DNA from: Herbiconiux moechotypicola
Lineage (GTDB): Bacteria; Actinomycetota; Actinomycetes; Actinomycetales; Microbacteriaceae
Direction of reading: 5' to 3'
DNA: 64,000 bases
NCBI RefSeq assembly: GCF_024979255.1
Contig: NZ_JANLCN010000002.1
Span: forward strand, 62,001-126,000
Shown: in pieces, positions 1 through 64,000 of the stretch
How positions within the stretch are numbered: position 1 is the stretch's first letter
Layout of the letters: every line of letters starts with the position of its first letter
The notes under the pieces: generated by a model
Seen by the model: the letters and a program-made list of their open reading frames with translations, nothing else
Told to the model about the DNA's origin: nothing
Database searches by the model: none
Program-made: the position numbers and the translations under genes

Positions 1-329
1 CTGCAGCCCGCACGGGCGACCTCCTCACCCTCATGGCGGTCCTCTCCCCCGAGATCGAGCTCCGCTCCGACGGCGGAGGCGTCGTGAACGCCGCCCGCCA
101 GGCCGTGCACGGCACCGACCACGTGGCCCGTTTCGTGCTCGGTGTGCTCTCCAAGAACCCGCACACCACGTTCACCGAGCAGCCCACCGCCGACGGCCTC
201 GGCTACCGCCTCGACGTCGGCGGCCGCCTCTACGGGATCGTCACCTTCGACGTCGCCGACGGCCTCGTGACGTCCGTTCGCCTGATGCTCAATCCCGCCA
301 AACTCACCAGCTGGCCCTCCCTCCCCTGA
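1..329 (+). CDS. ECF41-type sigma factor, C-terminal part (5' truncated)
   Basis: The reading frame is open from base 3, so this is the 3' end of a gene that begins outside the window. The translated part, about 108 residues, looks like the SnoaL-like C-terminal domain of ECF41/SigJ-type sigma factors: a GDL...LMAVLSPEIELRSDGGG stretch, then a VNAARQAV segment, and a terminal LNPAKL motif close to the usual NPDKL. In this family the C-terminal domain modulates promoter binding by the sigma-2/sigma-4 core, which is not visible here. It ends 195 bases before the start of the giant Ig-like gene and reads in the same direction. I see no sign that it is co-transcribed with that gene, because a palindrome and a likely promoter lie between them. 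An isolated SnoaL-like protein is the alternative, but the open 5' end argues for a longer gene. Confidence 0.75.
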   Translation, partial: AARTGDLLTLMAVLSPEIELRSDGGGVVNAARQAVHGTDHVARFVLGVLSKNPHTTFTEQPTADGLGYRLDVGGRLYGIVTFDVADGLVTSVRLMLNPAKLTSWPSLP

Positions 330-360
330 CCCCTCAGCACATCCCGCACCGGATGTCACA

Positions 361-376
361 TGGGGACTTCTCCCCA
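361..376. promoter_or_regulatory. Palindromic operator candidate, copy A
   Basis: TGGGGA-CTTC-TCCCCA is a perfect 6-bp inverted repeat with a 4-bp spacer. A second copy with the same arms lies at 21974-21989, upstream of the WXG100 genes. A possible -10 (CATGCT, 406-411) lies about 30 bases downstream. Shared sequence beyond the palindrome (a GCCGT-TTT-like stretch) suggests that the two sites are parts of related promoters. The binding protein is unknown. Confidence 0.6.
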
Positions 377-429
377 GACGGCCGTTTTGGCGACCTCTCG
401 CCGATCATGCTTGAATGACCCCTGTACGG

Positions 430-477
430 GGTACGCCCGACCCGAAGGGCCGTACCGAAGGTCGCTCCCGGGCGACC
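430..477 (+). other. Structured leader of the secretion operon (two stem-loops)
   Basis: Two inverted repeats lie between the putative promoter and the GTG at 525. GGTACG (430-435) pairs with CGTACC (451-456), and GGTCGC (460-465) pairs with GCGACC (472-477). Neither is followed by a T-run, so they look like 5' UTR hairpins rather than a terminator. The unit at 22.0 kb has a similar two-hairpin leader. Confidence 0.4.
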
Positions 478-524
478 CCGCACAGTCTTGCCCTCGCCGT
501 GACCACCCGACGATCGGAGACCGT

Positions 525-3500
525 GTGAGGCTGTTCCAGGCCATCCGCCGCCACAAGGCCACCAGTGCCTCTGTCGCCACGGTCGCCGCGGCCTCGATCG
601 CCGTCACCACGATGGCCTTCCTCTACGAGGGCGTCGAGACCGCCGACGTCGATCTCAACGACGGCGGCGTCTGGGTCACGAAGCCCTCCGCCCTGCTACT
701 CGGGCACCTCAACCACCCGGCCCAGGTCATCGACGGCGGTCTCCGCACCTCCTCCACCGACTTCGACGTGCTGCAGAACGGCGACACCGTGCTGCTGCTC
801 GACTCGGCCGGCGCGACGCTCACCCCGGTCAACCCCATGACGGTGGCCCTCGAGTCGCCCGTCAACCTCCCGCCCGAGGCCTCGGTCTCCCTCGGCGGCG
901 ACTCCGTCACCCTGCTCGACCGCCAGACCGGCGGCCTCTGGGCCGTCGACTCGGCCCAGGTCGGCTCATTCACCCCCGACCCCGAGGAGCCGATGGCCGA
1001 GCTCGGCGCCGGTGCCGCCGCGGTGGCCGACTCCGAGGGCACGGTGCACGCCCTCTCCACCTCCGACGGCCGGCTGCTCAGCTACGAGCGCGACGAGGCG
1101 ACCGGCGCCTTCCCCGAGGAGCCCACGGCCTCGACCGCCTTCCCCGAGGTCGAGCAGAGCGCCCAGCTGACCCTCACCACCGTCGGCGACCAGGCCGTCG
1201 TCTTCGACTCCGCCACGGGCACCCTCTACCTGCCGGGCGGCGGTGTCGCCGAGCTCCCGGATGCTCAGGGCGGCATCGTGCAGGCCTCCGGCCCCGCCTC
1301 CGACGACGTGCTCGTCTCCACCGCGACCACCCTCATCCGCCAGCCCCTCGCCGGCGGCGAGCCGGTCGTGCTGCAGACCACCGGCGAGCCCGGCGACCCG
1401 GCCGCGCCCGTCTTCCTCAACGGATGCGCCTACGCGGCCTGGTCGGGCTCGGGATCGTACCTGCGCGACTGCGCGGGCGACGCCGACGACGTCGAGAGCG
1501 AGGTTCCCGATCTCGCGGCGAACGCCTCGCTGCGATTCCGCGTGAACCGCGACGTGGTGGTGCTCAACGACGTGGCGACCGGCGTGGTGTACCTGGTGAA
1601 CCAGGACATGAAGAAGGTCGACAACTGGGACGACATCGCCCCGCCGCCCGAGGAGAGCGACTCCGAAGAGGAGGAGGACAGCACCGAGGAGGAGCTGCAG
1701 GTGCTGCTCCCCGACCGCTCCGAGGAGAACACCCCGCCCACCGCGGTCGACGACTCGTTCGGCGTGCGGGCAGGCCGCACCGTCATCCTCCCGGTGCTGA
1801 ACAACGACACCGACCCCGACGGCGACGTGCTGACGGCGTCGCTGAGCGGCAACGGCCCCTCGTTCGGCGAGGTGCAGCGCATCCTCAACGGCGCGGCGTT
1901 GCAGGTGGTGGTGGAGCCGGATGCGCGGGGCGCGTCGAGCTTCAGCTACACCGCCGACGACGGCCGCGGCGGCACCGACACGGCGACGGTGTCGCTCACG
2001 GTGCGGGGCGACGGCGAGAACTCGCCGCCGAAGCAGCGGCAGGTCTCCGACGTGCTGGTGGAGCTCGGCGCCACGGTGAAGCACAACGCGCTGCCCGACT
2101 TCGAGGACCCCGACGGCGACGACCTGTACGTCACGGCGGCGTCGACCGGCACGGCCGACCAGGTGCAGTTCCGGCCCGACGGCGAGATCACGTTCACGAG
2201 CATCGACCCCAACACCGGGCCGAAGGACGTGACGGTCACGATCTCCGACGGGCGCTCCGAGATCGAGGGCACCATCCGGTTCGTGGTGCGCGACAAGGGT
2301 GCGCTCGCCCCGGTGACCACGCCCGACGCCGTGGTGGCCACGGTCGGCGAGCGGGTCACCGTCGCCCCGCTCGAGAACGACCTGAGCCCCTCCGGCGCCC
2401 CGCTGCGGCTCGCGAAGGTGAACGAGACGCCCGGGCTCACTCTCGAGCCCGACTACACGACCGGCACCTTCGCCGTGACGGGCGCCTCGGTGGGCGTGTT
2501 CTACGTGCAGTACCTGGTGGCCGACGGCCCCAAGACGGCGGAGGGACTCGTGCGGGTCGACGTGGTGGCCGATGAGGACACCGAAGACCCGCCGATCGCC
2601 GTGCGCGACACCGCGCAGCTGCCCACCGGGCGCACGACGCTCGTGAACGTGCTAGCCAACGACACCGACCCGAACGGCGGCATCCTCGCCGTGCAGTCGG
2701 TGCAGACCGACCCCGACTCGGGTATCTCGGTGGAGGTGCTCGAGCACCAGATCCTGCGCATCGCCGACCGGGGCCTCGTCGGACCCACGACCGTGCGCTA
2801 CACGGTCTCCAACGGCTACGCGAGCGCGGTCGGCGAGGTGTTCGTCACCCCGATCGCCTCGCCCGAACGGCTGCAGCCGCCGGTCGCGGTCGACGACACC
2901 GTGACCGTGCGGGTGAACGACGTCGCGACCATCCCGGTGCTGGCCAACGACTATCACCCCGACGGCGACACCATCCGCCTCTCCGAGACCCTCATCGAGC
3001 CGCTCGTTGCCCCGGCCGACGGGCAGATCTTCGTGGCCGAAGACGTGGTGCGGTTCCGCGCCGGCCCCGAGCCCAAGACCGTCTACGCCACCTACGAGGT
3101 GGTCGACTCGCAGGGCCAGAAGGACGCGGGCTACATCACCATCCGCGTGGTCGGCGACGACGGGGCGAACTCCCCACCCCGTCCGGAGGACGTGACGATC
3201 CGCGCCCTGCAGGGCACCAGCGTGCGCATCCCGATCCCGCTCGACGGCATCGACCCCGACGGCGACTCCGTGCGCCTCGTGGGCCAGAGCTCGGCGCCCG
3301 CGAAGGGCCGCATCACCGAGGTGGGCGAGTCGTGGCTGGTGTACGAGGCCTACCCCGACGCGACCGGCACCGACACCTTCACCTACGCCGTGCAAGACCG
3401 CCTCGGCGGCCTCGCCACCGCCACCGTGCTGGTGGGCATCATCCCCGCCTCCGACGCCAACCAGGCGCCCTACGCCCAGAAGGACACGGTGCAGGCCCGC

Positions 3501-6500
3501 CCCGGGCGCACCCTCGCGGTCGACGTGATGGCGAACGACTCCGACCCGGACGGCGACCCGATCGCCATCCGCGAGAACGGCCTCGAGGTGCCCGACGGCG
3601 TCACCGCGGAGGTCGACGGCGGCCGAGTGGTGGTCACCGCACCCGACCAGGCCGGCGACTACACGGTGCTCTACACGATCGTCGACCGCTGGGGCGCCGC
3701 CTCGACCGGGTCGCTGCTCGTGAGCGTGAGCCCCGACGCGCCCCTGCAGGCCCCGATCGCCCGCGACGACACCGTCCCCGTCTCCGATGTGCTCGACCGT
3801 CCCTACGTCGACATCGACGTGCGCGAGAACGACGACGACCCCGACGGCACCATCGACGAGTTGGTGGTCTCGACGGCCGACGCCACGGCGACCGTGCAGC
3901 CGAACCAGAACCTGCGCATCGAGCTGCTGCCCACGGAGCAGATCGTGAGCTACACGGTCACCGATCAGGACGGCCTCACCGCCTCGGCGTTCGTGACCGT
4001 TCCGGGCATGGACACCCTCCCGCCGGTGCTCCGCCCCGGCATCGAGCCGATCGTGGTGAACGACGGCGAGACCATCGACCTCGAGCTCGGCGACTACGTG
4101 CTCGTGGCCGAGGGCAAGTCGGTGCGCATCACGGAGGCCGAGAAGGTGCGTGCCTCGAACTCCAACGGCGACAACCTCGTGGCGGGCGAGACCACGCTGC
4201 GCTACACCCCGAAGGCGCGCTACGACGGCCCGGATGCGATCAGCTTCGAGGTGACCGACGGAACGGGCCCCGACGACCCGGCCGGACACAAGGCCACCCT
4301 CGTCATCCCGATCCAGGTGGTCTCCGACTACAACACCCCGCCGAGCTTCGTGAACACCGCCGTCTCGGTGGCGGCCGGCGACGGCGAGGGCACGGTCGAC
4401 CTGCGCGCCAACTCGCAGGACCCCGACGAGGGCGAGCTCGACGCGCTCACCTACACGATCGCGGGCGACACCGGAGCGGGCGTGAACGCTCGCATAGAAG
4501 GCGCCACCCTGGTGGTGACCGCCGATGTCGACGCCCCGCGCACCTCGTCGCCCGTGGAGATCGACGTCTCCGACGGCGTGAACCCGCCCGTGCGCGGCAC
4601 CGTGACGGTGACCGTGCTCGCCACCACACGCAACCCTCCGAGCGCCACCGACGACGTGGTGCCGCAGGCGAACCAGGGCCAGACGGTGACGGTCGACGTG
4701 CTGAGCAACGACTACAACCCCTTCCCCGAGTCGCCGCTCGAGATCACCCAGGTAGTGGTGGAGACCGGCTCGGGCAACGCCTCGGCGAACGGCTCCTCGG
4801 TCGACGTCACGCCGGCGGGCGACTTCGTCGGCACCATGGTGGTGCGCTACCGGGTGGCCGACGTCACGGGCGAGCCCGACCGCGTGGCCGACGGGCGCAT
4901 CCGCCTCACCGTGCAGGGCCGGCCCGACGCGCCGGCCACGCCGACGGTCACGAGCATCCAGGACCGCACGGTGGTGCTCTCGTGGTCGCCGCCCATCAAC
5001 AACGGCGCCGAGATCACGGGCTACACCGTGACGAGCCCGCAGGGCTACTCGAAGCAGTGCGCCTCCACCACCTGCACCCTCGACGGGCTTACCAACGACG
5101 TGGAGTACACCTTCACGGTCACGGCCACGAACTCGGTCGGCGTCTCCGACGCCTCGCCGCCCTCGGCGGTGGCACGGCCGGATGCGCGGCCCGACCAGCC
5201 GGAAGCCCCGAAACTGGTGTTCGGCGACGAGAGCCTCACGGTGACCTGGGTCACCCCGCCCACGCCCGGCTCCGCCGTGGAGTCGTTCAATCTCGAGATC
5301 TCTCCCGCCCCGGCCCGCGGTGCCGCCACGCGCTACGACGTCACCGGCAACTCCCTGGTGTGGGAGGGGCTGGAGAACGGCACCGCCTACCAGGTGCGGG
5401 TGCAGGCGGTGAACCGGGCTCCCGAGCCGAGCGAGTTCAGCACCTTCTCGGCCGAGGAGATCCCGGCCAGGGCCCCGGATGCGGCGGCCGCGCCCACGAC
5501 GACCCGCCTCAACCCGGTGGGCGACCGCGCCCAGCTGCAGGTGGCCTGGACCCCGCCGGCGAACAACGGCGACGCCATCAGCGCCTACACCCTCGAGGTG
5601 CTGCGCGGCGGCAGCGTGGTGAGCACGATCGACGCGGGCACCTCCACCGAGCAGGCCGTGCCGCTCGACATCTCCGAGACCGACTACACCTTCCGGGTGA
5701 CCGCCGAGAACAAGGCGGGTGCGGGCGAGCCGTCGCCGCAGTCCGCCCCGCGCCGCGCGTTCCTCGCGCCGACCGCGCCGGGCGCCCCGTCTCTGGCCGA
5801 GGGCGACCGCCAGATCACGATGACCGTCGGCTCGCCGGCCGACGGCCGCGGCGCGCGGCAGGACGAGTTGACGTACCAGTACCGCCTCAACGGCGGCGGC
5901 TGGAGCTCGCTGCCCTCGGGCGGCGTGATCGGCGGGCTGCAGAACGGCCAGAGCTACTCGGTGGAGACCCGTGCGGTCACCCCGCTCGACGGCACGAACT
6001 ACGAGGGCCCGCCGAGTGCGGCGTCGAACACGGTGGTGCCCTACGGCCCGCTCGGCCAGCCCAGCGCCTCGGCGTCGGGCGGGGCGACCACGGTGTCGCT
6101 GTCGTGGCAGGCTCCGCAGCCCAACGGCCGCGACATCACCTCGATCCAGGTGCTGGTCGACGGTGCCGCCTACTCCAGCGCCCCGAGCGGCTCGGTGACG
6201 GTGGGCAACGGTTACAGCCAGACCCACTCCGTGCGCATCACGGTGACGGATGCGGCCGGCCAGACGGTGTCGGCCGAGGCGAGCGCCACGAGCGACCCCG
6301 AACCCCCACCGCCCCCGAAGGGTGCGTTCCTCTCGTCGTGGACCTCGTGCGATGGCGAGAACCTCGTGAACGGGCCGCCCTGCGTGCGCATGAAGCTCAC
6401 GGTCGAGAACTTCCTCGGCCAGGGCAGTGTGCACTGCACCTGGTCGGGCGGCAACAACCTCTCCACCGACATCTCCGTCGACGGCAACGGCAACGGCTCG

Positions 6501-6602
6501 AAGAACCTCAGCTGGTTCACCCAGGACAGCGGCGCGTACTCGCTCGAGAACCAGGCCGCCCGCATGCAGTGCGACGGCGTGCAGGTGGTGGCACGACGAT
6601 GA
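525..6602 (+). CDS. Giant membrane-anchored Ig-like / fibronectin type III protein
   Basis: The protein has about 2,025 residues. I start it at GTG 525 (GGAGA at 516-520 upstream), because reading from an upstream ATG at 360 runs through the palindrome and leader hairpins and gives unstructured sequence. Residues 1-13 are basic and 14-34 form one TM segment, so the bulk is probably extracellular. Residues 35-370 look like a beta-propeller-like region, followed by an acidic Glu/Ser linker near 376-390. From about 402 to 1465 come roughly eleven cadherin-like/Big_9-type repeats with the signature PPxAxxD...VLxNDxDPDGD. Residues 1466-1935 hold about five fibronectin III domains (WxPPxxNG...ITxYT), and a four-Cys C-terminal segment of about 90 residues follows. 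No LPXTG signal is present. It is the first gene of the operon with MoxR, DUF58, transglutaminase, kinase and the FtsK/SpoIIIE ATPase. A surface scaffold or adhesin working with the secretion apparatus is my inference. Confidence 0.85.
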   Translation: MRLFQAIRRHKATSASVATVAAASIAVTTMAFLYEGVETADVDLNDGGVWVTKPSALLLGHLNHPAQVIDGGLRTSSTDFDVLQNGDTVLLLDSAGATLTPVNPMTVALESPVNLPPEASVSLGGDSVTLLDRQTGGLWAVDSAQVGSFTPDPEEPMAELGAGAAAVADSEGTVHALSTSDGRLLSYERDEATGAFPEEPTASTAFPEVEQSAQLTLTTVGDQAVVFDSATGTLYLPGGGVAELPDAQGGIVQASGPASDDVLVSTATTLIRQPLAGGEPVVLQTTGEPGDPAAPVFLNGCAYAAWSGSGSYLRDCAGDADDVESEVPDLAANASLRFRVNRDVVVLNDVATGVVYLVNQDMKKVDNWDDIAPPPEESDSEEEEDSTEEELQVLLPDRSEENTPPTAVDDSFGVRAGRTVILPVLNNDTDPDGDVLTASLSGNGPSFGEVQRILNGAALQVVVEPDARGASSFSYTADDGRGGTDTATVSLTVRGDGENSPPKQRQVSDVLVELGATVKHNALPDFEDPDGDDLYVTAASTGTADQVQFRPDGEITFTSIDPNTGPKDVTVTISDGRSEIEGTIRFVVRDKGALAPVTTPDAVVATVGERVTVAPLENDLSPSGAPLRLAKVNETPGLTLEPDYTTGTFAVTGASVGVFYVQYLVADGPKTAEGLVRVDVVADEDTEDPPIAVRDTAQLPTGRTTLVNVLANDTDPNGGILAVQSVQTDPDSGISVEVLEHQILRIADRGLVGPTTVRYTVSNGYASAVGEVFVTPIASPERLQPPVAVDDTVTVRVNDVATIPVLANDYHPDGDTIRLSETLIEPLVAPADGQIFVAEDVVRFRAGPEPKTVYATYEVVDSQGQKDAGYITIRVVGDDGANSPPRPEDVTIRALQGTSVRIPIPLDGIDPDGDSVRLVGQSSAPAKGRITEVGESWLVYEAYPDATGTDTFTYAVQDRLGGLATATVLVGIIPASDANQAPYAQKDTVQARPGRTLAVDVMANDSDPDGDPIAIRENGLEVPDGVTAEVDGGRVVVTAPDQAGDYTVLYTIVDRWGAASTGSLLVSVSPDAPLQAPIARDDTVPVSDVLDRPYVDIDVRENDDDPDGTIDELVVSTADATATVQPNQNLRIELLPTEQIVSYTVTDQDGLTASAFVTVPGMDTLPPVLRPGIEPIVVNDGETIDLELGDYVLVAEGKSVRITEAEKVRASNSNGDNLVAGETTLRYTPKARYDGPDAISFEVTDGTGPDDPAGHKATLVIPIQVVSDYNTPPSFVNTAVSVAAGDGEGTVDLRANSQDPDEGELDALTYTIAGDTGAGVNARIEGATLVVTADVDAPRTSSPVEIDVSDGVNPPVRGTVTVTVLATTRNPPSATDDVVPQANQGQTVTVDVLSNDYNPFPESPLEITQVVVETGSGNASANGSSVDVTPAGDFVGTMVVRYRVADVTGEPDRVADGRIRLTVQGRPDAPATPTVTSIQDRTVVLSWSPPINNGAEITGYTVTSPQGYSKQCASTTCTLDGLTNDVEYTFTVTATNSVGVSDASPPSAVARPDARPDQPEAPKLVFGDESLTVTWVTPPTPGSAVESFNLEISPAPARGAATRYDVTGNSLVWEGLENGTAYQVRVQAVNRAPEPSEFSTFSAEEIPARAPDAAAAPTTTRLNPVGDRAQLQVAWTPPANNGDAISAYTLEVLRGGSVVSTIDAGTSTEQAVPLDISETDYTFRVTAENKAGAGEPSPQSAPRRAFLAPTAPGAPSLAEGDRQITMTVGSPADGRGARQDELTYQYRLNGGGWSSLPSGGVIGGLQNGQSYSVETRAVTPLDGTNYEGPPSAASNTVVPYGPLGQPSASASGGATTVSLSWQAPQPNGRDITSIQVLVDGAAYSSAPSGSVTVGNGYSQTHSVRITVTDAAGQTVSAEASATSDPEPPPPPKGAFLSSWTSCDGENLVNGPPCVRMKLTVENFLGQGSVHCTWSGGNNLSTDISVDGNGNGSKNLSWFTQDSGAYSLENQAARMQCDGVQVVARR

Positions 6603-6642
6603 CCCGACCCCTCCCGCTCCCCCCGAAAGGAAGCCCCCTCCC

Positions 6643-7613
<971 letters not shown>

Positions 7614-7617
<4 letters not shown>

Positions 7618-8867
7618 GACGACTGCTGCACCGGATGCGCGCGGCGCCCGTGTGGGCGGCGTCGCGCGAGCGCGTGGCCGCCGGCGGGCGGGGCGTACGG
7701 CGTGCGGCCGGCCCGGTTCTCTCGACCGTCTCGGGCTTCGGCTGGGGCGTGCTCGCGGCCACGATCGTCGCCCTCGTGGCCGGCGTGGTGCTGGGCTGGC
7801 GGGAACTGCTCGTGGTGGGGGCGGTGCTGCTCGCGGCTCTGCTCATCGCCGTGGGCTTCGCGATCGGCCGTTCGGCCTATGCGGTGTCGCTCGACCTCGC
7901 GCTCACGCGGGTGGTCGTGGGCGAGCGCGCGGTGGGCCGCGTCGCGGTGGCGAACACCGCCTCGCGGTCGATGGCGCCCGCCCGCATCGAGCTGCCGGTG
8001 GGCGCGTCGTTCGCCTCGTTCGCCCTGCCGAGGCTCGCACCGGGTGCCGAGCACGACGAGCTCTTCGGCATCCCGACCCACCGCCGATCGGTCATCACGG
8101 TGGGCCCCGTGCGATCGGTGCGGGGAGACCCGCTGGGCCTCCTGCGCCGCGTGGTGCGCTGGACCGACCCGGTCGACCTGTACGTGCATCCGAAGACCAT
8201 CTCGCTCGGCGGCTCGTCGTCGGGCTTCCTGCGCGACCTCGAGGGCATCGAGTCGCGGGTGCTGAGCGAGAACGATGTGTCGTTCCACGCCCTGCGCGAG
8301 TACGTGCCCGGCGACGACCGGCGCTACATCCACTGGAAGACCTCGGCGCGCACGGGCACCCTCATGGTGCGCCAGTTCGAGGAGACGCGGCGTTCGCATC
8401 TCGCCGTCGCGTTGTCGACGAGCACGGCCGACTACGCCGATCCCGAGGAGTTCGAACTCGCGGTCTCGGTGTGCGGGTCGCTCGGCGTGCAGGCCCTGCG
8501 CGAGGAGCGCGAGCTCACCGTGCTCACGCAGACCAGCACGCTGCGCACGCAGACGGGGCGACTGCTGCTCGACGACCTCTCCGGCGTCGAGACGGCCGAG
8601 CGGCGCGGCACGGTGACCTCGCTCGCTCAGTCGACAGGCTCGGCGGTGCCAGGGGCGTCGGTGGCCTTCCTGCTCTTCGGCGGGCCGGTGTCCGCGCGGC
8701 AGCTGCAGGCCGCGAGCGTGCACATCCCGCTCGGTGTGCGGGTGATCGCGGTGAGCGCCCAGCCGGGCGCCGCGCTGTCGCTGCGGCACATCGGCGACGT
8801 GACGCTGCTGACGGTGGGCGAGCTGAGCGAGTTCCCGCTCGCGCTGCGGAGGGCGAACAGCGGATGA
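7614..8867 (+). CDS. DUF58 domain-containing membrane protein
   Basis: The protein has 417 residues and starts at ATG 7614, overlapping the MoxR stop by four bases. Two hydrophobic segments near residues 45-85 form a TM hairpin. A beta-rich region follows, then the DUF58 signature REYVPGDDRRYIHWKTSARTG around residues 230-250, and a C-terminal vWA-like part. DUF58 proteins are conserved partners of MoxR ATPases; the biochemical function is not settled. It is translationally coupled on both sides: its TGA overlaps the ATG of the transglutaminase-like gene at 8864. I infer that it forms a module with the MoxR ATPase and that transglutaminase-like protein. Confidence 0.9.
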
Positions 8868-11323
8868 GTGGCGATCGGATGAACGGGCGGCCCCGGGCGG
8901 GCGAGCGGTCGGCGGGCGAGCGGCCGGCCGGGGAGCGCAGGCGCGCGCGGCCACGGCGAGCGCCCGCACGGGTGCGGCCGGCCTGGGCGAAGGCCGTCGA
9001 CTGCGGCGTGCTCGCCGCACTGCTGGTGATCGGCGTGCTCGGTTTCGGGCCGGCCTTCGGCGGCTCGGGTTATCTCGTCGCGGGCGTCGGAGGGATCGTG
9101 CTCGGTCTCGCGCTCGGCGTCGCGGGAGCCCTGCTGCGCTGGAACGGCATCGTGCTCACCGCCGTCGCGCTCGGCGTCTATCTCGTGTTCGGCGGGCCGC
9201 TCGCCGCACCCGGCACCACGATCCTCGGGGTCGTGCCCACCCTCGACACGCTCCGCACCCTGGTGCTGGGGCTCGTGTTCTCGTGGAAGGACGTGCTCAC
9301 CCTCGTCACCCCCGTGGGGCAGTTCGACTCCGTGCTCGTGGTGCCCTTCGTCTCGGCGCTGGTCACCTCGGTCGTGGCCGTGAGCCTCGCCCTCCGGCTG
9401 CGGCCGTCGCGCGCCGCCTGGGCGCTGGTGCCCGCGGCGGCACTGCTCGTGACGGGTATCGCCTTCGGCACGCGCGAGGCGGCCTTCCCCGCCGTGCTCG
9501 GGCTCGTGTTCGTGGGTCTCGCGCTGTGCTGGGCCGCGTGGCGGCGGCAGGATGCGCGGGCCTGGGCAGCGCGCGAGACCGCGGTCGGCGGGGCGGACGG
9601 TTCCGCGCCACCCGCGGGGAACGGCACTTCGGCCCGGCGCACCCGGCTCGCCGCCGCGGCGGGGATGGTGGTGGCCGCCCTCGCGGCGGGTTTCGTGGCT
9701 GGAGGACTCCTCGTTCCCGCCACGGCCCGCGAGGTGCTGCGCGATCACATCGAGCCGCCGCTCGACCTGCACGACTACGCCAGTCCGCTGGTCGGGTTCC
9801 GGAGCGTGGTGCGCGACCAGGGAGACGAGTCGCTGTTCGAGGTGACGGGCCTGCCCGATGGCGCGCGCATCCGGCTCGCCACGCTCGACGGATACGACGG
9901 CACGGTCTACGACGTGGCGGGCGACGGGTCGAACGGATCGGGACAGTTCGTGCGGGTGTCGAGCGACATCGCGAACGACGCCGAGGGCGAGCGCACCACC
10001 CTGGAGGTCAGCATCACCGGCCTCGACGGCGTGTGGCTGCCCGACGCCGGGCAGCTCGACTCGCTCGAGTTCACCGACGGCCGGGTGGAGCAGCTCGAGG
10101 GCGCGCTGCACTACAACGCCGCCACCGGCACCGCGCTCGACACGGCGGGACTGGCCGAGGGCGACTCCTACACGCTCGAGACCGTGCTGCCGCCGGTGTT
10201 CAACGACGAGCAGCTGTCGAGCCGAGCCGTCTCGTCGGTGACGCTGCCCCGCGCATCCGGAGTGCCCGACGACATCGGCGCACTGGCCGCCGAGTACGTG
10301 GCCGATGCCGAGACGCCCGTGCAGCAGGTGCGCAACATCGCGGCCGGGCTCGCGGCCGACGGGTTCTTCAGCCACGGGCTCGAGGGCGAGGCGGTGTCGC
10401 GGGCCGGACACGGTGCCGAGCGCATCGCGAGCCTCGTGGGAGCCGAGCAGATGGTGGGCGACGACGAGCAGTACGCCGTGACGATGGCGCTCATGGTGCG
10501 CTCGCTGGGGATGCCGGCGCGCGTGGTGATGGGCTTCTATCCGTCGCAGTACGCCGCCGCGGGCGAGTCGCTCGAGATCACCGGCGACGACGTGCACGCC
10601 TGGGTGGAGGTGCCGTTCGACGGAGCCGGCTGGGTGGCCTTCGACCCCACGCCGCCCGAAGACCAGGTGCCCCTCGACGAGGCGCCCCAACCGAAGTCCG
10701 ACCCGAAGGCGCAGGTGCTGCAGCCGCCGCCCCCGCCGCAGGAGCCGGCCGAGCTGCCGCCGGACATCCGCACCGAGGACACCGCGCAGGACGAGGTGGA
10801 GGAGGAGGGGTTCGACTACCTCCCCGTCTTCCTCGCCGCTGGCGGGGTGCTCGGGCTGCTGATCGTGGTGTTCGGGCCGCTCGTCGTGATCGCGCTGGTC
10901 AAGCTGGCGCAGAGGCGCCGCCGGCGGCGAGCGCCGCGAGCCGCCGACCGCGTGAGCGGAGGCTGGGACGAGATCGTCGACCGTGCCGGCGACCTCGGTT
11001 CTCGCACCCCCGCCGGTGCCACGCGCCGCGACGACGCCCGGCAGCTGTCGGCGGCCTACCCCACCGCGGGCCTCGTGGCGGTCGCGGAGCGTGCCGATGG
11101 CACGGTGTTCGGCCCCGGCGAACCGACGGCGGCCGAGGTGGAGCAGTATTGGACGGAGGTCGACGCGGCCGTGCGCAGCATGACCCGCTCGACCCGGTGG
11201 TGGCGACGGATCGCGGCGAGGTGGTCTGTGCGCTCGCTCGCACGACGGTCGCGCGAGCGGCGCCAGGCGGCGAGAGCGCGCCGCGCCGCCGCCCGGACGG
11301 CGCGAACAGGAGACGACCAGTGA
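8864..11323 (+). CDS. Polytopic transglutaminase-like protein lacking the catalytic cysteine
   Basis: The protein has 819 residues. A basic, Arg/Ala-rich N-terminus is followed by about six TM segments up to residue 235 and another near 265-280. An extracellular region then carries a transglutaminase-core-like domain, followed by a Pro-rich linker, one more TM segment near residue 660 and a basic cytoplasmic tail. This is the TgpA-like architecture found with MoxR and DUF58. In the core motif, where the family usually has GxCEQFA, this protein reads GDDEQYA, so the nucleophilic Cys is replaced by Asp 534 (codon GAC at 10463). The His (DVHAWVEV, His 578) and Asp (AFDPTPPED, Asp 594) are present. 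It is therefore unlikely to act as a normal transglutaminase or cysteine protease; a binding or scaffolding role is my inference. The stop overlaps the next start (GTGA). Confidence 0.88.
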   Translation: MSGDRMNGRPRAGERSAGERPAGERRRARPRRAPARVRPAWAKAVDCGVLAALLVIGVLGFGPAFGGSGYLVAGVGGIVLGLALGVAGALLRWNGIVLTAVALGVYLVFGGPLAAPGTTILGVVPTLDTLRTLVLGLVFSWKDVLTLVTPVGQFDSVLVVPFVSALVTSVVAVSLALRLRPSRAAWALVPAAALLVTGIAFGTREAAFPAVLGLVFVGLALCWAAWRRQDARAWAARETAVGGADGSAPPAGNGTSARRTRLAAAAGMVVAALAAGFVAGGLLVPATAREVLRDHIEPPLDLHDYASPLVGFRSVVRDQGDESLFEVTGLPDGARIRLATLDGYDGTVYDVAGDGSNGSGQFVRVSSDIANDAEGERTTLEVSITGLDGVWLPDAGQLDSLEFTDGRVEQLEGALHYNAATGTALDTAGLAEGDSYTLETVLPPVFNDEQLSSRAVSSVTLPRASGVPDDIGALAAEYVADAETPVQQVRNIAAGLAADGFFSHGLEGEAVSRAGHGAERIASLVGAEQMVGDDEQYAVTMALMVRSLGMPARVVMGFYPSQYAAAGESLEITGDDVHAWVEVPFDGAGWVAFDPTPPEDQVPLDEAPQPKSDPKAQVLQPPPPPQEPAELPPDIRTEDTAQDEVEEEGFDYLPVFLAAGGVLGLLIVVFGPLVVIALVKLAQRRRRRRAPRAADRVSGGWDEIVDRAGDLGSRTPAGATRRDDARQLSAAYPTAGLVAVAERADGTVFGPGEPTAAEVEQYWTEVDAAVRSMTRSTRWWRRIAARWSVRSLARRSRERRQAARARRAAARTARTGDDQ

Positions 11324-12708
11324 CGGATGCCACCTTCCCGTGCGTGCAGTGCGGCTCGGCCGTACCGCGGAGCGCGCAGTTCTGCCTCGTGTGCGGCACT
11401 CCCGTGTCGTCGCGGAGCCAGGCAGCGGCGCTCGGAGCGGCCGCGGGGCAGGCACCGGCGGCCGGCGCAGACGGGCGACCTCTCGACAGCTGGCGGCCCA
11501 CCCCCGCCGCCCCTCCCATCCGGCGCGGCGATCTGATGCCGAGCGGCTACGGCCGCCGCGTCGTGGCCTTCCTGCTCGACGGCGTGATCGGCGCCGCGGT
11601 GTGGCTGGCGGTCACGATGCCCCTCATCGGGCTCGGTGTCATCGCGGTGCAGACCACCGAGTCGGCGATCTCGGTGTCGGGTCTCAGCGCGGTGCTGCTC
11701 ATCCTGCCCGCCGTCCTCTACCCCGTCGCCGAGCTGCTGCTGCAGGCCTTCCTCGGCTTCAGTCTCGGCAAGCTCGCGCTCGGGCTGAGGATCGTCAACG
11801 TCACGTCGCTCGGCAGACCCGGGCTCGGCTGGATGCTGCTGCGCGACGTGTTCGTGGCGGCGGCGTCGCTGGTGTTCTTCATCGGCCAGTACATCGTGTA
11901 CCTCTCGCCGCTCTGGGATTCCGAGCGCATCGGGCGCGGCTGGCACGACCGGCTGGCGCGCACCTGGGTCATCGACGTGAAGGCCGGGCCGAACCCGCTC
12001 AAGGCCCGGCCGGGGCAGCTGGTGCTCGACGAGCCGGTGCAGGATGCGGTGGAGCCGGCGGGGTTCGGTGGCGGGCGGGCGTTCACGCCGGGGTCGGCGG
12101 CGTCGACGGCCGCGATGGCGGGGGGAGCCGCTCCGGTGGCGTCTGCTGCGCGTGTGGTGCCTGCGCCCGTCGTTCCCGCTCCTGTCGCGCCTGCGCCCGT
12201 TGCGCCCGTACCCGCGGCGCCCATCGATCGCGTGCCGGGATTCGCGCCGCCGGTCGACGACGACGCGGAGAGCACCCGGCTGTCGCAGCCCCGGGCTGCC
12301 GTGCGCGCATCCGCACCCGGTGCCCTGGCGCTCGCCTTCCGGCTCGATACGGGGGAGCTCATCCCGATCGTCGGGCACGGCGTGCTCGGGCGCGACCCCG
12401 TGTCGCCCACGGGCGACGCCGCCGACCTCGTCGTCGCCCTCACCGGCGACACGCTCTCGGTGTCGAAGACGCACCTCGAGTTCGGGCTCGACCGCGCCGC
12501 CGACGGGAGCGCGACCGCGGTGTGGGTGAGCGACCGCGGGTCGACCAACGGCACGGCGCTGGTGCGGGCCGACGGGGAGAGGCTGCCCCTCGACCCGGGC
12601 GAGCGCATCCCGGTGCAGGCGGGCGACCGGGTGCAGGTGGGTACGCGGGTGATCTCGGTCGTGGCGGCGGGTGGCGACGCGGCGGCGGGCGGCGGGGCTA
12701 CGGCATGA
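11320..12708 (+). CDS. Zinc-ribbon / RDD membrane / FHA domain protein
   Basis: The protein has 462 residues. I choose GTG 11320, which overlaps the upstream TGA and has AGGAGA at 11309-11314. Three parts are visible. A zinc ribbon has Cys 8, 11, 22 and 25 (CVQC...CLVC). An RDD domain at about 74-220 starts with a GYGRRVVAFLLDG motif and has three or so hydrophobic segments. After a Pro/Ala/Val-rich linker there is a C-terminal FHA domain at about 338-455 with the phosphothreonine-binding pattern GRD, SVSKTHLE and DRGSTNG. FHA domains bind pThr peptides, so this membrane protein is a likely target or docking site for the operon's Ser/Thr kinase. Its TGA overlaps the ATG of the PP2C gene. Confidence 0.88.
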   Translation: MTDATFPCVQCGSAVPRSAQFCLVCGTPVSSRSQAAALGAAAGQAPAAGADGRPLDSWRPTPAAPPIRRGDLMPSGYGRRVVAFLLDGVIGAAVWLAVTMPLIGLGVIAVQTTESAISVSGLSAVLLILPAVLYPVAELLLQAFLGFSLGKLALGLRIVNVTSLGRPGLGWMLLRDVFVAAASLVFFIGQYIVYLSPLWDSERIGRGWHDRLARTWVIDVKAGPNPLKARPGQLVLDEPVQDAVEPAGFGGGRAFTPGSAASTAAMAGGAAPVASAARVVPAPVVPAPVAPAPVAPVPAAPIDRVPGFAPPVDDDAESTRLSQPRAAVRASAPGALALAFRLDTGELIPIVGHGVLGRDPVSPTGDAADLVVALTGDTLSVSKTHLEFGLDRAADGSATAVWVSDRGSTNGTALVRADGERLPLDPGERIPVQAGDRVQVGTRVISVVAAGGDAAAGGGATA

Positions 12709-13571
12709 CCGATCCCGCCACCATCCCCCTCTCCGAGCTGCGCCTCGGAGCCGGGAGCGCGACGCATCCCGGTCTCCGCCGGCGCAGCAACGAGGACTCC
12801 CTGCTCACCGCCTCGCCCGTGTTCCTCGTCGCCGACGGCATGGGCGGTCACGAGGCGGGCGAGGTGGCGAGCGCCCTCGCGGTGGAGTCGTTCGGCGCGC
12901 TCGCCGGCCGGCCGTCGGTCGCGCCCGCGGAGGTGCGCGACGCCTTCGACCGCGCTCGCACCGCCATCGCACGCCTGGCCCACGCGGGATCCCGGCGGGC
13001 CGGCACGACCGTCTCGGGCGTCGCCGTCACCGATGTCGACGGGGTGGCGCACTGGCTCGTCTTCAACCTCGGCGATTCGCGCACCTACCGTTTCGGAGGG
13101 GGTGAGCTCGAGCAGATCAGCGTCGATCACTCGGTCGTGCAGGAGTTGCTCGACGAGGGCTCGCTCGACTCCGCCGCGGCGGCCGTGCACCCCGAGCGCA
13201 ACGTCATCACCCGCGCTCTCGGCGGAGGCGGGGCCTCGCAGCCCGACTACTGGGTGGTGCCCGTGCAGCACGGCGACCGCATCCTGGTGTGCTCCGACGG
13301 CGTCTCGGGCGAGCTCGACCGGGCGGCGCTCGAGCGGGTGCTCCGCGAGGAGCCCGTGCCGCAGGAGGCCGCGGTGCGGCTCGTGCACGAGGGGGTGCTG
13401 CGCGGAGGGCGCGACAACCTCACGGCCGTGGTGGTCGACGCGACGGATGCGCGGGTCACCGCCGCAGAGGGCGACGGGCAGGATGCGCAGCCGGGTTCGG
13501 CCGAGAGCGGGAGCGCGCACGACGAGGACACCATCCCGCGGGGCCGCGTGGGTGCAGGGGGCAGGAGCTGA
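12705..13571 (+). CDS. PP2C-family Ser/Thr protein phosphatase
   Basis: The protein has 288 residues, starts at ATG 12705 (ATGA overlap) and shows all main PPM/PP2C motifs: RRSNEDS, VADGMGGHEAGEVAS with metal-binding Asp and Gly, FNLGDSRTYR, VCSDGVSGEL and GGRDNLTAVVVD. It should be a Mn/Mg-dependent phosphatase reversing the action of the kinase encoded at 15039-16748. There is no TM segment; the C-terminal 30 residues are low-complexity. In other actinobacteria, PP2C, STPK and FHA genes cluster to control cell-wall growth. Here the same trio is inside a type VII-like secretion operon, so the target is more likely the secretion machinery. Confidence 0.93.
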   Translation: MTDPATIPLSELRLGAGSATHPGLRRRSNEDSLLTASPVFLVADGMGGHEAGEVASALAVESFGALAGRPSVAPAEVRDAFDRARTAIARLAHAGSRRAGTTVSGVAVTDVDGVAHWLVFNLGDSRTYRFGGGELEQISVDHSVVQELLDEGSLDSAAAAVHPERNVITRALGGGGASQPDYWVVPVQHGDRILVCSDGVSGELDRAALERVLREEPVPQEAAVRLVHEGVLRGGRDNLTAVVVDATDARVTAAEGDGQDAQPGSAESGSAHDEDTIPRGRVGAGGRS

Positions 13572-13572
13572 G

Positions 13573-15042
13573 ATGACGACCATCCACTACACACCGGGAC
13601 CGTGGCGCGCCGCCGTGACGCCGCAGGGCGTCGCCGTGCTGCCCTCGGGGGTGACCGGTGAGACGCTCGAGCGCATCCGCGCGTCGCTCGCCGCCGGACA
13701 CGGGCTGGGCGCGGTGCTCGAGTCGCTGACGGGGGCGTTCGGCACTAGTCTGCGGTCGATCCCGCCGTTCGCCGTGGCTGCGGTGGAAGGCGGGTCGGTG
13801 CGGCTGGCGGTGCGGGGGCCGCTGGTGGCCGCGGTGACCGAGTCGGGCGGCGGCTACGAGGTCTCCGGGGCCGACGTGACGACGTGGAGCGAACGCGTGG
13901 TGGCGTCGGCGGTCGGCGTGGTGATCGAGACGGGTGCGGAGACGCACGCGCCGGGCGAGCGGTTCGTGATCGCAGACGGCGTGGTGCTCTGCTCGCGGGT
14001 GGAGCTCACTCCGGATGGGAGCGGCGGTGCTGTGGAGGTGCAGCCGGATGAGGCATCCATGGCAGCGGCCCCCACGACATCGATCCCCACCCCGCCGGCC
14101 CTCTCCACCGAGGCACCCACCGGAGATGCGCCCACGTCGGCCGCCTCCCCGGTCGCTTCGCCGGCCGTCTCCCCCGCGGTGGAGGCGGTGATCGACGATC
14201 TGGAGAGCACGCGCGACGAACTGCCCGACGACGCCTACGACCACCTCTGGGGGGCCACCGTCGTCAAGTCGGTCGAGGACGCCGCCGTGCGCGACCTCGA
14301 CGACGAGGAACCCGTCGAGGTCGCGCCGGCACCGTCGACCGCGCCCGACATCGTCGCCGCGGCTCCGTCGTCATCCACGACGGCCCCGGAGCCGCCCGCA
14401 CCGGCGGCACCGGCGGCACCTGTGGCGCCGAGCACGGGACTCATCGACTCGCTCCCCGACTTCGGAGCAGTGGGCGCCCCCACCCCCGGGTTCGATGCCC
14501 GCACCGTGCCCCCCGCGCCCGCCGCGCCCGCCCCTGCCCTCGCGCCCGAAGCCTCCGCCGTCACGCCCGGTGCGGCGGCGGTCGCCGACGACGACCACGA
14601 CGGCCTGACCGTGACGGTGTCCGAGCTCGAGGCCCTGCGCCGGCTGGAGTCGGCCGCGCCGGCGCCGGCCGCGGATTCCGGCGACGGAGCCGACGCGGTC
14701 TCGCTGGGGCGCATCGTGCTGAGCACCGGCGACGTGCATCCGCTCGACCGCCCGGTGGTGATCGGCCGGCGCCCCCGCGCCAACCGGGTGCAGCCCGACC
14801 ACGTGCCGCTGCTCGTCACCGTGCCCAGCCCCGAGCAGGACATCTCGCGCAACCACCTCGAGGTGCGGCTGGAGGGCCGGCACGTGCTCGTCGTCGACCT
14901 CGACACCACGAACGGTTCGGTGCGCCACCGCGTGGGCGCTCCCCCGCTGCGTCTCGCCCCGAACGAGCCCGTGCTCGTGCTCGACGGCGACGTGGTCGAC
15001 CTCGGCGACGGAGTGACCGTCACCTTCGAGGACATCCCGTGA
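13573..15042 (+). CDS. FHA domain protein with long disordered linker
   Basis: The protein has 489 residues and starts at ATG 13573, one base after the PP2C stop, with CAGGAG at 13562-13567. Residues 1-155 form a folded N-terminal domain I do not recognise. It begins with ITYTPG-like sequence (IHYTPGPWRAAV) and shows an ERIRASLAAGHGLGAVLE helix and FAVAAVE/VRLAVRG strands. Residues 155-375 are a Pro/Ala/Glu linker. The C-terminal FHA domain (about 379-489) has intact GRR, DISRNHLE and DTTNG motifs. A cytoplasmic phosphothreonine adaptor is the likely role. Its TGA overlaps the GTG of the kinase gene. Confidence 0.85.
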   Translation: MTTIHYTPGPWRAAVTPQGVAVLPSGVTGETLERIRASLAAGHGLGAVLESLTGAFGTSLRSIPPFAVAAVEGGSVRLAVRGPLVAAVTESGGGYEVSGADVTTWSERVVASAVGVVIETGAETHAPGERFVIADGVVLCSRVELTPDGSGGAVEVQPDEASMAAAPTTSIPTPPALSTEAPTGDAPTSAASPVASPAVSPAVEAVIDDLESTRDELPDDAYDHLWGATVVKSVEDAAVRDLDDEEPVEVAPAPSTAPDIVAAAPSSSTTAPEPPAPAAPAAPVAPSTGLIDSLPDFGAVGAPTPGFDARTVPPAPAAPAPALAPEASAVTPGAAAVADDDHDGLTVTVSELEALRRLESAAPAPAADSGDGADAVSLGRIVLSTGDVHPLDRPVVIGRRPRANRVQPDHVPLLVTVPSPEQDISRNHLEVRLEGRHVLVVDLDTTNGSVRHRVGAPPLRLAPNEPVLVLDGDVVDLGDGVTVTFEDIP

Positions 15043-16748
15043 ACGCGCGCCGGCCTCCCTCCTCGCCCCCGAGCATCCCGGGGTTCGACTACGTCGAACT
15101 GCTGGGCTCCGGTGGATTCGCCGACGTCTTCCTCTACGAGCAGCGACTGCCCCGTCGCCGTGTGGCCATCAAGGTGCTGCTGAGCGAGTCGCTCACCCCC
15201 GGGGCGCGGGAGAGCTTCGACGCCGAGGCGAACCTCATGGCGCAGCTGTCGACGCATCCGTCGATCGTCACGATCTACCAGGCGGGCATCGCCGACGACG
15301 GCCGGCCCTACCTCGCGATGGAGTACTGCCCGAAGCCGAACCTCGGTGCGCGCTACCGCCGGGAGCGCATCGGCGTCGCCGAGGCGCTGCGCATCGGCGT
15401 GCAGGTGGCGGGCGCGGTCGAGACCTCGCACCGCGCGGGGATCCTCCACCGCGACATCAAGCCGGCCAATATTCTCGTGACGGAATACAACCGGCCCGCG
15501 CTCACCGACTTCGGCATCTCGGTTGCCCTCGTCGGGGGCGGGGCCGAGCAGGAGTCGGTCGGGATGTCGATCCCGTGGTCGCCGCCGGAGGTGTTCGCCG
15601 CCGATCCGTCGTCGGGTGCACCGGCCGACATCTACTCGCTCGGCGCCACCGTCTACACGCTGCTCGCGGGCCGCTCGCCGTTCGAAGTGCCCGGTGGCGC
15701 GAACTCGGGGCTCGACCTCATCGCCCGCATCCAGACCGCCCGGCTGCTGCCGACCGGCCGCGCCGACGTGCCGCCCTCGCTCGAGCAGGTTCTCGCGACG
15801 GCCATGGCTCCGGCCGAGGCCGGTCGCTACGACTCCGCGCTCGAGTTCGCGCGCGCGCTGCAGAAGGTGCAGCTCGAGCTGAGCATGGCGGTGACGCCGG
15901 TCGACGTGCTCGACGAGCACGTTCCCGAGGCCCGCGACGACGAGGAGGACGAGGGCAGCACGCGCGTGCGCGGGATCGTGACGATCGATCCGACGGGTCC
16001 GTCGCGGCCGACCGCGGGGGCACCCGGACACACGCAGACCCGCCCGGGTACGCCGCCCGCGCCGGCCTCCGCGCCCTCGTCGCCGCACTCGCCTTCGTCC
16101 CCGTCCTCGCCGAGCCCGGCGACCCTGCCGCCGACACCGGCCCGCCCCTCCCCTACCCCCTCGAGTTCACCAGGCGCATCCGATCCCGGCCCCCGGCCCC
16201 GCGCATCCGCCTCTCACGCCGTGCCGCTCGAACCGGCCGTCGACACCACTCTGCGCCGCCCGCCGGCCCTTGCCGGAGAAGTCGGCGACAGCGCGCATCC
16301 AGACACCCACCGCCCGCCGCGCCGGCGGGCCCTCCCCTACCTCGTCGCCGGCGCCGTGGTGGTGGTGCTGCTCGGTGTCGGTGGACTCGTCTTCGCCCTC
16401 TCGCCCGCCGGCTCCCCGGCGCAGCAGAGCGCCGACGACGCCGAGCAGGCCTCGAGCGCCCCGGTCGACGAGATCGCGGTCGAGACTGTCGCGGCACCGG
16501 CCGAGCTCACCGGCGCTCTCTCCCCCGCGGGCGACTCGGTGGAGTTCACCTGGACGAACCCCGACCCCCGCGACGGCGACACCTACTCCTGGGCCCAGAC
16601 CACCGCGACCGAGACCGGACAGGCCTCGCGCACCGACCAGCCCATGGCCGTGCTGCCCACCACCGCCGGCGCCCCGGTGTGCATCGAGGTGGTCGTCGTG
16701 CGCGGTGACGGCCGGGCCTCCGAACCGGCGAGAGGATGCGCGCCATGA
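15039..16748 (+). CDS. Membrane Ser/Thr protein kinase (PknB-like)
   Basis: This is a 569-residue Hanks-type kinase. The start is GTG 15039, overlapping the previous TGA. The kinase domain (about 15-285) has the glycine loop LGSGGFADVFL, Lys 45 in VAIKVL, HRDIKPANIL with Asp 139, and DFGIS with Asp 157, so it should be active. A Pro/Ser-rich juxtamembrane linker (about 300-430) leads to one TM segment at about 432-455. The extracellular part of about 110 residues resembles a small beta domain (VEFTWTNPDPRDGDTYSW); PASTA repeats are absent. It probably senses something outside the cell and phosphorylates FHA partners encoded on both sides. Its TGA overlaps the next ATG. Confidence 0.93.
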   Translation: MNARRPPSSPPSIPGFDYVELLGSGGFADVFLYEQRLPRRRVAIKVLLSESLTPGARESFDAEANLMAQLSTHPSIVTIYQAGIADDGRPYLAMEYCPKPNLGARYRRERIGVAEALRIGVQVAGAVETSHRAGILHRDIKPANILVTEYNRPALTDFGISVALVGGGAEQESVGMSIPWSPPEVFAADPSSGAPADIYSLGATVYTLLAGRSPFEVPGGANSGLDLIARIQTARLLPTGRADVPPSLEQVLATAMAPAEAGRYDSALEFARALQKVQLELSMAVTPVDVLDEHVPEARDDEEDEGSTRVRGIVTIDPTGPSRPTAGAPGHTQTRPGTPPAPASAPSSPHSPSSPSSPSPATLPPTPARPSPTPSSSPGASDPGPRPRASASHAVPLEPAVDTTLRRPPALAGEVGDSAHPDTHRPPRRRALPYLVAGAVVVVLLGVGGLVFALSPAGSPAQQSADDAEQASSAPVDEIAVETVAAPAELTGALSPAGDSVEFTWTNPDPRDGDTYSWAQTTATETGQASRTDQPMAVLPTTAGAPVCIEVVVVRGDGRASEPARGCAP

Positions 16749-17467
16749 CCGAGACGGCACCCGCGACGAGCGTCGAGTTCTGCGGCGAGTGGTTCGCGCT
16801 CGACCCCGCGCGACCGTTCGAGATCGGGCGCGACGCCGATCTCGACATCGACGACAACCAGTACCTGCACCGGCGTTTTCTGCAGATCTCGCAGATCGAC
16901 GGCATGTGGTGGCTCGCCAACGTGGGGTCGCGACTGTCGGCGACCGTCTCCGACTCGTCTCGCACCATGCAGGCTTGGCTCGCACCGGGCGCCCGCATGC
17001 CGATCGTGTTCGGTCTCACCACGGTCGTGTTCACCGCCGGTCCCACCAGCTACGAGTTCACGGTGCACACCTCGGCGCCCACCTTCGTCGACCTGGCCCC
17101 CGTCGTCGACGCGGGCGGCGCCACCACCGTCGGAGCGGTGACCTTCACCGCCTCGCAGAAGCTGCTCATCCTGGCCCTCGCCGAGACGATGCTGCGGCGC
17201 GAGGGCACCGGCACGAGCGAGATCCCGTCGTCGCAGGCGGCAGCGGAGCGGCTCGGGTGGGCGCTCAGCCGCTTCAACCGCAAGCTCGACAACGTGTGCG
17301 ACAAGCTGAGCCGCAGCGGTGTCGAGGGACTCCGCGGTGGCGTCGGCGCTCTCGCGACGAACCGCCGGGCGCGCCTGGTGGAGTACGCGGTGCTCTCGCG
17401 CCTGGTCACCCGGGCCGACCTCCCGCTGCTCGACGCCCCCCACCCCGACACCGACGACAGGCAGTAA
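16745..17467 (+). CDS. FHA-like protein with predicted C-terminal HTH
   Basis: The protein has 240 residues. ATG 16745 overlaps the kinase stop, matching the ATGA habit of the operon; ATG 16736 is an in-frame alternative. The N-terminal 100 residues look like a degenerate FHA fold: an EIGRD strand is present, but the SxxH and NG motifs are not. After residue 130 a helical region (FTASQKLLILALAETMLRR ... AAAERLGWALSRFNRKLDNV) suggests a winged-helix or HTH fold. I cannot assign a known family with certainty. A link between kinase signalling and transcription of the twin palindromic promoters is an attractive but untested inference. Confidence 0.7.
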   Translation: MTETAPATSVEFCGEWFALDPARPFEIGRDADLDIDDNQYLHRRFLQISQIDGMWWLANVGSRLSATVSDSSRTMQAWLAPGARMPIVFGLTTVVFTAGPTSYEFTVHTSAPTFVDLAPVVDAGGATTVGAVTFTASQKLLILALAETMLRREGTGTSEIPSSQAAAERLGWALSRFNRKLDNVCDKLSRSGVEGLRGGVGALATNRRARLVEYAVLSRLVTRADLPLLDAPHPDTDDRQ

Positions 17468-17472
17468 CCCGG

Positions 17473-20400
17473 ATGCGCATCAAGGCCAGCTTCGTCCGCC
17501 CCGGCGGCAGCACGAGTCAGCTCCAGATCACGGCCGACGCCACCGCGACCGTCGGCGACGTGGCGGCGGCGATCGCGCTGGCCGATCCCCAGCGGAGCAC
17601 TCCTGCACAGGCACCCGCGGCTGTCGGATCGTCCACAGATTCGGTCGCTCGCGCCGAGGCTCTGCCTGCAGGGCTCACGCTGAAGGTCACCGACATCAGT
17701 GGAGGCCAGCGCGTGATCGACCCCGCATCCGACCTGCTCGACTCGGGCGTGCGGTCCGGGGCCGTGCTCGAGCTGGCCACGCACAGCCCCGAGTTCGCGT
17801 CGCCCGGCGCGACCGGTCCTGCCGCGGCCACGCTGCGCGTGCTGAGCGGGCCGGATGCGGGGGCCGAGTTCGCGCTGCCGTTCGGCACCAGCTACATCGG
17901 CCGCGAGCGCGGCATCGACGTGCGGCTGAGCGACGGCCTGGTCTCGAAGCGGCACGCCAGGGTGACCGTCGGCGACCAGGTCGAGATCTCCGACCTCAAC
18001 TCGGCCAATGGTCTGCTCATGGGCGGCGAGCCGGTCGCCCGTGCCGCGCTGTCGTCGGCCGACGTGGTGGTGCTGGGCGACACGGCCGTGAGCGTGGTGC
18101 CCTTGCGCCGGCTCGGCGGCACCGCACCGTCCACTCCCGTGGTCGAGTTCAATCGGTCGCCGCGTGTGGTCGCGCGCTACCCCGGCGACGAGGTGCCCGC
18201 GCCGGTTCCTCCGAAGAAGCCGCAGCCGCTGCGGTTCCCCATCATCGCGCTCATCGCCCCGCTGCTCATGGGGCCGATCCTCTTCCTCGCCACCGGGTCG
18301 GCGCTCAGCCTCGTCTTCATCGCGCTGAGCCCGCTCATCATGATCGGCACCTGGGCCGACCACACGCTGCAGAGCAGGCGGCAGCTGCGCGACGCCATCG
18401 CGCAGTTCACCTCCTCTCTCGACGCCTTCGTCTCGTCGATGCACGAGCGGCAGCGGGTGCAGCGCGCCGTGCGGCTCACCGAGGCGCCCGCCGTCGGCGC
18501 GACCATCGACGCCGTGGAGCGCCTCGGGCCGCTGCTGTGGACGCACCGGCCCGAGCACCCCGCATTCCTCACGGCGAGGCTCGGTGTCGGCACGGCCCCG
18601 AGCCGCGACCGCATCCGGCTGCCGAACGACAACGACGCCCTGCCCGAGTACTGGGCGCAGGTCTCCGAGACGGCCGAGCGGTTCGAGCGCATCGACGGGG
18701 TGCCGATCGTCGTGGAGCTGCGGCGCGCGGGCGCGCTCGGGGTGGCCGGCGCCACCGCCGACCGCGCGGGCGTCGCCCGCGGGCTCGTGGTGCAGCTGGC
18801 GGCCCTGCACTCCCCCGCCGAGCTGGTGCTCTGCGGTCTCGCCTCGCCGTCGTCGAGGTCGGAGTGGGAGTGGCTGGAATGGCTGCCGCACACCAGCTCG
18901 CCGCACAGCCCTCTCGACGGAGACCACCTCGCCGACAGCCCCGGCAGCGGGGCAGCCCTCCTGTCGCGGCTCGAGCACCTGATCGACGAGCGCGGCGCGG
19001 GTGCTCCCACCCTCCGCGGACCGCTCGGTGAGAAGGGCGCCGGCGAGAAGGAGGAGCTGCCCCGACCGCACGTGCCCACGGTGGTGGTCGTGGTCGAGAA
19101 CGACGCGCCGGTCGACCGCGGCCGGCTCACCCGGCTGGTCGAGCGTGGCGCCGACGCCGGCGTGCACGTGCTCTGGTCGGCACCCTCGATCGGCGACCTG
19201 CCCGCGGCGTGCCGCAGCTTCGTCAGCCTCGACCAGGGGGCTCCCGGCAGTGCCACCGCGGGCCAGGTGCGGCTGGGCGAGCACACCTTCCCGCTCGACT
19301 GCGAGACCGTCGACGACTCCACGGCCTCGCGGCTCGCCCGGCGCCTCGCCCCGGTGGTCGACGTGGGGGCCCCGGTCGACGACGAGTCCGATCTCCCCCG
19401 GTCGGTCTCCTACCTCGCCCTCACCGGGTCGGAGCTCGCCGATGTTCCCGAGGCCGTGATCGACCGGTGGCGGGAGAGCGGCTCGATCGCGGCCCGCGAC
19501 GGCGCTCCCCGCGTGCGCCGGGCGAAGGAGGGGTCGCTCAGGGCCCTGGTGGGCCACACGGGCACCGAGCCGTTCCATCTCGATCTGCGCGCCCAGGGCC
19601 CGCACGCCCTCGTCGGCGGCACGACGGGTGCGGGCAAGTCGGAGTTCCTGCAGTCGTGGGTGCTCGGGATGGCTGCGGCGCACAGCCCCGACCGCGCCAC
19701 CTTCCTCTTCGTCGACTACAAGGGCGGTGCCGCCTTCGCCGACTGCGTCGATCTGCCGCACACGGTAGGCCTGGTCACCGACCTCAGCCCCCACCTGGTG
19801 AGACGAGCGCTCACGAGCCTCCGTGCCGAGCTCCGCCACCGCGAGCACCTGCTCAACCGCAAGAAGGCGAAAGACCTGGTCTCGCTCGAGAAGACGGGAG
19901 ACCCCGACACGCCACCGAGCCTCATCATCGTCGTCGACGAGTTCGCCGCGCTCGTGCAGGAGGTTCCCGAGTTCGTCGACGGTGTCGTCGACGTCGCGCA
20001 GCGCGGGCGATCGCTCGGGCTCCACCTCGTGCTCGCCACCCAGCGGCCGGCTGGGGTCATCAAAGACAACCTGCGCGCCAACACCAACCTGCGCATCGCC
20101 CTGCGCATGGCCGACGCCGACGACTCCGCCGACATCCTGGGCGATCCGATGGCGGCCTACTTCGACCAGTCCGTGCCCGGCCGCGGCGCGGCGAAGACGG
20201 GTCCCGGCCGCATCGCCGCCTTCCAGACCGCCTACGCGGGCGGGCACACGAGCTCCGAGCCCGAACCCACGCGGGTCGATCTGGTCGAGTTCGGATTCGG
20301 CACCGGCGCCAGCTGGGAGCCGGCGCAGTCCGGCGTCGCGGAGGAGTCCGAACCCGGCCCCACCGACATCGCCCGGCTCGTGCGATCCATCGGCACGGCC

Positions 20401-21972
20401 GCCGAGCTCGCCCGGATCCCCGCACCCCGCCGCCCCTGGCTCGACGAACTCGCCTCCGTCTACGACCTCTCGCTGCTCCCGAACCCCCGCACCGACGAGC
20501 GGCTGCTGCTCGGTGTCATCGACGATCCGGCCCATCAGAGCCAGCCGACCGTGTTCTACGAGCCCGACCGCGACGGCAACATGGCCGTCTACGGCACCGG
20601 GGGCGCCGGCAAGAGCAGCACCCTGCGCACCCTCGCCGTCGCCGCCGCGATCACTCCGCGCGGCGGTCCGGTGCACGTCTACGGGCTCGAATTCGGCTCC
20701 AGCGGACTGAGCATGCTCGACGAGCTGCCGCACGTGGGTGCCGTCATCTCGGGCGACGACGAGGAGCGGGTCATCCGCCTGCTCCGCATGCTCCGCGACC
20801 TCGTCGACGACCGGTCGGCCCGGTACTCCGCGGTGCGCGCCGGCAGCATCGGCGACTACCGCCGTCTGGCCGGCAAACCCGACGAGGCGCGCATCCTGGT
20901 GCTCGTCGACGGAATCGGTGCGTTCCGCGAGCAGTACGAGTTCGGCGGGCACTCCGCCTGGTTCACCACGTTCTCGCAGATCGCCACCGACGGGCGGCAG
21001 GTCGGCGTGCACATCGTGATCGCCGGCGACCGGCCGAACTCGGTTCCCGCCTCGCTCGGGTCGACGGTGCAGAAGAAGCTCGTGCTGCGCATGGCGAGCG
21101 ATGACGACTACACCCTGATGGGCGCCCCGAAAGACACTCTCTCGGCCGTCTCGCCCCCCGGCCGCGGCGTGCAGGGCGGCGACGAGGTGCAGGTGGCGGT
21201 GCTGGGCGGCGACTCCAACGTCGCGGTGCAGGCACGCGAGATCGCCAAGCTCGCCGAGGCCATGACGAGGCAGGGGATTCCGCCGGCACCACCCGTGCTG
21301 ACGCTGTCCGAGTCCATCCCGCTCGGTTCCCTCCCGGCGACAGCGGCGGGCCGGCCCGTGGTCGGAGTGCGCGACGACGACCTCCAGCCGTTCGCGGTCG
21401 AGCCTCGGGGGGCTCTGCTCGTCGCCGGCACGCCCGGCAGCGGCCGGTCGACGGCGCTGGCCACGGTGGCCTCGGCGCTGCGTCGAGCGAATCCGGGCAT
21501 CCGCCTGGTGCACCTCTCACCGAGAGCTACCAGCCTCACCGCACTGCCGCTGTGGTCGCTGAGCCTCCACGACCCGGCGCAGATCGGGGCCTTCGCCGAC
21601 GACGTGGCCGCCCAGCTCGACGCGGGCACCCTGCGGCCCGAGCAGTTCGCGGTGTTCGTCGAGAACGTGGGAGACCTCAACGGTTCACCCGCCGAAGCCG
21701 ACGTCGACCGGCTGGTCAAGCGCGCGCTCCGCGACGACGTCTTCGTCGTGGGCGAGAGCGAGAGCTCCACCTGGTCGGCGGCGTGGACTCTCGCGGCACC
21801 CTTCAAGAACTCCAAACGGGGCCTGCTGCTGGTGCCGGGAGAGCTCGACGGCGACTCGCTTCTGGGCACCTCGCTCGGACGGTTCAAGCGGGCGGATCTC
21901 CCGGCTGGCCGGGGGTTCTTCGTGCAGGGGGGCCGGGTCTCGAAGGTGCAGGTGGCGCAGCATGAGGGATGA
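17473..21972 (+). CDS. EssC/EccC-type FtsK/SpoIIIE secretion ATPase with Ub-like and FHA domains
   Basis: This 1,499-residue protein is the motor of the type VII-like system. ATG 17473 lies five bases after the previous stop. Residues 1-95 look ubiquitin-like (YukD/EccD-like). Residues 118-215 are an FHA domain (YIGRE, SKRHARV, LNSANG), and two TM segments follow at about 250-295. Three ATPase modules come next. D1 has Walker A GGTTGAGKSE (Lys 722) and Walker B IIVVDEF (Asp 822, Glu 823). D2 has GTGGAGKSST (Lys 1047), but its Walker B reads LVLVDGIG without Glu. D3 has GTPGSGRST with Arg 1325 in place of Lys, and its Walker-B-like strand reads FAVFVEN. The layout resembles firmicute EssC more than mycobacterial split EccCa/EccCb. 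No EccB, EccD, EccE or mycosin gene is in the window. Confidence 0.93.
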   Translation: MRIKASFVRPGGSTSQLQITADATATVGDVAAAIALADPQRSTPAQAPAAVGSSTDSVARAEALPAGLTLKVTDISGGQRVIDPASDLLDSGVRSGAVLELATHSPEFASPGATGPAAATLRVLSGPDAGAEFALPFGTSYIGRERGIDVRLSDGLVSKRHARVTVGDQVEISDLNSANGLLMGGEPVARAALSSADVVVLGDTAVSVVPLRRLGGTAPSTPVVEFNRSPRVVARYPGDEVPAPVPPKKPQPLRFPIIALIAPLLMGPILFLATGSALSLVFIALSPLIMIGTWADHTLQSRRQLRDAIAQFTSSLDAFVSSMHERQRVQRAVRLTEAPAVGATIDAVERLGPLLWTHRPEHPAFLTARLGVGTAPSRDRIRLPNDNDALPEYWAQVSETAERFERIDGVPIVVELRRAGALGVAGATADRAGVARGLVVQLAALHSPAELVLCGLASPSSRSEWEWLEWLPHTSSPHSPLDGDHLADSPGSGAALLSRLEHLIDERGAGAPTLRGPLGEKGAGEKEELPRPHVPTVVVVVENDAPVDRGRLTRLVERGADAGVHVLWSAPSIGDLPAACRSFVSLDQGAPGSATAGQVRLGEHTFPLDCETVDDSTASRLARRLAPVVDVGAPVDDESDLPRSVSYLALTGSELADVPEAVIDRWRESGSIAARDGAPRVRRAKEGSLRALVGHTGTEPFHLDLRAQGPHALVGGTTGAGKSEFLQSWVLGMAAAHSPDRATFLFVDYKGGAAFADCVDLPHTVGLVTDLSPHLVRRALTSLRAELRHREHLLNRKKAKDLVSLEKTGDPDTPPSLIIVVDEFAALVQEVPEFVDGVVDVAQRGRSLGLHLVLATQRPAGVIKDNLRANTNLRIALRMADADDSADILGDPMAAYFDQSVPGRGAAKTGPGRIAAFQTAYAGGHTSSEPEPTRVDLVEFGFGTGASWEPAQSGVAEESEPGPTDIARLVRSIGTAAELARIPAPRRPWLDELASVYDLSLLPNPRTDERLLLGVIDDPAHQSQPTVFYEPDRDGNMAVYGTGGAGKSSTLRTLAVAAAITPRGGPVHVYGLEFGSSGLSMLDELPHVGAVISGDDEERVIRLLRMLRDLVDDRSARYSAVRAGSIGDYRRLAGKPDEARILVLVDGIGAFREQYEFGGHSAWFTTFSQIATDGRQVGVHIVIAGDRPNSVPASLGSTVQKKLVLRMASDDDYTLMGAPKDTLSAVSPPGRGVQGGDEVQVAVLGGDSNVAVQAREIAKLAEAMTRQGIPPAPPVLTLSESIPLGSLPATAAGRPVVGVRDDDLQPFAVEPRGALLVAGTPGSGRSTALATVASALRRANPGIRLVHLSPRATSLTALPLWSLSLHDPAQIGAFADDVAAQLDAGTLRPEQFAVFVENVGDLNGSPAEADVDRLVKRALRDDVFVVGESESSTWSAAWTLAAPFKNSKRGLLLVPGELDGDSLLGTSLGRFKRADLPAGRGFFVQGGRVSKVQVAQHEG

Positions 21973-21973
21973 A

Positions 21974-21989
21974 TGGGGAGTTCTCCCCA
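21974..21989. promoter_or_regulatory. Palindromic operator candidate, copy B
   Basis: TGGGGA-GTTC-TCCCCA differs from copy A (361-376) only in one base of the spacer. It begins one base after the ATPase stop codon and lies about 23 bases upstream of a -10-like TATGGT (22013-22018). It is well placed to control the WXG100 unit. The regulator is unknown. Confidence 0.6.
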
Positions 21990-22025
21990 TCGCCGTCTTC
22001 GACACCCGTCCGTATGGTCTTTCTC

Positions 22026-22072
22026 GTGGGAACGCCCCACAGGAAGTAGCGGGTCCGGAATTCCCGGCCCGC
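22026..22072 (+). other. Structured leader of the WXG100 unit
   Basis: A small hairpin, GTGGG (22026-22030) with CCCAC (22036-22040), is followed by a stronger one, GCGGG-t-CCGG (22049-22058) with CCGG-CCCGC (22064-22072). The second ends eight bases before the AAGGAGA ribosome binding site (22080-22086), so the site stays exposed. Likely a 5' UTR stabiliser; attenuation by readthrough from the ATPase gene is an alternative. Confidence 0.4.
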
Positions 22073-22091
22073 GGAGAGTAAGGAGAGAACA

Positions 22092-22358
22092 ATGGCCGTC
22101 TGGGGTCTCGATGTCGAACAGGTCCGCTCGCTCAGCAAGCAGCTGAACACGCAGTCGCAGCAGGTGCAGCAGATCCTCACCACCCTCACCAGCGCCCTCC
22201 AGAGCGTGCAGTGGACCGGTCCCGACGCGGAGAACTTCCGCAACGAGTGGAACACCACGCACACCGCCGCGCTCAAGCAGGTCATCACCGCTCTCGAAGA
22301 CGCCTCGCAGAAGGCCGCGAAGAACGCCAACGACCAGGAGGCCACCTCCAACGTCTGA
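22092..22358 (+). CDS. WXG100 (ESAT-6-like) secreted protein
   Basis: This is an 88-residue helical-hairpin protein. The WXG turn is Trp 41-Thr-Gly 43 (QWTGPDA), flanked by two amphipathic helices, which is the length and arrangement of ESAT-6/CFP-10-type T7SS substrates. The start ATG has a strong AAGGAGA site and its own promoter region, suggesting high expression. No signal peptide or TM is present, as expected for substrates exported by the FtsK/SpoIIIE ATPase. The C-terminal tail ends in NDQEATSNV and lacks an obvious YxxxD/E motif. It may pair with the WXG100 domain of the next protein. Confidence 0.93.
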   Translation: MAVWGLDVEQVRSLSKQLNTQSQQVQQILTTLTSALQSVQWTGPDAENFRNEWNTTHTAALKQVITALEDASQKAAKNANDQEATSNV

Positions 22359-22430
22359 TCGGTCACCTCGACCGATCGCGTGTTCGCCTCACCACTCGCC
22401 CCATCCGCCCCGCACGTCTGAGAGGAAGCC

Positions 22431-23528
22431 ATGACCGGAGGTTTCTACGGCGCCGACGTCGCCGAACTGCGCCGCCTGGCGAAGCAGTTCGAGTCGGCCG
22501 CCGACCGGCTCACCACGGTCGGCACCACGCTCACCACGAGCGTGAACCACACTCAGGCGTGGCAGGGGCCGGATGCGGTGGAGTTCCGCTCCGAGTGGAA
22601 CTCCACCTACGCCTCGCAGCTGAAGGCCGCGGCGCAGGCTCTTCGCACGGGCGGCGGCGACCTGGTGCGCAACGCCGACGAGCAAGACCGCGCGTCGACC
22701 GACGCCGGTGCATTCGGTGGCGGGTCGGGCGGACTTCCCGGCATCCCGGGCCTCCCCGGGGTGCCGGGTGCACCGGGCGTGCCGGGTGGCGGCAGCACCG
22801 GTGGCGGCTCGGCGGGCGGCGGCGCAGGTGGCGGCGGCGGGGGCGGCTTAGGCGATTTCGCCACAGGCACCGGCTCCGGCGACCTCTACGGCGGCGAGGG
22901 CTACGCGAACGCCGACAGCACCTACGGGCCCGGAGGCGAGGTCGATCACCGCGCCTCTGCGGGCTGGCAGTGGGGAGCGGGCGCCGAGGCGTCGGGCGAG
23001 TTCCAGTCCGGCCACGTCTCGGGTGAAGGATCGGCCGACGCCTTCGCGGGAGTGGAAGGTCTCGCCGAGGCCGGCGCCGGGGTCGACGCCAACGGCAACT
23101 ACGTCGCCGATGCGTCGGCCGAGGCACTGGTCGGTGCCGAGGCGAATGCCGAGGGGTCGATCGACACGGGCATCGGCAGCGTGGCGGGCGAAGCCCACGC
23201 GATGGCCGGCGCTGAGGTCGACGCCGAGGTCGGCGGCACCATCGGCCCGAACGGCGTCGGGGTGAACGCCGGTGTCGATGCCTTCGCCGGCGCCCGCGCC
23301 GGAGGCGACGTCGATCTCTCCGTGGGAGGTGTCGGTGCCGGGATCGGCGGCGAGGTCTGGGCCGGAGTCGGCGCCAAGGCCGAGGCCGACGTGCAGCTCA
23401 CCTACGAGGAGATCAGCTTCTCGATCGACGCCGGTGTGGCACTCGGTGTCGGAGGCAGCGTCTCGATGGACTTCTCCCTGAGCCCCAAGCAGTTCGTCGA
23501 GGGCCTGGAGTCGGTCTGGCCGTTCTGA
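22431..23528 (+). CDS. WXG100 domain fused to collagen-like linker and Ala/Gly-rich repeat domain
   Basis: The protein has 365 residues; ATG 22431 has GAGAGGAA just upstream. Residues 1-95 form a WXG100 domain with Trp 44-Gln-Gly 46. Residues 101-120 are a collagen-like run of GxP triplets, followed by a polyglycine stretch to about 142. Residues 143-365 contain repeats rich in Ala, Gly, Val and acidic residues (patterns such as AGAEVDAEVGG and GVGAKAEADVQL) and end in LESVWPF. No catalytic signature is visible. As the only WXG100 protein here with a large C-terminal domain, it is the best candidate for a secreted effector or surface structure of this system. A structural pilus-like or pore-forming function is possible, but neither is demonstrated. 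Confidence 0.85.
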   Translation: MTGGFYGADVAELRRLAKQFESAADRLTTVGTTLTTSVNHTQAWQGPDAVEFRSEWNSTYASQLKAAAQALRTGGGDLVRNADEQDRASTDAGAFGGGSGGLPGIPGLPGVPGAPGVPGGGSTGGGSAGGGAGGGGGGGLGDFATGTGSGDLYGGEGYANADSTYGPGGEVDHRASAGWQWGAGAEASGEFQSGHVSGEGSADAFAGVEGLAEAGAGVDANGNYVADASAEALVGAEANAEGSIDTGIGSVAGEAHAMAGAEVDAEVGGTIGPNGVGVNAGVDAFAGARAGGDVDLSVGGVGAGIGGEVWAGVGAKAEADVQLTYEEISFSIDAGVALGVGGSVSMDFSLSPKQFVEGLESVWPF

Positions 23529-23574
23529 CGCACCCTCCCCTCCACCTGACCCTCTCCGTGCAGAAAGGCACATC

Positions 23575-24066
23575 ATGACCCACACGATCTCCTTCCCGAG
23601 CGAGGCCGCTCCGGCGTTCCCCTCCCTCTCCCTCTCGGTCCCCGATGACTGGAAGCCGCTCGCCGTGTCGGGCGCCGTGCTGGCGGCGGGCAAATCGGTG
23701 GAGCAGGGCCAGTTCCGACCGAACGTGGTCGTGGCCGTCTCCCGCTTCGCTCCCGGCTATGCCCTCGCCACCGCCGTCGAGGGCGTCATCAAGCGTGTCG
23801 AGGCGATCGAGGGCGTGGCCGAACTGGGGCGCGACGAGCTCGACGTGCTCGGACAGCCCGGCTACCGGATCGAGTTCAGCTATCCCGATCCTCGCGTCGG
23901 GCTGCTCATGCAGGCGGTGCGGATCGCCGTGATCGATCACGGCACCGCCGTCGACCTCGTGCAGATCACCGCCACGGCCTCGGGGCCCCAAGCGCAGGAG
24001 TACTGGGGCGAGCTCCGCGAGGTGCAGGCGAGCGCATCGCTCGGCGGGGCTACCGGGGCGGCCTGA
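23575..24066 (+). CDS. LpqN/DcrB-like protein without signal peptide
   Basis: The protein has 163 residues; ATG 23575 is preceded by GAAAGG. The pattern (SVPDDWKPL, FRPNVVVAVSRF, LGQPGYRIEFSYPD, VDLVQITATA) resembles the LpqN/DcrB-type fold, whose mycobacterial members are lipoproteins, but no export signal is seen. It lies directly after the WXG100 fusion, so it may be a cytoplasmic chaperone for a secreted partner, in the way EspG-like chaperones serve ESX substrates. This is inference; the family assignment is tentative. Confidence 0.65.
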   Translation: MTHTISFPSEAAPAFPSLSLSVPDDWKPLAVSGAVLAAGKSVEQGQFRPNVVVAVSRFAPGYALATAVEGVIKRVEAIEGVAELGRDELDVLGQPGYRIEFSYPDPRVGLLMQAVRIAVIDHGTAVDLVQITATASGPQAQEYWGELREVQASASLGGATGAA

Positions 24067-24070
24067 GCCT

Positions 24071-24565
24071 GTGACCGCCACGTTCGACCAGGTTCAGGCG
24101 AGCATCCTCGCACTCAACGGCCCCGAGCGTCCCTTCGTCTACGAGGCCACCCCCACCGGGGTCGTGGGGCGCTGGAACTACGCCGACCAGAAATGGGCCG
24201 CCCTCCTCGGCGCGGGCTCGGTCGACGCCGACTACGTACTCGAGGTCGTGCTCGACGAGACCGAGTCCACCTTCGCGTTCGAGGAGGCCGAGGTCGTGGA
24301 GGAGACCGGCCTCACGGCCGGAGGCGACGGCATCGGCTTCTCCTACGAGCGCTCGACGTTCAAGGGCCACAAGAAGTCGTACAAGTTCGACCTGGGCGCG
24401 GCCATCCTCGCCAAGGTCACCGACCGGCAGGGCGACCACGTCGGCCAGAGCTACGGCTACCGCTTCGACACCGACGAGATCAAAGACCCGCTCCTGCGAG
24501 TGTTCGACGAGGCCGGCTGGGAGCCCCGGCGCAAGGGCCTGTTCTCGCGTCTCTTCGGCGGCTGA
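24071..24565 (+). CDS. Conserved hypothetical protein of the secretion locus
   Basis: The protein has 164 residues and starts at GTG 24071, four bases after the previous stop, so it is probably translationally linked to it. It has an N-terminal helix, a beta-rich middle (VVGRWNYADQKWAALLG, YVLEVVLDE, TFKGHKKSYKFDLG) and a basic C-terminus (RRKGLFSRLFGG). No TM segment, signal peptide or catalytic motif is visible. I do not recognise the family. Its position as the last gene of the WXG100 unit suggests a role in substrate handling. Confidence 0.7.
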   Translation: MTATFDQVQASILALNGPERPFVYEATPTGVVGRWNYADQKWAALLGAGSVDADYVLEVVLDETESTFAFEEAEVVEETGLTAGGDGIGFSYERSTFKGHKKSYKFDLGAAILAKVTDRQGDHVGQSYGYRFDTDEIKDPLLRVFDEAGWEPRRKGLFSRLFGG

Positions 24566-24577
24566 GGGTGCCCTGCG

Positions 24578-26460
<1,883 letters not shown>

Positions 26461-26494
26461 GTTCACTCACGCAGGAATCGCGGAGCAGGCGCCG

Positions 26495-27826
26495 TCAGAA
26501 GTCGCGGAGGTTGCCGCGCAGACCGCCGGCACCGTAGCTGCGGCGGAGCACGCCGCGGCGGCGCAGCTCGGGCACGAGCTCGTCGAGCATGCGGTGCACG
26601 GTCACGGGGTGCAGGTCGCCCGAGAAGATGAAGCCGTCGTTGTCGGCCTCCTCGCCGATCTCCTCGATGAAGTCGGCGATCTCGCCCGCCGTGCCCACGA
26701 AGCCGTCGCGCGTGGCGATCCGCCCGAGCCGCGCCTTGGCGGTGAGCAGCTCGCGCAGCGTGGCGTCGGCGAAGGAGTCGAACCCGCCGAGCAGCCCCTT
26801 GATCGACCCGCGCGAGACGTGATCGCCGAAGATCGCCGGGTCGACGGGCCGGTCGAGGTCGAGCGAGAGCAGGTCGGTCTCGAGGTCGCTCGACTGCCCC
26901 GCCGCCACCGACCGCAGCACGTCGTCATCCGGCGACGACGACGCCTCGACGAGCCGCCGCGCCTCCTCGGCGCTCGACACCACGATCGGCTTGAACACGA
27001 AGAGCACGTCGATGTCGGCCGGCGTACGCCCCGCAGCGGCCGCCGCCTCGTGCACTCGGGCTCGGTAGTCCCGGATGCTCGCCGCATCCAGCGATGCCAG
27101 CGCCAGCTGCACCTGCGAGTTCGCGCCCGCGAACCCGAGCCCGCGCGGCGATCCCCCCGGCGACACCACGATCGGGTCTCCCGCATCCCCCGCGCCCCCG
27201 AACGGCAGCGCGTTGAGCGGCCCGTCGAACGAGAACGCCGCCCCCCGGTGCTCGAACGCGTCGAGCCGCGACCCGTCGGCGAAGTGTCCGGTGGCCGCAT
27301 CCGCCACCAGCGCATCCTCACCCCAGCTCGCCCACAGCCGCTTCACCGCGGCGAGCCACTCCTCAGCGCGGTCGTAGGCTCCGTCGTGGTCGAGCGCGGG
27401 CACGCCGAAGTGCCGCGACGATCCCACATCCGTCACCACGTTGATGCCGAAGCGCGACCCGCTGAGGTGCTGCAGCGTCGCGAACTGCCGCGCCGCCTGA
27501 TAGGGCGAGTAGGCGAGCGGGTTCACCGTGGGGGCGATGCCGATGTGTGACGTGACGTCGAAGAGGTAGGGCGCGAGCAACAGCGGGTCGTGCTTCGGCC
27601 CGCCGTAGGCACTCCGGATGCGCAGGTCGAGCGTCTCGGCGTTGCCGAGCGAGAGGGCGTCTTCGATGATGACGAGGTCGAAGCCCGCCTGCTCGAGCGT
27701 GCGCACCGACTGCTGGTAGAGCTCGGGGCGGGTCCAGTCGTAGTCCCAGTCGAGGGAGGGGTGGCCCCACCCGTGCGGCCCGAAGCCGCGCGAGAGGAAC
27801 CAGCCGAAGTGCTGCAGCCGGCTCAC
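26495..27826 (-). CDS. LLM-class flavin-dependent monooxygenase (NtaA/SnaA/DszA type)
   Basis: The protein has 443 residues. The start is GTG at 27826-27824, overlapping the TGA of the upstream sulfhydrylase-like gene (GTGA). Family features include the N-terminal FGWFLSRGFGPHGW strand, EDALSLG, APTVNPLAYSPYQAARQFATLQHLSGSRF in which the conserved helix and Gly-Arg stretch sit, and GINVVTD. Members use FMNH2 supplied by a reductase to cleave C-S or C-N bonds in sulfonates, thioethers or chelators. Coupling to a MetY-type enzyme points to release of sulfur from an organic donor. No flavin reductase is adjacent; one is encoded at 52.1 kb, but with other neighbours. Confidence 0.88.
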   Translation of the reverse strand: MSRLQHFGWFLSRGFGPHGWGHPSLDWDYDWTRPELYQQSVRTLEQAGFDLVIIEDALSLGNAETLDLRIRSAYGGPKHDPLLLAPYLFDVTSHIGIAPTVNPLAYSPYQAARQFATLQHLSGSRFGINVVTDVGSSRHFGVPALDHDGAYDRAEEWLAAVKRLWASWGEDALVADAATGHFADGSRLDAFEHRGAAFSFDGPLNALPFGGAGDAGDPIVVSPGGSPRGLGFAGANSQVQLALASLDAASIRDYRARVHEAAAAAGRTPADIDVLFVFKPIVVSSAEEARRLVEASSSPDDDVLRSVAAGQSSDLETDLLSLDLDRPVDPAIFGDHVSRGSIKGLLGGFDSFADATLRELLTAKARLGRIATRDGFVGTAGEIADFIEEIGEEADNDGFIFSGDLHPVTVHRMLDELVPELRRRGVLRRSYGAGGLRGNLRDF

Positions 27827-29319
27827 GCCGCCCCCGCGAACAGGGCGGTGTCGGATGCGCGGGGCGCGTCGGTGCCGGATGCACCGGGCGCGTCGGCTTC
27901 GGTTCCGGATGCACGGTGCGCATCCGCCGCGGCCGCGACGGCACGGCCCGCCTCGCCCGCGAGCACCGCGCCGAAGGCCTGCTCCAGGTCGTCGAGCAGG
28001 TCGTCCACGTCCTCCACCCCGATCGACAGCCGCAACAGCCCGTCGCCGATGCCGGCGGCCGCGCGCTGCTCGGGCGTGCGCTGCGCGTGCGTGGTCGACG
28101 CCGGGTGGATGATGAGCGACCGCACGTCGCCGAGGTGGGTCATGCGGGTGAACAGCCCGACCGAGTCGAAGAAGGTGCGCGCCGCCTCGGCGCCGCCCCG
28201 CAGCGTGAACGCGAACACCGAGCCCTGCCCCCTCGGCAGGTACCGCGCGGCCAGCGCCCGGTAGGGGCTCGACTCGAGTCCCGCGTAGTCGACCGACTCC
28301 ACGAGCGGGTGGCGCTCGAGCCAGCGGGCCACGGCGAGCGCCGACTCCGACTGGCGCGACACCCGCAGCGACAGTGTCTCGATGCCCTGCTGGATGAGGA
28401 AGGCGTTGAGCGGCGAGGGCGTCGGCCCGAACCGCGACACCACCACGTCGCGCGCGTAGACGGCGAGCGCGTCGCGCCCGAACCGCTCGACGTAGCTCGA
28501 CCCGCCGAGCGCGGCCACCGGAGAGGTGAGGTGCGGGAACCGCGCGCCCCGCGCATCCGTCACCGCCCAGTCGAAGCCGTCACCCGTCACCACCACGCCG
28601 CCCAGCACGGTGCCGTGACCGGCGAGGAACTTGCTCGCCGAGTGCACCACGAGGTCGGCGCCGTGCTCGAGCGGGCGCTCGAGATAGGGCGTGGCGAAGG
28701 TGTTGTCGACGATGAGGGCGATGCCGTGGCGGTGCGCCACCTCGGCCACGAGGGCGATGTCGACGATGTCGTTCTTCGGGTTCGGGATCGACTCCACGAA
28801 GAACGCCTTGGTGGAGGGGCGCACGGCGGCGTCCCACTCGGCAGCGTCGTTGGCGTCGGCCACGAAGGAGGTCTCGATGCCGAGGCGGCCGAAGTTGTCG
28901 AGGAAGAGGCCGCGTGAGCCCTCGTAGATGCTGGTCGCCGACACGAGGTGGTCGCCTGCGGCGAGGAGGGCGAGCACGGCGGTGGAGACGGCGGCCTGCC
29001 CGCTGCCGACGAGGATGGCGCCGCGGCCGCCCTCGAGCGCGGCGATGCGCCCCTCGAGGGCCGAGGTGGTGGGGTTGCCGATGCGCGTGTAGGTGAAGCC
29101 GTCGTCGGTGCCGGCGAAGCGGTCGCGGGCCTGCTCGAAGTCGTCGAACACGAAGCCCGCGCTGAGGTGGATGGGGGTCGCCCGCGGGTTCACGCCGCCG
29201 GCCTGCGGACCGCCGGCGACGGCGCTGCCGTCGGCACCCGCCCCCGGCACCCCGGCGTGCACCTGCTGGGTCGCGAAGCCGGGTCGGCGCGAGGTGGGCG
29301 GGAGGTGCTGGTCGGTCAT
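27823..29319 (-). CDS. metY: O-acetylhomoserine sulfhydrylase-type PLP enzyme
   Basis: This is a 498-residue Cys/Met-metabolism PLP enzyme. Substrate and cofactor signatures are YTRIGNPTTSALEGRIAALEGG, DNTFATPYLERPLEHGADLV and SASKFLAGHG, with the PLP-binding Lys at 230. Length and the HPASTTH/SIGVED end resemble O-acetylhomoserine (thiol)-lyases, which make homocysteine from O-acetylhomoserine and sulfide; cystathionine gamma-synthase is the alternative. The C-terminal 45 residues are a low-complexity Ala/Ser/Gly/Asp tail encoded by near-repeats. It is the first gene of a two-gene operon with the LLM monooxygenase, consistent with sulfur scavenging. Confidence 0.87.
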   Translation of the reverse strand: MTDQHLPPTSRRPGFATQQVHAGVPGAGADGSAVAGGPQAGGVNPRATPIHLSAGFVFDDFEQARDRFAGTDDGFTYTRIGNPTTSALEGRIAALEGGRGAILVGSGQAAVSTAVLALLAAGDHLVSATSIYEGSRGLFLDNFGRLGIETSFVADANDAAEWDAAVRPSTKAFFVESIPNPKNDIVDIALVAEVAHRHGIALIVDNTFATPYLERPLEHGADLVVHSASKFLAGHGTVLGGVVVTGDGFDWAVTDARGARFPHLTSPVAALGGSSYVERFGRDALAVYARDVVVSRFGPTPSPLNAFLIQQGIETLSLRVSRQSESALAVARWLERHPLVESVDYAGLESSPYRALAARYLPRGQGSVFAFTLRGGAEAARTFFDSVGLFTRMTHLGDVRSLIIHPASTTHAQRTPEQRAAAGIGDGLLRLSIGVEDVDDLLDDLEQAFGAVLAGEAGRAVAAAADAHRASGTEADAPGASGTDAPRASDTALFAGAA

Positions 29320-29412
29320 GATGCATCAGACTCGCACGACCACCTGCGCGGGAGGCCCTTTGTGGACTTCTGTTACAGCGACAGCGGGCGCGCGGGCCTC
29401 ACGCTAGGCTGG

Positions 29413-29424
29413 GAGAGCGCTCTC
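29413..29424. promoter_or_regulatory. LacI-type operator upstream of beta-glucosidase
   Basis: GAGAGCGCTCTC is a perfect 12-bp palindrome just downstream of a -10-like TAGGCT (29405-29410). It has the central AGCGCT found in actinobacterial CebR/BglR-type operators. The LacI-family gene at 30965 is the obvious candidate repressor. Confidence 0.6.
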
Positions 29425-29469
29425 ACCGCCGACCAGCGCAGCGGCGCATCCGTTTCGAGGAGTATTCCG

Positions 29470-30918
29470 ATGACATCGTTTCCCCCTGGTTTCCTCTGGG
29501 GTTCCGCCACCGCAGCCGCCCAGATCGAGGGCGCGGCCTTCGAAGACGGCAAGGAGGCGTCGATCTGGGACGCGTTCGCGCGCATCCCAGGCGCCATCCT
29601 GAACGGCGACACCCCCGACGTGGCGGTCGACCACTACCACCGCATGCCGGCCGACGTGGCGCTCATGAAGGAGCTGGGGCTGCAGTCGTACCGCTTCTCG
29701 ACCAGCTGGGCGCGCATCCGGCCCGGTGACGCCTACACCAACCAAGCCGGGCTCGACTTCTACTCGCGGCTCGTCGACGAGCTGCTGGGCGCGGGCATCC
29801 TGCCATGGCTCACGCTCTACCACTGGGATCTGCCGCAGGCGCTGGAGGAGAAGGGCGGATGGGCGAATCGCGACACCGCCTACCGGTTCCGCGACTACGC
29901 CGAGGTCGTGTACGAGGCGCTCGGCGATCGGGTGCAGCACTGGACCACCTTCAACGAGCCGTTCTGCTCGTCGCTGCTCGGCTACGCCTCGGGCGTGCAC
30001 GCGCCCGGGCGCCAGGAGCCGGCGGCCGCCGTCGCCGCCGTGCACCACCAGCACCTCGGGCACGGCCTGGCGGTCGCGCGCCTGCGCGAACTGGGGGCTC
30101 AGAACCTCGGCATCACGCTCAACCTCACCAACGCGGTGCCGCGCGACCCTTCCGACCCGGTCGACCTCGAGGCGGCGCGGCGCATCGACGCGCTCAACAA
30201 CCGCATCTTCCTCGACCCGCTGCTGCGCGGCGAGTACCCGGCCGACATTCGCGCCGACCTCGCCGAGTTCGGGCTCGACACCGTGAGCGAGACCGGGCTG
30301 GTGCGGCCGGGCGACCTGGAGATCATCGCGCAGCCGCTGGAGTTCCTCGGGGTGAACCACTACCACGACGACCAGGTGAGCGGTCATTCGCTGGGCGGCG
30401 GCGGCGCGGACGACGCCGGCGACCCGCACGGCGTGAAGGGCGGACGAGCGGTGTCGTCGCCGTTCGTGAACGCCGAGTACGTCACGTTCCCGCTGCGCGA
30501 CCTGCCGCTCACGGCGATGGGCTGGGAGGTGCACCCCGCGGGGCTGCGCACGCTGCTCGTGCGGCTGGGGCAGGAGTATCCGACGCTGCCGCCGCTGTAC
30601 GTCACCGAGAACGGTGCGGCGTACGACGACGTGGTGTCGCACGACGGGGCCGCGGCCGACGGTTCCGAGGGTGCCGAGGCCGTGCACGACGAGCTGCGCA
30701 CGAGCTACATCGAGCAGCACGTCGCCGCGGTGTCGGACGCGATCGCCGACGGGGCCGACGTGCGCGGCTACTTCGTGTGGTCGCTGCTCGACAACTACGA
30801 GTGGGCCTGGGGCTACGGCAAGCGCTTCGGCATCGTGCGGGTCGACTACGACACCCTCGTGCGCACCCCGAAGGACAGCGCCCACGCCTACGCGGCGATC
30901 ATCGCCGCCGCCGGGTGA
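29470..30918 (+). CDS. GH1 family beta-glucosidase
   Basis: The protein has 482 residues. ATG 29470 follows GAGGAG; in-frame starts further upstream would read across the operator. It has the GH1 hallmarks: FLWGSATAAAQIEG at the N-terminus, TFNEP with acid/base Glu 163, and VTENG with nucleophile Glu 380, plus the sugar-binding WSLLDNYEWAWGY segment. There is no signal peptide, so it acts in the cytoplasm on imported beta-glucosides or cellobiose-like sugars. A LacI regulator follows directly and a palindromic operator precedes it. No dedicated transporter is adjacent. Confidence 0.95.
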   Translation: MTSFPPGFLWGSATAAAQIEGAAFEDGKEASIWDAFARIPGAILNGDTPDVAVDHYHRMPADVALMKELGLQSYRFSTSWARIRPGDAYTNQAGLDFYSRLVDELLGAGILPWLTLYHWDLPQALEEKGGWANRDTAYRFRDYAEVVYEALGDRVQHWTTFNEPFCSSLLGYASGVHAPGRQEPAAAVAAVHHQHLGHGLAVARLRELGAQNLGITLNLTNAVPRDPSDPVDLEAARRIDALNNRIFLDPLLRGEYPADIRADLAEFGLDTVSETGLVRPGDLEIIAQPLEFLGVNHYHDDQVSGHSLGGGGADDAGDPHGVKGGRAVSSPFVNAEYVTFPLRDLPLTAMGWEVHPAGLRTLLVRLGQEYPTLPPLYVTENGAAYDDVVSHDGAAADGSEGAEAVHDELRTSYIEQHVAAVSDAIADGADVRGYFVWSLLDNYEWAWGYGKRFGIVRVDYDTLVRTPKDSAHAYAAIIAAAG

Positions 30919-30964
30919 GAACGCGCTTCGCGAGCGGGTACGGTGGGCTCGTGAGGGCGTGGAG

Positions 30965-32008
30965 ATGAAGGGCGCGGCGCCGGGCGGGCGCACGCCCACG
31001 CTCGAGATGGTGGCGGCCGCGGCCGGGGTGTCGAGGGCCACGGTGTCACGGGTGGTCAACGGCTCGACCTCGGTCGCGCCCGAGGCCGCCGCGGCCGTGC
31101 ACGCCGCGGTCGAGGCGCTCAACTACGTGCCGAACCGCATGGCGCGGTCGCTCGCGAGCCGCCGCACCGACGTGATCGCGCTCATCGTGCCCGAGTCGAC
31201 CTCGACCGTGTTCGCCGACCCGTTCTTCGCCCCCGTGGTGCGCGGTGTCGCCCGGGCGCTCAGCGACACGGACTACACGCTGAACCTCCTCATAGCGTCG
31301 GAGTCGCGCCCCGAGAAGACCCGCCGCTACCTCCTCGGCGGCAACGTCGACGGCGCCCTCGTGGTGTCGCACCACGCCTCCGACCACTCCTACCTCGGGC
31401 TCGGCGACACCCTCCCGATCGTCTTCGGCGGCCGGCCCGTCAACCCCGAACTGGCCGACGCCTGGTTCGTCGACGTCGACAACCGCGCCAGCGCGCGCCT
31501 CGCCACCGAGCACCTGCTCGCGCGGGGGCGCACCCGCATCGCCACGATCGCCGGCCGGCAGGACATGCCCGCCGGCATCGACCGCCTCGAAGGGTGGCGC
31601 GACGCACTGGGGGCGGCCGGCGCCCCCGCCGACCGCGTGGAGTTCGGCGACTTCACGCAGGCTTCGGGTGCCGCCGCGATGGAACGACTGCTCGCGGCGA
31701 CGGAGTCGACGGGGGCGGCTACGGGCACCGGGCTCGACGGCGTGTTCGTGGCGAACGACCAGATGGCGGCGGGTGCGATCCGCACGCTCCTCTCACACGG
31801 GCTGTCGGTGCCGGGTGACGTCGCGGTCGTCGGCTACGACGACGATACCTTCGCCGCCACGATCACGCCGCCGCTCACCACGGTGCACCAGCCCTCCGCC
31901 GAGCTCGGCGCCCAGATGGCGCAGGTGCTCGTCCGCCGCCTCGCCGGCGACACCCCGCCGCACCGCACCCTCATCCCCACCCACCTCGTCGAGCGCGACA
32001 GCAGCTGA
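30965..32008 (+). CDS. LacI-family transcriptional regulator (likely of the GH1 gene)
   Basis: The protein has 347 residues. ATG 30965 is chosen because it gives the usual short lead to the HTH (TLEMVAAAAGVSRATVSRVVNG) and has GGAG nearby; GTG 30950 and GTG 30956 lie just upstream. The HTH and hinge helix (LNYVPNRMARSLASRRT) are followed by a periplasmic-binding-type sensor domain ending in the VVGYDDDTFAATITPPLTTV motif. It lies 46 bases after the beta-glucosidase gene, so repression of that gene via the operator at 29413 with relief by a glucoside is the simplest model. Confidence 0.92.
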   Translation: MKGAAPGGRTPTLEMVAAAAGVSRATVSRVVNGSTSVAPEAAAAVHAAVEALNYVPNRMARSLASRRTDVIALIVPESTSTVFADPFFAPVVRGVARALSDTDYTLNLLIASESRPEKTRRYLLGGNVDGALVVSHHASDHSYLGLGDTLPIVFGGRPVNPELADAWFVDVDNRASARLATEHLLARGRTRIATIAGRQDMPAGIDRLEGWRDALGAAGAPADRVEFGDFTQASGAAAMERLLAATESTGAATGTGLDGVFVANDQMAAGAIRTLLSHGLSVPGDVAVVGYDDDTFAATITPPLTTVHQPSAELGAQMAQVLVRRLAGDTPPHRTLIPTHLVERDSS

Positions 32009-32012
32009 CCCG

Positions 32013-32026
32013 CCGCGGTCGCGCGG
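32013..32026. terminator. Short hairpin between convergent genes
   Basis: CCGCG (32013-32017) and CGCGG (32022-32026) flank a four-base loop in the 28-bp gap between the LacI gene and the convergent methyltransferase. There is no T-run, so terminator function is uncertain. Confidence 0.3.
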
Positions 32027-32036
32027 ATGCCGGACG

Positions 32037-32942
32037 TCACACCACCCGCACCCCGGGCAACCGCTCCCGGATCACCCGCACCGCATCCGCACTCTCGTCG
32101 ACGAGCACGTAGTTCCGCCCGAGCGCCGCCGCCACCGCCCCCGTCGTGCCGCTGCCCGCGAAGAAGTCGAGCACCCAGTCCCCCTCGCGCGACGACGCCT
32201 GCACGATCCGCCGCAGCACCCCCTCCGGCTTCTGCGTCGGGTATCCCGTCTTCTCGCGCCCCGTCGGCGACACGATCGTGTGCCACCACACGTCGGTCGG
32301 CAGCTTGCCCCGCGCCGCCCGCTCGGGCGTCACCAGCCCCGGCGCCATGTACGGCTCCCGGTCGACCGCCACCGAGTCGAACCAATACCCCTTCGGGTTC
32401 TTCACGTACACCAGGATCGTGTCGTGCTTCGTCGGCCACCGGCTCTTCGACTTCGCCCCGTAGTCGTACGCCCAGATGATCTCGTTGAGAAAGCTCTCCC
32501 GCCCGAACAGCGCGTCGAGCAGCACCTTCGCGTAGTGCGCCTCCCGGTAGTCGAGGTGCAGGTACAGCGTGCCGTCGTCGGCGAGCAGCCGCCACGCCTC
32601 CACGAGCCGCGGCTCGAGAAAGGCCCAGTAGTCGTCGAACCGGTCGTCGTAGCTCAGCAGGTCGCCCTTGATGCGGTCATAGCGCTGGCCTTTGAACCCG
32701 GTGACCCGGTCGCGCCGGCGCTCCTGGGGCTCCGCATCCGGTGCCGTGCGCGTCGAGGTGATGGGCTGCCGGCCCTGCTGCCGCCCCGTGTTGAACGGCG
32801 GATCGAGGTAGATGAGGGTGAAGGATGCGTCCGCGAACGCGGGCAGCACCGAGAGGTTGTCGGCGTGGTGCAGAAGGCCCTCGCCGCGTGCGTCGGGCGC
32901 GAACTCCGCCCGGGGGTCGAGGGGCGGATCTCCGACTGGCAC
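32037..32942 (-). CDS. Beta-class DNA methyltransferase (N6-adenine or N4-cytosine)
   Basis: The protein has 301 residues from GTG at 32942-32940. The frame stays open further upstream, but that part is antisense to the small GNAT-like gene and lacks family similarity. Catalytic motif IV (YLDPPFN, about 45-51) precedes the AdoMet-binding motif (FFAGSGTTG, about 260-268), the order of beta-class MTases (N6_N4_Mtase family). Other family segments include YLHLDYREAHYAK, PTKHDTILVY and YPTQKPEGVL. No restriction endonuclease is next to it, so it looks like an orphan methylase or part of a distant RM system. Specificity cannot be read from the sequence. Confidence 0.9.
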   Translation of the reverse strand: MPVGDPPLDPRAEFAPDARGEGLLHHADNLSVLPAFADASFTLIYLDPPFNTGRQQGRQPITSTRTAPDAEPQERRRDRVTGFKGQRYDRIKGDLLSYDDRFDDYWAFLEPRLVEAWRLLADDGTLYLHLDYREAHYAKVLLDALFGRESFLNEIIWAYDYGAKSKSRWPTKHDTILVYVKNPKGYWFDSVAVDREPYMAPGLVTPERAARGKLPTDVWWHTIVSPTGREKTGYPTQKPEGVLRRIVQASSREGDWVLDFFAGSGTTGAVAAALGRNYVLVDESADAVRVIRERLPGVRVV

Positions 32943-32951
32943 CGTGCAATT

Positions 32952-32981
32952 CTGACAGTTCCGAGACTCGGGGCGTATCCT
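32952..32981 (+). promoter_or_regulatory. Promoter for the small GNAT-like gene (possibly leaderless)
   Basis: CTGACA (32952-32957) and TATCCT (32976-32981) are 18 bases apart. A start site about seven bases later would fall at or near the ATG at 32991, suggesting a leaderless or nearly leaderless mRNA. Confidence 0.4.
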
Positions 32982-32990
32982 CGCCTCACG

Positions 32991-33290
32991 ATGAGCACCT
33001 CCATGAGCACCTCGATCCGCAACGACGTCCGCCGCAATCGCTACACGATCGCCCTCGACGACGAGCTCGCCGGCTTCGCCGACTACCGCCTCGAGGGTTC
33101 CCGCATCGTGTTCACCCGCACCGAGGTCGACCCCGCCCGCCGCCAGAGCGGGCTCGCCGGCCGCCTCGTGGAGTACGCCCTCGACGACGTGCGCACCTCG
33201 AGCGCCCTCACCGTCGTGCCGCAGTGCACCTTCGTCGCCCACTTCATCGACGAGCACCCCGACTACCAGGAGCTCGTCGACCGCGGCTGA
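32991..33290 (+). CDS. Small GNAT-like N-acetyltransferase (YjdJ/Acetyltransf_CG type)
   Basis: The protein has 99 residues. It fits the short GCN5-related family: ALDDELAGFADYRLEG, then IVFTRTEVDPARRQSGLAGRLVEYAL (an acetyl-CoA-binding-like RxxGxA/G segment), and the terminal CTFVAHFIDEHPDYQELV motif typical of this group. ATG 32991 and ATG 33003 are both possible; the first fits a leaderless transcript. The substrate is unknown. It is divergently arranged with the DNA methyltransferase. Confidence 0.85.
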   Translation: MSTSMSTSIRNDVRRNRYTIALDDELAGFADYRLEGSRIVFTRTEVDPARRQSGLAGRLVEYALDDVRTSSALTVVPQCTFVAHFIDEHPDYQELVDRG

Positions 33291-33349
33291 CGCTGTCGGA
33301 ACCCCACAGCCCGGATGCGCCCGGCCACCGGATGCGCTGCAATGGGCGC

Positions 33350-34417
33350 ATGCCCGACGACGCGCAGCCCGCAGAACCCACCCCGTCCGTTCCGTTCGCG
33401 ATCGACGCGGGCGGCGACGTCTCCGCCGGTCCGCTCGAGCTCGAACTCGCCGCCACGCAGGCCGAGGCGGCCGGTTTCGACGGGGTGCTCGGTGTGGAGC
33501 TCGGGCACGATCCGTTCGTCGCGCTCGCCCTCGCCGCCCGCGCCACGAGCCGGGTGCGCCTCACCACGTCGATCGCCGTGGCCTTCGCCCGCAGCCCCAT
33601 GAGCACCGCGGTGCTCGCCAACGACCTCCAGCTCGTGTCGTCAGGCCGTTTCGTGCTGGGGCTCGGGTCGCAGGTGAAGCCGCACATCGAACGCCGTTTC
33701 TCGATGCCGTGGTCGCGGCCCGCCGCCCGGATGCGCGAGTACGTGCGCGCGCTCCGTGCGATCCAGGAGGCGTGGGACACCGGAACCCGCCTGAACTTCG
33801 CCGGCGAGTTCTACACGCACACGCTCATGCCCCCGATGTTCAGCCCCGGCCCGAACCCGTTCGGGCCGCCTCCCGTCACGATCGCGGCGGTGGGGCCGGG
33901 CATGGCCGAGGTGGCGGGCGAGGTGGCCGACGGGATGCTCGCGCACCCGTTCACGACGGAGCGGTACCTGCGCGAGGTGAGCCTGCCCGCCATCGCGCGC
34001 GGTCGCGCTGCGGCGGGCGACTGCGCCGTCGCACACCGCACCTTCGAGGTGAGCCTGCCCGCGTTCATCGCGATCGGCGACACCCCCGACGCCGTGCGGA
34101 AGGCGCAGCGCGCGGTGAAGCGGCAGATCGCGTTCTATGGATCGACGCCCACCTACCTCCCGGTGCTCGAACTCCACGGGTGGGAGTCCGTGCACTCCGC
34201 CCTGCACGCGGGCTCGCTGCGCGGGGAGTGGGAGGCGATGGCCGACCTCGTCACCGACGAGATGCTCGACGCCTTCGCCATCTCAGGCACTCCCCCCGAG
34301 GTCGCCGCGGGGCTCCACGCCCGCTTCGACGGGCTGGTTCAGCGCCTGTCGTTCAGCGCGCCCTACCGGGTCGCACCGGAGCTGTGGGGCGAATTGCTAC
34401 GTGAGCTGAGGGGCTGA
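33350..34417 (+). CDS. LLM-class F420-dependent oxidoreductase (TIGR03617-like)
   Basis: The protein has 355 residues; ATG 33350 is preceded by a weak site. Family features are the N-terminal AAGFDGVLGVELGHDPFVALALAA stretch, RVRLTTSIAVAFARSP, and LVSSGRFVLGLGSQVKPHIERRF, which forms the cofactor pocket. This branch of luciferase-like proteins generally uses F420 in actinobacteria, acting as a dehydrogenase or reductase; the substrate is unknown. Its last 21 bases overlap the end of the convergent HbpS-like gene. Confidence 0.87.
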   Translation: MPDDAQPAEPTPSVPFAIDAGGDVSAGPLELELAATQAEAAGFDGVLGVELGHDPFVALALAARATSRVRLTTSIAVAFARSPMSTAVLANDLQLVSSGRFVLGLGSQVKPHIERRFSMPWSRPAARMREYVRALRAIQEAWDTGTRLNFAGEFYTHTLMPPMFSPGPNPFGPPPVTIAAVGPGMAEVAGEVADGMLAHPFTTERYLREVSLPAIARGRAAAGDCAVAHRTFEVSLPAFIAIGDTPDAVRKAQRAVKRQIAFYGSTPTYLPVLELHGWESVHSALHAGSLRGEWEAMADLVTDEMLDAFAISGTPPEVAAGLHARFDGLVQRLSFSAPYRVAPELWGELLRELRG

Positions 34418-34912
34418 GGCGCGGCGCGCCAGGAAGGCGGCCACCGCATCCGCCGTCGTCTGGTGGTCGATGACGTCGGGCTCGCCCGAGGTGGTGATGG
34501 TGCCGACGAGCTGGCCGGCCGCGAAGATCGGCACCGAGCCGCCGTGGGCGCGCATCACCTCGTGGTCGATGTCGGGGTCCTCCGCCTCGGTGAACTCGCG
34601 GCCCGCCTCTTCGAAGCGGCGCTTCACCAGCAACGACGGCACCTTGAAGTGCCGCACCACCGCCGCCTTGCCCGCGAGCCAGGGATCGTTGCCGAGGCCG
34701 GTGTCGCCGAGCTTCGCGCGGTATACGGTGTCGTCGCCGAGCAGCACCTCCACCGCGAGGTCGAGACCGCGCTCGCGGATGAGGTCGACCGCGATCGACC
34801 CGAGCTCGACCGCGTCGTCGTTGCCGAACTCCGGCACGTCGAGCGGGGCGACCGCCTCGAGGTCGGTGGTAGTGAACACCGGCAGCGAGGGGTCGTCGAA
34901 GGCGTATTTCAT
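34397..34912 (-). CDS. HbpS/GlcG-like (UPF0303, heme-degrading-type) protein
   Basis: The protein has 171 residues from ATG at 34912-34910, which overlaps the TGA of the lipoate ligase gene. It shows the UPF0303 pattern: FTTTDLEAVAPL, VEVLLGDDTVYRAKLGDTGLGNDPWLAGKAAVVRHF, and HGGSVPIFAAGQLVGTITTSGEPDVIDH near the C-terminus. Related proteins bind heme or cobalamin-like ligands, but the function of this subgroup is not established. Tight coupling to a lipoate-ligase-like gene is its only functional hint. The 3' end overlaps the convergent F420-type gene by 21 bases. Confidence 0.82.
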   Translation of the reverse strand: MKYAFDDPSLPVFTTTDLEAVAPLDVPEFGNDDAVELGSIAVDLIRERGLDLAVEVLLGDDTVYRAKLGDTGLGNDPWLAGKAAVVRHFKVPSLLVKRRFEEAGREFTEAEDPDIDHEVMRAHGGSVPIFAAGQLVGTITTSGEPDVIDHQTTADAVAAFLARRASAPQLT

Positions 34913-35958
34913 GGAACTCGTCCTATCCATTCGGGGGTGGAGAACTTGGTGCGCACCAGCTCTTCGGCGGCCGCGCGCTCCGCATCCGTGATCTGCGAGG
35001 GATGCGCACCGTAGAGGCCGGTGAAGGTCGCGACGAGGCGGTCGATGATCTCGGCGCGCGGCAGACCGGTCTGGCTGCGCAGCGGGTCGACGCGCTTGGC
35101 GGCCGAGGTGGTGCCCTTGTCGCTCATCTTCTCGCGACCGATGCGGAGCACCTCCGTCATCTTCTCGCCGTCCATGTCGTAACTCAGCGTGGCGTGGTGC
35201 AGCACGGCTCCGTTGCCGAGGCGCTTCTGGGCGGCGCCGCCGATCTTGCCCTTGGTGGAGGAGATGTCGTTGAGCGGCTGGTAGAACGCCTCGATGCCGA
35301 GCGACTTGAGGGCGGTGATGACCCACTCGTCGAGGAAGGCGTAGGAGTCGGCGAAGGTCATGCCCTGCACGAGGGCCGCGGGGGCGTAGATGGAGTAGGT
35401 GACGACGGAGTTCGCGTCCATGAACATGGCGCCGCCGCCCGAGATGCGGCGCACCACCTCGAAGCCGTACTTCTCGGCGTTGGCGGGGTCGACCTCGTTC
35501 TTCAGCGACTGGAAGCTGCCGATCACCACGGCGGGCCGGTTCCACTCCCAGATACGGAGGGTCGGTTTGCGGCGGCCCTCGCCGACCTCGTTGGTGAGCA
35601 CCTCGTCGAGGGCGAGCTGCATCTGCGGGGTCTCGGGGCCGGAGTGGATGAGCTGCCACTCGTAGGCGTCCCAGCTCGTGGCCTTGGCGAGGGCGCGGCG
35701 GATGGCGACCGCGACGGCTTCGGGCGAGAAGCCGAGCAGCTGCGCGCCCTCGGGCAGCGCGCCGCGGACGGCGGTGGCGAGGGTGGCGGCGTCGCTGTCG
35801 CTCGGCAGGCCCTCGACGGCGGCGTCGATCAGCGGGAGCGCGCTGTCGGGCTCGAGGAAGAAGTCGCCCGCGAGGCGGAAGCCCGTGATGCGGCCGTCGA
35901 CCTCGTCGAGGTCGACGACGACCAGCTTCCCCCCGGGCACCTTGTACTCACCGTGCAT
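34909..35958 (-). CDS. Lipoate-protein ligase A family protein with N-terminal accessory domain
   Basis: The protein has 349 residues. The catalytic domain (about 95-330) has the lipoate/biotin-ligase motifs RRISGGG at 170-176 and GKIGG with the conserved Lys 238, so ligation of lipoate or octanoate to E2/H proteins is likely. Residues 1-90 (HGEYKVPGGKLVVVDL, ITGFRLAGDFFLEPD) resemble the small accessory domain that usually sits at the C-terminus of bacterial LplA or is a separate LplB protein. Here it precedes the catalytic domain. ATG at 35958 starts the gene, divergent from the beta-phosphoglucomutase gene. Confidence 0.87.
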   Translation of the reverse strand: MHGEYKVPGGKLVVVDLDEVDGRITGFRLAGDFFLEPDSALPLIDAAVEGLPSDSDAATLATAVRGALPEGAQLLGFSPEAVAVAIRRALAKATSWDAYEWQLIHSGPETPQMQLALDEVLTNEVGEGRRKPTLRIWEWNRPAVVIGSFQSLKNEVDPANAEKYGFEVVRRISGGGAMFMDANSVVTYSIYAPAALVQGMTFADSYAFLDEWVITALKSLGIEAFYQPLNDISSTKGKIGGAAQKRLGNGAVLHHATLSYDMDGEKMTEVLRIGREKMSDKGTTSAAKRVDPLRSQTGLPRAEIIDRLVATFTGLYGAHPSQITDAERAAAEELVRTKFSTPEWIGRVP

Positions 35959-36014
35959 TCCCCCAGCGTATCGGCGGGCGGGTGGCCATGGGGCGCAACT
36001 CGAAACGCACCGAT

Positions 36015-36044
36015 AACACGGTGTTCACGCCCACCCCGTAACGT
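36015..36044 (+). promoter_or_regulatory. Promoter and operator candidate of the pgmB-GH65 pair
   Basis: AACAC-G-GTGTT (36015-36025) is a perfect 5-bp inverted repeat. TAACGT (36039-36044) fits a -10, and the ATG at 36052 lies only seven bases further, with no ribosome binding site. The transcript is probably leaderless. Confidence 0.4.
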
Positions 36045-36051
36045 TGATCGC

Positions 36052-36798
36052 ATGACCGAGACCGTGCTGCGCGACGCGAGCCGCCTGCAGACCGCCCGTG
36101 CCCTCCTGTTCGACCTCGACGGGGTGCTCACCCCCACAGTCGAGGTGCACATGCGCGCGTGGGCCAGACTCTTCGCGCCCTACCTCGAGGCCCAGGGCGC
36201 CGCCGCATACACCGACGACGACTACTACCTCTCCATCGACGGCAAGCCCCGCGTCGACGGCGTGCGCTCGCTCCTGACCTCCCGCGGCATTACGCTGCCC
36301 GACGGCACCGCCGACGACCCGGCCGGCGAAGACACCGTCTGGGCCCTCGGCAACCGCAAGAACGACGCCTTCGCCGCCGAGCTCGCCGAGAACGGTGTGG
36401 CCCCCTACCCCGGCTCGCTCGACTTCCTCACCGCGGCCCTCGCCGCCGGGTACGAGGTGGCCGTCGTGTCGAGCTCGCGCAACGCCGAGCCCGTGCTCCG
36501 CGCCGCCGGCATCCGCGACCGCTTCGAGGTCATCGTCGACGGCCTCGTGGCCGCCGCCGAAGGCCTCCCCGGCAAGCCGGCACCCGACACGTACCTCCGC
36601 GCCGCCGAACTCCTCGGCCTCACCGCCGACGAGTGCGTGGTGGTCGAGGATGCGCACTCCGGCGTGCAGGCGGGCCGCGACGGCGCGTTCGGGCTGGTGG
36701 TCGGCATCGACCGCGGTGTCGGGGCGCAGGAGCTGCTCGACTCGGGTGCCGACGTGGTGGTCGAAGACCTCGACGAACTCGTGGCCTCGCTCCGCTAG
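36052..36798 (+). CDS. pgmB: Beta-phosphoglucomutase-type HAD hydrolase
   Basis: The protein has 248 residues. HAD motifs are LLFDLDGVLTPT (nucleophile and acid/base Asp), VVSSSRNA, GKPAPDTYLRAAELLG and VVVEDAHSGVQAGRDGAFG. The cap domain has a DYYLSIDGKPRVDGVRSLL segment typical of beta-phosphoglucomutases. It should convert beta-glucose 1-phosphate, the product of the inverting GH65 phosphorylase encoded next, into glucose 6-phosphate. ATG 36052 has no Shine-Dalgarno but sits just after a -10 element. Confidence 0.9.
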   Translation: MTETVLRDASRLQTARALLFDLDGVLTPTVEVHMRAWARLFAPYLEAQGAAAYTDDDYYLSIDGKPRVDGVRSLLTSRGITLPDGTADDPAGEDTVWALGNRKNDAFAAELAENGVAPYPGSLDFLTAALAAGYEVAVVSSSRNAEPVLRAAGIRDRFEVIVDGLVAAAEGLPGKPAPDTYLRAAELLGLTADECVVVEDAHSGVQAGRDGAFGLVVGIDRGVGAQELLDSGADVVVEDLDELVASLR

Positions 36799-36935
36799 CA
36801 TCGCAGACACGCCACGTCGCGCATCCCGCTCGCCGCCGGCCGCGCGGACCTCCGCGCCCGCCCCGCCCCGTCCCGCCGCAGCTCGCGCATCCGCACCACC
36901 ACCGCCGCCCCGCCCGCTCGCCACGAAAGAGCCCG

Positions 36936-39518
36936 ATGAACCCCATCACCGACGACCCCATCGACCGCTCCCAGTTCCCGCTCGACGAGTGGGCGCTCAC
37001 CGAGGCCGAGTTCCACACCTCGACGCAGGGCCGCACCGAGACGCTGTTCGCGATCGGCAACGGCTACCTCGGGCTCCGCGGCAACTTCGAGGAGGGGCAC
37101 AAGGCGCACGCCGAGGGCACCTTCATCAACGGGTTCCACGACACCTGGCAGATCCGTCACGCCGAGGAGGCGTACGGGTTCGCGCGGGTCGGGCAGACGA
37201 TCGTGAACGCTCCGGATGCGCGGGTCATCCGCCTCTACGTCGACGACGAGCCGTTCGTGCTGGCCGACGCCGACACCATCGAGTACTCGCGCACGCTCGA
37301 CTTCCGCACGGGCGTGCTGGAGCGGGTCGTGGAGTGGCGCACGCCGTCGGGCAAGCGCGTGCTCGTGCGCTCGCGGCGGCTGGTGTCGTTCACCGACCGG
37401 CACCTCGCGGTGATCGACTACGAGGTCACGATGCTCGATGCGGATGCGTCGATCCTCATCTCGAGCCAGATCCTCAACCGGCAGGACAAGGTCGACGAGT
37501 TCTCGGCGGCGGGCGGCGCCGCGACGGGCGGGGCCGGTGGCGCCGGCGGGGCCATCGCCGACCCGCGCAAGGCCTCCGGTTTCGCCGACCGCGTGCTGCT
37601 CCCCCGCTTCAAGTGGGTGCACGAGGGCCGCTACGTGCTCGGCTACCGCACCGCCAACTCGGGCATGACGATCGCCTGCGGCGCCGAGCACCACCTCGAG
37701 ACCGACAACGAGTGGGACGAGACCTCCCAGATCGACGACGACATCGCCAAGCACGTCTATCGCGTGCGCGCGAAGGCCGGCCAGCGCATCCGTCTGGTGA
37801 AGACCCTCGCCTACCACACCTCGTCGACCGTGCCCACGACCGAGCTCGCCGACCGCACCAACCGCACGCTCGACCGCATCGGCGAAGCCCCCATCGAGGA
37901 GGTGTTCGAGCGCCAGCGGGAGTGGCTCGACGACTTCTGGCGGCGGTCGGACGTGGTGATCGCCGGGCAACCGGATGTGCAGCAGGCGGTGCGCTGGAAC
38001 ATCTTCCAGCTGGCGCAGTCGACGGCCCGCACCGACGGCGGCGGCATCGCGGCGAAGGGCGTGTCGGGCTCGGGCTACGGCGGGCACTACTTCTGGGACA
38101 CCGAGATCTACGTGCTGCCCTTCCTCACCTACACCTCGCCGCAGGTGGCGCGGAACGCCCTCCGGTTCAGAGAAGGGATGCTCGACGCGGCCCGCGACCG
38201 GGCGGTCGAACTCAACCAGAGGGGCGCCCTCTTCCCGTGGCGCACCATCAACGGTCTCGAGTCGTCGGCGTACTACGCGGCGGGCACGGCGCAGTACCAC
38301 ATCGACGCCGACATCTCGCACGCGCTGTCGCAGTACGTGGCGGCCACGGGTGACCGCGACTTCCTCAACCGCGGGGCCATCGACATCCTGGTGGAGACGG
38401 CGCGCATGTGGGCCGACCTGGGGTTCTGGCGCGGGCGCGGCAGCTCGCGGGGGCCCGGCGGACGCGGCGCTCCCGTCTCGGAGACGTTCCACATCCACGG
38501 TGTGACCGGACCCGACGAGTACACCACCGTCGTCAACGACAACCTCTTCACCAACGTGATGGCGCGCGCGAACCTGCGCGCCGCGGTGCGGCAGACCCGG
38601 CGCATGGCGCTCGAGGAGCCGGCGGCCTACGAGGCCATGGTGAAGCGGCTCTCGCTCGAGCCGGGCGAGATCGAGGAGTGGTCGGCCGCGGCGGAGGCGA
38701 TGCACATCCTCTACGACGCCGACCTCGGCATCCACCCGCAAGACGCGCAGTTCCTCGAGAAGGAGCTGTGGGACCTCGACAACACCCCCGACTCCAAGCG
38801 GCCTCTGCTGCTGCACTTCCACCCGCTGGTGATCTACCGCTTCCAGGTGATCAAGCAGGCCGACGTGGTGCTCGCGCTGCTGCTGCAGGGCGACGAGTTC
38901 ACCACGGCCGAGAAGCGCGCCGACTTCGAGTACTACGACGCGCTCACCACGGGCGACTCCACCCTGTCGGCGTCGACCCAGTCGATCATCGCGGCCGAGG
39001 TGGGCTACCGGGAGCTCGCGCTCGGGTACTTCCGCGGCGCGCTGTTCGTCGACCTCGGCGACCTGCACAACAACACGGCCGACGGCATCCACGTGGCGTC
39101 GACCGGTGGCGTGTGGAGCGCGCTGGCGTTCGGGTTCGGCGGGATGCGCGACTACCTCGGCAAGTTCACGTTCGACCCGAGGCTGCCCGAGGAGTGGGAG
39201 TCGCTGGTGTTCCACGTGACGATCCTGGGGGCGCTCGTGGAGGTGACGCTGACGCAGGAGGCGATCGCGTTCGCGATCCTGTCATCGTCGTCTCACGATT
39301 CGGTCGAGCTATGGGTGCGCGGCGAGCGCGTGCTGGTGACCCAGGATGCGCCCATCACCGTCCCTTTGAAAGACGACCGCCCCACCATCGAGGGCGCCCC
39401 CACCACCTCCGACATCGAGGGCACCGTCCGCGCCGACGGCACCGTCATCACCGCCTCCATGCCCACCATCGTCTCCGACCTCGACGACCTCCCCGAGGGC
39501 CTCGTCGGCATGGACTGA
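36936..39518 (+). CDS. GH65 disaccharide phosphorylase (maltose/trehalose/kojibiose type)
   Basis: The protein has 860 residues; ATG 36936 is preceded by GAAAGAG. The N-terminal beta-sandwich (ETLFAIGNGYLGLRGNFEEG) is followed by the (alpha/alpha)6 barrel with YFWDTEIYVLPF, the catalytic Glu 528 in GVTGPDEYTTVVNDN, KQADVVLALL and phosphate-binding STQSIIAAE. The C-terminal beta domain is typical. A Gly/Ala-rich insert (about residues 190-208) is unusual. It lies 137 bases after pgmB, a classic pairing for phosphorolytic use of maltose, trehalose or a related alpha-diglucoside. Specificity cannot be decided from sequence alone. The gap between the two genes shows no clear signals. Confidence 0.93.
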   Translation: MNPITDDPIDRSQFPLDEWALTEAEFHTSTQGRTETLFAIGNGYLGLRGNFEEGHKAHAEGTFINGFHDTWQIRHAEEAYGFARVGQTIVNAPDARVIRLYVDDEPFVLADADTIEYSRTLDFRTGVLERVVEWRTPSGKRVLVRSRRLVSFTDRHLAVIDYEVTMLDADASILISSQILNRQDKVDEFSAAGGAATGGAGGAGGAIADPRKASGFADRVLLPRFKWVHEGRYVLGYRTANSGMTIACGAEHHLETDNEWDETSQIDDDIAKHVYRVRAKAGQRIRLVKTLAYHTSSTVPTTELADRTNRTLDRIGEAPIEEVFERQREWLDDFWRRSDVVIAGQPDVQQAVRWNIFQLAQSTARTDGGGIAAKGVSGSGYGGHYFWDTEIYVLPFLTYTSPQVARNALRFREGMLDAARDRAVELNQRGALFPWRTINGLESSAYYAAGTAQYHIDADISHALSQYVAATGDRDFLNRGAIDILVETARMWADLGFWRGRGSSRGPGGRGAPVSETFHIHGVTGPDEYTTVVNDNLFTNVMARANLRAAVRQTRRMALEEPAAYEAMVKRLSLEPGEIEEWSAAAEAMHILYDADLGIHPQDAQFLEKELWDLDNTPDSKRPLLLHFHPLVIYRFQVIKQADVVLALLLQGDEFTTAEKRADFEYYDALTTGDSTLSASTQSIIAAEVGYRELALGYFRGALFVDLGDLHNNTADGIHVASTGGVWSALAFGFGGMRDYLGKFTFDPRLPEEWESLVFHVTILGALVEVTLTQEAIAFAILSSSSHDSVELWVRGERVLVTQDAPITVPLKDDRPTIEGAPTTSDIEGTVRADGTVITASMPTIVSDLDDLPEGLVGMD

Positions 39519-39611
39519 GTAGTTTTTACTCGGGTGCCCCCTACGCCCTAACGCGATACATTCTCAGCTCGACCGGAGCGACCCACGCCCCGCCTCACGC
39601 CGGGAGTCCCC

Positions 39612-41882
39612 ATGCGCACCCGCCCCGCCCCTTTTCTTTCGGCGTTCGCTGTGCTGGCAGTGGCGGTTGCGTCGCTGGCGCCAGCACAACTCTCGCTAGC
39701 GGCACCCTCGACGCTGGGTTCGCCTCTGCTGGTGAGCGTCGCCCCAGATGGCACTACTCCAGGAAACAACGCCTCGGGCTCTCCCTCGGTCTCCGCGGAC
39801 GGTCGGTTCGTCGTCTTCGCGTCGCAGTCCTCGAATCTGAGATCCGTTCCTGGTTCTCGCACGAGTCAGGTCTATCTGCGCGATCTGCGGTCCGGCGAGA
39901 CTGAGATGGTCACCGAGTACGGCGGTGCTGAGGGAAACGATGAGTCGGTCGACCCGGTGATATCAGCTGGAGGCGACTTCGTCGCTTTCGCCACTTCGGC
40001 CACGAACCTCGGCATCGCCATCCCCACGGGCACGAGGCAGATCGTGGTCTGGAACAGGAAGACAGGGGTGTTCGGAGTTGCCAGCCTCAGTGGAGGGACC
40101 GGCTCGATCGCCGCGAACTCGGGAACAGGGCACCCCACGATTTCCGATGACGGATCAGTGATCGCGTTCGAAAGCACCGCCTCGAATCTCACCCCGGAAT
40201 CGAACTCCGGGGTCCAACAGATCTTCGTTCGCGATCTCGCCCGCGAGACGACGACATTGGTGAGCATCGACGAGACGGCCGGGACAGCGTCAGGAGGAAG
40301 CAAGGTCTCCACTTCGCCTTCGATCTCCGGCGACGGTCACACAGTCACCTTCATCACTGAATCGCTGCTCACGAGCACTCCAACACGAGGCTTCGTCCAA
40401 GCGTACGCACGCAACCTCTCGCTCCGGCAGACGACGATGATCAGCATCGATACCGCCGGCACCGGAGGTGCGAATGCGCAAGTCTCGTCCGTTGACATCT
40501 CTGCCGACGGAACAAAAGCCGTCTTCGATACAGCAGCTACAAATCAGACTCCCGATCACCTCGTCGGCGGTAGCCATGTCTTCTTGCGTGACTCCGGGCT
40601 GCGGGCCACGAAGATCGTCAGCAGAGACGAGTACGGCGACCTCGCTCTGGGCGTCCTTCCAACGATCGCGGGGTCGGGGGCGGTTGTAGCGTTCTCTTCC
40701 TCATCCTCAGGTGTGACGAGCGGCCTGTCCTCGTCAAGCATGCAGGTGTTCGTAAGAGACCTCACAACGGCCGATACGACTCTAATCTCTGGCCCTCTCG
40801 GAATCGGGGGTGGCGCAGACCCGGGCAATGTGAACCCCCTTAGTGTTGCGCTCTCGGAGGGTGGCGATTTCGCGGCCTTCACAATGACAGCGAACAACCT
40901 CGTCAGTGGGGGAGCATCCATCTTCTCCCAGGTCTATGCGCGAGGGGTAGCCGATGATCCTTCAGTCGTTCGAGTTTCTGGACCCGACCGGTACTCGGTC
41001 GCCGAATCGATCGCCACGCGGCTGTTCACCGCGGATAGTCATTCCATCGTGTTCGTGACCTCGGGCGAGGGCTACCCAGATGCACTCTCGGCTTCCGCCG
41101 CTGCTGCGTCCATTCGTGCGGTCGGCGCGCCTGTTGTACTCGTGCGCCGAGACTCAGTGCCGACGGGGGTTGCCGCCGAGATCCTTCGAGAAGGTCCTCG
41201 CAATGTGGTGATCGTGGGAGGGCCTGCCACAGTCAGCGAGGGTGTCGTGGACGAGCTCCGCAGATTGACTGGCAAAAGTCCAATCACGATCGATGGAGCG
41301 AACCGGTACACCGCTTCGACGGCGACGTCGGCGTTCTTCTTCCAGCCCGGAGTGCCGGTTGCGTATGTGGCTTCGGGGGAAGGGTTTGCGGATGCGTTGG
41401 CGGGTGGGGCTGTGGCGGGGGCCGGGAAGGGGCCCGTGCTTCTGACGCCGAAGGGTGGGGTGACGGCGGAGGTGAAGGCGGAGCTGGAGCGGCTGAAGCC
41501 GGGGAAGATCGTGGTGCTCGGTGGGGCGGGGACGGTGAGCGATGCGGTCGTGACCGAACTGCAGGGCATCGCGCCGACGACGCGGGTGGCCGGGGCCGAT
41601 CGGTTCGCGACCGCGGTGGAGGCGTCGAAGTCGGTGTTCGGGGCGAACACGAGGAACGTGTACATCGCGTCGGGCGAGACGTTCCCCGATGCGCTGTCGG
41701 CGTCGGCGGCTGCGGCTGCCAGCCACGGGCCGTTGCTGCTGGTGGCGAAAGACGGGATTCCCGCGTCGGTGGTGGCTGAGCTGAAGCGGCTGAATCCACG
41801 GAAGATCACCGTGGTGGGCGGGCCCAACACCGTGTCCGACCGGGTCGTCACCGAGCTGAAGAACTACCTGCGAAAGGAGTAG
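39612..41882 (+). CDS. Secreted protein with beta-propeller and three cell-wall-binding (CW_binding_2) repeats
   Basis: The protein has 756 residues, with a signal peptide cleaved near residue 31. Residues 45-445 contain TolB/PD40-like propeller repeats (SPSVSADGRFVVFAS, VFVRDL). Residues 452-756 are three CW_binding_2 units marked by GPDRY/GANRY/GADRF and VIVGGPATVS, VVLGGAGTVS, VVGGPNTVS. It should be exported and held on the cell wall. The DNA before about 41340 is less GC-rich and uses mixed third positions, while the last 540 bases use mostly G-ending codons, suggesting a mosaic origin. ATG 39612 has GGGAG at 39602-39606. The stop is immediately followed by the convergent esterase gene. 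Confidence 0.88.
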   Translation: MRTRPAPFLSAFAVLAVAVASLAPAQLSLAAPSTLGSPLLVSVAPDGTTPGNNASGSPSVSADGRFVVFASQSSNLRSVPGSRTSQVYLRDLRSGETEMVTEYGGAEGNDESVDPVISAGGDFVAFATSATNLGIAIPTGTRQIVVWNRKTGVFGVASLSGGTGSIAANSGTGHPTISDDGSVIAFESTASNLTPESNSGVQQIFVRDLARETTTLVSIDETAGTASGGSKVSTSPSISGDGHTVTFITESLLTSTPTRGFVQAYARNLSLRQTTMISIDTAGTGGANAQVSSVDISADGTKAVFDTAATNQTPDHLVGGSHVFLRDSGLRATKIVSRDEYGDLALGVLPTIAGSGAVVAFSSSSSGVTSGLSSSSMQVFVRDLTTADTTLISGPLGIGGGADPGNVNPLSVALSEGGDFAAFTMTANNLVSGGASIFSQVYARGVADDPSVVRVSGPDRYSVAESIATRLFTADSHSIVFVTSGEGYPDALSASAAAASIRAVGAPVVLVRRDSVPTGVAAEILREGPRNVVIVGGPATVSEGVVDELRRLTGKSPITIDGANRYTASTATSAFFFQPGVPVAYVASGEGFADALAGGAVAGAGKGPVLLTPKGGVTAEVKAELERLKPGKIVVLGGAGTVSDAVVTELQGIAPTTRVAGADRFATAVEASKSVFGANTRNVYIASGETFPDALSASAAAAASHGPLLLVAKDGIPASVVAELKRLNPRKITVVGGPNTVSDRVVTELKNYLRKE

Positions 41883-43202
41883 TCACGACGCAGGGGCCGC
41901 GAGGCCGAGGCGCGGGTAGAGGATCTCGAAGCCCTTCTCGAAGCCGCCGTGGAGGGCGTCGAGCACGTGGCCGGCGTCGGGGATGACGTAGTACGTGGTC
42001 TGCCAGCCCGCCGCCTGCGCCGCAGCAGCCGCCGCCTGCGCCGCCGGGATGAACACCGGGTCGGCGCCGCCGACCGTGAAGATCCCCACGGTGTCGGGAT
42101 AGGCGTGCGCCCCCGACGCCAGGATCGACGCTGGCTTCGTCGCCTCGAACGCCGCTGCGTCACCCCCGAACAACTGGTCGATCACGGTCGACGGATCCTC
42201 CGACCCCGGGTACTCCTCCCCCGAGATCGACAGCACGTTCTCCCACAGCTCCGGATACTCCGCCCCGTACTTGAACGCGCATCCGCCCCCGTTCGAATAC
42301 CCCGCGATCACCCAGTGCGCCGGATCCTGATCGATGCGCAGATTCGCCCGCGCCCACGCCACCACGTCCTGCACGATGAACGTCTCCGCGTTCCCGTACT
42401 TCGCCGTGTCGGCGCACACCGGGTCGATGCTCTCGTCGCCCAGCTGATCGGCCACGATCACGATCGGCGCCAGCCCCTGGTGCGCGGCCGCGTACTCGTC
42501 GAGCACCGACGCCACGTACTGCGGGTCGGGGTCGCCGGGCTGCCCCATCATGAGGATCATCAGCGGCAGGTCGGGCGGGTCGGCCACCTGCGCGGCCGGC
42601 GGCAGGTAGATGCCCGCGGGCCTCGACGAGAACCCGGATGCGGTGGCCGGGATCACCTGCGTGCCCGTCGTCCCCGTGGCCGGCATGTCCGCGGGCGGCG
42701 TCCATGTCTCGTACACCGGCCGCCCTGCATCCGGGTCATCCGTGGGCCGCGGCGTCGGCGACCCCGTCGGCCGGTTGATGTCGATCGGATGCTCCACCAC
42801 GATCCCGAGGAACGACGCCACCGTCGGCTTCAGCCCGAAGTACGCGTTGATGCCGAGCGTGCCCGACAGCGCGAACAGCACCGCTCCCACCGCCGCCACG
42901 ACCTTGCGCCACCACCGCGACCGCCACAGGTTCACCACCGCGAGCCCGATCGCGGCGAAGGTCACGACGACCCACGCATCCGTCTGCACGGTGAGCGGCA
43001 CACCGAACAGGTTGAACGCCTCGACCACCCAGATCGTAGCGAACGCAACAAGGGCACCCGCGAGCAAGCCGATCAGCGCGGTGAGCACCCACCGGATGCG
43101 CGGGGGCCGCGCGAGCAGGTACACGAACGCGACAGCGGAGAGGGTCCACACGATCCACGGCAACGGCCCGTCGATGATGGGCAGCTCGAGCAACCAGGTC
43201 AC
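41883..43202 (-). CDS. Membrane-anchored esterase-family alpha/beta hydrolase
   Basis: The protein has 439 residues. Four hydrophobic segments occupy residues 1-135, then a Pro/Thr/Asp linker, then an extracytoplasmic esterase domain (about 185-435). The nucleophile elbow is AGYSNGGGC, followed by an acid region (FTVGGADPVFIP) and a His near the end (DAGHVLDA). The fold resembles the esterase D/antigen-85-like family, placed outside the membrane by the N-terminal helices. The substrate is unknown; acyl transfer to cell-envelope glycans is one possibility. It starts at the very end of the upstream hydrolase gene (overlap of four bases), so the two are co-translated. Confidence 0.85.
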   Translation of the reverse strand: MTWLLELPIIDGPLPWIVWTLSAVAFVYLLARPPRIRWVLTALIGLLAGALVAFATIWVVEAFNLFGVPLTVQTDAWVVVTFAAIGLAVVNLWRSRWWRKVVAAVGAVLFALSGTLGINAYFGLKPTVASFLGIVVEHPIDINRPTGSPTPRPTDDPDAGRPVYETWTPPADMPATGTTGTQVIPATASGFSSRPAGIYLPPAAQVADPPDLPLMILMMGQPGDPDPQYVASVLDEYAAAHQGLAPIVIVADQLGDESIDPVCADTAKYGNAETFIVQDVVAWARANLRIDQDPAHWVIAGYSNGGGCAFKYGAEYPELWENVLSISGEEYPGSEDPSTVIDQLFGGDAAAFEATKPASILASGAHAYPDTVGIFTVGGADPVFIPAAQAAAAAAQAAGWQTTYYVIPDAGHVLDALHGGFEKGFEILYPRLGLAAPAS

Positions 43203-44167
43203 ACGTCACCGCCCGCCGGCCCCGAGGAACCGGCGCCACCCGCAGCACCGCCACCCGAGCCACCCGAGACACCACCCCCGACCCGCTCGTCGAGCCACGC
43301 CACCAGATCGGCAACCACCTCGGCCCGGTTCGTCTCGTTCAGCACCTCGTGCCGCGCATCCGGATACACCCGCAATGTCACGTCACTCAGCCGCGACCGC
43401 CGCGTGAACACCCCCACGAGCTTCTGCGCCGACCGCTCCCCACCGAGCGTGTCATCGGTTCCGACGAGGATCAGCACCGGCACGTCGGCCACGAGATCGA
43501 GCCGCCGCCCCGGCCGCCCGAACAGCCGCAACCCGTCGACGAGCCCGAACAGCTTCGCCACCTCGGCCGGGAACATCAGCGGATCGGCCGCCGCCCCCTC
43601 CTGCACCGCCACGTCGCGCGACAGCCACTCGTACCCGTTGCCGGCCGAACCATCGGTGGGCTTGTGCTTGCGGTTGAGGTCGCCGCCGTCCATGTGCCCG
43701 GGCATCCGGTAGGCGGTGCCCACGAGCACCACCCCCGAGTAATGCGCGAGCGCGGGCGTGTTCATCAGCTTCTGCAGCATCAGCGACCCCCAGCTCTGCC
43801 CCATCGCCACCAGCGGAACCTCGGGATGCTCGCGCGCGATCACGAGACCGAACTGGCGGATGTCGTCGATGGTCGCCCGCAACCCGCCGACCCCGAGCCG
43901 GCCGAGCCGGGAGTGGTCGCCGCCGTGCTGGGCGAGCCCGGTGGCACCGTGCCCGCGCTGATCGGCGGCGTACACGCTGTAACCGGCGGCGTTGAGGTCG
44001 CGGGCGAGCTTCGGGTAGCGTCCGGCGTGCTCGCCGAGGCCGTGCACGAGCTGCACGACGGCCCGCGGATGCTCGACCGTCCACCCGTAGTAGGTGATCT
44101 CCACCCCGAGCTGATCGACGAAGCTGTCGGTGAAGTGGGCAGAACGCGGCGCCGCGGGCTCAGACAT
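43199..44167 (-). CDS. Alpha/beta hydrolase, monoacylglycerol-lipase-like
   Basis: The protein has 322 residues. Typical lysophospholipase/monoglyceride-lipase motifs are VQLVHGLGEHAGRYPKLA (oxyanion region), YAADQRGHGATG, the nucleophile elbow AMGQSWGS, LVGTDDTLGG with the acid and YPDARHEVLNE with the His. It is cytoplasmic by sequence. The last 25 residues form a Gly/Ser tail with no clear role. It overlaps the membrane esterase gene downstream and lies about 50 bases from the transglutaminase gene, all on the minus strand. Confidence 0.88.
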   Translation of the reverse strand: MSEPAAPRSAHFTDSFVDQLGVEITYYGWTVEHPRAVVQLVHGLGEHAGRYPKLARDLNAAGYSVYAADQRGHGATGLAQHGGDHSRLGRLGVGGLRATIDDIRQFGLVIAREHPEVPLVAMGQSWGSLMLQKLMNTPALAHYSGVVLVGTAYRMPGHMDGGDLNRKHKPTDGSAGNGYEWLSRDVAVQEGAAADPLMFPAEVAKLFGLVDGLRLFGRPGRRLDLVADVPVLILVGTDDTLGGERSAQKLVGVFTRRSRLSDVTLRVYPDARHEVLNETNRAEVVADLVAWLDERVGGGVSGGSGGGAAGGAGSSGPAGGDV

Positions 44168-44219
44168 GCCTCATCCTCCCACGCCCCCGAACGCCCGCGC
44201 GATCACGCGCGAGGCACCG

Positions 44220-45065
44220 TCACGACTCCCGCGTGATCTCGACCTTCACGAACAGCTCCGACCCGAACGGCCCCGCGTACACGCCCCGCAGCGGCGCGAC
44301 GTCGTTGTAGTCGCGCCCGCGCCCCACCACCACGTGCCGCTCGCCGATGTCGATGAGGTTGGTGGGGTCGAACCCGCGCCAGTCCCCGCAGAACCACTCC
44401 ACCCACGCGTGCGACTCGCCCGCGATGGTCTCGCCGATCGCCGCATCCGGCTTCGGGTGCAGGTAGCCCGACACGTACCGCGCCGGAATCCCGACCGACC
44501 GCAGCGCCCCGAGAGCGATGTGCGTGATGTCCTGGCACACCCCCCGCTTGTCGGTCCATGCCTCGTGCGCGGTCGACTGCACCCCGGTCACGCCCTGCAC
44601 GTACTCCACCTGCCGACCGATCTCGGTGCAGATCTCCAGCGCCGCCTCGCACGGCGACACGTGCCGCGCCGCGATCTCCTCGGCGAGCGCCGCGAGGTCG
44701 GGCGAGGGGTCGGTGAGCTTGGTCTGCTTGGTCTGCTCCACGTAGCTGGTGGAGGTGGCGGCCTCGTTGGCGAGCAGCTCCCAGTCGACCGGATGCGCGG
44801 CGTGCGGCCGGTTGCGCACCTCCACGAGCGAGGTGGCGGTGAGGGAGAGCTCCTTGTGCGGCGTGAGTACCTCGAACGAGGAGACCCTGGTGCCCCAGTA
44901 GTCCACGTAGTTGTGCGACGACGACACCGGTGCGATCTCGAGCGAGGAGTGCAGCACGAACTGCCCCTCCGAGCTGATGGGCAGCATGCGCGCCTCGTTG
45001 TAGGAGGCCTGCACCTCGCCCTCGTAGCGGTAGCCGGTGATGTGGCGAACGCGGAGGCGGTTCAT
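44220..45065 (-). CDS. Transglutaminase-like cysteine enzyme of the ATP-grasp/alpha-E triad
   Basis: The protein has 281 residues. The N-terminal beta domain (RVRHITGYRYEGEVQASYNEARMLP) is the bacterial transglutaminase N-terminal type, followed by a full catalytic triad: Cys 177 (RGVCQDITH), His 219 (GESHAWVE) and Asp 233 (GFDPTN). Unlike the T7SS-locus homologue it keeps its cysteine. It is the third gene of the conserved ATP-grasp/alpha-E/transglutaminase set; together they are thought to make or cleave a peptide or isopeptide whose identity is unknown. ATG at 45065-45063 overlaps the stop of the alpha-E gene. Confidence 0.92.
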   Translation of the reverse strand: MNRLRVRHITGYRYEGEVQASYNEARMLPISSEGQFVLHSSLEIAPVSSSHNYVDYWGTRVSSFEVLTPHKELSLTATSLVEVRNRPHAAHPVDWELLANEAATSTSYVEQTKQTKLTDPSPDLAALAEEIAARHVSPCEAALEICTEIGRQVEYVQGVTGVQSTAHEAWTDKRGVCQDITHIALGALRSVGIPARYVSGYLHPKPDAAIGETIAGESHAWVEWFCGDWRGFDPTNLIDIGERHVVVGRGRDYNDVAPLRGVYAGPFGSELFVKVEITRES

Positions 45066-46000
45066 GCGCTCTCTCCGATCCAGCTGGGGGCGTTGTTCGT
45101 GGGGAAGTACCGCTGCCGGATGGCCTCGGAGGCGGCGCTGGTGGCGTCTTGCACGCTGTCCATGTGCCGTGGCAGCTCCTGCAGGATGTCGGTGATGGGC
45201 CGGTACTCCAGCTGCGAGCGGATCTGCCCGAGCAGCCGCTGCGCCGAGTCGGTCACACCGATGCGCTCGTTGCGCGGGCCGAGGTCGCGCAGGCACTGCT
45301 CGGCGCGAGTGACCGAGTAGAGGATGGAGCGGGGGAACAGCCGGTCGAGCAGCAGGAACTCGGCCGCGTTGCGGGCCGACGGCACGCCGCGGTAGGTGCG
45401 CAGGTAGGCCTCGTAGGCGCCGCAGGAGCGCAGGATCGTCGTCCACGACGGCCCCGAAGCCTCGGTGAGGCTGCGAGTGGCGAGAAGGCGCGCGGTCATG
45501 TCGGCGCGCTCGATGGAGCGGCCGAGGGTGAAGAAGTGCCAGGCCTCGTCGCGCGAGGCCGACGACTCCATGATGCCCACGGCGAGCGCCGCGCGGTCGC
45601 GCACCCAGCCGAAGAACTCGTGCGTCTTCTCCCCCGTGACCTTGCGGGGCATGCGCGCCCGCGTGGTGTTGAGGCACTCCCAGAGCTCGGTCGACACGAT
45701 CTCGCGGGCTCGTCGCGCGTTCTCGCGGGCGGCTCCGAGCGAGTAGGCGATGGAGGCGGGATGCGTGCGGTCGACCGCGAGCGAGGCGAGCACGTCGGCA
45801 CGGGTGAGGGAGCGCCCGTCGTCGGGCACGTCGGAGCCCATGACGCTGAGGAGGGACCGGCAGGCGAGGTTCTCCTCGATCCACGGGTCTTCGAGCAGCA
45901 GCTGCAGGTGCACGTCGAGGATGCGCGCGGTGCCGTCGGAGCGCTCGATGTAGCGGCCGATCCAGAACAGGGACTCCGCGATGCGGGAGAGCATGGCCAT
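45062..46000 (-). CDS. Alpha-E domain protein (DUF403)
   Basis: This 312-residue, almost entirely helical protein begins MLSRIAESLFWIGRYIERSDGTARILDVHL, the signature of alpha-E proteins, with a second related stretch (FFTLGRSIERADMTARLLATR) suggesting an internal duplication. The function is not known; it always travels with the circularly permuted ATP-grasp and transglutaminase genes. ATG at 46000-45998 overlaps the ATP-grasp stop by one base (TGATG), and its own stop overlaps the transglutaminase start, so the three are translationally coupled. Confidence 0.9.
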   Translation of the reverse strand: MAMLSRIAESLFWIGRYIERSDGTARILDVHLQLLLEDPWIEENLACRSLLSVMGSDVPDDGRSLTRADVLASLAVDRTHPASIAYSLGAARENARRAREIVSTELWECLNTTRARMPRKVTGEKTHEFFGWVRDRAALAVGIMESSASRDEAWHFFTLGRSIERADMTARLLATRSLTEASGPSWTTILRSCGAYEAYLRTYRGVPSARNAAEFLLLDRLFPRSILYSVTRAEQCLRDLGPRNERIGVTDSAQRLLGQIRSQLEYRPITDILQELPRHMDSVQDATSAASEAIRQRYFPTNNAPSWIGESA

Positions 46001-47676
46001 CAGAGCACCTCGCCTTCTGCGGTGGGGCGCGCATCCTGAGCCCGCGACTGCTGTTGCTGCTGCGCCTGGTCCTGGTTGCGCGGCCGGTCTTCGGGCGAAT
46101 GGTCGGGCACGTGCCCGATGATCGGTATCGCCTGCGTCACCGCAGCCTGCTCGGCCACGAGTCCCTGGATGTTGTGCCCGTCGTTCGACGAGAACAGCGG
46201 CTCCTGCCCCACCACCCAGGTGTCCTTCGACCCGCCGCCCTGCGAGCTGTTCACCACGAGCTGGCCCTCGGGCAGCGCCACACGGGTGAGCCCGCCGGGC
46301 AGCACCCACACGTCGGTGCCGTCGTTCACCGCGAAGGGGCGCAGGTCGGCGTGGCGCGGGCGCATGCCATCTTCGACCAGTGTGGGGATGGTCGACAGCT
46401 GCACCACGGGCTGCGCGATCCAGCCGCGCGGGTCGGCGATGAGCCGGTTGCGCAGCGTCTCGAGCTCCTTGGCCGACGCATCCGGCCCCACCACGAGACC
46501 CTTGCCGCCCGAGCCGTCGACGGGCTTCACCACGAGTTCGTCGAGCCGGTCGAGCACCTCCTCCAGCGCGCCGGGCTCCTCGAGCCGCCAAGTGTCGACG
46601 TTCTTGATGATGGGCTTCTCGCCCAGGTAGTACTCGATGAGGTCGGGCATGTAGGTGTAGACGAGCTTGTCGTCGGCCACGCCGTTGCCGACCGCGTTGG
46701 CGATGGTGACGTTGCCGAGGCGCGCCGCCATGAGGAGCCCCGGGCTGCCGAGCATGGAGTCGGCGCGGAACTGCAGCGGGTCGATGAACTCGTCGTCGAC
46801 CCGGCGGTAGATCACGTCGACGCGTTGCGGTCCGGCCGTGGTGCGCATCCACACCTTGCCGCCCGAGCAGAACAGGTCGCGGCCCTCGACGAGCTCCACG
46901 CCCATGAGCCGGGCGAGCAGCGTGTGCTCGAAGTAGGCCGAGTTGTAGACGCCCGGGGTGAGCACCACGACGGTGGGGTCGTCGATGCCGTTGGGGGCGG
47001 ATGCGCGCAGCGCCTGCAGGAGCTTGTTGGGGTAGTCGCCCACCGGCCGCACGCGCATCGACACGAACAGCTCGGGCAGGGTCTGCGCCATGACGCGGCG
47101 GTTGGAGATGACGTACGAGACACCGCTCGGCACCCGCACGTTGTCTTCGAGCACGCGCCAGTCGCCGTGCTCGTCGCGGATGAGGTCGATGCCCGACACC
47201 TGGATGCGCACGTTGTTGGGCGACACGATCCCCGCGGCCTCGCGATGGAAGTGCGTGCTCGAGCTGATGAGGGCGGCGGGGATGACGCCGTCGCGCACGG
47301 CGACCTGGTTGCCGTAGATGTCCGAGAGGAAGGCCTCGAGCGCCTTGACGCGCTGCTTGATGCCGGCCTCGACGTCGACCCACTCCTTCTGCTCGATCAC
47401 GCGCGGCACGGCGTCGAGGGGGAAGGGCCGCTCCTCGCCGGCGAAGTCGAAGGTGACGCCCTGGGCGAGGTACGAGCTGGCCAGCGCGTCGGTGCGGCCG
47501 CGCAGTTCCTCCTGCGTCATGCGGGCCAGGGCGTTGTAGATGTCCTTGTAAGCTGCGCGCGCCTCCACCGGGTCCTGCGACTTCGGCTCGGGGAACATCT
47601 CGTCCCAAGGGGAGGAGCTGCCACGCCGCTTGGCCGGGGTGAGTGTGGCGCCGTAGCCGTCGAACAGGTCAACCAT
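46000..47676 (-). CDS. Circularly permuted ATP-grasp protein (type 2)
   Basis: The protein has 558 residues. Diagnostic segments are the N-terminal YDEMF-like WDEMF, LEDNVRVPSGVSYVISNRRVM, VVLTPGVYNSAYFEHTLLA, IYRRVDDEFIDP, VVKPVDGSGGKGLVVG and a C-terminal LRPFAVNDG/VVNSSQGGGSKDTWV. These place it in the circularly permuted ATP-grasp group (DUF404/DUF407) predicted to form peptide-like bonds. A Gln-rich tail (NQDQAQQQQQ) ends the protein. It is the first gene of the triad, starting at 47676 and divergent from the LAQTG surface protein gene. Confidence 0.92.
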   Translation of the reverse strand: MVDLFDGYGATLTPAKRRGSSSPWDEMFPEPKSQDPVEARAAYKDIYNALARMTQEELRGRTDALASSYLAQGVTFDFAGEERPFPLDAVPRVIEQKEWVDVEAGIKQRVKALEAFLSDIYGNQVAVRDGVIPAALISSSTHFHREAAGIVSPNNVRIQVSGIDLIRDEHGDWRVLEDNVRVPSGVSYVISNRRVMAQTLPELFVSMRVRPVGDYPNKLLQALRASAPNGIDDPTVVVLTPGVYNSAYFEHTLLARLMGVELVEGRDLFCSGGKVWMRTTAGPQRVDVIYRRVDDEFIDPLQFRADSMLGSPGLLMAARLGNVTIANAVGNGVADDKLVYTYMPDLIEYYLGEKPIIKNVDTWRLEEPGALEEVLDRLDELVVKPVDGSGGKGLVVGPDASAKELETLRNRLIADPRGWIAQPVVQLSTIPTLVEDGMRPRHADLRPFAVNDGTDVWVLPGGLTRVALPEGQLVVNSSQGGGSKDTWVVGQEPLFSSNDGHNIQGLVAEQAAVTQAIPIIGHVPDHSPEDRPRNQDQAQQQQQSRAQDARPTAEGEVL

Positions 47677-47774
47677 GAGGGCGAGCCTACTGCCCGGGTG
47701 TTGCGGCGGTGTTTCCGCCCGATTCCGGATGCACGGCCTGGCGCGCGCGTTCGAACCTGAGGTACGCTCGCTTC

Positions 47775-49946
47775 ATGAACACGAGTCGCACTCATCTTCA
47801 TCGGGTCACCCGTCGGGCCATCGCGCTGGGCATCGCGGCCGCCGTGTGCGCGGGTGCGACCACGCTCGGCGCCGTGGCCACCGATGCGAGACCGGCGCAG
47901 GCCGCAGTCACGCGCGCCATCTCCTTCACCGCCACCGCCACTCTCCACGACGCAGCGTCGCGGTCGCTCGTCTCGCTCGAGGTCGACCCCGGCACGGGCC
48001 GCGCCTACGCGATCGAGCGGCCCTCGGGCGATGTAGTGGTGTACGACACCTCGGGTTCCGGCCTCCGATCGGTCGCCCGGGTGGCGGTGGGAGGAGACGC
48101 GGTCGACCTCGCGGTCAACACCGCCACCCACCAGGTCTACGTCTCCGACCACGCGGGCGACTCCGTCGTCGTGATCGACGGGCACCCCGCCTCTCCCACG
48201 GCGAACACCGTGGTCGACAGCATCCCCACGACAGGGAGCGGGGCGCGCGGCATCGCAGTGGATTCGGGTGCCGGCGTGGCCTACGTCGCGAACGAGGACT
48301 CGGTCGACCTCAGCCGCATCGATCTCGGCACCCGGGCGATCGCACGCATCGCGATGCCGAACGTGCCGTTCGACGTAGGGGTCTCCTCGAGCGACCACCG
48401 GGTGTACGTGACGAGCCAGGTCGCGGGCACGCTCATCCCGGTCAGCTCCGACGTGGCGGGCAGCCCGGTCTCGCTGGGCGGTGGTGCGATCCCGACCGCG
48501 CTCGACGTGGGCGCGGGTGAGGTGCTGGTGGGCACGTCGGCGGGATCCGACTACCGGGTGCGGCGTTTCGATGCCCTGCTCGCCCCGGCGGCCACCTCGA
48601 CCCCCCTCGACGCACCGGCCACCACCCTCGCGTCCGACGGGTCGGTGCAGCTCGCCTACGTGACCACCGGGTCGGGGGCGCTGCGCACCTTCCTTCTCGA
48701 CACCCTCTCCGACGTCGGCGACTCCACCACCTATCCCGCGGACCTCAGCGCGATGACCGTCGATCAGGGCAGTCACCATCTCCTGGGCGTCACCGCCTCG
48801 CTCACGGGCGCCACCATCACGTCGTACGACGTCGCCGCCAGCCCACTGATCCTGTCGCCGCGTGATCTCGCGGGAGAGGTGGGCGCCGCCTACACGTCGG
48901 CAGTGGTGGCGTCGGGCCGCCCCGAGACCACCGCGTTCTCGGTGACGTCGGGCACTCTCCCGCCCGGCATCTCCCTCGACACCGCCGGCGTGTTCTCCGG
49001 CATCCCCACGGTCGCGGGCGTCTTCACCTTCACGGTCACCGCGGACAACAGCTCCCCCACCACCGATTCGGTGACCTTCACGTTCACCGTCGCGTCGAAG
49101 GCACCATCGGCTCCGGTCGTCTCGAGCACGCCGCCGCCCGGGGGCACGGTCGGCGCGGCCTACGGCCCGTTCACCTTCACCGCATCCGGTGTGCCCCAGC
49201 CCTCGCTCATCGTGAAGGGCGGGACACTGCCTCCGGGCCTCCTGTTCGACGAGATCACGTATCAACTGCGGGGCACCCCGACGACGGCGGGCAGTTACAC
49301 CTTCGTCATCACCGCCGACAACGGTGTGGGCTCGAACTCGCGGCCGTTCACCGTGGTCATCGCACCGGCCGCGGGCACCGCACCCACCATCACCTCGGCG
49401 GCCCCGCCGGCCGGCCGAGCCGGCGAACCCTACGGTCCCTTCAGCGTCACGGCATCGGGCGCGCCCGCACCGACCATCTCCATCGTGGCCGGGTCGCTGC
49501 CCACGGGTCTTACCCTCGACCCTCGCACCCATCAGCTGAGCGGCACGCCCACCGAGTGGGGCACGTTCCGCTTCCGCATCGAGGCGAAGAACGCCCTCGG
49601 CACCGACTCGCGCTTCTACGCTCTCGTCATCGAGGAGGGCACGCCCACCCCCGCGACGCCCACACCGACGCCCACCCCGTCGCCGAGCGCGTCAGCGACC
49701 CCAGACGACGGTGGTGACGGCGACGGGCACCGGGGTCTGGGTGGTGCCGGTGGGGCGGGATCGGGGGCCGACCCGCTCGGCGGCGGCACCGTAGCGGGGT
49801 CTCAGCCTTCCGCGGCGCGTGCATCGGGCTCCCTCGCACAAACCGGCCTCTCTCCGGTCACCGGTCTGACCTGGGGCACCCTCGCGCTCGCAGGCGGTCT
49901 CTTCCTGGCCACCCTCGTCACGGTTCGCCGTCGCCGCCGTTCGTGA
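47775..49946 (+). CDS. Cell-wall-anchored surface protein: YVTN-type propeller, three Ig-like domains, LAQTG signal
   Basis: The protein has 723 residues. I choose ATG 47775, which starts a signal peptide (basic RTHLHRVTRR, hydrophobic core, ARPAQA cleavage); an upstream in-frame ATG at 47709 precedes a -10-like TACGCT (47763-47768). Residues 50-350 contain YVTN/NHL-like propeller repeats (DVAVNTATHQVYVSDHAGD-like). Residues 365-640 hold three putative Ig (He_PIG) domains with LPPGxxxD...GTPT motifs. A Thr/Pro linker, the sorting motif LAQTG at 687-691, a hydrophobic segment and RRRRRS follow, so sortase (class E type) anchoring is likely. No sortase gene is in the window. Confidence 0.9.
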   Translation: MNTSRTHLHRVTRRAIALGIAAAVCAGATTLGAVATDARPAQAAVTRAISFTATATLHDAASRSLVSLEVDPGTGRAYAIERPSGDVVVYDTSGSGLRSVARVAVGGDAVDLAVNTATHQVYVSDHAGDSVVVIDGHPASPTANTVVDSIPTTGSGARGIAVDSGAGVAYVANEDSVDLSRIDLGTRAIARIAMPNVPFDVGVSSSDHRVYVTSQVAGTLIPVSSDVAGSPVSLGGGAIPTALDVGAGEVLVGTSAGSDYRVRRFDALLAPAATSTPLDAPATTLASDGSVQLAYVTTGSGALRTFLLDTLSDVGDSTTYPADLSAMTVDQGSHHLLGVTASLTGATITSYDVAASPLILSPRDLAGEVGAAYTSAVVASGRPETTAFSVTSGTLPPGISLDTAGVFSGIPTVAGVFTFTVTADNSSPTTDSVTFTFTVASKAPSAPVVSSTPPPGGTVGAAYGPFTFTASGVPQPSLIVKGGTLPPGLLFDEITYQLRGTPTTAGSYTFVITADNGVGSNSRPFTVVIAPAAGTAPTITSAAPPAGRAGEPYGPFSVTASGAPAPTISIVAGSLPTGLTLDPRTHQLSGTPTEWGTFRFRIEAKNALGTDSRFYALVIEEGTPTPATPTPTPTPSPSASATPDDGGDGDGHRGLGGAGGAGSGADPLGGGTVAGSQPSAARASGSLAQTGLSPVTGLTWGTLALAGGLFLATLVTVRRRRRS

Positions 49947-49950
49947 AGAT

Positions 49951-49979
49951 CGCCCCCGCGCCTCTCGCGACGCGGGGCG
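49951..49979. terminator. Bidirectional hairpin between convergent genes
   Basis: CGCCCCCGCG (49951-49960) pairs with CGCGGGGCG (49971-49979) with one bulged C and a ten-base loop. It sits between the stop at 49946 and the convergent gene ending at 49981. No T-run is present. Confidence 0.5.
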
Positions 49980-49980
49980 G

Positions 49981-50565
49981 TCAGGCGGCGGCGCAGTTGG
50001 GGAGGGTGGGGCCCGTAGGGTCCGGGTACGCGTAGGTCCAGGCGATCTCGGCGAAGTCACCGGTGCTGCCGAGTACGACGTCGGCGCCGAGTTCGCCGTG
50101 GAGGCCGGCAGCCGGAGCCTGCGCGATCGTGATGAGCAGCGTTCCGGAGTAACCGGCCGTGATCGCGGTCGCGTTGAACACGAACACCTCGCCGCCCTCG
50201 AAGCCCGCCGACCCGTCGGTGAACGCCCAGCCCACGCCGTCACCTGAGCTCGCACCCGTCACTTCGAGTCCCTCGGGCAGACACAGAACCACCAAGAGAC
50301 CTACGAAGTCGCCGTCCTCCGAGGCGGGCTGTGCCGGAACCTCGCTCATGAGGAGCGGGAACACCAGTGAATCCGGCTCGCCGCCCACGGTCAGCGGGGC
50401 GAGGGTGGTGAAGCTCGGCTCCCCCGTGCTCGCGGATGCGCGCGGTGCGGCCACGGCGAGTGCCACCACCGGCAGGGTCCAGGCGCCCGCCCCGAGCACC
50501 GCCCTCCGCGAGACCCGCGCCGGGTGCGGCACCGCATCCGGCACCGAGCCCCCGTCGAACGTCAT
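49981..50565 (-). CDS. Tat-type secreted hypothetical protein
   Basis: The protein has 194 residues. A leader with the twin Arg pair 20-21 (VSRRAVLGAG), a hydrophobic stretch and an APRASAS cleavage site suggests Tat export. The mature part (about 150 residues) is beta-rich (LEVTGASSGDGVGWAF, GGEVFVFNATAITAGYSGTLLITIAQ), looks like a single beta-sandwich domain and ends with a lone Cys (NCAAA). I do not recognise the family. Its upstream region holds the 25-bp tandem repeat. Confidence 0.75.
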   Translation of the reverse strand: MTFDGGSVPDAVPHPARVSRRAVLGAGAWTLPVVALAVAAPRASASTGEPSFTTLAPLTVGGEPDSLVFPLLMSEVPAQPASEDGDFVGLLVVLCLPEGLEVTGASSGDGVGWAFTDGSAGFEGGEVFVFNATAITAGYSGTLLITIAQAPAAGLHGELGADVVLGSTGDFAEIAWTYAYPDPTGPTLPNCAAA

Positions 50566-50660
50566 CGCACCAGGCTACGAACCCCACCCACCCCGGTCAC
50601 TCCCCAGAACAGGTCACCCCGCAGCCGCGCCCGCCACCAGCAGCGGCCGCCACCAGCCGC

Positions 50661-50789
50661 GGCTGGCACCAGGCGGGCGGACAGGCCGCGGCCGGCACGG
50701 AGTGGGCAGGCTGCGGCCGGCACGGAATGGGCAGGCCTGGGCCGGCGCCGGGCGGGCGAGCTACGGCCCGCACCGGGCAGGCGGGCCGC
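50661..50789. repeat. GC-rich tandem repeat, period 25 bp
   Basis: Four consecutive units of exactly 25 bp (50690-50714, 50715-50739, 50740-50764, 50765-50789) begin GGCCGGCACGG or a close variant. A related 29-bp unit precedes them (50661-50689) and a partial one lies before that. The period is not a multiple of three and no gene is open here. The 263-bp gap separates the Tat-type gene from the binding-protein gene; outside the repeat nothing else was seen. Confidence 0.75.
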
Positions 50790-50828
50790 GGCGAACCGAG
50801 CCCGCCAGCGCCGAGCGCGACCGCCGCG

Positions 50829-52025
50829 TCAGAACCCGATCGCGGGGTCGATGAACTCGTTCGTGACGAGGTCGTCGGGCGTGAGTCCGGAGGCCGGCGA
50901 CGAACCGAGCTTCTCGAACAGCGGCGTGGTGATGTCGACGATCTCCTGCACCCGGTCGAGATCGAAGTCGCCCACGGTGTCGTTCGATCCGTTGCCCACG
51001 AGACCGAGATCCACCTGTGCCTGCACCGAGTACGCGGCGACCCCCGGTGTGTACACCCATCCGTTGTCGAACTCCTCGACGGCCCGCAGGATGAGCTCGT
51101 TCGTCGCGGCCGGGTCGGCGTAGTAGTCGACGGTGGCCTGCTGGATCACCGGCACCAGCTCCGTGAGGCACGGCGACAGCGCCTCGAGCTCACCGGTGCG
51201 CACAGACAGCGCCGAGGCATAGATCGGGTAGCCTGCGTCGTGGATGAGCTGGAACGCCACCGGCTTGCCCCAGTCGGCGATCTCGTTCTCGTACACGTAC
51301 GGTTCCACGGTCGCGAAGCCCTGCTGCGCATCCGCCCCACCGGCCGCGATGAACGACGCGGGCGTGCCGTCGTAGCTGCCGTCGACCTGCGCCGGGTCGA
51401 GGATGCCCGAGCCCGTGAGGTACTCCATGTACGCGGCGCCGCCGAAGTAGCGCACCACCGCGTCGGTCTCGCCGAGGTCGGCGATGGTCTCCACCTCGGG
51501 GTAGGTCTCCGGGTCCCACATGATGATCTGCGGACCCACCTCGAACGGCGCGAACACGGCCGTCGTGGGCATCTCGGCCGAGAGCTGCACAGCCTCGTCG
51601 GTGTTGGCGTAGCCGAGCGTGATCGAGGGGTCGGTGTACTGCTGACTGGTGACGGTCTGGAACCCGATCGCCGGCCCGCCCGAGCGCACCTCCACGTTCA
51701 CACCGGTGTACTCGCCCGCCGCGAAGAGCGGGCCCGAGACGGCCTTGTTCTGGGCGTCGATGACGGCGCCGGGCCCGAGGAGCTGGTAGAGGTTGCCCTG
51801 CTCGGCCTCGGGGTTCCAGTCGGTCTGAATGACGACGGTGGCCGGGCAACCCGCCGCCGCGAGGTCGACCGCTCCGATGGGCAGGTCGGTGGCGGCGGCG
51901 GCGGCACCGGTTCCGGATGCGGGCGCCGAGCACGCGGTGAGGGCGAGCGCCGAGAGGGCGAGGGCCCCCACGGCCGCGGGCCGGAGGCCACGGCGGGAGA
52001 GGCGGGATGCAGTGCGATGGGACAT
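50829..52025 (-). CDS. ABC transporter substrate-binding lipoprotein (COG0715/NMT1-like)
   Basis: The protein has 398 residues. ATG at 52025-52023 has a strong AAGGAGAA site (complement of 52030-52037). The signal peptide ends in a lipobox, LTAC with Cys 32. The mature part carries QTDWNPEAEQGNLYQLLG, GGPAIGFQTVTSQQY and GYANTDEAVQ segments, typical of nitrate/sulfonate/pyrimidine-type binding proteins. It is downstream of the DUF1989 and flavin-reductase genes, a context that suggests uptake of a nitrogenous compound. No permease or ATPase gene accompanies it in the window. Confidence 0.88.
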   Translation of the reverse strand: MSHRTASRLSRRGLRPAAVGALALSALALTACSAPASGTGAAAAATDLPIGAVDLAAAGCPATVVIQTDWNPEAEQGNLYQLLGPGAVIDAQNKAVSGPLFAAGEYTGVNVEVRSGGPAIGFQTVTSQQYTDPSITLGYANTDEAVQLSAEMPTTAVFAPFEVGPQIIMWDPETYPEVETIADLGETDAVVRYFGGAAYMEYLTGSGILDPAQVDGSYDGTPASFIAAGGADAQQGFATVEPYVYENEIADWGKPVAFQLIHDAGYPIYASALSVRTGELEALSPCLTELVPVIQQATVDYYADPAATNELILRAVEEFDNGWVYTPGVAAYSVQAQVDLGLVGNGSNDTVGDFDLDRVQEIVDITTPLFEKLGSSPASGLTPDDLVTNEFIDPAIGF

Positions 52026-52080
52026 GGGGTTCTCCTTGCTGAAGGGGTGGGTGCAGAACAGGCGGTGCGGGAAGAGACGT

Positions 52081-52809
52081 TCAGAGCTCGTCGATCGCGG
52101 TCGCGGCGGGTGCGTCGCGCACCGTGAACCGCTCCCGCGTGGTGGTGTAGAAACTGGCACCGAACCGCGCCACCGGTGCGTAGTCGGTGAGCCGCACCCG
52201 CCAGCGCTCCGTGTCGACGAGCTCGTCGCGGGTGTGCAGCGACACGATCCGGCCGATGATGATCTCGCGGCTCGCGGTGTCGAGCTTCTCGTGCAGCACG
52301 CACTCGAAGGCCACCGGGGCCGCGGCGATCGTGGGCGCCGACACCCGCAGCGACGGCCGTGTCGCGAGGCCGACGGCCGCGAGCTCGCTCACGCCGTGCG
52401 GCAGGGTGTCTCCGCACCGGTCGGCGGCCGCGGCGAGCGCCTCGTCGACCATGTGCACCACGAACGAGCCGGTGTCGTCGATGTTGCGCGCGGTGTCGCG
52501 GCGCCCGTGCTCGCCGCCGCGGTTGAGACTGATGAGCAGCAGCGGCGGCTCCTCCCCCAGCATGCAGAACATGCTGAAGGGCGCCGCGTTCACGGCCCCG
52601 GAGCCGTCGACCGTGGTGACCAGCGCGATCGGCCGCGGCACGATGAGACTCGCCATGAGCTTGTAGCGCTCGTACTCGCCGAGCTCCCCGAAGTCGACGT
52701 CGAATCCGCCCGCGCGACCGGCGACACCGCCGACGCCGCCGTCAACTGCGTCACCGACGCCGGCCGCGATCACACCTGCCCGCGCATCCGCGACCCCCAC
52801 CTCACCCAC
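52081..52809 (-). CDS. Flavin reductase family protein (DIM6/NTAB)
   Basis: The protein has 242 residues if started at GTG 52809-52807, which overlaps the DUF1989 gene by eight bases; GTG 52800 is a close alternative. The core begins YERYKLMASLIVPRPIALVTT and continues with NAAPFSMFCMLGEEPPLLL and RDTARNIDDTGSFVVHMV, the FMN-binding split-barrel pattern. Such proteins reduce flavin for a partner monooxygenase or act on their own. The nearest LLM monooxygenase gene is 25 kb away, so partnership is unproven. The N-terminal 25 residues are low-complexity and may not be translated. Confidence 0.83.
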   Translation of the reverse strand: MGEVGVADARAGVIAAGVGDAVDGGVGGVAGRAGGFDVDFGELGEYERYKLMASLIVPRPIALVTTVDGSGAVNAAPFSMFCMLGEEPPLLLISLNRGGEHGRRDTARNIDDTGSFVVHMVDEALAAAADRCGDTLPHGVSELAAVGLATRPSLRVSAPTIAAAPVAFECVLHEKLDTASREIIIGRIVSLHTRDELVDTERWRVRLTDYAPVARFGASFYTTTRERFTVRDAPAATAIDEL

Positions 52810-53920
52810 GATGACTCGCCGCCCACCAGCTGAACACCACGTCGCGCAGTGCCTCCCCGGCGTCGCTGTACAACTCCCGCCGCCACAGCTCCTCGAGCGC
52901 CGACGCGCCCGCGGCCGACAGCGACACCGCAACGCCCTCGTAGGCGATGGGCGCGTTCGCGAACGCCGGAACGTACGACGGGTCGCGCCGCAGCGCCCGT
53001 TCCGAGCGGATGCGCGGCTGCGCGAACTGCGCCACCGTGCGCTGCGTGTCGTAGGCCACGAGCGGCGGCACCGCCTCGAGGTCGGCCGCAGACGCCCGCC
53101 ACCGCTGCACGAGCACGGGCCGGATGGCGTAGTTCGACGTGGGCATCACGTCGGCCCCGCACACGTTGGGCACCGCGAGCACGTCCATGAGCGCGAGCAG
53201 TTCGACGTGGTCGCCCGGCACCGAGGCCTGCCGGCGGATCGCGGGCATCCCGTCGTCGACGACCGTGGCCATGAAGAGGTTGAACGAGTCGTGCACGTCG
53301 TCGGGCGTGAGCCCGTACTCGCGCTGCGCCTCTGCCTGGATGTCGGCGCAGTTCGTGTGCACCCCGAAGCCGTAGACGCTCTCGTAGAGGTTGGCGCTGC
53401 AGCGGGGGAACACCACGTCGTTGCAGTGCGCGGTGTCGGCGACGATGGCCATCATCGCCCGCTCCCGCGGCGGCGCCGACCAGAGGAAGTCGCCGGCGCC
53501 CGGGTTGATGCCGTGCAGCGTGCGGGTGCGCCCGGTGTGGAAGGCCTCCCGGTAGTCGTGCAGGTTGAAGCAGTTGAAGTCGACGCACTGCGCCCCGTCG
53601 ATCTGCTCGATGCGCACGAGCTCGCCGGCCGGCACCTCGAGCGCCTTGCCGGTACCCGGCTGCAGCACGATCTCCTCGAGCAGCTCCCGCTCGGCCCCGA
53701 CGGAGTGGCGGATGCGCGACCGCCAGTCCTCGGGCCGCGCCGAGGAGGCGGGCACCGGGAACCGCGCGAACTCACCCGCGAGCGACTCGGCGAGGGCGCG
53801 CTCGACCAGCGCATCGAGCGTCGCAGCCTCGCCCGCGGCCACGCTGCGCGAGAGCAGGGCGCGCTGCTGCTGATTGAGGCGCAGCTCCAGGATGCGCGGG
53901 GAGAGCAGGGTGTCGGTCAT
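52802..53920 (-). CDS. DUF1989 urea-carboxylase-associated family protein
   Basis: The protein has 372 residues. The DUF1989 domain (about 85-290) carries GELVRIEQIDGAQCVDFNCFN, TLHGINPGAGDFLWSAPPRERAMMAIV and VHTNCADI/VHDSFNLFM motifs with conserved Cys, Asp and His. In many bacteria these proteins are encoded with urea carboxylase and are linked to guanidine or urea nitrogen use, but there is no carboxylase here. The extra N-terminal helical region (1-80) and C-terminal segment are longer than in short family members. It leads a three-gene minus-strand unit and is divergent from the GntR regulator. Confidence 0.87.
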   Translation of the reverse strand: MTDTLLSPRILELRLNQQQRALLSRSVAAGEAATLDALVERALAESLAGEFARFPVPASSARPEDWRSRIRHSVGAERELLEEIVLQPGTGKALEVPAGELVRIEQIDGAQCVDFNCFNLHDYREAFHTGRTRTLHGINPGAGDFLWSAPPRERAMMAIVADTAHCNDVVFPRCSANLYESVYGFGVHTNCADIQAEAQREYGLTPDDVHDSFNLFMATVVDDGMPAIRRQASVPGDHVELLALMDVLAVPNVCGADVMPTSNYAIRPVLVQRWRASAADLEAVPPLVAYDTQRTVAQFAQPRIRSERALRRDPSYVPAFANAPIAYEGVAVSLSAAGASALEELWRRELYSDAGEALRDVVFSWWAASHRG

Positions 53921-53949
53921 GCGTTAAGTATGCATGAATTCAGATTTTG

Positions 53950-54012
53950 GTATACGTAAACACTATGTTTCGTATTCCTGAGAGTGTTCGGCGCTTCGCG
54001 CATCCGTATACT
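53950..54012. promoter_or_regulatory. Divergent control region with two GTATAC sites
   Basis: The 98-bp gap between the DUF1989 and GntR genes is AT-rich compared with its surroundings. GTATAC occurs at 53950-53955 and again at 54006-54011. The second overlaps a strong -10, TATACT (54007-54012), seven bases before the GntR ATG, implying a leaderless mRNA. Both are candidate half-operators for the GntR protein. Confidence 0.45.
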
Positions 54013-54018
54013 GGCCCC

Positions 54019-54690
54019 ATGTCCGATCGCAGCGCGACCGCGTACTCGGCCCTGCGCGAGGCGATCATGGAGAACGCGCTGAAGCCGGGCACCAAGCTCC
54101 CCGAAGAAGACCTCGGGGTGCACTTCGGGGTGAGCCGCACCCTCATCCGCTCCGCTCTGGCCCGACTGTCGGCCGAAGGCCTGGTCGACGTGGGCAAGAC
54201 GAAGTCGGCGACGGTCGCACAGCCGAGCCCCGACGACGCGCGGGAGGCCTTCGAGGTGCGCCGCGCCCTCGAGCGCGAGGTCGTGCGCCTCGTCGCGCAG
54301 CGCTGGACGCCCGAGCTCGACGAGACCCTCACGACCCACATCGACGCCGAGCGCGAGGCCAGCGAGGCAGGCGACCACAAGCGCTCCGTGCGGCTGGGAG
54401 CCGAGTTCCACATCCTGCTCGCCGAGACGACCGGCAACTCGCTGCTGCGCCGCTACGTGTTCGAGGTGGTGGGCCGCACCACGCTCATCCTGGCCGTCTA
54501 CGGGGTGGCGCACCCGCAAGACGAGAGCCTCGCCGAGCACGTCGAGCTCGTGGCCGCCCTGCGCCGTGGGGATGCGGCCGCTGCCGAGGCGCTCGTCGAC
54601 GCGCACATCGGCTCGGTGCAGAGCCGCGCGCTGCCGGCCGAGGAGGAGCCGACCGACCTCGCGGGCGTTCTGAGAAGATTCACACACTGA
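54019..54690 (+). CDS. GntR-family regulator, FadR/FCD type
   Basis: The protein has 223 residues. ATG 54019 is preferred because it directly follows a -10 element and begins close to the winged HTH (LREAIMENALKPGTKLPEEDLGVHFGVSRTLIRSAL). The all-helical FCD sensor domain follows, with metal-binding-type residues (LGAEFHILLAE, EHVELVAAL, DAHIGSV). It is divergent from the DUF1989/flavin-reductase/binding-protein operon and probably controls it in response to the transported compound. An ATG at 53947 in frame would place the promoter inside the gene and is unlikely. Confidence 0.9.
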   Translation: MSDRSATAYSALREAIMENALKPGTKLPEEDLGVHFGVSRTLIRSALARLSAEGLVDVGKTKSATVAQPSPDDAREAFEVRRALEREVVRLVAQRWTPELDETLTTHIDAEREASEAGDHKRSVRLGAEFHILLAETTGNSLLRRYVFEVVGRTTLILAVYGVAHPQDESLAEHVELVAALRRGDAAAAEALVDAHIGSVQSRALPAEEEPTDLAGVLRRFTH

Positions 54691-54800
54691 CAGTTCAGGC
54701 GACGGCAACCCCGTCGTGCCAGAATGACGTCGCTACCGCAACATCGTCAGCCGGGTCATCCCGACAGCCCCCGCAACAGAAGGTGCGAGCAACGAACGAC

Positions 54801-55484
54801 ATGGCACGCGAACTGAACATCGTCAGCTACAACCTGCGCAAACACCACGCCAGCGGTGAGCTGAACGATCTCGCCTCGCTCTACGACGTCGACATCCTCT
54901 GCCTGCAGGAGTGCGACACCGACGACATGCCCGAGCGCATCAAGCACCTCGTGCTCGCCGACTCCACCAAGACCAACCGCCTCGGCCTCGCCGTCTACCA
55001 CCGCGAGTCGCGCTTCGAGCTGCAGGCCACCCGGGTGTTCGCGCTGCGCAAGTCGATGCACGACCGCGTGATGGCGCCGGCGCACGAGCGCCTGCTCGCC
55101 GCGAAGCTGTTCGACCGCGAGATCGAGAAGGAGATCCTCGTGGGCTCCTTCCACGCCGCGCCGCTCACCGCGTCGAACTCGCTGCGCCGCAAGCAGATCG
55201 CGGCGGCGCACCACGAGCTGCGCGTGATGGGGCCGGGGCTGCCGACCGTGATGGTGGGCGACTACAACTACCCCTGGTTCCGCTCGAGCCTCAGCGAGCG
55301 CATGGAGGAGTCGGGCTACCTGCTGTCGTTCAGCGACAAGCCGACCTACGCGCGCTACAAGTACTTCAAGGGGCACTTCGACTTCGTCACCTCGGCGCAC
55401 ACGCGCATCGACTCGATCGACACGCTGCCGCAGGGCGAGAGCGACCACCTGCCGATCCTCGTGCGTGCGGGCGTGGAGGAGTAG
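54801..55484 (+). CDS. Endonuclease/exonuclease/phosphatase-fold protein
   Basis: The protein has 227 residues. It begins directly with the EEP strand ELNIVSYNLRKHH (Asn 11), followed by LCLQECD (metal-binding Glu 37), VGSFHAAPLT, MVGDYNYPW and ending with GESDHLPILVR (catalytic His). All core residues of the Mg-dependent DNase I/sphingomyelinase-like fold are present, so it should be a phosphodiesterase; the substrate is unknown. There is no signal peptide. GTG 54783 is an alternative start with AGAAGG upstream. It ends three bases from the convergent LacI gene. Confidence 0.87.
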   Translation: MARELNIVSYNLRKHHASGELNDLASLYDVDILCLQECDTDDMPERIKHLVLADSTKTNRLGLAVYHRESRFELQATRVFALRKSMHDRVMAPAHERLLAAKLFDREIEKEILVGSFHAAPLTASNSLRRKQIAAAHHELRVMGPGLPTVMVGDYNYPWFRSSLSERMEESGYLLSFSDKPTYARYKYFKGHFDFVTSAHTRIDSIDTLPQGESDHLPILVRAGVEE

Positions 55485-55487
55485 GGG

Positions 55488-56552
55488 TCAGGCGCCCTTC
55501 GGCACCGGGCCGGTGGAGTCGCGCACGAGCAGCGCGGTGTGCAGCCGCTGGTGGTGCACGGGCGGCTCGCCGGTCGACGAGATCGCCTCCACGAGATACT
55601 CGGCGGCGAGGCGGCCCTTCGTCTCGATCGGCTGCCGCACCGTGGTGAGCGAGGGCGACGCCCAGTTCGCCGCGACCGTGTCGTCGAACCCGCTCACCGA
55701 CACCTGACCCGGCACCGACACGTCGGCCTCACGGGCCGCGTCGAGCACACCGAGCGCGATGATGTCGCTGAACGTCACGATGGCGGTCGGCCGCTCCCCC
55801 TCGGGCGCGCTCCACAGCTGCTGGAACGCCTGGGCACCCCCCGCCCGCGTGCACGCCACCTCGATGAGCGTGATGCCGGGGCTCTCCGGCGTGAGGTCGA
55901 GCGCAGCGAGAGCGGCGATCGCCCCCTGCATCCGCCTCAGCACCGGCCCGCGCCACCCGCGGTGCCCGCCACCCGTGCCCGACTCGAAGGCGACGAGCGC
56001 GATGCGCCGGTGCCCGAGGTCGAGCAGGTGGGTGACGAGGTTCTCCATGCCCTCGCTGTCGTCGATCTCGACCGAGGGAACGTCGCCGTGCAGCTCGCTG
56101 TCGACGAGAACGAACGGGATGCGCCGCTGCCGCAACGCGTCGACCTCACCTCGGTCGTGCTCCAGCCCGCTCACGATGAACCCGTCGACGGCCGCGTAGG
56201 GGATGGTCTTCAGCATCGATCCGCGCAGCGGCGGCGCGAGCAGCAGGGTGAAGCCCTCGCGCTGGCAGGTCTGGCCGATGCCCTGGAGGAACTGCGTGTA
56301 GTAGGGGTTCTCGAGCACCCGGTCGAGCTGCTGCGGCAGCAGCAGGCCGAGGCTGTCGGTGCGGCGGGTGCGCAGCATGCGCGCGGCCGGGTCTTGGGCG
56401 TAGCCGAGCTCGGCGGCCACCTCGAGGATGTTCTTCACGGTGGCCTCGGAGAGCCGCGTGGAGTTGTTGAACGCCAGCGACACCGCGGTCTTCGACACGT
56501 TGGCGCGGTCGGCCACGTCTTGCATGGTGACGCGGCGGTTGCGGGCGCTCAT
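55488..56552 (-). CDS. LacI-family regulator of the maltodextrin operon
   Basis: The protein has 354 residues. The HTH is VTMQDVADRANVSKTAVSLAFNN, with a hinge (AQDPAARMLRTRRTDSLGLLLP) and a sugar-binding sensor domain ending SGFDDTVAANWASPSLTTV. ATG at 56552-56550 overlaps the stop of the GH13 gene (ATGA), so it is the last gene of the operon and autoregulated with it. It should respond to maltose or maltodextrin. No clear palindromic operator was seen in front of the binding-protein gene; it may lie before the amylase gene outside the window. Confidence 0.9.
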   Translation of the reverse strand: MSARNRRVTMQDVADRANVSKTAVSLAFNNSTRLSEATVKNILEVAAELGYAQDPAARMLRTRRTDSLGLLLPQQLDRVLENPYYTQFLQGIGQTCQREGFTLLLAPPLRGSMLKTIPYAAVDGFIVSGLEHDRGEVDALRQRRIPFVLVDSELHGDVPSVEIDDSEGMENLVTHLLDLGHRRIALVAFESGTGGGHRGWRGPVLRRMQGAIAALAALDLTPESPGITLIEVACTRAGGAQAFQQLWSAPEGERPTAIVTFSDIIALGVLDAAREADVSVPGQVSVSGFDDTVAANWASPSLTTVRQPIETKGRLAAEYLVEAISSTGEPPVHHQRLHTALLVRDSTGPVPKGA

Positions 56553-57940
56553 GCGGCGTCCGTCCGCGCGGAGTCCGCCCGAGCCGCGTCCGTCCGCGCG
56601 GTGAGCAGCACCGACGACCCGGCGGGCACGAGCACGGCGTCGCCCGCCACCCCCCAGCTCTCACCCGCGGCCAGCGGAGGCAACTCGGTGAGCGGCACCT
56701 CGACGGCGCCCCCGCGGTTCACGATCCGCACCGCGGTCTCGCCGTCCTGCATCCTCCGAGTCACCACTACAGTATCGCCGCCGATCGCCGACACCCGCTG
56801 CGAGCCCCGGCGCAGCGCCGGCGTCGCCCGCCGTTCGGCCCCGAGCGCGCGCACCCCGGCGAGCAGCCCCGCATCCCACACCGACTCGTCCCAGGGCATG
56901 GCCCCCCGGCAACCGGGATCGTTCTCGCCCACCAGCCCCACCTCGTCGCCGTAGTACATCATCGGCGCCCCCTCGGCCGAGAACAGCAGGGTGTAGGCGA
57001 GCAGCGCCGCCGCCCGGTCGCCACCGTGCCGGGTGAGCACCCGCTCGGTGTCGTGGCTGCCGAGCAGGTTGAGCATGCCGGTGCGGTAACCCTCGGGGAT
57101 GCGGTCGGTGAGCCGGTTCATCCCCTCGGCGAACTCCGCCGCCGTCACCGAGCGGTCGGCGGTGAAACCCAGCACGAGGTCGCGCAGCGTGTAGTTCATG
57201 GTGCCGTCGGCCAGGTCGCCCTGCAGCCACTCCTCGGGCTCGCGCCACTCCTCCGCCACGATGTAGAGGTCGTCGCCCTGCTCCTTCACCACCTCGCGGA
57301 ACCCGCGCCAGAAGCTGTGGTTGATGAAGTAGGGCACGTCGAGCCGCCAGCCGTCGATGCCCTGCTCGATCCAGTACCGCGCCACCCGGTGATGGTGGTC
57401 GCGCACCTCGGGGTTGTAGGCGTTCCACTTGGGCAGGTAGTAGCAGCCCGAGCAGGTGCGGTAGTTGGGCACCGGATGCGCGGTGACCGGGAACCCCTCC
57501 ACCGAGAACCAGTTCACGTAGGCCGAGTCGCGCTCCTTCTCCACCACGTCGCGGAAGGCCCAGTGGCCGTCGCCGCAGTGGTTGAGCACCGCGTCGAGCA
57601 CCACCCGCATGCCCCGCTCGTGCGCCGCGGCGAGAAAGGTCTGGAAGGCGGCGAGGTCGCCGAGCCGGTGGTCGATCGCGAAGTAGTCCTTGGCGTCGTA
57701 GCGGTGGTTGGTGTCGGCCTCGAAGATCGGCGTGAGGTAGAGGGCGTTCGCGCCGAGCGACTCGATGTGGTCGAGGTGGGCGGTGATGCCGGCGAGATCT
57801 CCCCCGAAGAAGTTCTCCCGGGTGGGCTCGGCGTTCCACGGCACGACGCCCGGCGGGTCGAGCGAGGGGTCGCCGTTCGCGAAGCGCTCGGGGAAGATCT
57901 GGTAGAAGGTCGCGTCGGCGACCCAGTCGGGTGTGCTCAT
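56549..57940 (-). CDS. GH13 alpha-glycosidase (cyclomaltodextrinase/neopullulanase-like)
   Basis: The protein has 463 residues. ATG at 57940-57938 overlaps the permease stop by one base. The catalytic triad is Asp 201 (GWRLDVP), Glu 230 (IVAEEW) and Asp 297 (GSHDTER), with the family regions DAVLNHCGDGHW and YYGDEVGLVGENDPGCRGAMPW. The short form lacks the N-terminal domain that dimeric cyclomaltodextrinases use. No signal peptide is present, so it cleaves imported maltodextrins in the cytoplasm. It is cotranslated with the transport genes. Confidence 0.92.
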   Translation of the reverse strand: MSTPDWVADATFYQIFPERFANGDPSLDPPGVVPWNAEPTRENFFGGDLAGITAHLDHIESLGANALYLTPIFEADTNHRYDAKDYFAIDHRLGDLAAFQTFLAAAHERGMRVVLDAVLNHCGDGHWAFRDVVEKERDSAYVNWFSVEGFPVTAHPVPNYRTCSGCYYLPKWNAYNPEVRDHHHRVARYWIEQGIDGWRLDVPYFINHSFWRGFREVVKEQGDDLYIVAEEWREPEEWLQGDLADGTMNYTLRDLVLGFTADRSVTAAEFAEGMNRLTDRIPEGYRTGMLNLLGSHDTERVLTRHGGDRAAALLAYTLLFSAEGAPMMYYGDEVGLVGENDPGCRGAMPWDESVWDAGLLAGVRALGAERRATPALRRGSQRVSAIGGDTVVVTRRMQDGETAVRIVNRGGAVEVPLTELPPLAAGESWGVAGDAVLVPAGSSVLLTARTDAARADSARTDAA

Positions 57941-58761
57941 CAGTCCTTGAGTCCTGTCGTGGCGATGCCGCGCACCAGGGCGCGCTGGAAGAAGAGGAAG
58001 ACGACGATGCTCGGGATCGTCGCGGTGAGGGTGCCGGCCATGAGGTAGTTCCACGAGGTGCCGTAGCGGCCCACGAACGAGGCGAGGCCGATCTGGATCG
58101 TCCTGACCTCATCCGTGTTGGTCACGAGCAACGGCCAGAGGAAGTCGTTCCACGCGAACAGGAAGCTGAAGATGGCGAGGGTGGCGAACGCCGGCGTCGA
58201 CAGCGGCACGATCACCCTGAAGAAGGTGCCGATGCGGCTGCAGCCGTCGATGCGGGCCGCGTCTTCGAGCTCGACGGGGATGGTGGAGAAGAACTGCCGC
58301 AGCAGGATGATGCCGAACACGTCGGCCAGCCGCGGCACGATCAGCGCCCAGTAGGTGTCGATCCAGCCCAGGTCGGCCACGATGGCGTAGGCCGGGATGA
58401 TGGTGACGAAGGTGGGCACCATCAGGGCGGCGAGCAGGATGACGAACAGGGCGTTGCGAAACGGGAACCGCAGCCGCGCGAAGGCGTAGGCGGCGAACGC
58501 GTCGAGCACGAGGTGGCCGGCCACGATCCCCACCGCCATCACGATGCTGTTGAGGTAGTACTGGCCGAACGGCGCCGCCTCCCAGGCCTTCGCGTAGTTC
58601 TCCCAGTGCCATGAGGTGGGCAGGATGGAGGTGTTCGTGTAGGTCTCGGCGCGGGACTGCAGCGAGGTGGTGAACATCCACAGGAACGGCACGATCACGA
58701 AGGCGCTGCCGGCGATCAGCACCGCCTGCCGCAGAACGGTGAAGCGGGTCGCGCGCCTCAT
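57940..58761 (-). CDS. Maltodextrin ABC transporter permease (MalG-like)
   Basis: The protein has 273 residues with six TM segments. The EAA loop, EDAARIDGCSRIGTFFRVIVPLSTP, marks it as a carbohydrate ABC permease that contacts an ATPase. ATG at 58761-58759 overlaps the MalF-like stop (ATGA). It forms the inner-membrane channel with the preceding MalF-like protein. No ATP-binding subunit is encoded nearby; a shared MsiK-type ATPase elsewhere is usual in actinobacteria. Confidence 0.92.
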   Translation of the reverse strand: MRRATRFTVLRQAVLIAGSAFVIVPFLWMFTTSLQSRAETYTNTSILPTSWHWENYAKAWEAAPFGQYYLNSIVMAVGIVAGHLVLDAFAAYAFARLRFPFRNALFVILLAALMVPTFVTIIPAYAIVADLGWIDTYWALIVPRLADVFGIILLRQFFSTIPVELEDAARIDGCSRIGTFFRVIVPLSTPAFATLAIFSFLFAWNDFLWPLLVTNTDEVRTIQIGLASFVGRYGTSWNYLMAGTLTATIPSIVVFLFFQRALVRGIATTGLKD

Positions 58762-59741
58762 CGCAGCGACGACTTCCCGGCGCCCGAGACACGCCAGTTC
58801 ACGAGCGAGACGCCCAGCACGAGCGCCAGCGTGACGAAGGCGATCGAGGTGCCGTAGCCGAAGTCGCCGAGCCGGAACGCCTCGCGGTACATGAGCATGC
58901 CGAGCACCTCGGTGCCGCCTTGCGGGCCCCCTCCCGTGAGCACGTAGACCAGGTCGAAGGCCTGGAAGCTCGTGATGAGCGCCTGCACCACCACGAAGAA
59001 GGTCATGGGCGCGAGCAGCGGGATGGTGAGGTGCCGCAGCCGGTGCCAGAACCCGGCGCCGTCGAGCTGGGCGGCCTCGAACACGCCCTGAGGCAGCGCC
59101 TGCAGGGCCGTGAGGTAGAGGATGGCGTTGAAGCCCAAGTTCTTCCACACCGTGAGGGCGGTGAGGGCACCGAGCGCGAGCCAGCGGTCCTGCAGCCAGT
59201 CGGGGCCGTCGATGCCCACGAGGGCGAGCAGGCCGTTCACGAAGCCGGCCGGGTCGAGCATGTACTTCCACACGATGGCGGCGGCCACCGAGGAGGTGAC
59301 CGCGGGCAGGAAATAGATGCCGCGGTAGAACCCGCGACCACGCAGCGGGGCGTCGAGCAGCAGGGCGATGGCGAGCCCCGTGGCCACCGAGAGCACGCAC
59401 ACGCCGACGGCGTAGACGCAGGTGACCAGCAGGCTGTTCCAGAACTCGGGGTCGTTGAACAGCCGCACGTAGTTGTCGAACCCGATGAACTCCTTCACGG
59501 GGTCGAAGCCGTTCCACGAGGTGAGGCTGATCTGGCCCGCCGCGACGATCGGGTAGACGACGAAGACGCCGATCACGGCCAGGGCGGGCAGGAGGAAGAG
59601 GGCGGCGGTGAGCACCTCGTCGCGGGCGTAGCGCTCGCGGCGCGCGCCGCGCATCCGGCCCTCGTCGCGGGGGTGGGAGGGGGGAGCCCCGCCCCGGCCG
59701 CCAGCGCGACCGGGACGGGTGCCCGATTCGATCACGGCCAC
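58758..59741 (-). CDS. Maltodextrin ABC transporter permease (MalF-like)
   Basis: This permease has 327 residues from GTG 59741, eight bases after the binding-protein stop; ATG 59654-59652, preceded by GAGGG, is an equally possible start and gives 298 residues. Six TM segments are visible and the EAA loop reads EAAQLDGAGFWHRLRHLTIPLLAP. The N-terminal extension of the longer form is Gly/Arg/Pro-rich. Partner of the MalG-like protein encoded next. Confidence 0.9.
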   Translation of the reverse strand: MAVIESGTRPGRAGGRGGAPPSHPRDEGRMRGARRERYARDEVLTAALFLLPALAVIGVFVVYPIVAAGQISLTSWNGFDPVKEFIGFDNYVRLFNDPEFWNSLLVTCVYAVGVCVLSVATGLAIALLLDAPLRGRGFYRGIYFLPAVTSSVAAAIVWKYMLDPAGFVNGLLALVGIDGPDWLQDRWLALGALTALTVWKNLGFNAILYLTALQALPQGVFEAAQLDGAGFWHRLRHLTIPLLAPMTFFVVVQALITSFQAFDLVYVLTGGGPQGGTEVLGMLMYREAFRLGDFGYGTSIAFVTLALVLGVSLVNWRVSGAGKSSLR

Positions 59742-59749
59742 GGAGCCGC

Positions 59750-61015
59750 TCAGCCCTGCTCGATCACGTCGTCGACCGCGGCCTCGGCGGCGTCGAGCGC
59801 CTCCTGCACGGTGGCGTCGCCGCTCAGCGCCGTCTCGATCGCCGTGGCGAAGGCCATCGAGATCTTCGGGTAGAGCGGGGTGTTGGGGCGGGCGTGGGCG
59901 TCGGCCATCTGCTCCACGTAGGGCAGCAGCCGGGGCTCGGTCTCCTCCACCCAGCCGAGGTAGTCGTCGCTCGTGGCGACCGAGGTGGTGACGGGCAGCA
60001 TGCCGGTCTGCTCGCTCCAGCTCGTGACCTGCTCGGGCTCGAGGAACCAGCTGAGGAAGTCGGCCGCGGCCTCGGTGGTCTCGTCGGAGTTGTCGAACAC
60101 CATGGCCTGCTCGCCGCCGAGGTTCGTGGCCGGCACCCCGTCGGAGGGGTACGGCGCCTTCGCCGTGCCGAACTCGAAGGGCGGGTCGGCGGCCCAGATG
60201 CCCACCATCCACGAGCCCTCCTGGGCGGAGCCGCCCTGGCCCTTCTCGAACTCGCCCCACTTGGCGTACGGGCTCACGCCCGACTCGATGAGGTCGACCC
60301 AGAACTGCAGCGCCTTCTCGCCCTCGGGGGTGTTGAAGGCGGCGGCGGAGTTGTCCTCGGTGAGGAACTCGCCGCCGGCCTGCCACAGGTTCACCTGGAA
60401 GTTCCAGGTGAGACCCTCGCCGTTGTCGCCGGCCTGGGTGAACAGGTCGTAGCCCGGCAGGCCCGTCTTCTCGAGCACGGCCTTGCCGTCGGCCATCAGC
60501 TCCTCCCAGGTGGTGGGCGGGTCTTCGGGGTCGAGGCCGGCCTCCTCGAAGAGGGTCTTGTTGTACATGTAGGCCAGGTTGTTGGCCGAGACCGGCACCG
60601 ACACCTGCTTGCCGTCGATCGTGCCGAACGAGGTGAGCGCCGGCGTGATGTCGGCGAGCGTGTCGGCCGGGATGTACGGGGTGAGGTCGGCGAGGCTGCC
60701 GATCTGCTCGATCTGCGGCACCCACACGAGGTCGCCGATGGCGAGGTCGGGCAGGGTCTTCGAGGTCGCCGAGGCGCGCAGCTTCGTGAGGAAGTCGGCG
60801 TTGGGCACCTGGGAGGTGCTGATCTCCACGCCGGGGTGCGAGGAGTTGTACTCGTCGACCATGGCGTCGAAGGTGTCGGCGTTGGTGCCGTCCCAGTAGT
60901 GCCACACGGTGACCTCGGTGGTACCTCCGCCGTCGCCGCCCGAGGCGCTGCAGCCCGTGAGGGCGAGCAGGCCCGCGGCCCCGATCGCGGCGAGTGTGAG
61001 TGGTGTGCGGTGCAT
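59750..61015 (-). CDS. Maltodextrin-binding lipoprotein (MalE-like)
   Basis: The protein has 421 residues. ATG at 61015-61013 has AAGGAG (complement of 61021-61026). The lipobox is LTGC with Cys 22. The mature protein shows the family-1 sugar-binding pattern: VTVWHYWDGTNADTFDAMVDEYN, LPDLAIGDLVWVPQI, NNLAYMYNKTLFEEAGLDPEDPPTTWEEL and a QTGMLPVTTSV segment near the C-terminus. It delivers the sugar to the two permeases encoded just after. GH13 neighbours on both sides point to alpha-glucans as ligand. Confidence 0.92.
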   Translation of the reverse strand: MHRTPLTLAAIGAAGLLALTGCSASGGDGGGTTEVTVWHYWDGTNADTFDAMVDEYNSSHPGVEISTSQVPNADFLTKLRASATSKTLPDLAIGDLVWVPQIEQIGSLADLTPYIPADTLADITPALTSFGTIDGKQVSVPVSANNLAYMYNKTLFEEAGLDPEDPPTTWEELMADGKAVLEKTGLPGYDLFTQAGDNGEGLTWNFQVNLWQAGGEFLTEDNSAAAFNTPEGEKALQFWVDLIESGVSPYAKWGEFEKGQGGSAQEGSWMVGIWAADPPFEFGTAKAPYPSDGVPATNLGGEQAMVFDNSDETTEAAADFLSWFLEPEQVTSWSEQTGMLPVTTSVATSDDYLGWVEETEPRLLPYVEQMADAHARPNTPLYPKISMAFATAIETALSGDATVQEALDAAEAAVDDVIEQG

Positions 61016-61041
61016 CGTTGCTCCTTGGTGTGATCGCGGGC

Positions 61042-62925
61042 TCAGGCGCCTGCGGGGTGGTGAGGGGAGGGGTGCGAGTCGTCGTCGACTCCGTGGTGCG
61101 CCCCGGCGGTCGCCTCCGCGTCGGCGGCCGTGGGGTGTCGCGCGAACCAGGCCGCGCTGTCGGGCTCGACGAGGTAGGCCTCGCCGGGTCCGGGGTCGTG
61201 GGGGCCGCTGTGGGTGGCGGCAGGGATGGGCGGTGCGGAGTGGAGCACCGGGCGAACCGCCCAGTCGGCGGGCACCGTGACGGCGGCGTCGCCGAAATTC
61301 ACGACGCAGACGCCGTCGCCGCGCCGGAAGGCGAGCACGTGAGGGTCGGGATGCTCGAGCCACTCGAGCGCAGGGGTGGCGGTTGTCGAGAAGAGCGATC
61401 GACGCAGCCGCAGCAGCTCCTCGGTGAGGCTGAGCGTGGAGGCGGGGTCGGACCGCTGCCGATCCACCGCGAACGCGTCGAACCAGCCGGGTTGCGGCAG
61501 CCACGGCGACGCGTCGGAACCCTCCGGCGTGAAGCCGAAGTTCGCGGCGCCCGCCTGCCAGGGCAGGGGCACGCGGCAGCCGTCGCGGCCGATCTCCTCG
61601 CCGCCCGAGCGCAGCCAGATCGGGTCTTGGCGCGCATCCGGTGGCAGGTCGAGCACCTCGGGAAGGCCGAGCTCCTCCCCCTGGTAGAGGTAGGCGGTGC
61701 CCGGGAGGGCGAGAAGGAGGAAGGCGGCGGCGCGGGCGCGGCGCATCCCGAGCTCCACGTCGACGGCGCCCGTGCGGCGGGCGGCCGAGATCATGTCGGT
61801 GGGGTCGGGGGCGCCGAGGTGCTGCTCCTGGCCGTAGCGGGTGGTGGCGCGGTGCACGTCGTGGTTGGCGAGCGCCCAGGCCGGGGCGCCGCCCGTGGCC
61901 GTGCCCTGCGCGAGCCCCGCGGTGACGGCCGCGCGCATCCGTTCGGCGTGCCAGGGCTGCACGAGCAGGTCGAAGTTGAAGGCCTGGTGCAGCTCGTCGG
62001 GGCGGAGGTAGGCGCCGAGGCTCTCGATCGAGGGCACCCAGATCTCGCCCACGAAGTACTTCGGCTCGGGGTGCCGTTCGCCGAGCGCGCGCCAGGAGCG
62101 GTAGATCTCGTGCACCTCGGGCTGGTCCCACATGGCGTAGTTGTGGCCGCCGGTGCCGTCGTCGGCGCCCGGCCAGTCGGCGAGTTCGGCGCTCTTCACG
62201 TGACCGTGGGCCACGTCGATGCGAAAGCCGTCCACGCCGCGGGCGAACCAGAAGTCGAGCACGCGGTCGAAGTAGTCGGCCACCTCGGGGTTCCGCCAGT
62301 TGAAGTCGGGCTGGCCGGAGTCGAAGGCGTGGAAGTACCACTGGCCCGGCCGGCCGTCGCCCTCCACCACCCTGGTCCACGCCGGGCCGCCGAAGACGCT
62401 CTGCCAGTTGTTCGGCGGGGTGTCGCCGCCGGGGCCGCGACCGTCACGGAAGAGGAAGCGCTCGCGCTCGGCGCTGCCCGGGCTCGCGGCCAGCGCATCC
62501 TGGAACCAGGCGTGCTCGAGGGAGCAGTGGTTGGCCACGAGGTCCATCAGCACGCGGATGCCCCGCTCGTGGGCGGCTTCGACGAGCTGTTCGAGGTCGG
62601 CCACGGTGCCGTAGGCGGGGTCGATGTCGAAGTAGTCGGAGATGTCGTAGCCGTGATCGCGCTGCGGCGAGACGTAGCAGGGGTTGAGCCACACGGCGTC
62701 GACGCCGAGGCGGGCGATGTCGTCGAGGCCGTCGCGGATGCCGGCGAGGTCGCCGATGCCGTCGCCGGAGGAGTCGCGGTAGGAGCGCACGTAGATCTGG
62801 TAGACGACGGCGTCGCGCCACCAGGGTGCGGGCGGGGTGGGTGCCGGGGGTGCGGTGGTGGCGGTGCTGGCGGCGAGGCCGCCGGTCGCGCTAGCGGTAT
62901 CGGTGCCGGTGGTTGTCGTGTTCAC
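61042..62925 (-). CDS. GH13 alpha-glucosidase (oligo-1,6-glucosidase type)
   Basis: The protein has 627 residues. A Thr/Ala/Pro-rich N-terminus of 34 residues precedes WWRDAVVYQIYVRSYRDSSGDGIGDL. The catalytic residues are Asp 237 (GFRIDVAH), Glu 294 (FVGEIWV) and Asp 356 (LANHDVHR). Features match GH13 subfamilies of alpha-glucosidases with a QGEELGLPEV loop. The C-terminal His/Asp/Pro tail is low-complexity. No signal peptide, so it is cytoplasmic and releases glucose from imported oligosaccharides. It lies 26 bases before the binding-protein gene and is separated from the amylase gene by a strong hairpin. Confidence 0.93.
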   Translation of the reverse strand: MNTTTTGTDTASATGGLAASTATTAPPAPTPPAPWWRDAVVYQIYVRSYRDSSGDGIGDLAGIRDGLDDIARLGVDAVWLNPCYVSPQRDHGYDISDYFDIDPAYGTVADLEQLVEAAHERGIRVLMDLVANHCSLEHAWFQDALAASPGSAERERFLFRDGRGPGGDTPPNNWQSVFGGPAWTRVVEGDGRPGQWYFHAFDSGQPDFNWRNPEVADYFDRVLDFWFARGVDGFRIDVAHGHVKSAELADWPGADDGTGGHNYAMWDQPEVHEIYRSWRALGERHPEPKYFVGEIWVPSIESLGAYLRPDELHQAFNFDLLVQPWHAERMRAAVTAGLAQGTATGGAPAWALANHDVHRATTRYGQEQHLGAPDPTDMISAARRTGAVDVELGMRRARAAAFLLLALPGTAYLYQGEELGLPEVLDLPPDARQDPIWLRSGGEEIGRDGCRVPLPWQAGAANFGFTPEGSDASPWLPQPGWFDAFAVDRQRSDPASTLSLTEELLRLRRSLFSTTATPALEWLEHPDPHVLAFRRGDGVCVVNFGDAAVTVPADWAVRPVLHSAPPIPAATHSGPHDPGPGEAYLVEPDSAAWFARHPTAADAEATAGAHHGVDDDSHPSPHHPAGA

Positions 62926-62958
62926 GGATGCGGGCTTTCGGGTCAGGAGGCTGGGTGG

Positions 62959-63001
62959 CCCGTCCGGGCGGCGCCGTTCGCGGCCGCGCCGCCCGGACGG
63001 G
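62959..63001 (-). terminator. Perfect 16-bp inverted repeat after the amylase gene
   Basis: CCCGTCCGGGCGGCGC (62959-62974) and its exact complement (62986-63001) flank an 11-base loop. It lies 15 bases beyond the stop of the minus-strand amylase gene and before the GH13 glucosidase gene. It probably terminates or attenuates transcription. No T-run follows on the minus strand. Confidence 0.65.
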
Positions 63002-63015
63002 GGCTGGGTTCCGGG

Positions 63016-64000
63016 TCAGAAGGTCGGATAGACGTCGATCACGTCTCCGCCCGTCCCGGTGAAGTTGGAGCCCGTCGACCACGTGGTGTCGTCGATGAGC
63101 GCCTTGAACTCGAAGGTCTCGCCGTCGGGGATGCGCTCCACCTCGAACTCCCACACGTCGGAGGCCACGTTGCGTGCGCCGCGCCCCGCCGTCCAGGTGA
63201 AGGGGTACTCGTCGCCGCGGATGGCGATGGAGTGCCCGAGACCCACGTTGTAGTGCACGCGGATCTTCGTGGTGTTGCGCGCCTCGGGCGAGTAGCTCGA
63301 CACCGGGGTGCCGGGGGCGTACACCTTCGACTCGTGCTCGCCGAGGCTCACACTGATCTGCTTGCCCGTCACCCCGCCCGAGGTCACCGTGACGGTGTCG
63401 CTCGTGTTCATGAGGTTGGTGAGCACGGTGCCGACCGTGATGGAGCTCTCCGACCGCAGCGGGATGGTGCGGGTCTGGGTGCTCCACGAGTTCGACGACA
63501 GCGTGATGGCCTCCGCCCCGGTGGTGTCGACGCGGCGCGAGAAGCCGTACACCGAGGTGTCCGACCACATCTCGCGCTGGGTGCCCACCTGCAGGGCGGG
63601 GTAGGCCGCCTTGATGGTGGTGAGGCGCTGGATGTGGTTGTAGAGGTTGGAGTCGTCGTCGAACGTGGTCATGTCCTTACGGTTGTCCTTGTTCGCGATC
63701 GGAACCTCGTAGGGGTTGCCGTTGCCGTCATCCGCCTGCTCGGTGCCGTAGTAGATGACGGGCACGCCGCGGCTCGTGAGCAGGAAGGTGAGCCCGGAGC
63801 GCAGTCGCTGGTAGTTGTCGTCGGCCCAGGTGAGGAAGCGCGCCCGGTCGTGGTTGTCGAGGAAGGTCTCGAGCCGGTTCGGGTTGGAGTACTTGTAGTC
63901 CTGGTCGAACAGGTCGCCGAGGGCGTTCATGTCGGTGTCGGCCGAGAAGGCCTCGCGCACGGTGAAGAAGTAGGGGAAGTCGAGCACGCCCCACTCCGAG
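63016..64000 (-). CDS. Secreted alpha-amylase family protein, C-terminal part (5' end outside window)
   Basis: The frame is open to the window edge (the first visible residues are SEWGVLDFPYFF), so the start is missing; about 328 residues are visible. The last GH13 catalytic region is ETFLDNHDRARFL, with the third catalytic Asp in DNHD, followed by GVPVIYYGTEQADDG. A beta-sandwich domain C follows. The last 90 residues (KIRVHYNVGLGHSIAIRGDE, EFKALIDDTTWSTG) form a carbohydrate-binding module of starch-binding (CBM20-like) character. Extracellular starch breakdown feeding the transporter downstream is likely. It ends 15 bases before a strong hairpin. Confidence 0.88.
   Translation of the reverse strand, partial: SEWGVLDFPYFFTVREAFSADTDMNALGDLFDQDYKYSNPNRLETFLDNHDRARFLTWADDNYQRLRSGLTFLLTSRGVPVIYYGTEQADDGNGNPYEVPIANKDNRKDMTTFDDDSNLYNHIQRLTTIKAAYPALQVGTQREMWSDTSVYGFSRRVDTTGAEAITLSSNSWSTQTRTIPLRSESSITVGTVLTNLMNTSDTVTVTSGGVTGKQISVSLGEHESKVYAPGTPVSSYSPEARNTTKIRVHYNVGLGHSIAIRGDEYPFTWTAGRGARNVASDVWEFEVERIPDGETFEFKALIDDTTWSTGSNFTGTGGDVIDVYPTF

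What the first reader, a model, noticed from the sequence alone, without database searches (positions are those of the whole stretch)
361..24565. Compact type VII-like secretion locus fused to a phospho-signalling and MoxR/DUF58 module
One chain of overlapping genes links an EssC-like ATPase and WXG100 substrates to a membrane Ser/Thr kinase, a PP2C phosphatase, three intact FHA domains plus one degenerate one, a MoxR/DUF58/transglutaminase-like trio and a 2,025-residue surface protein. None of the other core components of mycobacterial ESX systems (EccB, EccD, EccE, mycosin) is in the window. The layout suggests secretion gated by threonine phosphorylation, with the Ig-like protein as a possible external conduit or scaffold. 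The gene set is seen directly; the functional coupling is inference.
Basis: partly seen in the sequence, partly recalled or inferred. Interest (0 to 1): 0.78.

Follow-up and report, generated by a model that had tools for sequence, protein, structure and literature searches.

The report
Kinase-linked type VII secretion operon
An actinobacterium carries a conserved set of genes that looks like a stripped-down protein-export machine wired to its own protein-phosphorylation switch, and a shared promoter signature ties the machine genes to the genes for the small proteins it probably exports.

Summary
The gene set is real and conserved. Window 525-24565 holds ten tightly packed genes (Ig/Fn3 protein, MoxR, DUF58, transglutaminase-like, RDD-FHA, PP2C, FHA, Ser/Thr kinase, degenerate FHA, EssC-like ATPase), then a separate unit of four genes starting with two WXG100 proteins. 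A palindrome, TGGGGA-N4-TCCCCA, occurs twice in 64 kb: before the first gene and between essC and the WXG100 genes. It recurs at the essC end in 42 of 75 named loci (at most 1 mismatch), with a -10-like box at fixed spacing in 36 of 42, and precedes unlinked WXG100 genes in a relative. EssC carries a ubiquitin-like (probably YukD/EccD-type) domain fused to an FHA domain with intact phosphothreonine residues; kinase motifs are intact. In Firmicute T7SSb the FHA pocket is degenerate and the partner a pseudokinase (PMC9600267). EccB, YukD/EccD and EssB are not detected in this genome; EccE, EsaA and EssA were not searched; a mycosin-like protease lies elsewhere, below cut-off. The other genes match the published bifidobacterial PFNA set; ten searches found no report linking it to type VII secretion. 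Export and gating are untested. New variant of a known kind.

The parts
361..376 (.). palindrome TGGGGACTTCTCCCCA, candidate operator of the operon, starting 164 bp before the Ig/Fn3 start codon
525..6602 (+). 2,025-aa protein: N-terminal hydrophobic segment (read from the sequence), nine Big_9 and three fn3 stretches
6643..7617 (+). MoxR-family AAA+ ATPase
7614..8867 (+). DUF58 protein
8864..11323 (+). TgpA_N + transglutaminase-like protein; Asp where TgpA has Cys
11320..12708 (+). zinc-ribbon-like + RDD domain + FHA
12705..13571 (+). PP2C phosphatase with acidic-Thr tail
13573..15042 (+). protein with C-terminal FHA and a linker with acidic-Thr motifs
15039..16748 (+). membrane Ser/Thr kinase, catalytic motifs intact, juxtamembrane acidic-TR motif, short C-terminal domain beyond the hydrophobic segment
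16745..17467 (+). degenerate FHA + strongly conserved C-terminal domain that reads like a winged helix (inference); candidate regulator (start 16736 or 16745)
17473..21972 (+). EssC-like ATPase: ubiquitin-like domain (about aa 1-104), FHA (about 117-210), hydrophobic segment(s) read from the sequence, two FtsK_SpoIIIE stretches and a third P-loop-like region
21974..21989 (.). palindrome TGGGGAGTTCTCCCCA before the WXG100 unit
22013..22018 (+). TATGGT, -10-like hexamer at the conserved spacing from the palindrome
22092..22358 (+). WXG100 protein, 88 aa
22431..23528 (+). WXG100-like domain with a Gly/Ala-rich extension of about 270 aa
23575..24066 (+). LpqN/DcrB-like protein (match just under the Pfam cut-off), possibly a chaperone (inference)
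24071..24565 (+). hypothetical protein, 164 aa, found again in both Herbiconiux loci

Best explanation
A type VII-like export module. The EssC-like ATPase is the motor; its N-terminus carries its own ubiquitin-like subunit (a free protein, YukD/EsaB, in Firmicutes; part of EccD in mycobacteria) and a phosphothreonine-binding FHA domain. The membrane kinase and the PP2C phosphatase, made from the same operon, set the phosphorylation of acidic-Thr sites in the kinase, the phosphatase tail and the two FHA proteins; the FHA domains, EssC's among them, dock on these sites, so that motor assembly or activity follows a signal read by the kinase outside the membrane. MoxR, DUF58 and the transglutaminase-like protein (probably catalytically dead) act as an assembly/remodelling trio, perhaps for the 2,025-aa Ig/Fn3 surface protein or the export complex. 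The WXG100 proteins are the likely substrates and are made from a second promoter that shares a palindromic element with the operon's upstream region, so machine and cargo are induced together. Shown: gene set, conservation, domain fusion (by model), intact residues, conserved motifs, shared palindrome, no match for EccB, YukD/EccD and EssB in this genome. Inferred: export, phosphorylation, docking, gating, operator function.
Against: No secretion or phosphorylation data. Linkage is not absolute: in 10 of 66 loci neither transglutaminase nor DUF58 is found; in one of these that I read (L093) rpoB and rpoC lie upstream of essC. Twenty-two of 70 loci show no WXG-like gene downstream, many of the Arthrobacter group (my small-ORF search may miss some). 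Two of 9 orthologue genomes do have EccB (G045, G176) and three a YukD domain (G045, G092, G176), away from this locus, so other T7SS can coexist. The exact palindrome is absent from 7 of 18 genomes, five of them with an essC orthologue (G117, G138, G168, G176, G092), and one of the three control genomes tried has one (G082); several copies have no evident partner (L159, L160, L162, L164, L168). No TANNNT lies between palindrome and start of the Ig gene in the window, and 2 of 7 Ig upstream regions lack the palindrome. The Ubl profile match has only 12.9% probability, and eukaryotic ubiquitin-like folds tie or lead in Z; in B. subtilis YukD did not bind YukB in a two-hybrid test (PMC9600267), which is against the logic of the fusion. 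Regexes were chosen after seeing window and orthologue copies; Pro in the PP2C tail (29, 7.5 expected) and Gly in FHA2 (35, 23.0 expected) also exceed shuffles, probably from the same motifs. A mycosin-like protease elsewhere (257.9 bits, cut-off 278.75) leaves room for missing parts.
Confidence: 0.62

Rival explanations
1. The kinase/PP2C/FHA/MoxR/DUF58/transglutaminase/Fn3 genes are a cell-surface adhesion and signalling operon (PFNA type) that merely neighbours and shares regulation with a small T7SS; phosphorylation does not act on the motor.
For: PFNA is described in bifidobacteria as a cluster for adhesion and host signalling; a term search of the two main texts found no 'type VII' in PMC8430577 and no 'secretion', 'WXG100', 'FtsK' or 'EssC' in PMC6803598. 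In some loci essC lies apart from these genes.
Against: EssC itself carries an FHA domain with intact pThr residues (76 of 80); kinase and tgm/duf58 both found with essC in 45 of 66 loci; the same palindrome before both units and before WXG100 genes elsewhere.
Confidence: 0.25
2. An incomplete or decayed ESX/T7SS whose other subunits lie elsewhere in the genome (a mycosin-like protease does), so that it is an ordinary T7SS with scattered genes.
For: Mycosin-like S8 protease (N-terminal signal and C-terminal hydrophobic segment by my reading) at G000:C8, 257.9 bits, next to genes that I read as enolase, ftsB-like, DUF501 and NADH dehydrogenase.
Against: EccB, YukD/EccD and EssB models give nothing in the genome while control genomes ring; the motor's frame is open and its residues are conserved in other genera.
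Confidence: 0.08
3. A signalling or anti-phage module that uses an FtsK-like ATPase, with WXG100 proteins as intracellular partners rather than exported cargo.
For: PADLOC models of kinase (mads_6, PD-T4-6) and FtsK-like (mads_8) defence proteins match.
Against: Those matches cover the kinase or FtsK domain only; the motor's best matches are EssC/EccC secretion ATPases; the set recurs across many genera in one order.
Confidence: 0.05

Closest known systems
T7SSb of Firmicutes (EssC/YukB, EssB/YukC, EsaB/YukD, EsaA/YueB)
   Same: EssC-type motor with N-terminal FHA; ubiquitin-like part; membrane partner with a kinase fold (YukC: cytosolic pseudokinase, TM, extracellular domain; passages of PMC9600267); WXG100 protein as substrate class
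   Different: Ubl fused to the motor; one FHA instead of two; FHA pThr residues kept, whereas PMC9600267 states they are not conserved in YukB or EssC; the kinase has intact catalytic motifs rather than being a pseudokinase; no EssB (PF10140) in the genome
T7SSa / ESX of mycobacteria
   Same: FtsK/SpoIIIE-type motor related to EccC, WXG100 genes, Ubl domain (there part of EccD)
   Different: No EccB or EccD/YukD match; FHA on the motor, which PMC9600267 says T7SSa motors lack; mycosin-like gene unlinked and below cut-off; EccE not tested
PFNA operon of Bifidobacterium (PMC8430577, PMC6803598; passages read)
   Same: kinase, Fn3 protein, MoxR-type ATPase, DUF58, transglutaminase-like, PP2C and FHA genes; fn3-aaa-duf58-tgm in the same order
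   Different: Here the kinase follows instead of leading; nine Big_9 stretches added; linked to EssC and WXG100 genes, terms that the searched PFNA text does not hold; no Bifidobacterium sequence was compared

Membership tests
T7SSa (ESX) | EccB | tested here: not met
   TIGR03919: 0 in own genome; 4 of 4 control genomes ring
T7SSa (ESX) | EccD with YukD-like domain | tested here: not met
   PF08817: 0 in own genome; 4 of 4 control genomes ring
T7SSa (ESX) | mycosin | tested here: inconclusive
   TIGR03921: 257.9 bits at G000:C8, cut-off 278.75; the 4 control genomes are over it
T7SSa (ESX) | EccE | not tested
T7SSa (ESX) | EccC ATPase | tested here: not met
   TIGR03924 348 bits (cut-off 509.15), TIGR03925 311.9 bits (cut-off 346.55)
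T7SSb (Ess/Yuk) | EssC equivalog | tested here: not met
   TIGR03928 518.7 bits, cut-off 778.4; still the best family
T7SSb (Ess/Yuk) | EssB/YukC pseudokinase | tested here: not met
   PF10140: 0 of 14 genomes; B. subtilis control rings
T7SSb (Ess/Yuk) | separate EsaB/YukD | tested here: not met
   PF08817 0 in own genome, B. subtilis rings; a Ubl domain is fused to EssC instead
T7SSb (Ess/Yuk) | EsaA, EssA | not tested
T7SS in the broad sense | WXG100 protein encoded beside the motor | tested here: met
   PF06013 28.0 bits, cut-off 27.3; only PF06013 match in the genome; TIGR03930 36.4 is below 44.85
T7SS in the broad sense | motor-dependent export of WXG100 protein | not testable with these tools
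   needs an experiment
[quoted passage not shown]
   by family only; orthology to Bifidobacterium proteins not tested
PFNA operon | kinase gene first in the cluster | tested here: not met
   kinase is the eighth of the ten genes from Ig to essC

The most novel reading that the evidence does not exclude
A third architecture of type VII secretion, widespread in Micrococcales and found in other actinobacteria: a motor with built-in ubiquitin-like and phosphothreonine-reading domains, run by an active membrane kinase and PP2C in place of the EssB pseudokinase, without the EccB/EccD or EssB partners, and held together by a dedicated regulon (TGGGGA-N4-TCCCCA) that also covers WXG100 genes elsewhere, a second MoxR/DUF58 cluster and small tail-anchored proteins that could be missing membrane subunits. 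The FHA/pseudokinase pair of Firmicutes would then be the silenced form of a phospho-switch that is still live here.
Probability: 0.35. Interest if true: 0.88.

Novelty: new variant of a known kind. Interest (0 to 1): 0.74.

Why it matters
Why Firmicute T7SS motors carry FHA domains, and why their partner is a dead kinase, is to my knowledge unexplained; here is a natural system in which both halves look alive, in environmental actinobacteria. It would also suggest an export machine for the kind of operon known as PFNA in bifidobacteria, and it supplies a DNA signature with which substrates and missing subunits can be sought genome-wide.

Tried and rejected
Defence module: PADLOC matches cover single domains; rejected. 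Terminator reading of the palindrome: six of the ten cases with a measured upstream stop lie within 32 bp of it, but four lie 201-911 bp away, while all 13 cases lie 35-188 bp before the next start; I see no T-run after it there, and the terminator scan did not list 21974; rejected. A simple [DE]x0-1STR motif was tested first and failed in the kinase (0 of 53), FHA2 (0 of 53) and PP2C (1 of 44) orthologues, with 7 of 65 in RDD-FHA; the broader regex was chosen after that, and the tight family patterns. Linkers too short were dropped: counted were 50 of 53 kinase, 56 of 65 RDD-FHA, 46 of 53 FHA2 and 39 of 44 PP2C proteins. The DUF58 excess (40 of 49 against 19.1; also Ala 46 and Gly 36) probably lies in the conserved domain and I do not count it. 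MoxR, TGM tail, degenerate FHA, EssC aa 81-130 and WXG2 show no clear Thr excess. PDB profile search with the degenerate-FHA family found no relative, so the winged-helix reading and its role as regulator are inference; genomes with that protein but without the exact palindrome exist (G138, G168, G176). Foldseek on the Ubl+FHA model listed only FHA domains in the 50 rows shown, so the Ubl was predicted alone. Transglutaminase Cys count: first regex scored 50 of 59: 45 Asp, 3 Glu, 1 Gln, 1 Ser, 0 Cys; a second regex scored 42 of 59: 35 Asp, 4 Glu, 2 Gln, 1 Ser, 0 Cys; that the TgpA Cys is catalytic is recalled. Inverted-repeat search with a minimum of 18 bases missed the 16-bp palindrome; I saw it by eye in the sequence printed. 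Literature: ten searches listed no paper that joins this gene set to type VII secretion; the library holds open-licence papers only, and listings were capped. Of PMC8430577, PMC6803598, PMC3482391, PMC9600267 and PMC1779556 I saw passages only; the rest as listings.
Full report
What is there. Gene calling by codon-position GC and translation give ten genes from 525 to 21972. From moxR to essC neighbours overlap by 4 bp or lie 1-5 bp apart; the Ig gene ends 40 bp before moxR. Four more genes follow after a 119-bp gap: two WXG100 proteins, an LpqN/DcrB-like protein and a 164-aa protein; then an MFS transporter. Domains are from Pfam and NCBIfam.

Conservation. A search of 197 genomes of the class gave nine orthologues of 44-57% identity that I aligned. 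Full matches at E = 0 are in 22 of 80 genomes of the same family (my count of the rows); the tally of 80 of 80 there includes FtsK-like hits. moxR (17 of 66) and Ig (10 of 66) are probably under-counted because the 10-kb flanks end before them. Of 70 loci with 1.5 kb after essC, 48 have a WXG-like gene on the same strand within 6 kb, 30 of them with a W.G motif.

The switch. Kinase motifs are intact in 48-50 of 51 orthologues, PP2C motifs in 39-44 of 44. Linkers and tails carry acidic-Thr motifs: tight patterns fitted after seeing the orthologues hold in 33 of 39 PP2C tails ([DE]DT[LIV]PR-like; 1.9 expected from shuffles), 42 of 50 kinase linkers (TR[VIL]R-like; 1.0), 41 of 46 FHA2 (DHDGxT[VI]-like; 0.0) and 19 of 56 RDD-FHA (0.0). 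With the general regex Thr is over-represented and Ser is not; Pro in PP2C and Gly in FHA2 also exceed shuffles. Counts are of related sequences, not independent events; by genus or group the general motif holds in the majority of members in 15 of 16 (PP2C), 16 of 19 (FHA2), 14 of 19 (kinase) and 6 of 24 (RDD-FHA).

The shared promoter. The sequence TGGGGA-N4-TCCCCA stands at 361-376 and 21974-21989 and nowhere else in the window. The genome has four copies; the other two precede a 106-aa gene followed by a 152-aa gene, a second MoxR and DUF58 (L154), and a 92-aa small protein (L155). Over 18 genomes searched there are 27 sites against 5 for the reversed control pattern. In the 75 of 80 named loci with 300 bp after essC, 26 have the exact palindrome within -60 to +400 of the essC end, 42 with at most one mismatch and 45 with at most two; the 42 come from 21 genera by record title plus unnamed groups. 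Control windows 1.5-4.5 kb further on reach at most two mismatches in 8 of 267. After the palindrome, TANNNT starts within columns 38-41 in 36 of 42, and at none of seven control positions. The palindrome would lie next to the -35 region, where class II activators bind (position inferred, recalled rule). Palindrome (at most 1 mismatch) and a WXG-like gene within 1.5 kb go together: 29 both, 11 palindrome only, 11 WXG only, 19 neither (Fisher P = 0.0036; related loci, so only a guide). In G273 two WXG100 genes on other contigs have it 87 and 113 bp upstream, one of them followed by an LpqN-like gene and one that I read as a 164-aa homologue (L158, L157). In G203 it stands 122 bp before WXG100 genes that lie about 7 kb past essC (L163). 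In G148 its three copies lie at the essC end and 97 bp before two further WXG100 matches. Upstream of the Ig gene it is exact in 4 of 7 cases (window, G045, G273, G222), has one mismatch in G002, and is absent in G092 and G176. Against: G117, G138, G168, G176 and G092 have no exact copy; copies without an evident partner are L159 and L160 (G273), L162 (G222), L164 (G045) and L168 (G002); copies in G222 (C1:2823173), G241, G178 and G082 were not examined.

Missing parts. EccB, the YukD domain and EssB give no match in this genome, with control genomes ringing. Among the nine orthologue genomes EccB is found in G045 and G176 and a YukD domain in G045, G092 and G176, away from the essC locus. EccE, EsaA and EssA were not searched. 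The best mycosin match (257.9 bits against 278.75; 228.9-263.6 in G002, G117, G138, G148 and G168) lies next to genes that I read as NADH dehydrogenase, DUF501, ftsB-like and enolase, a neighbourhood that recurs in G117 and, with an insertion, in G002; whether it serves this system is open.

Known or new. The MoxR-DUF58-transglutaminase-Fn3-kinase-PP2C-FHA set is the bifidobacterial PFNA gene set (PMC8430577, PMC6803598; passages). Ten literature searches of the open-licence library listed nothing that joins it to type VII secretion. I rate it a new variant of a known kind: a type VII-like motor with a new domain fusion, a phospho-switch that looks live beside it, and a shared promoter element. 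Export, phosphorylation and gating remain inference.

Noticed in passing
8864-11323: The transglutaminase-like protein has Asp where TgpA (6g49) has Cys; 0 of 50 scored orthologues (of 59) have Cys. Looks like a family-wide pseudo-enzyme.
   Followed up: partly
L155:4561-4839, L156:4059-4412, L161:3936-4469: Small proteins downstream of the palindrome, away from the operon, share an N-terminal [PL]W[DE]xD[LVF]T motif, a variable linker and a C-terminal hydrophobic helix (my reading); the L155 one has no Pfam match. Possible missing membrane subunits.
   Followed up: partly
L154:4210-9001: Own genome, second MoxR-DUF58 cluster (a further membrane protein follows by my reading) preceded by the palindrome and a -10-like box right before an apparently leaderless 106-aa gene.
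   Followed up: partly
16745-17467: Degenerate FHA + conserved C-terminal domain (RFNRKLDNVCDKL; 57% mean column identity over 27 sequences) that reads like a winged helix; candidate regulator of the palindrome.
   Followed up: partly
L130:3747-4967: Mycosin-like protease next to enolase-type neighbours, a neighbourhood seen again in G117 and, with an insertion, in G002.
   Followed up: partly
L088 and L106 downstream of essC: In another EssC group, essC is followed by proteins of about 85-98 and 110 aa, a 421-437-aa protein that reads LXG-like with a membrane segment, and two of about 200 aa; gene sizes in L086, L093 and L097 are similar.
   Followed up: no
L068: Record titled Sporosarcina beigongshangi carries the operon in the order of the Arthrobacter loci; probably contamination or a wrong label.
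   Followed up: no
47874-49946: 690-aa protein with three He_PIG putative Ig stretches.
   Followed up: no
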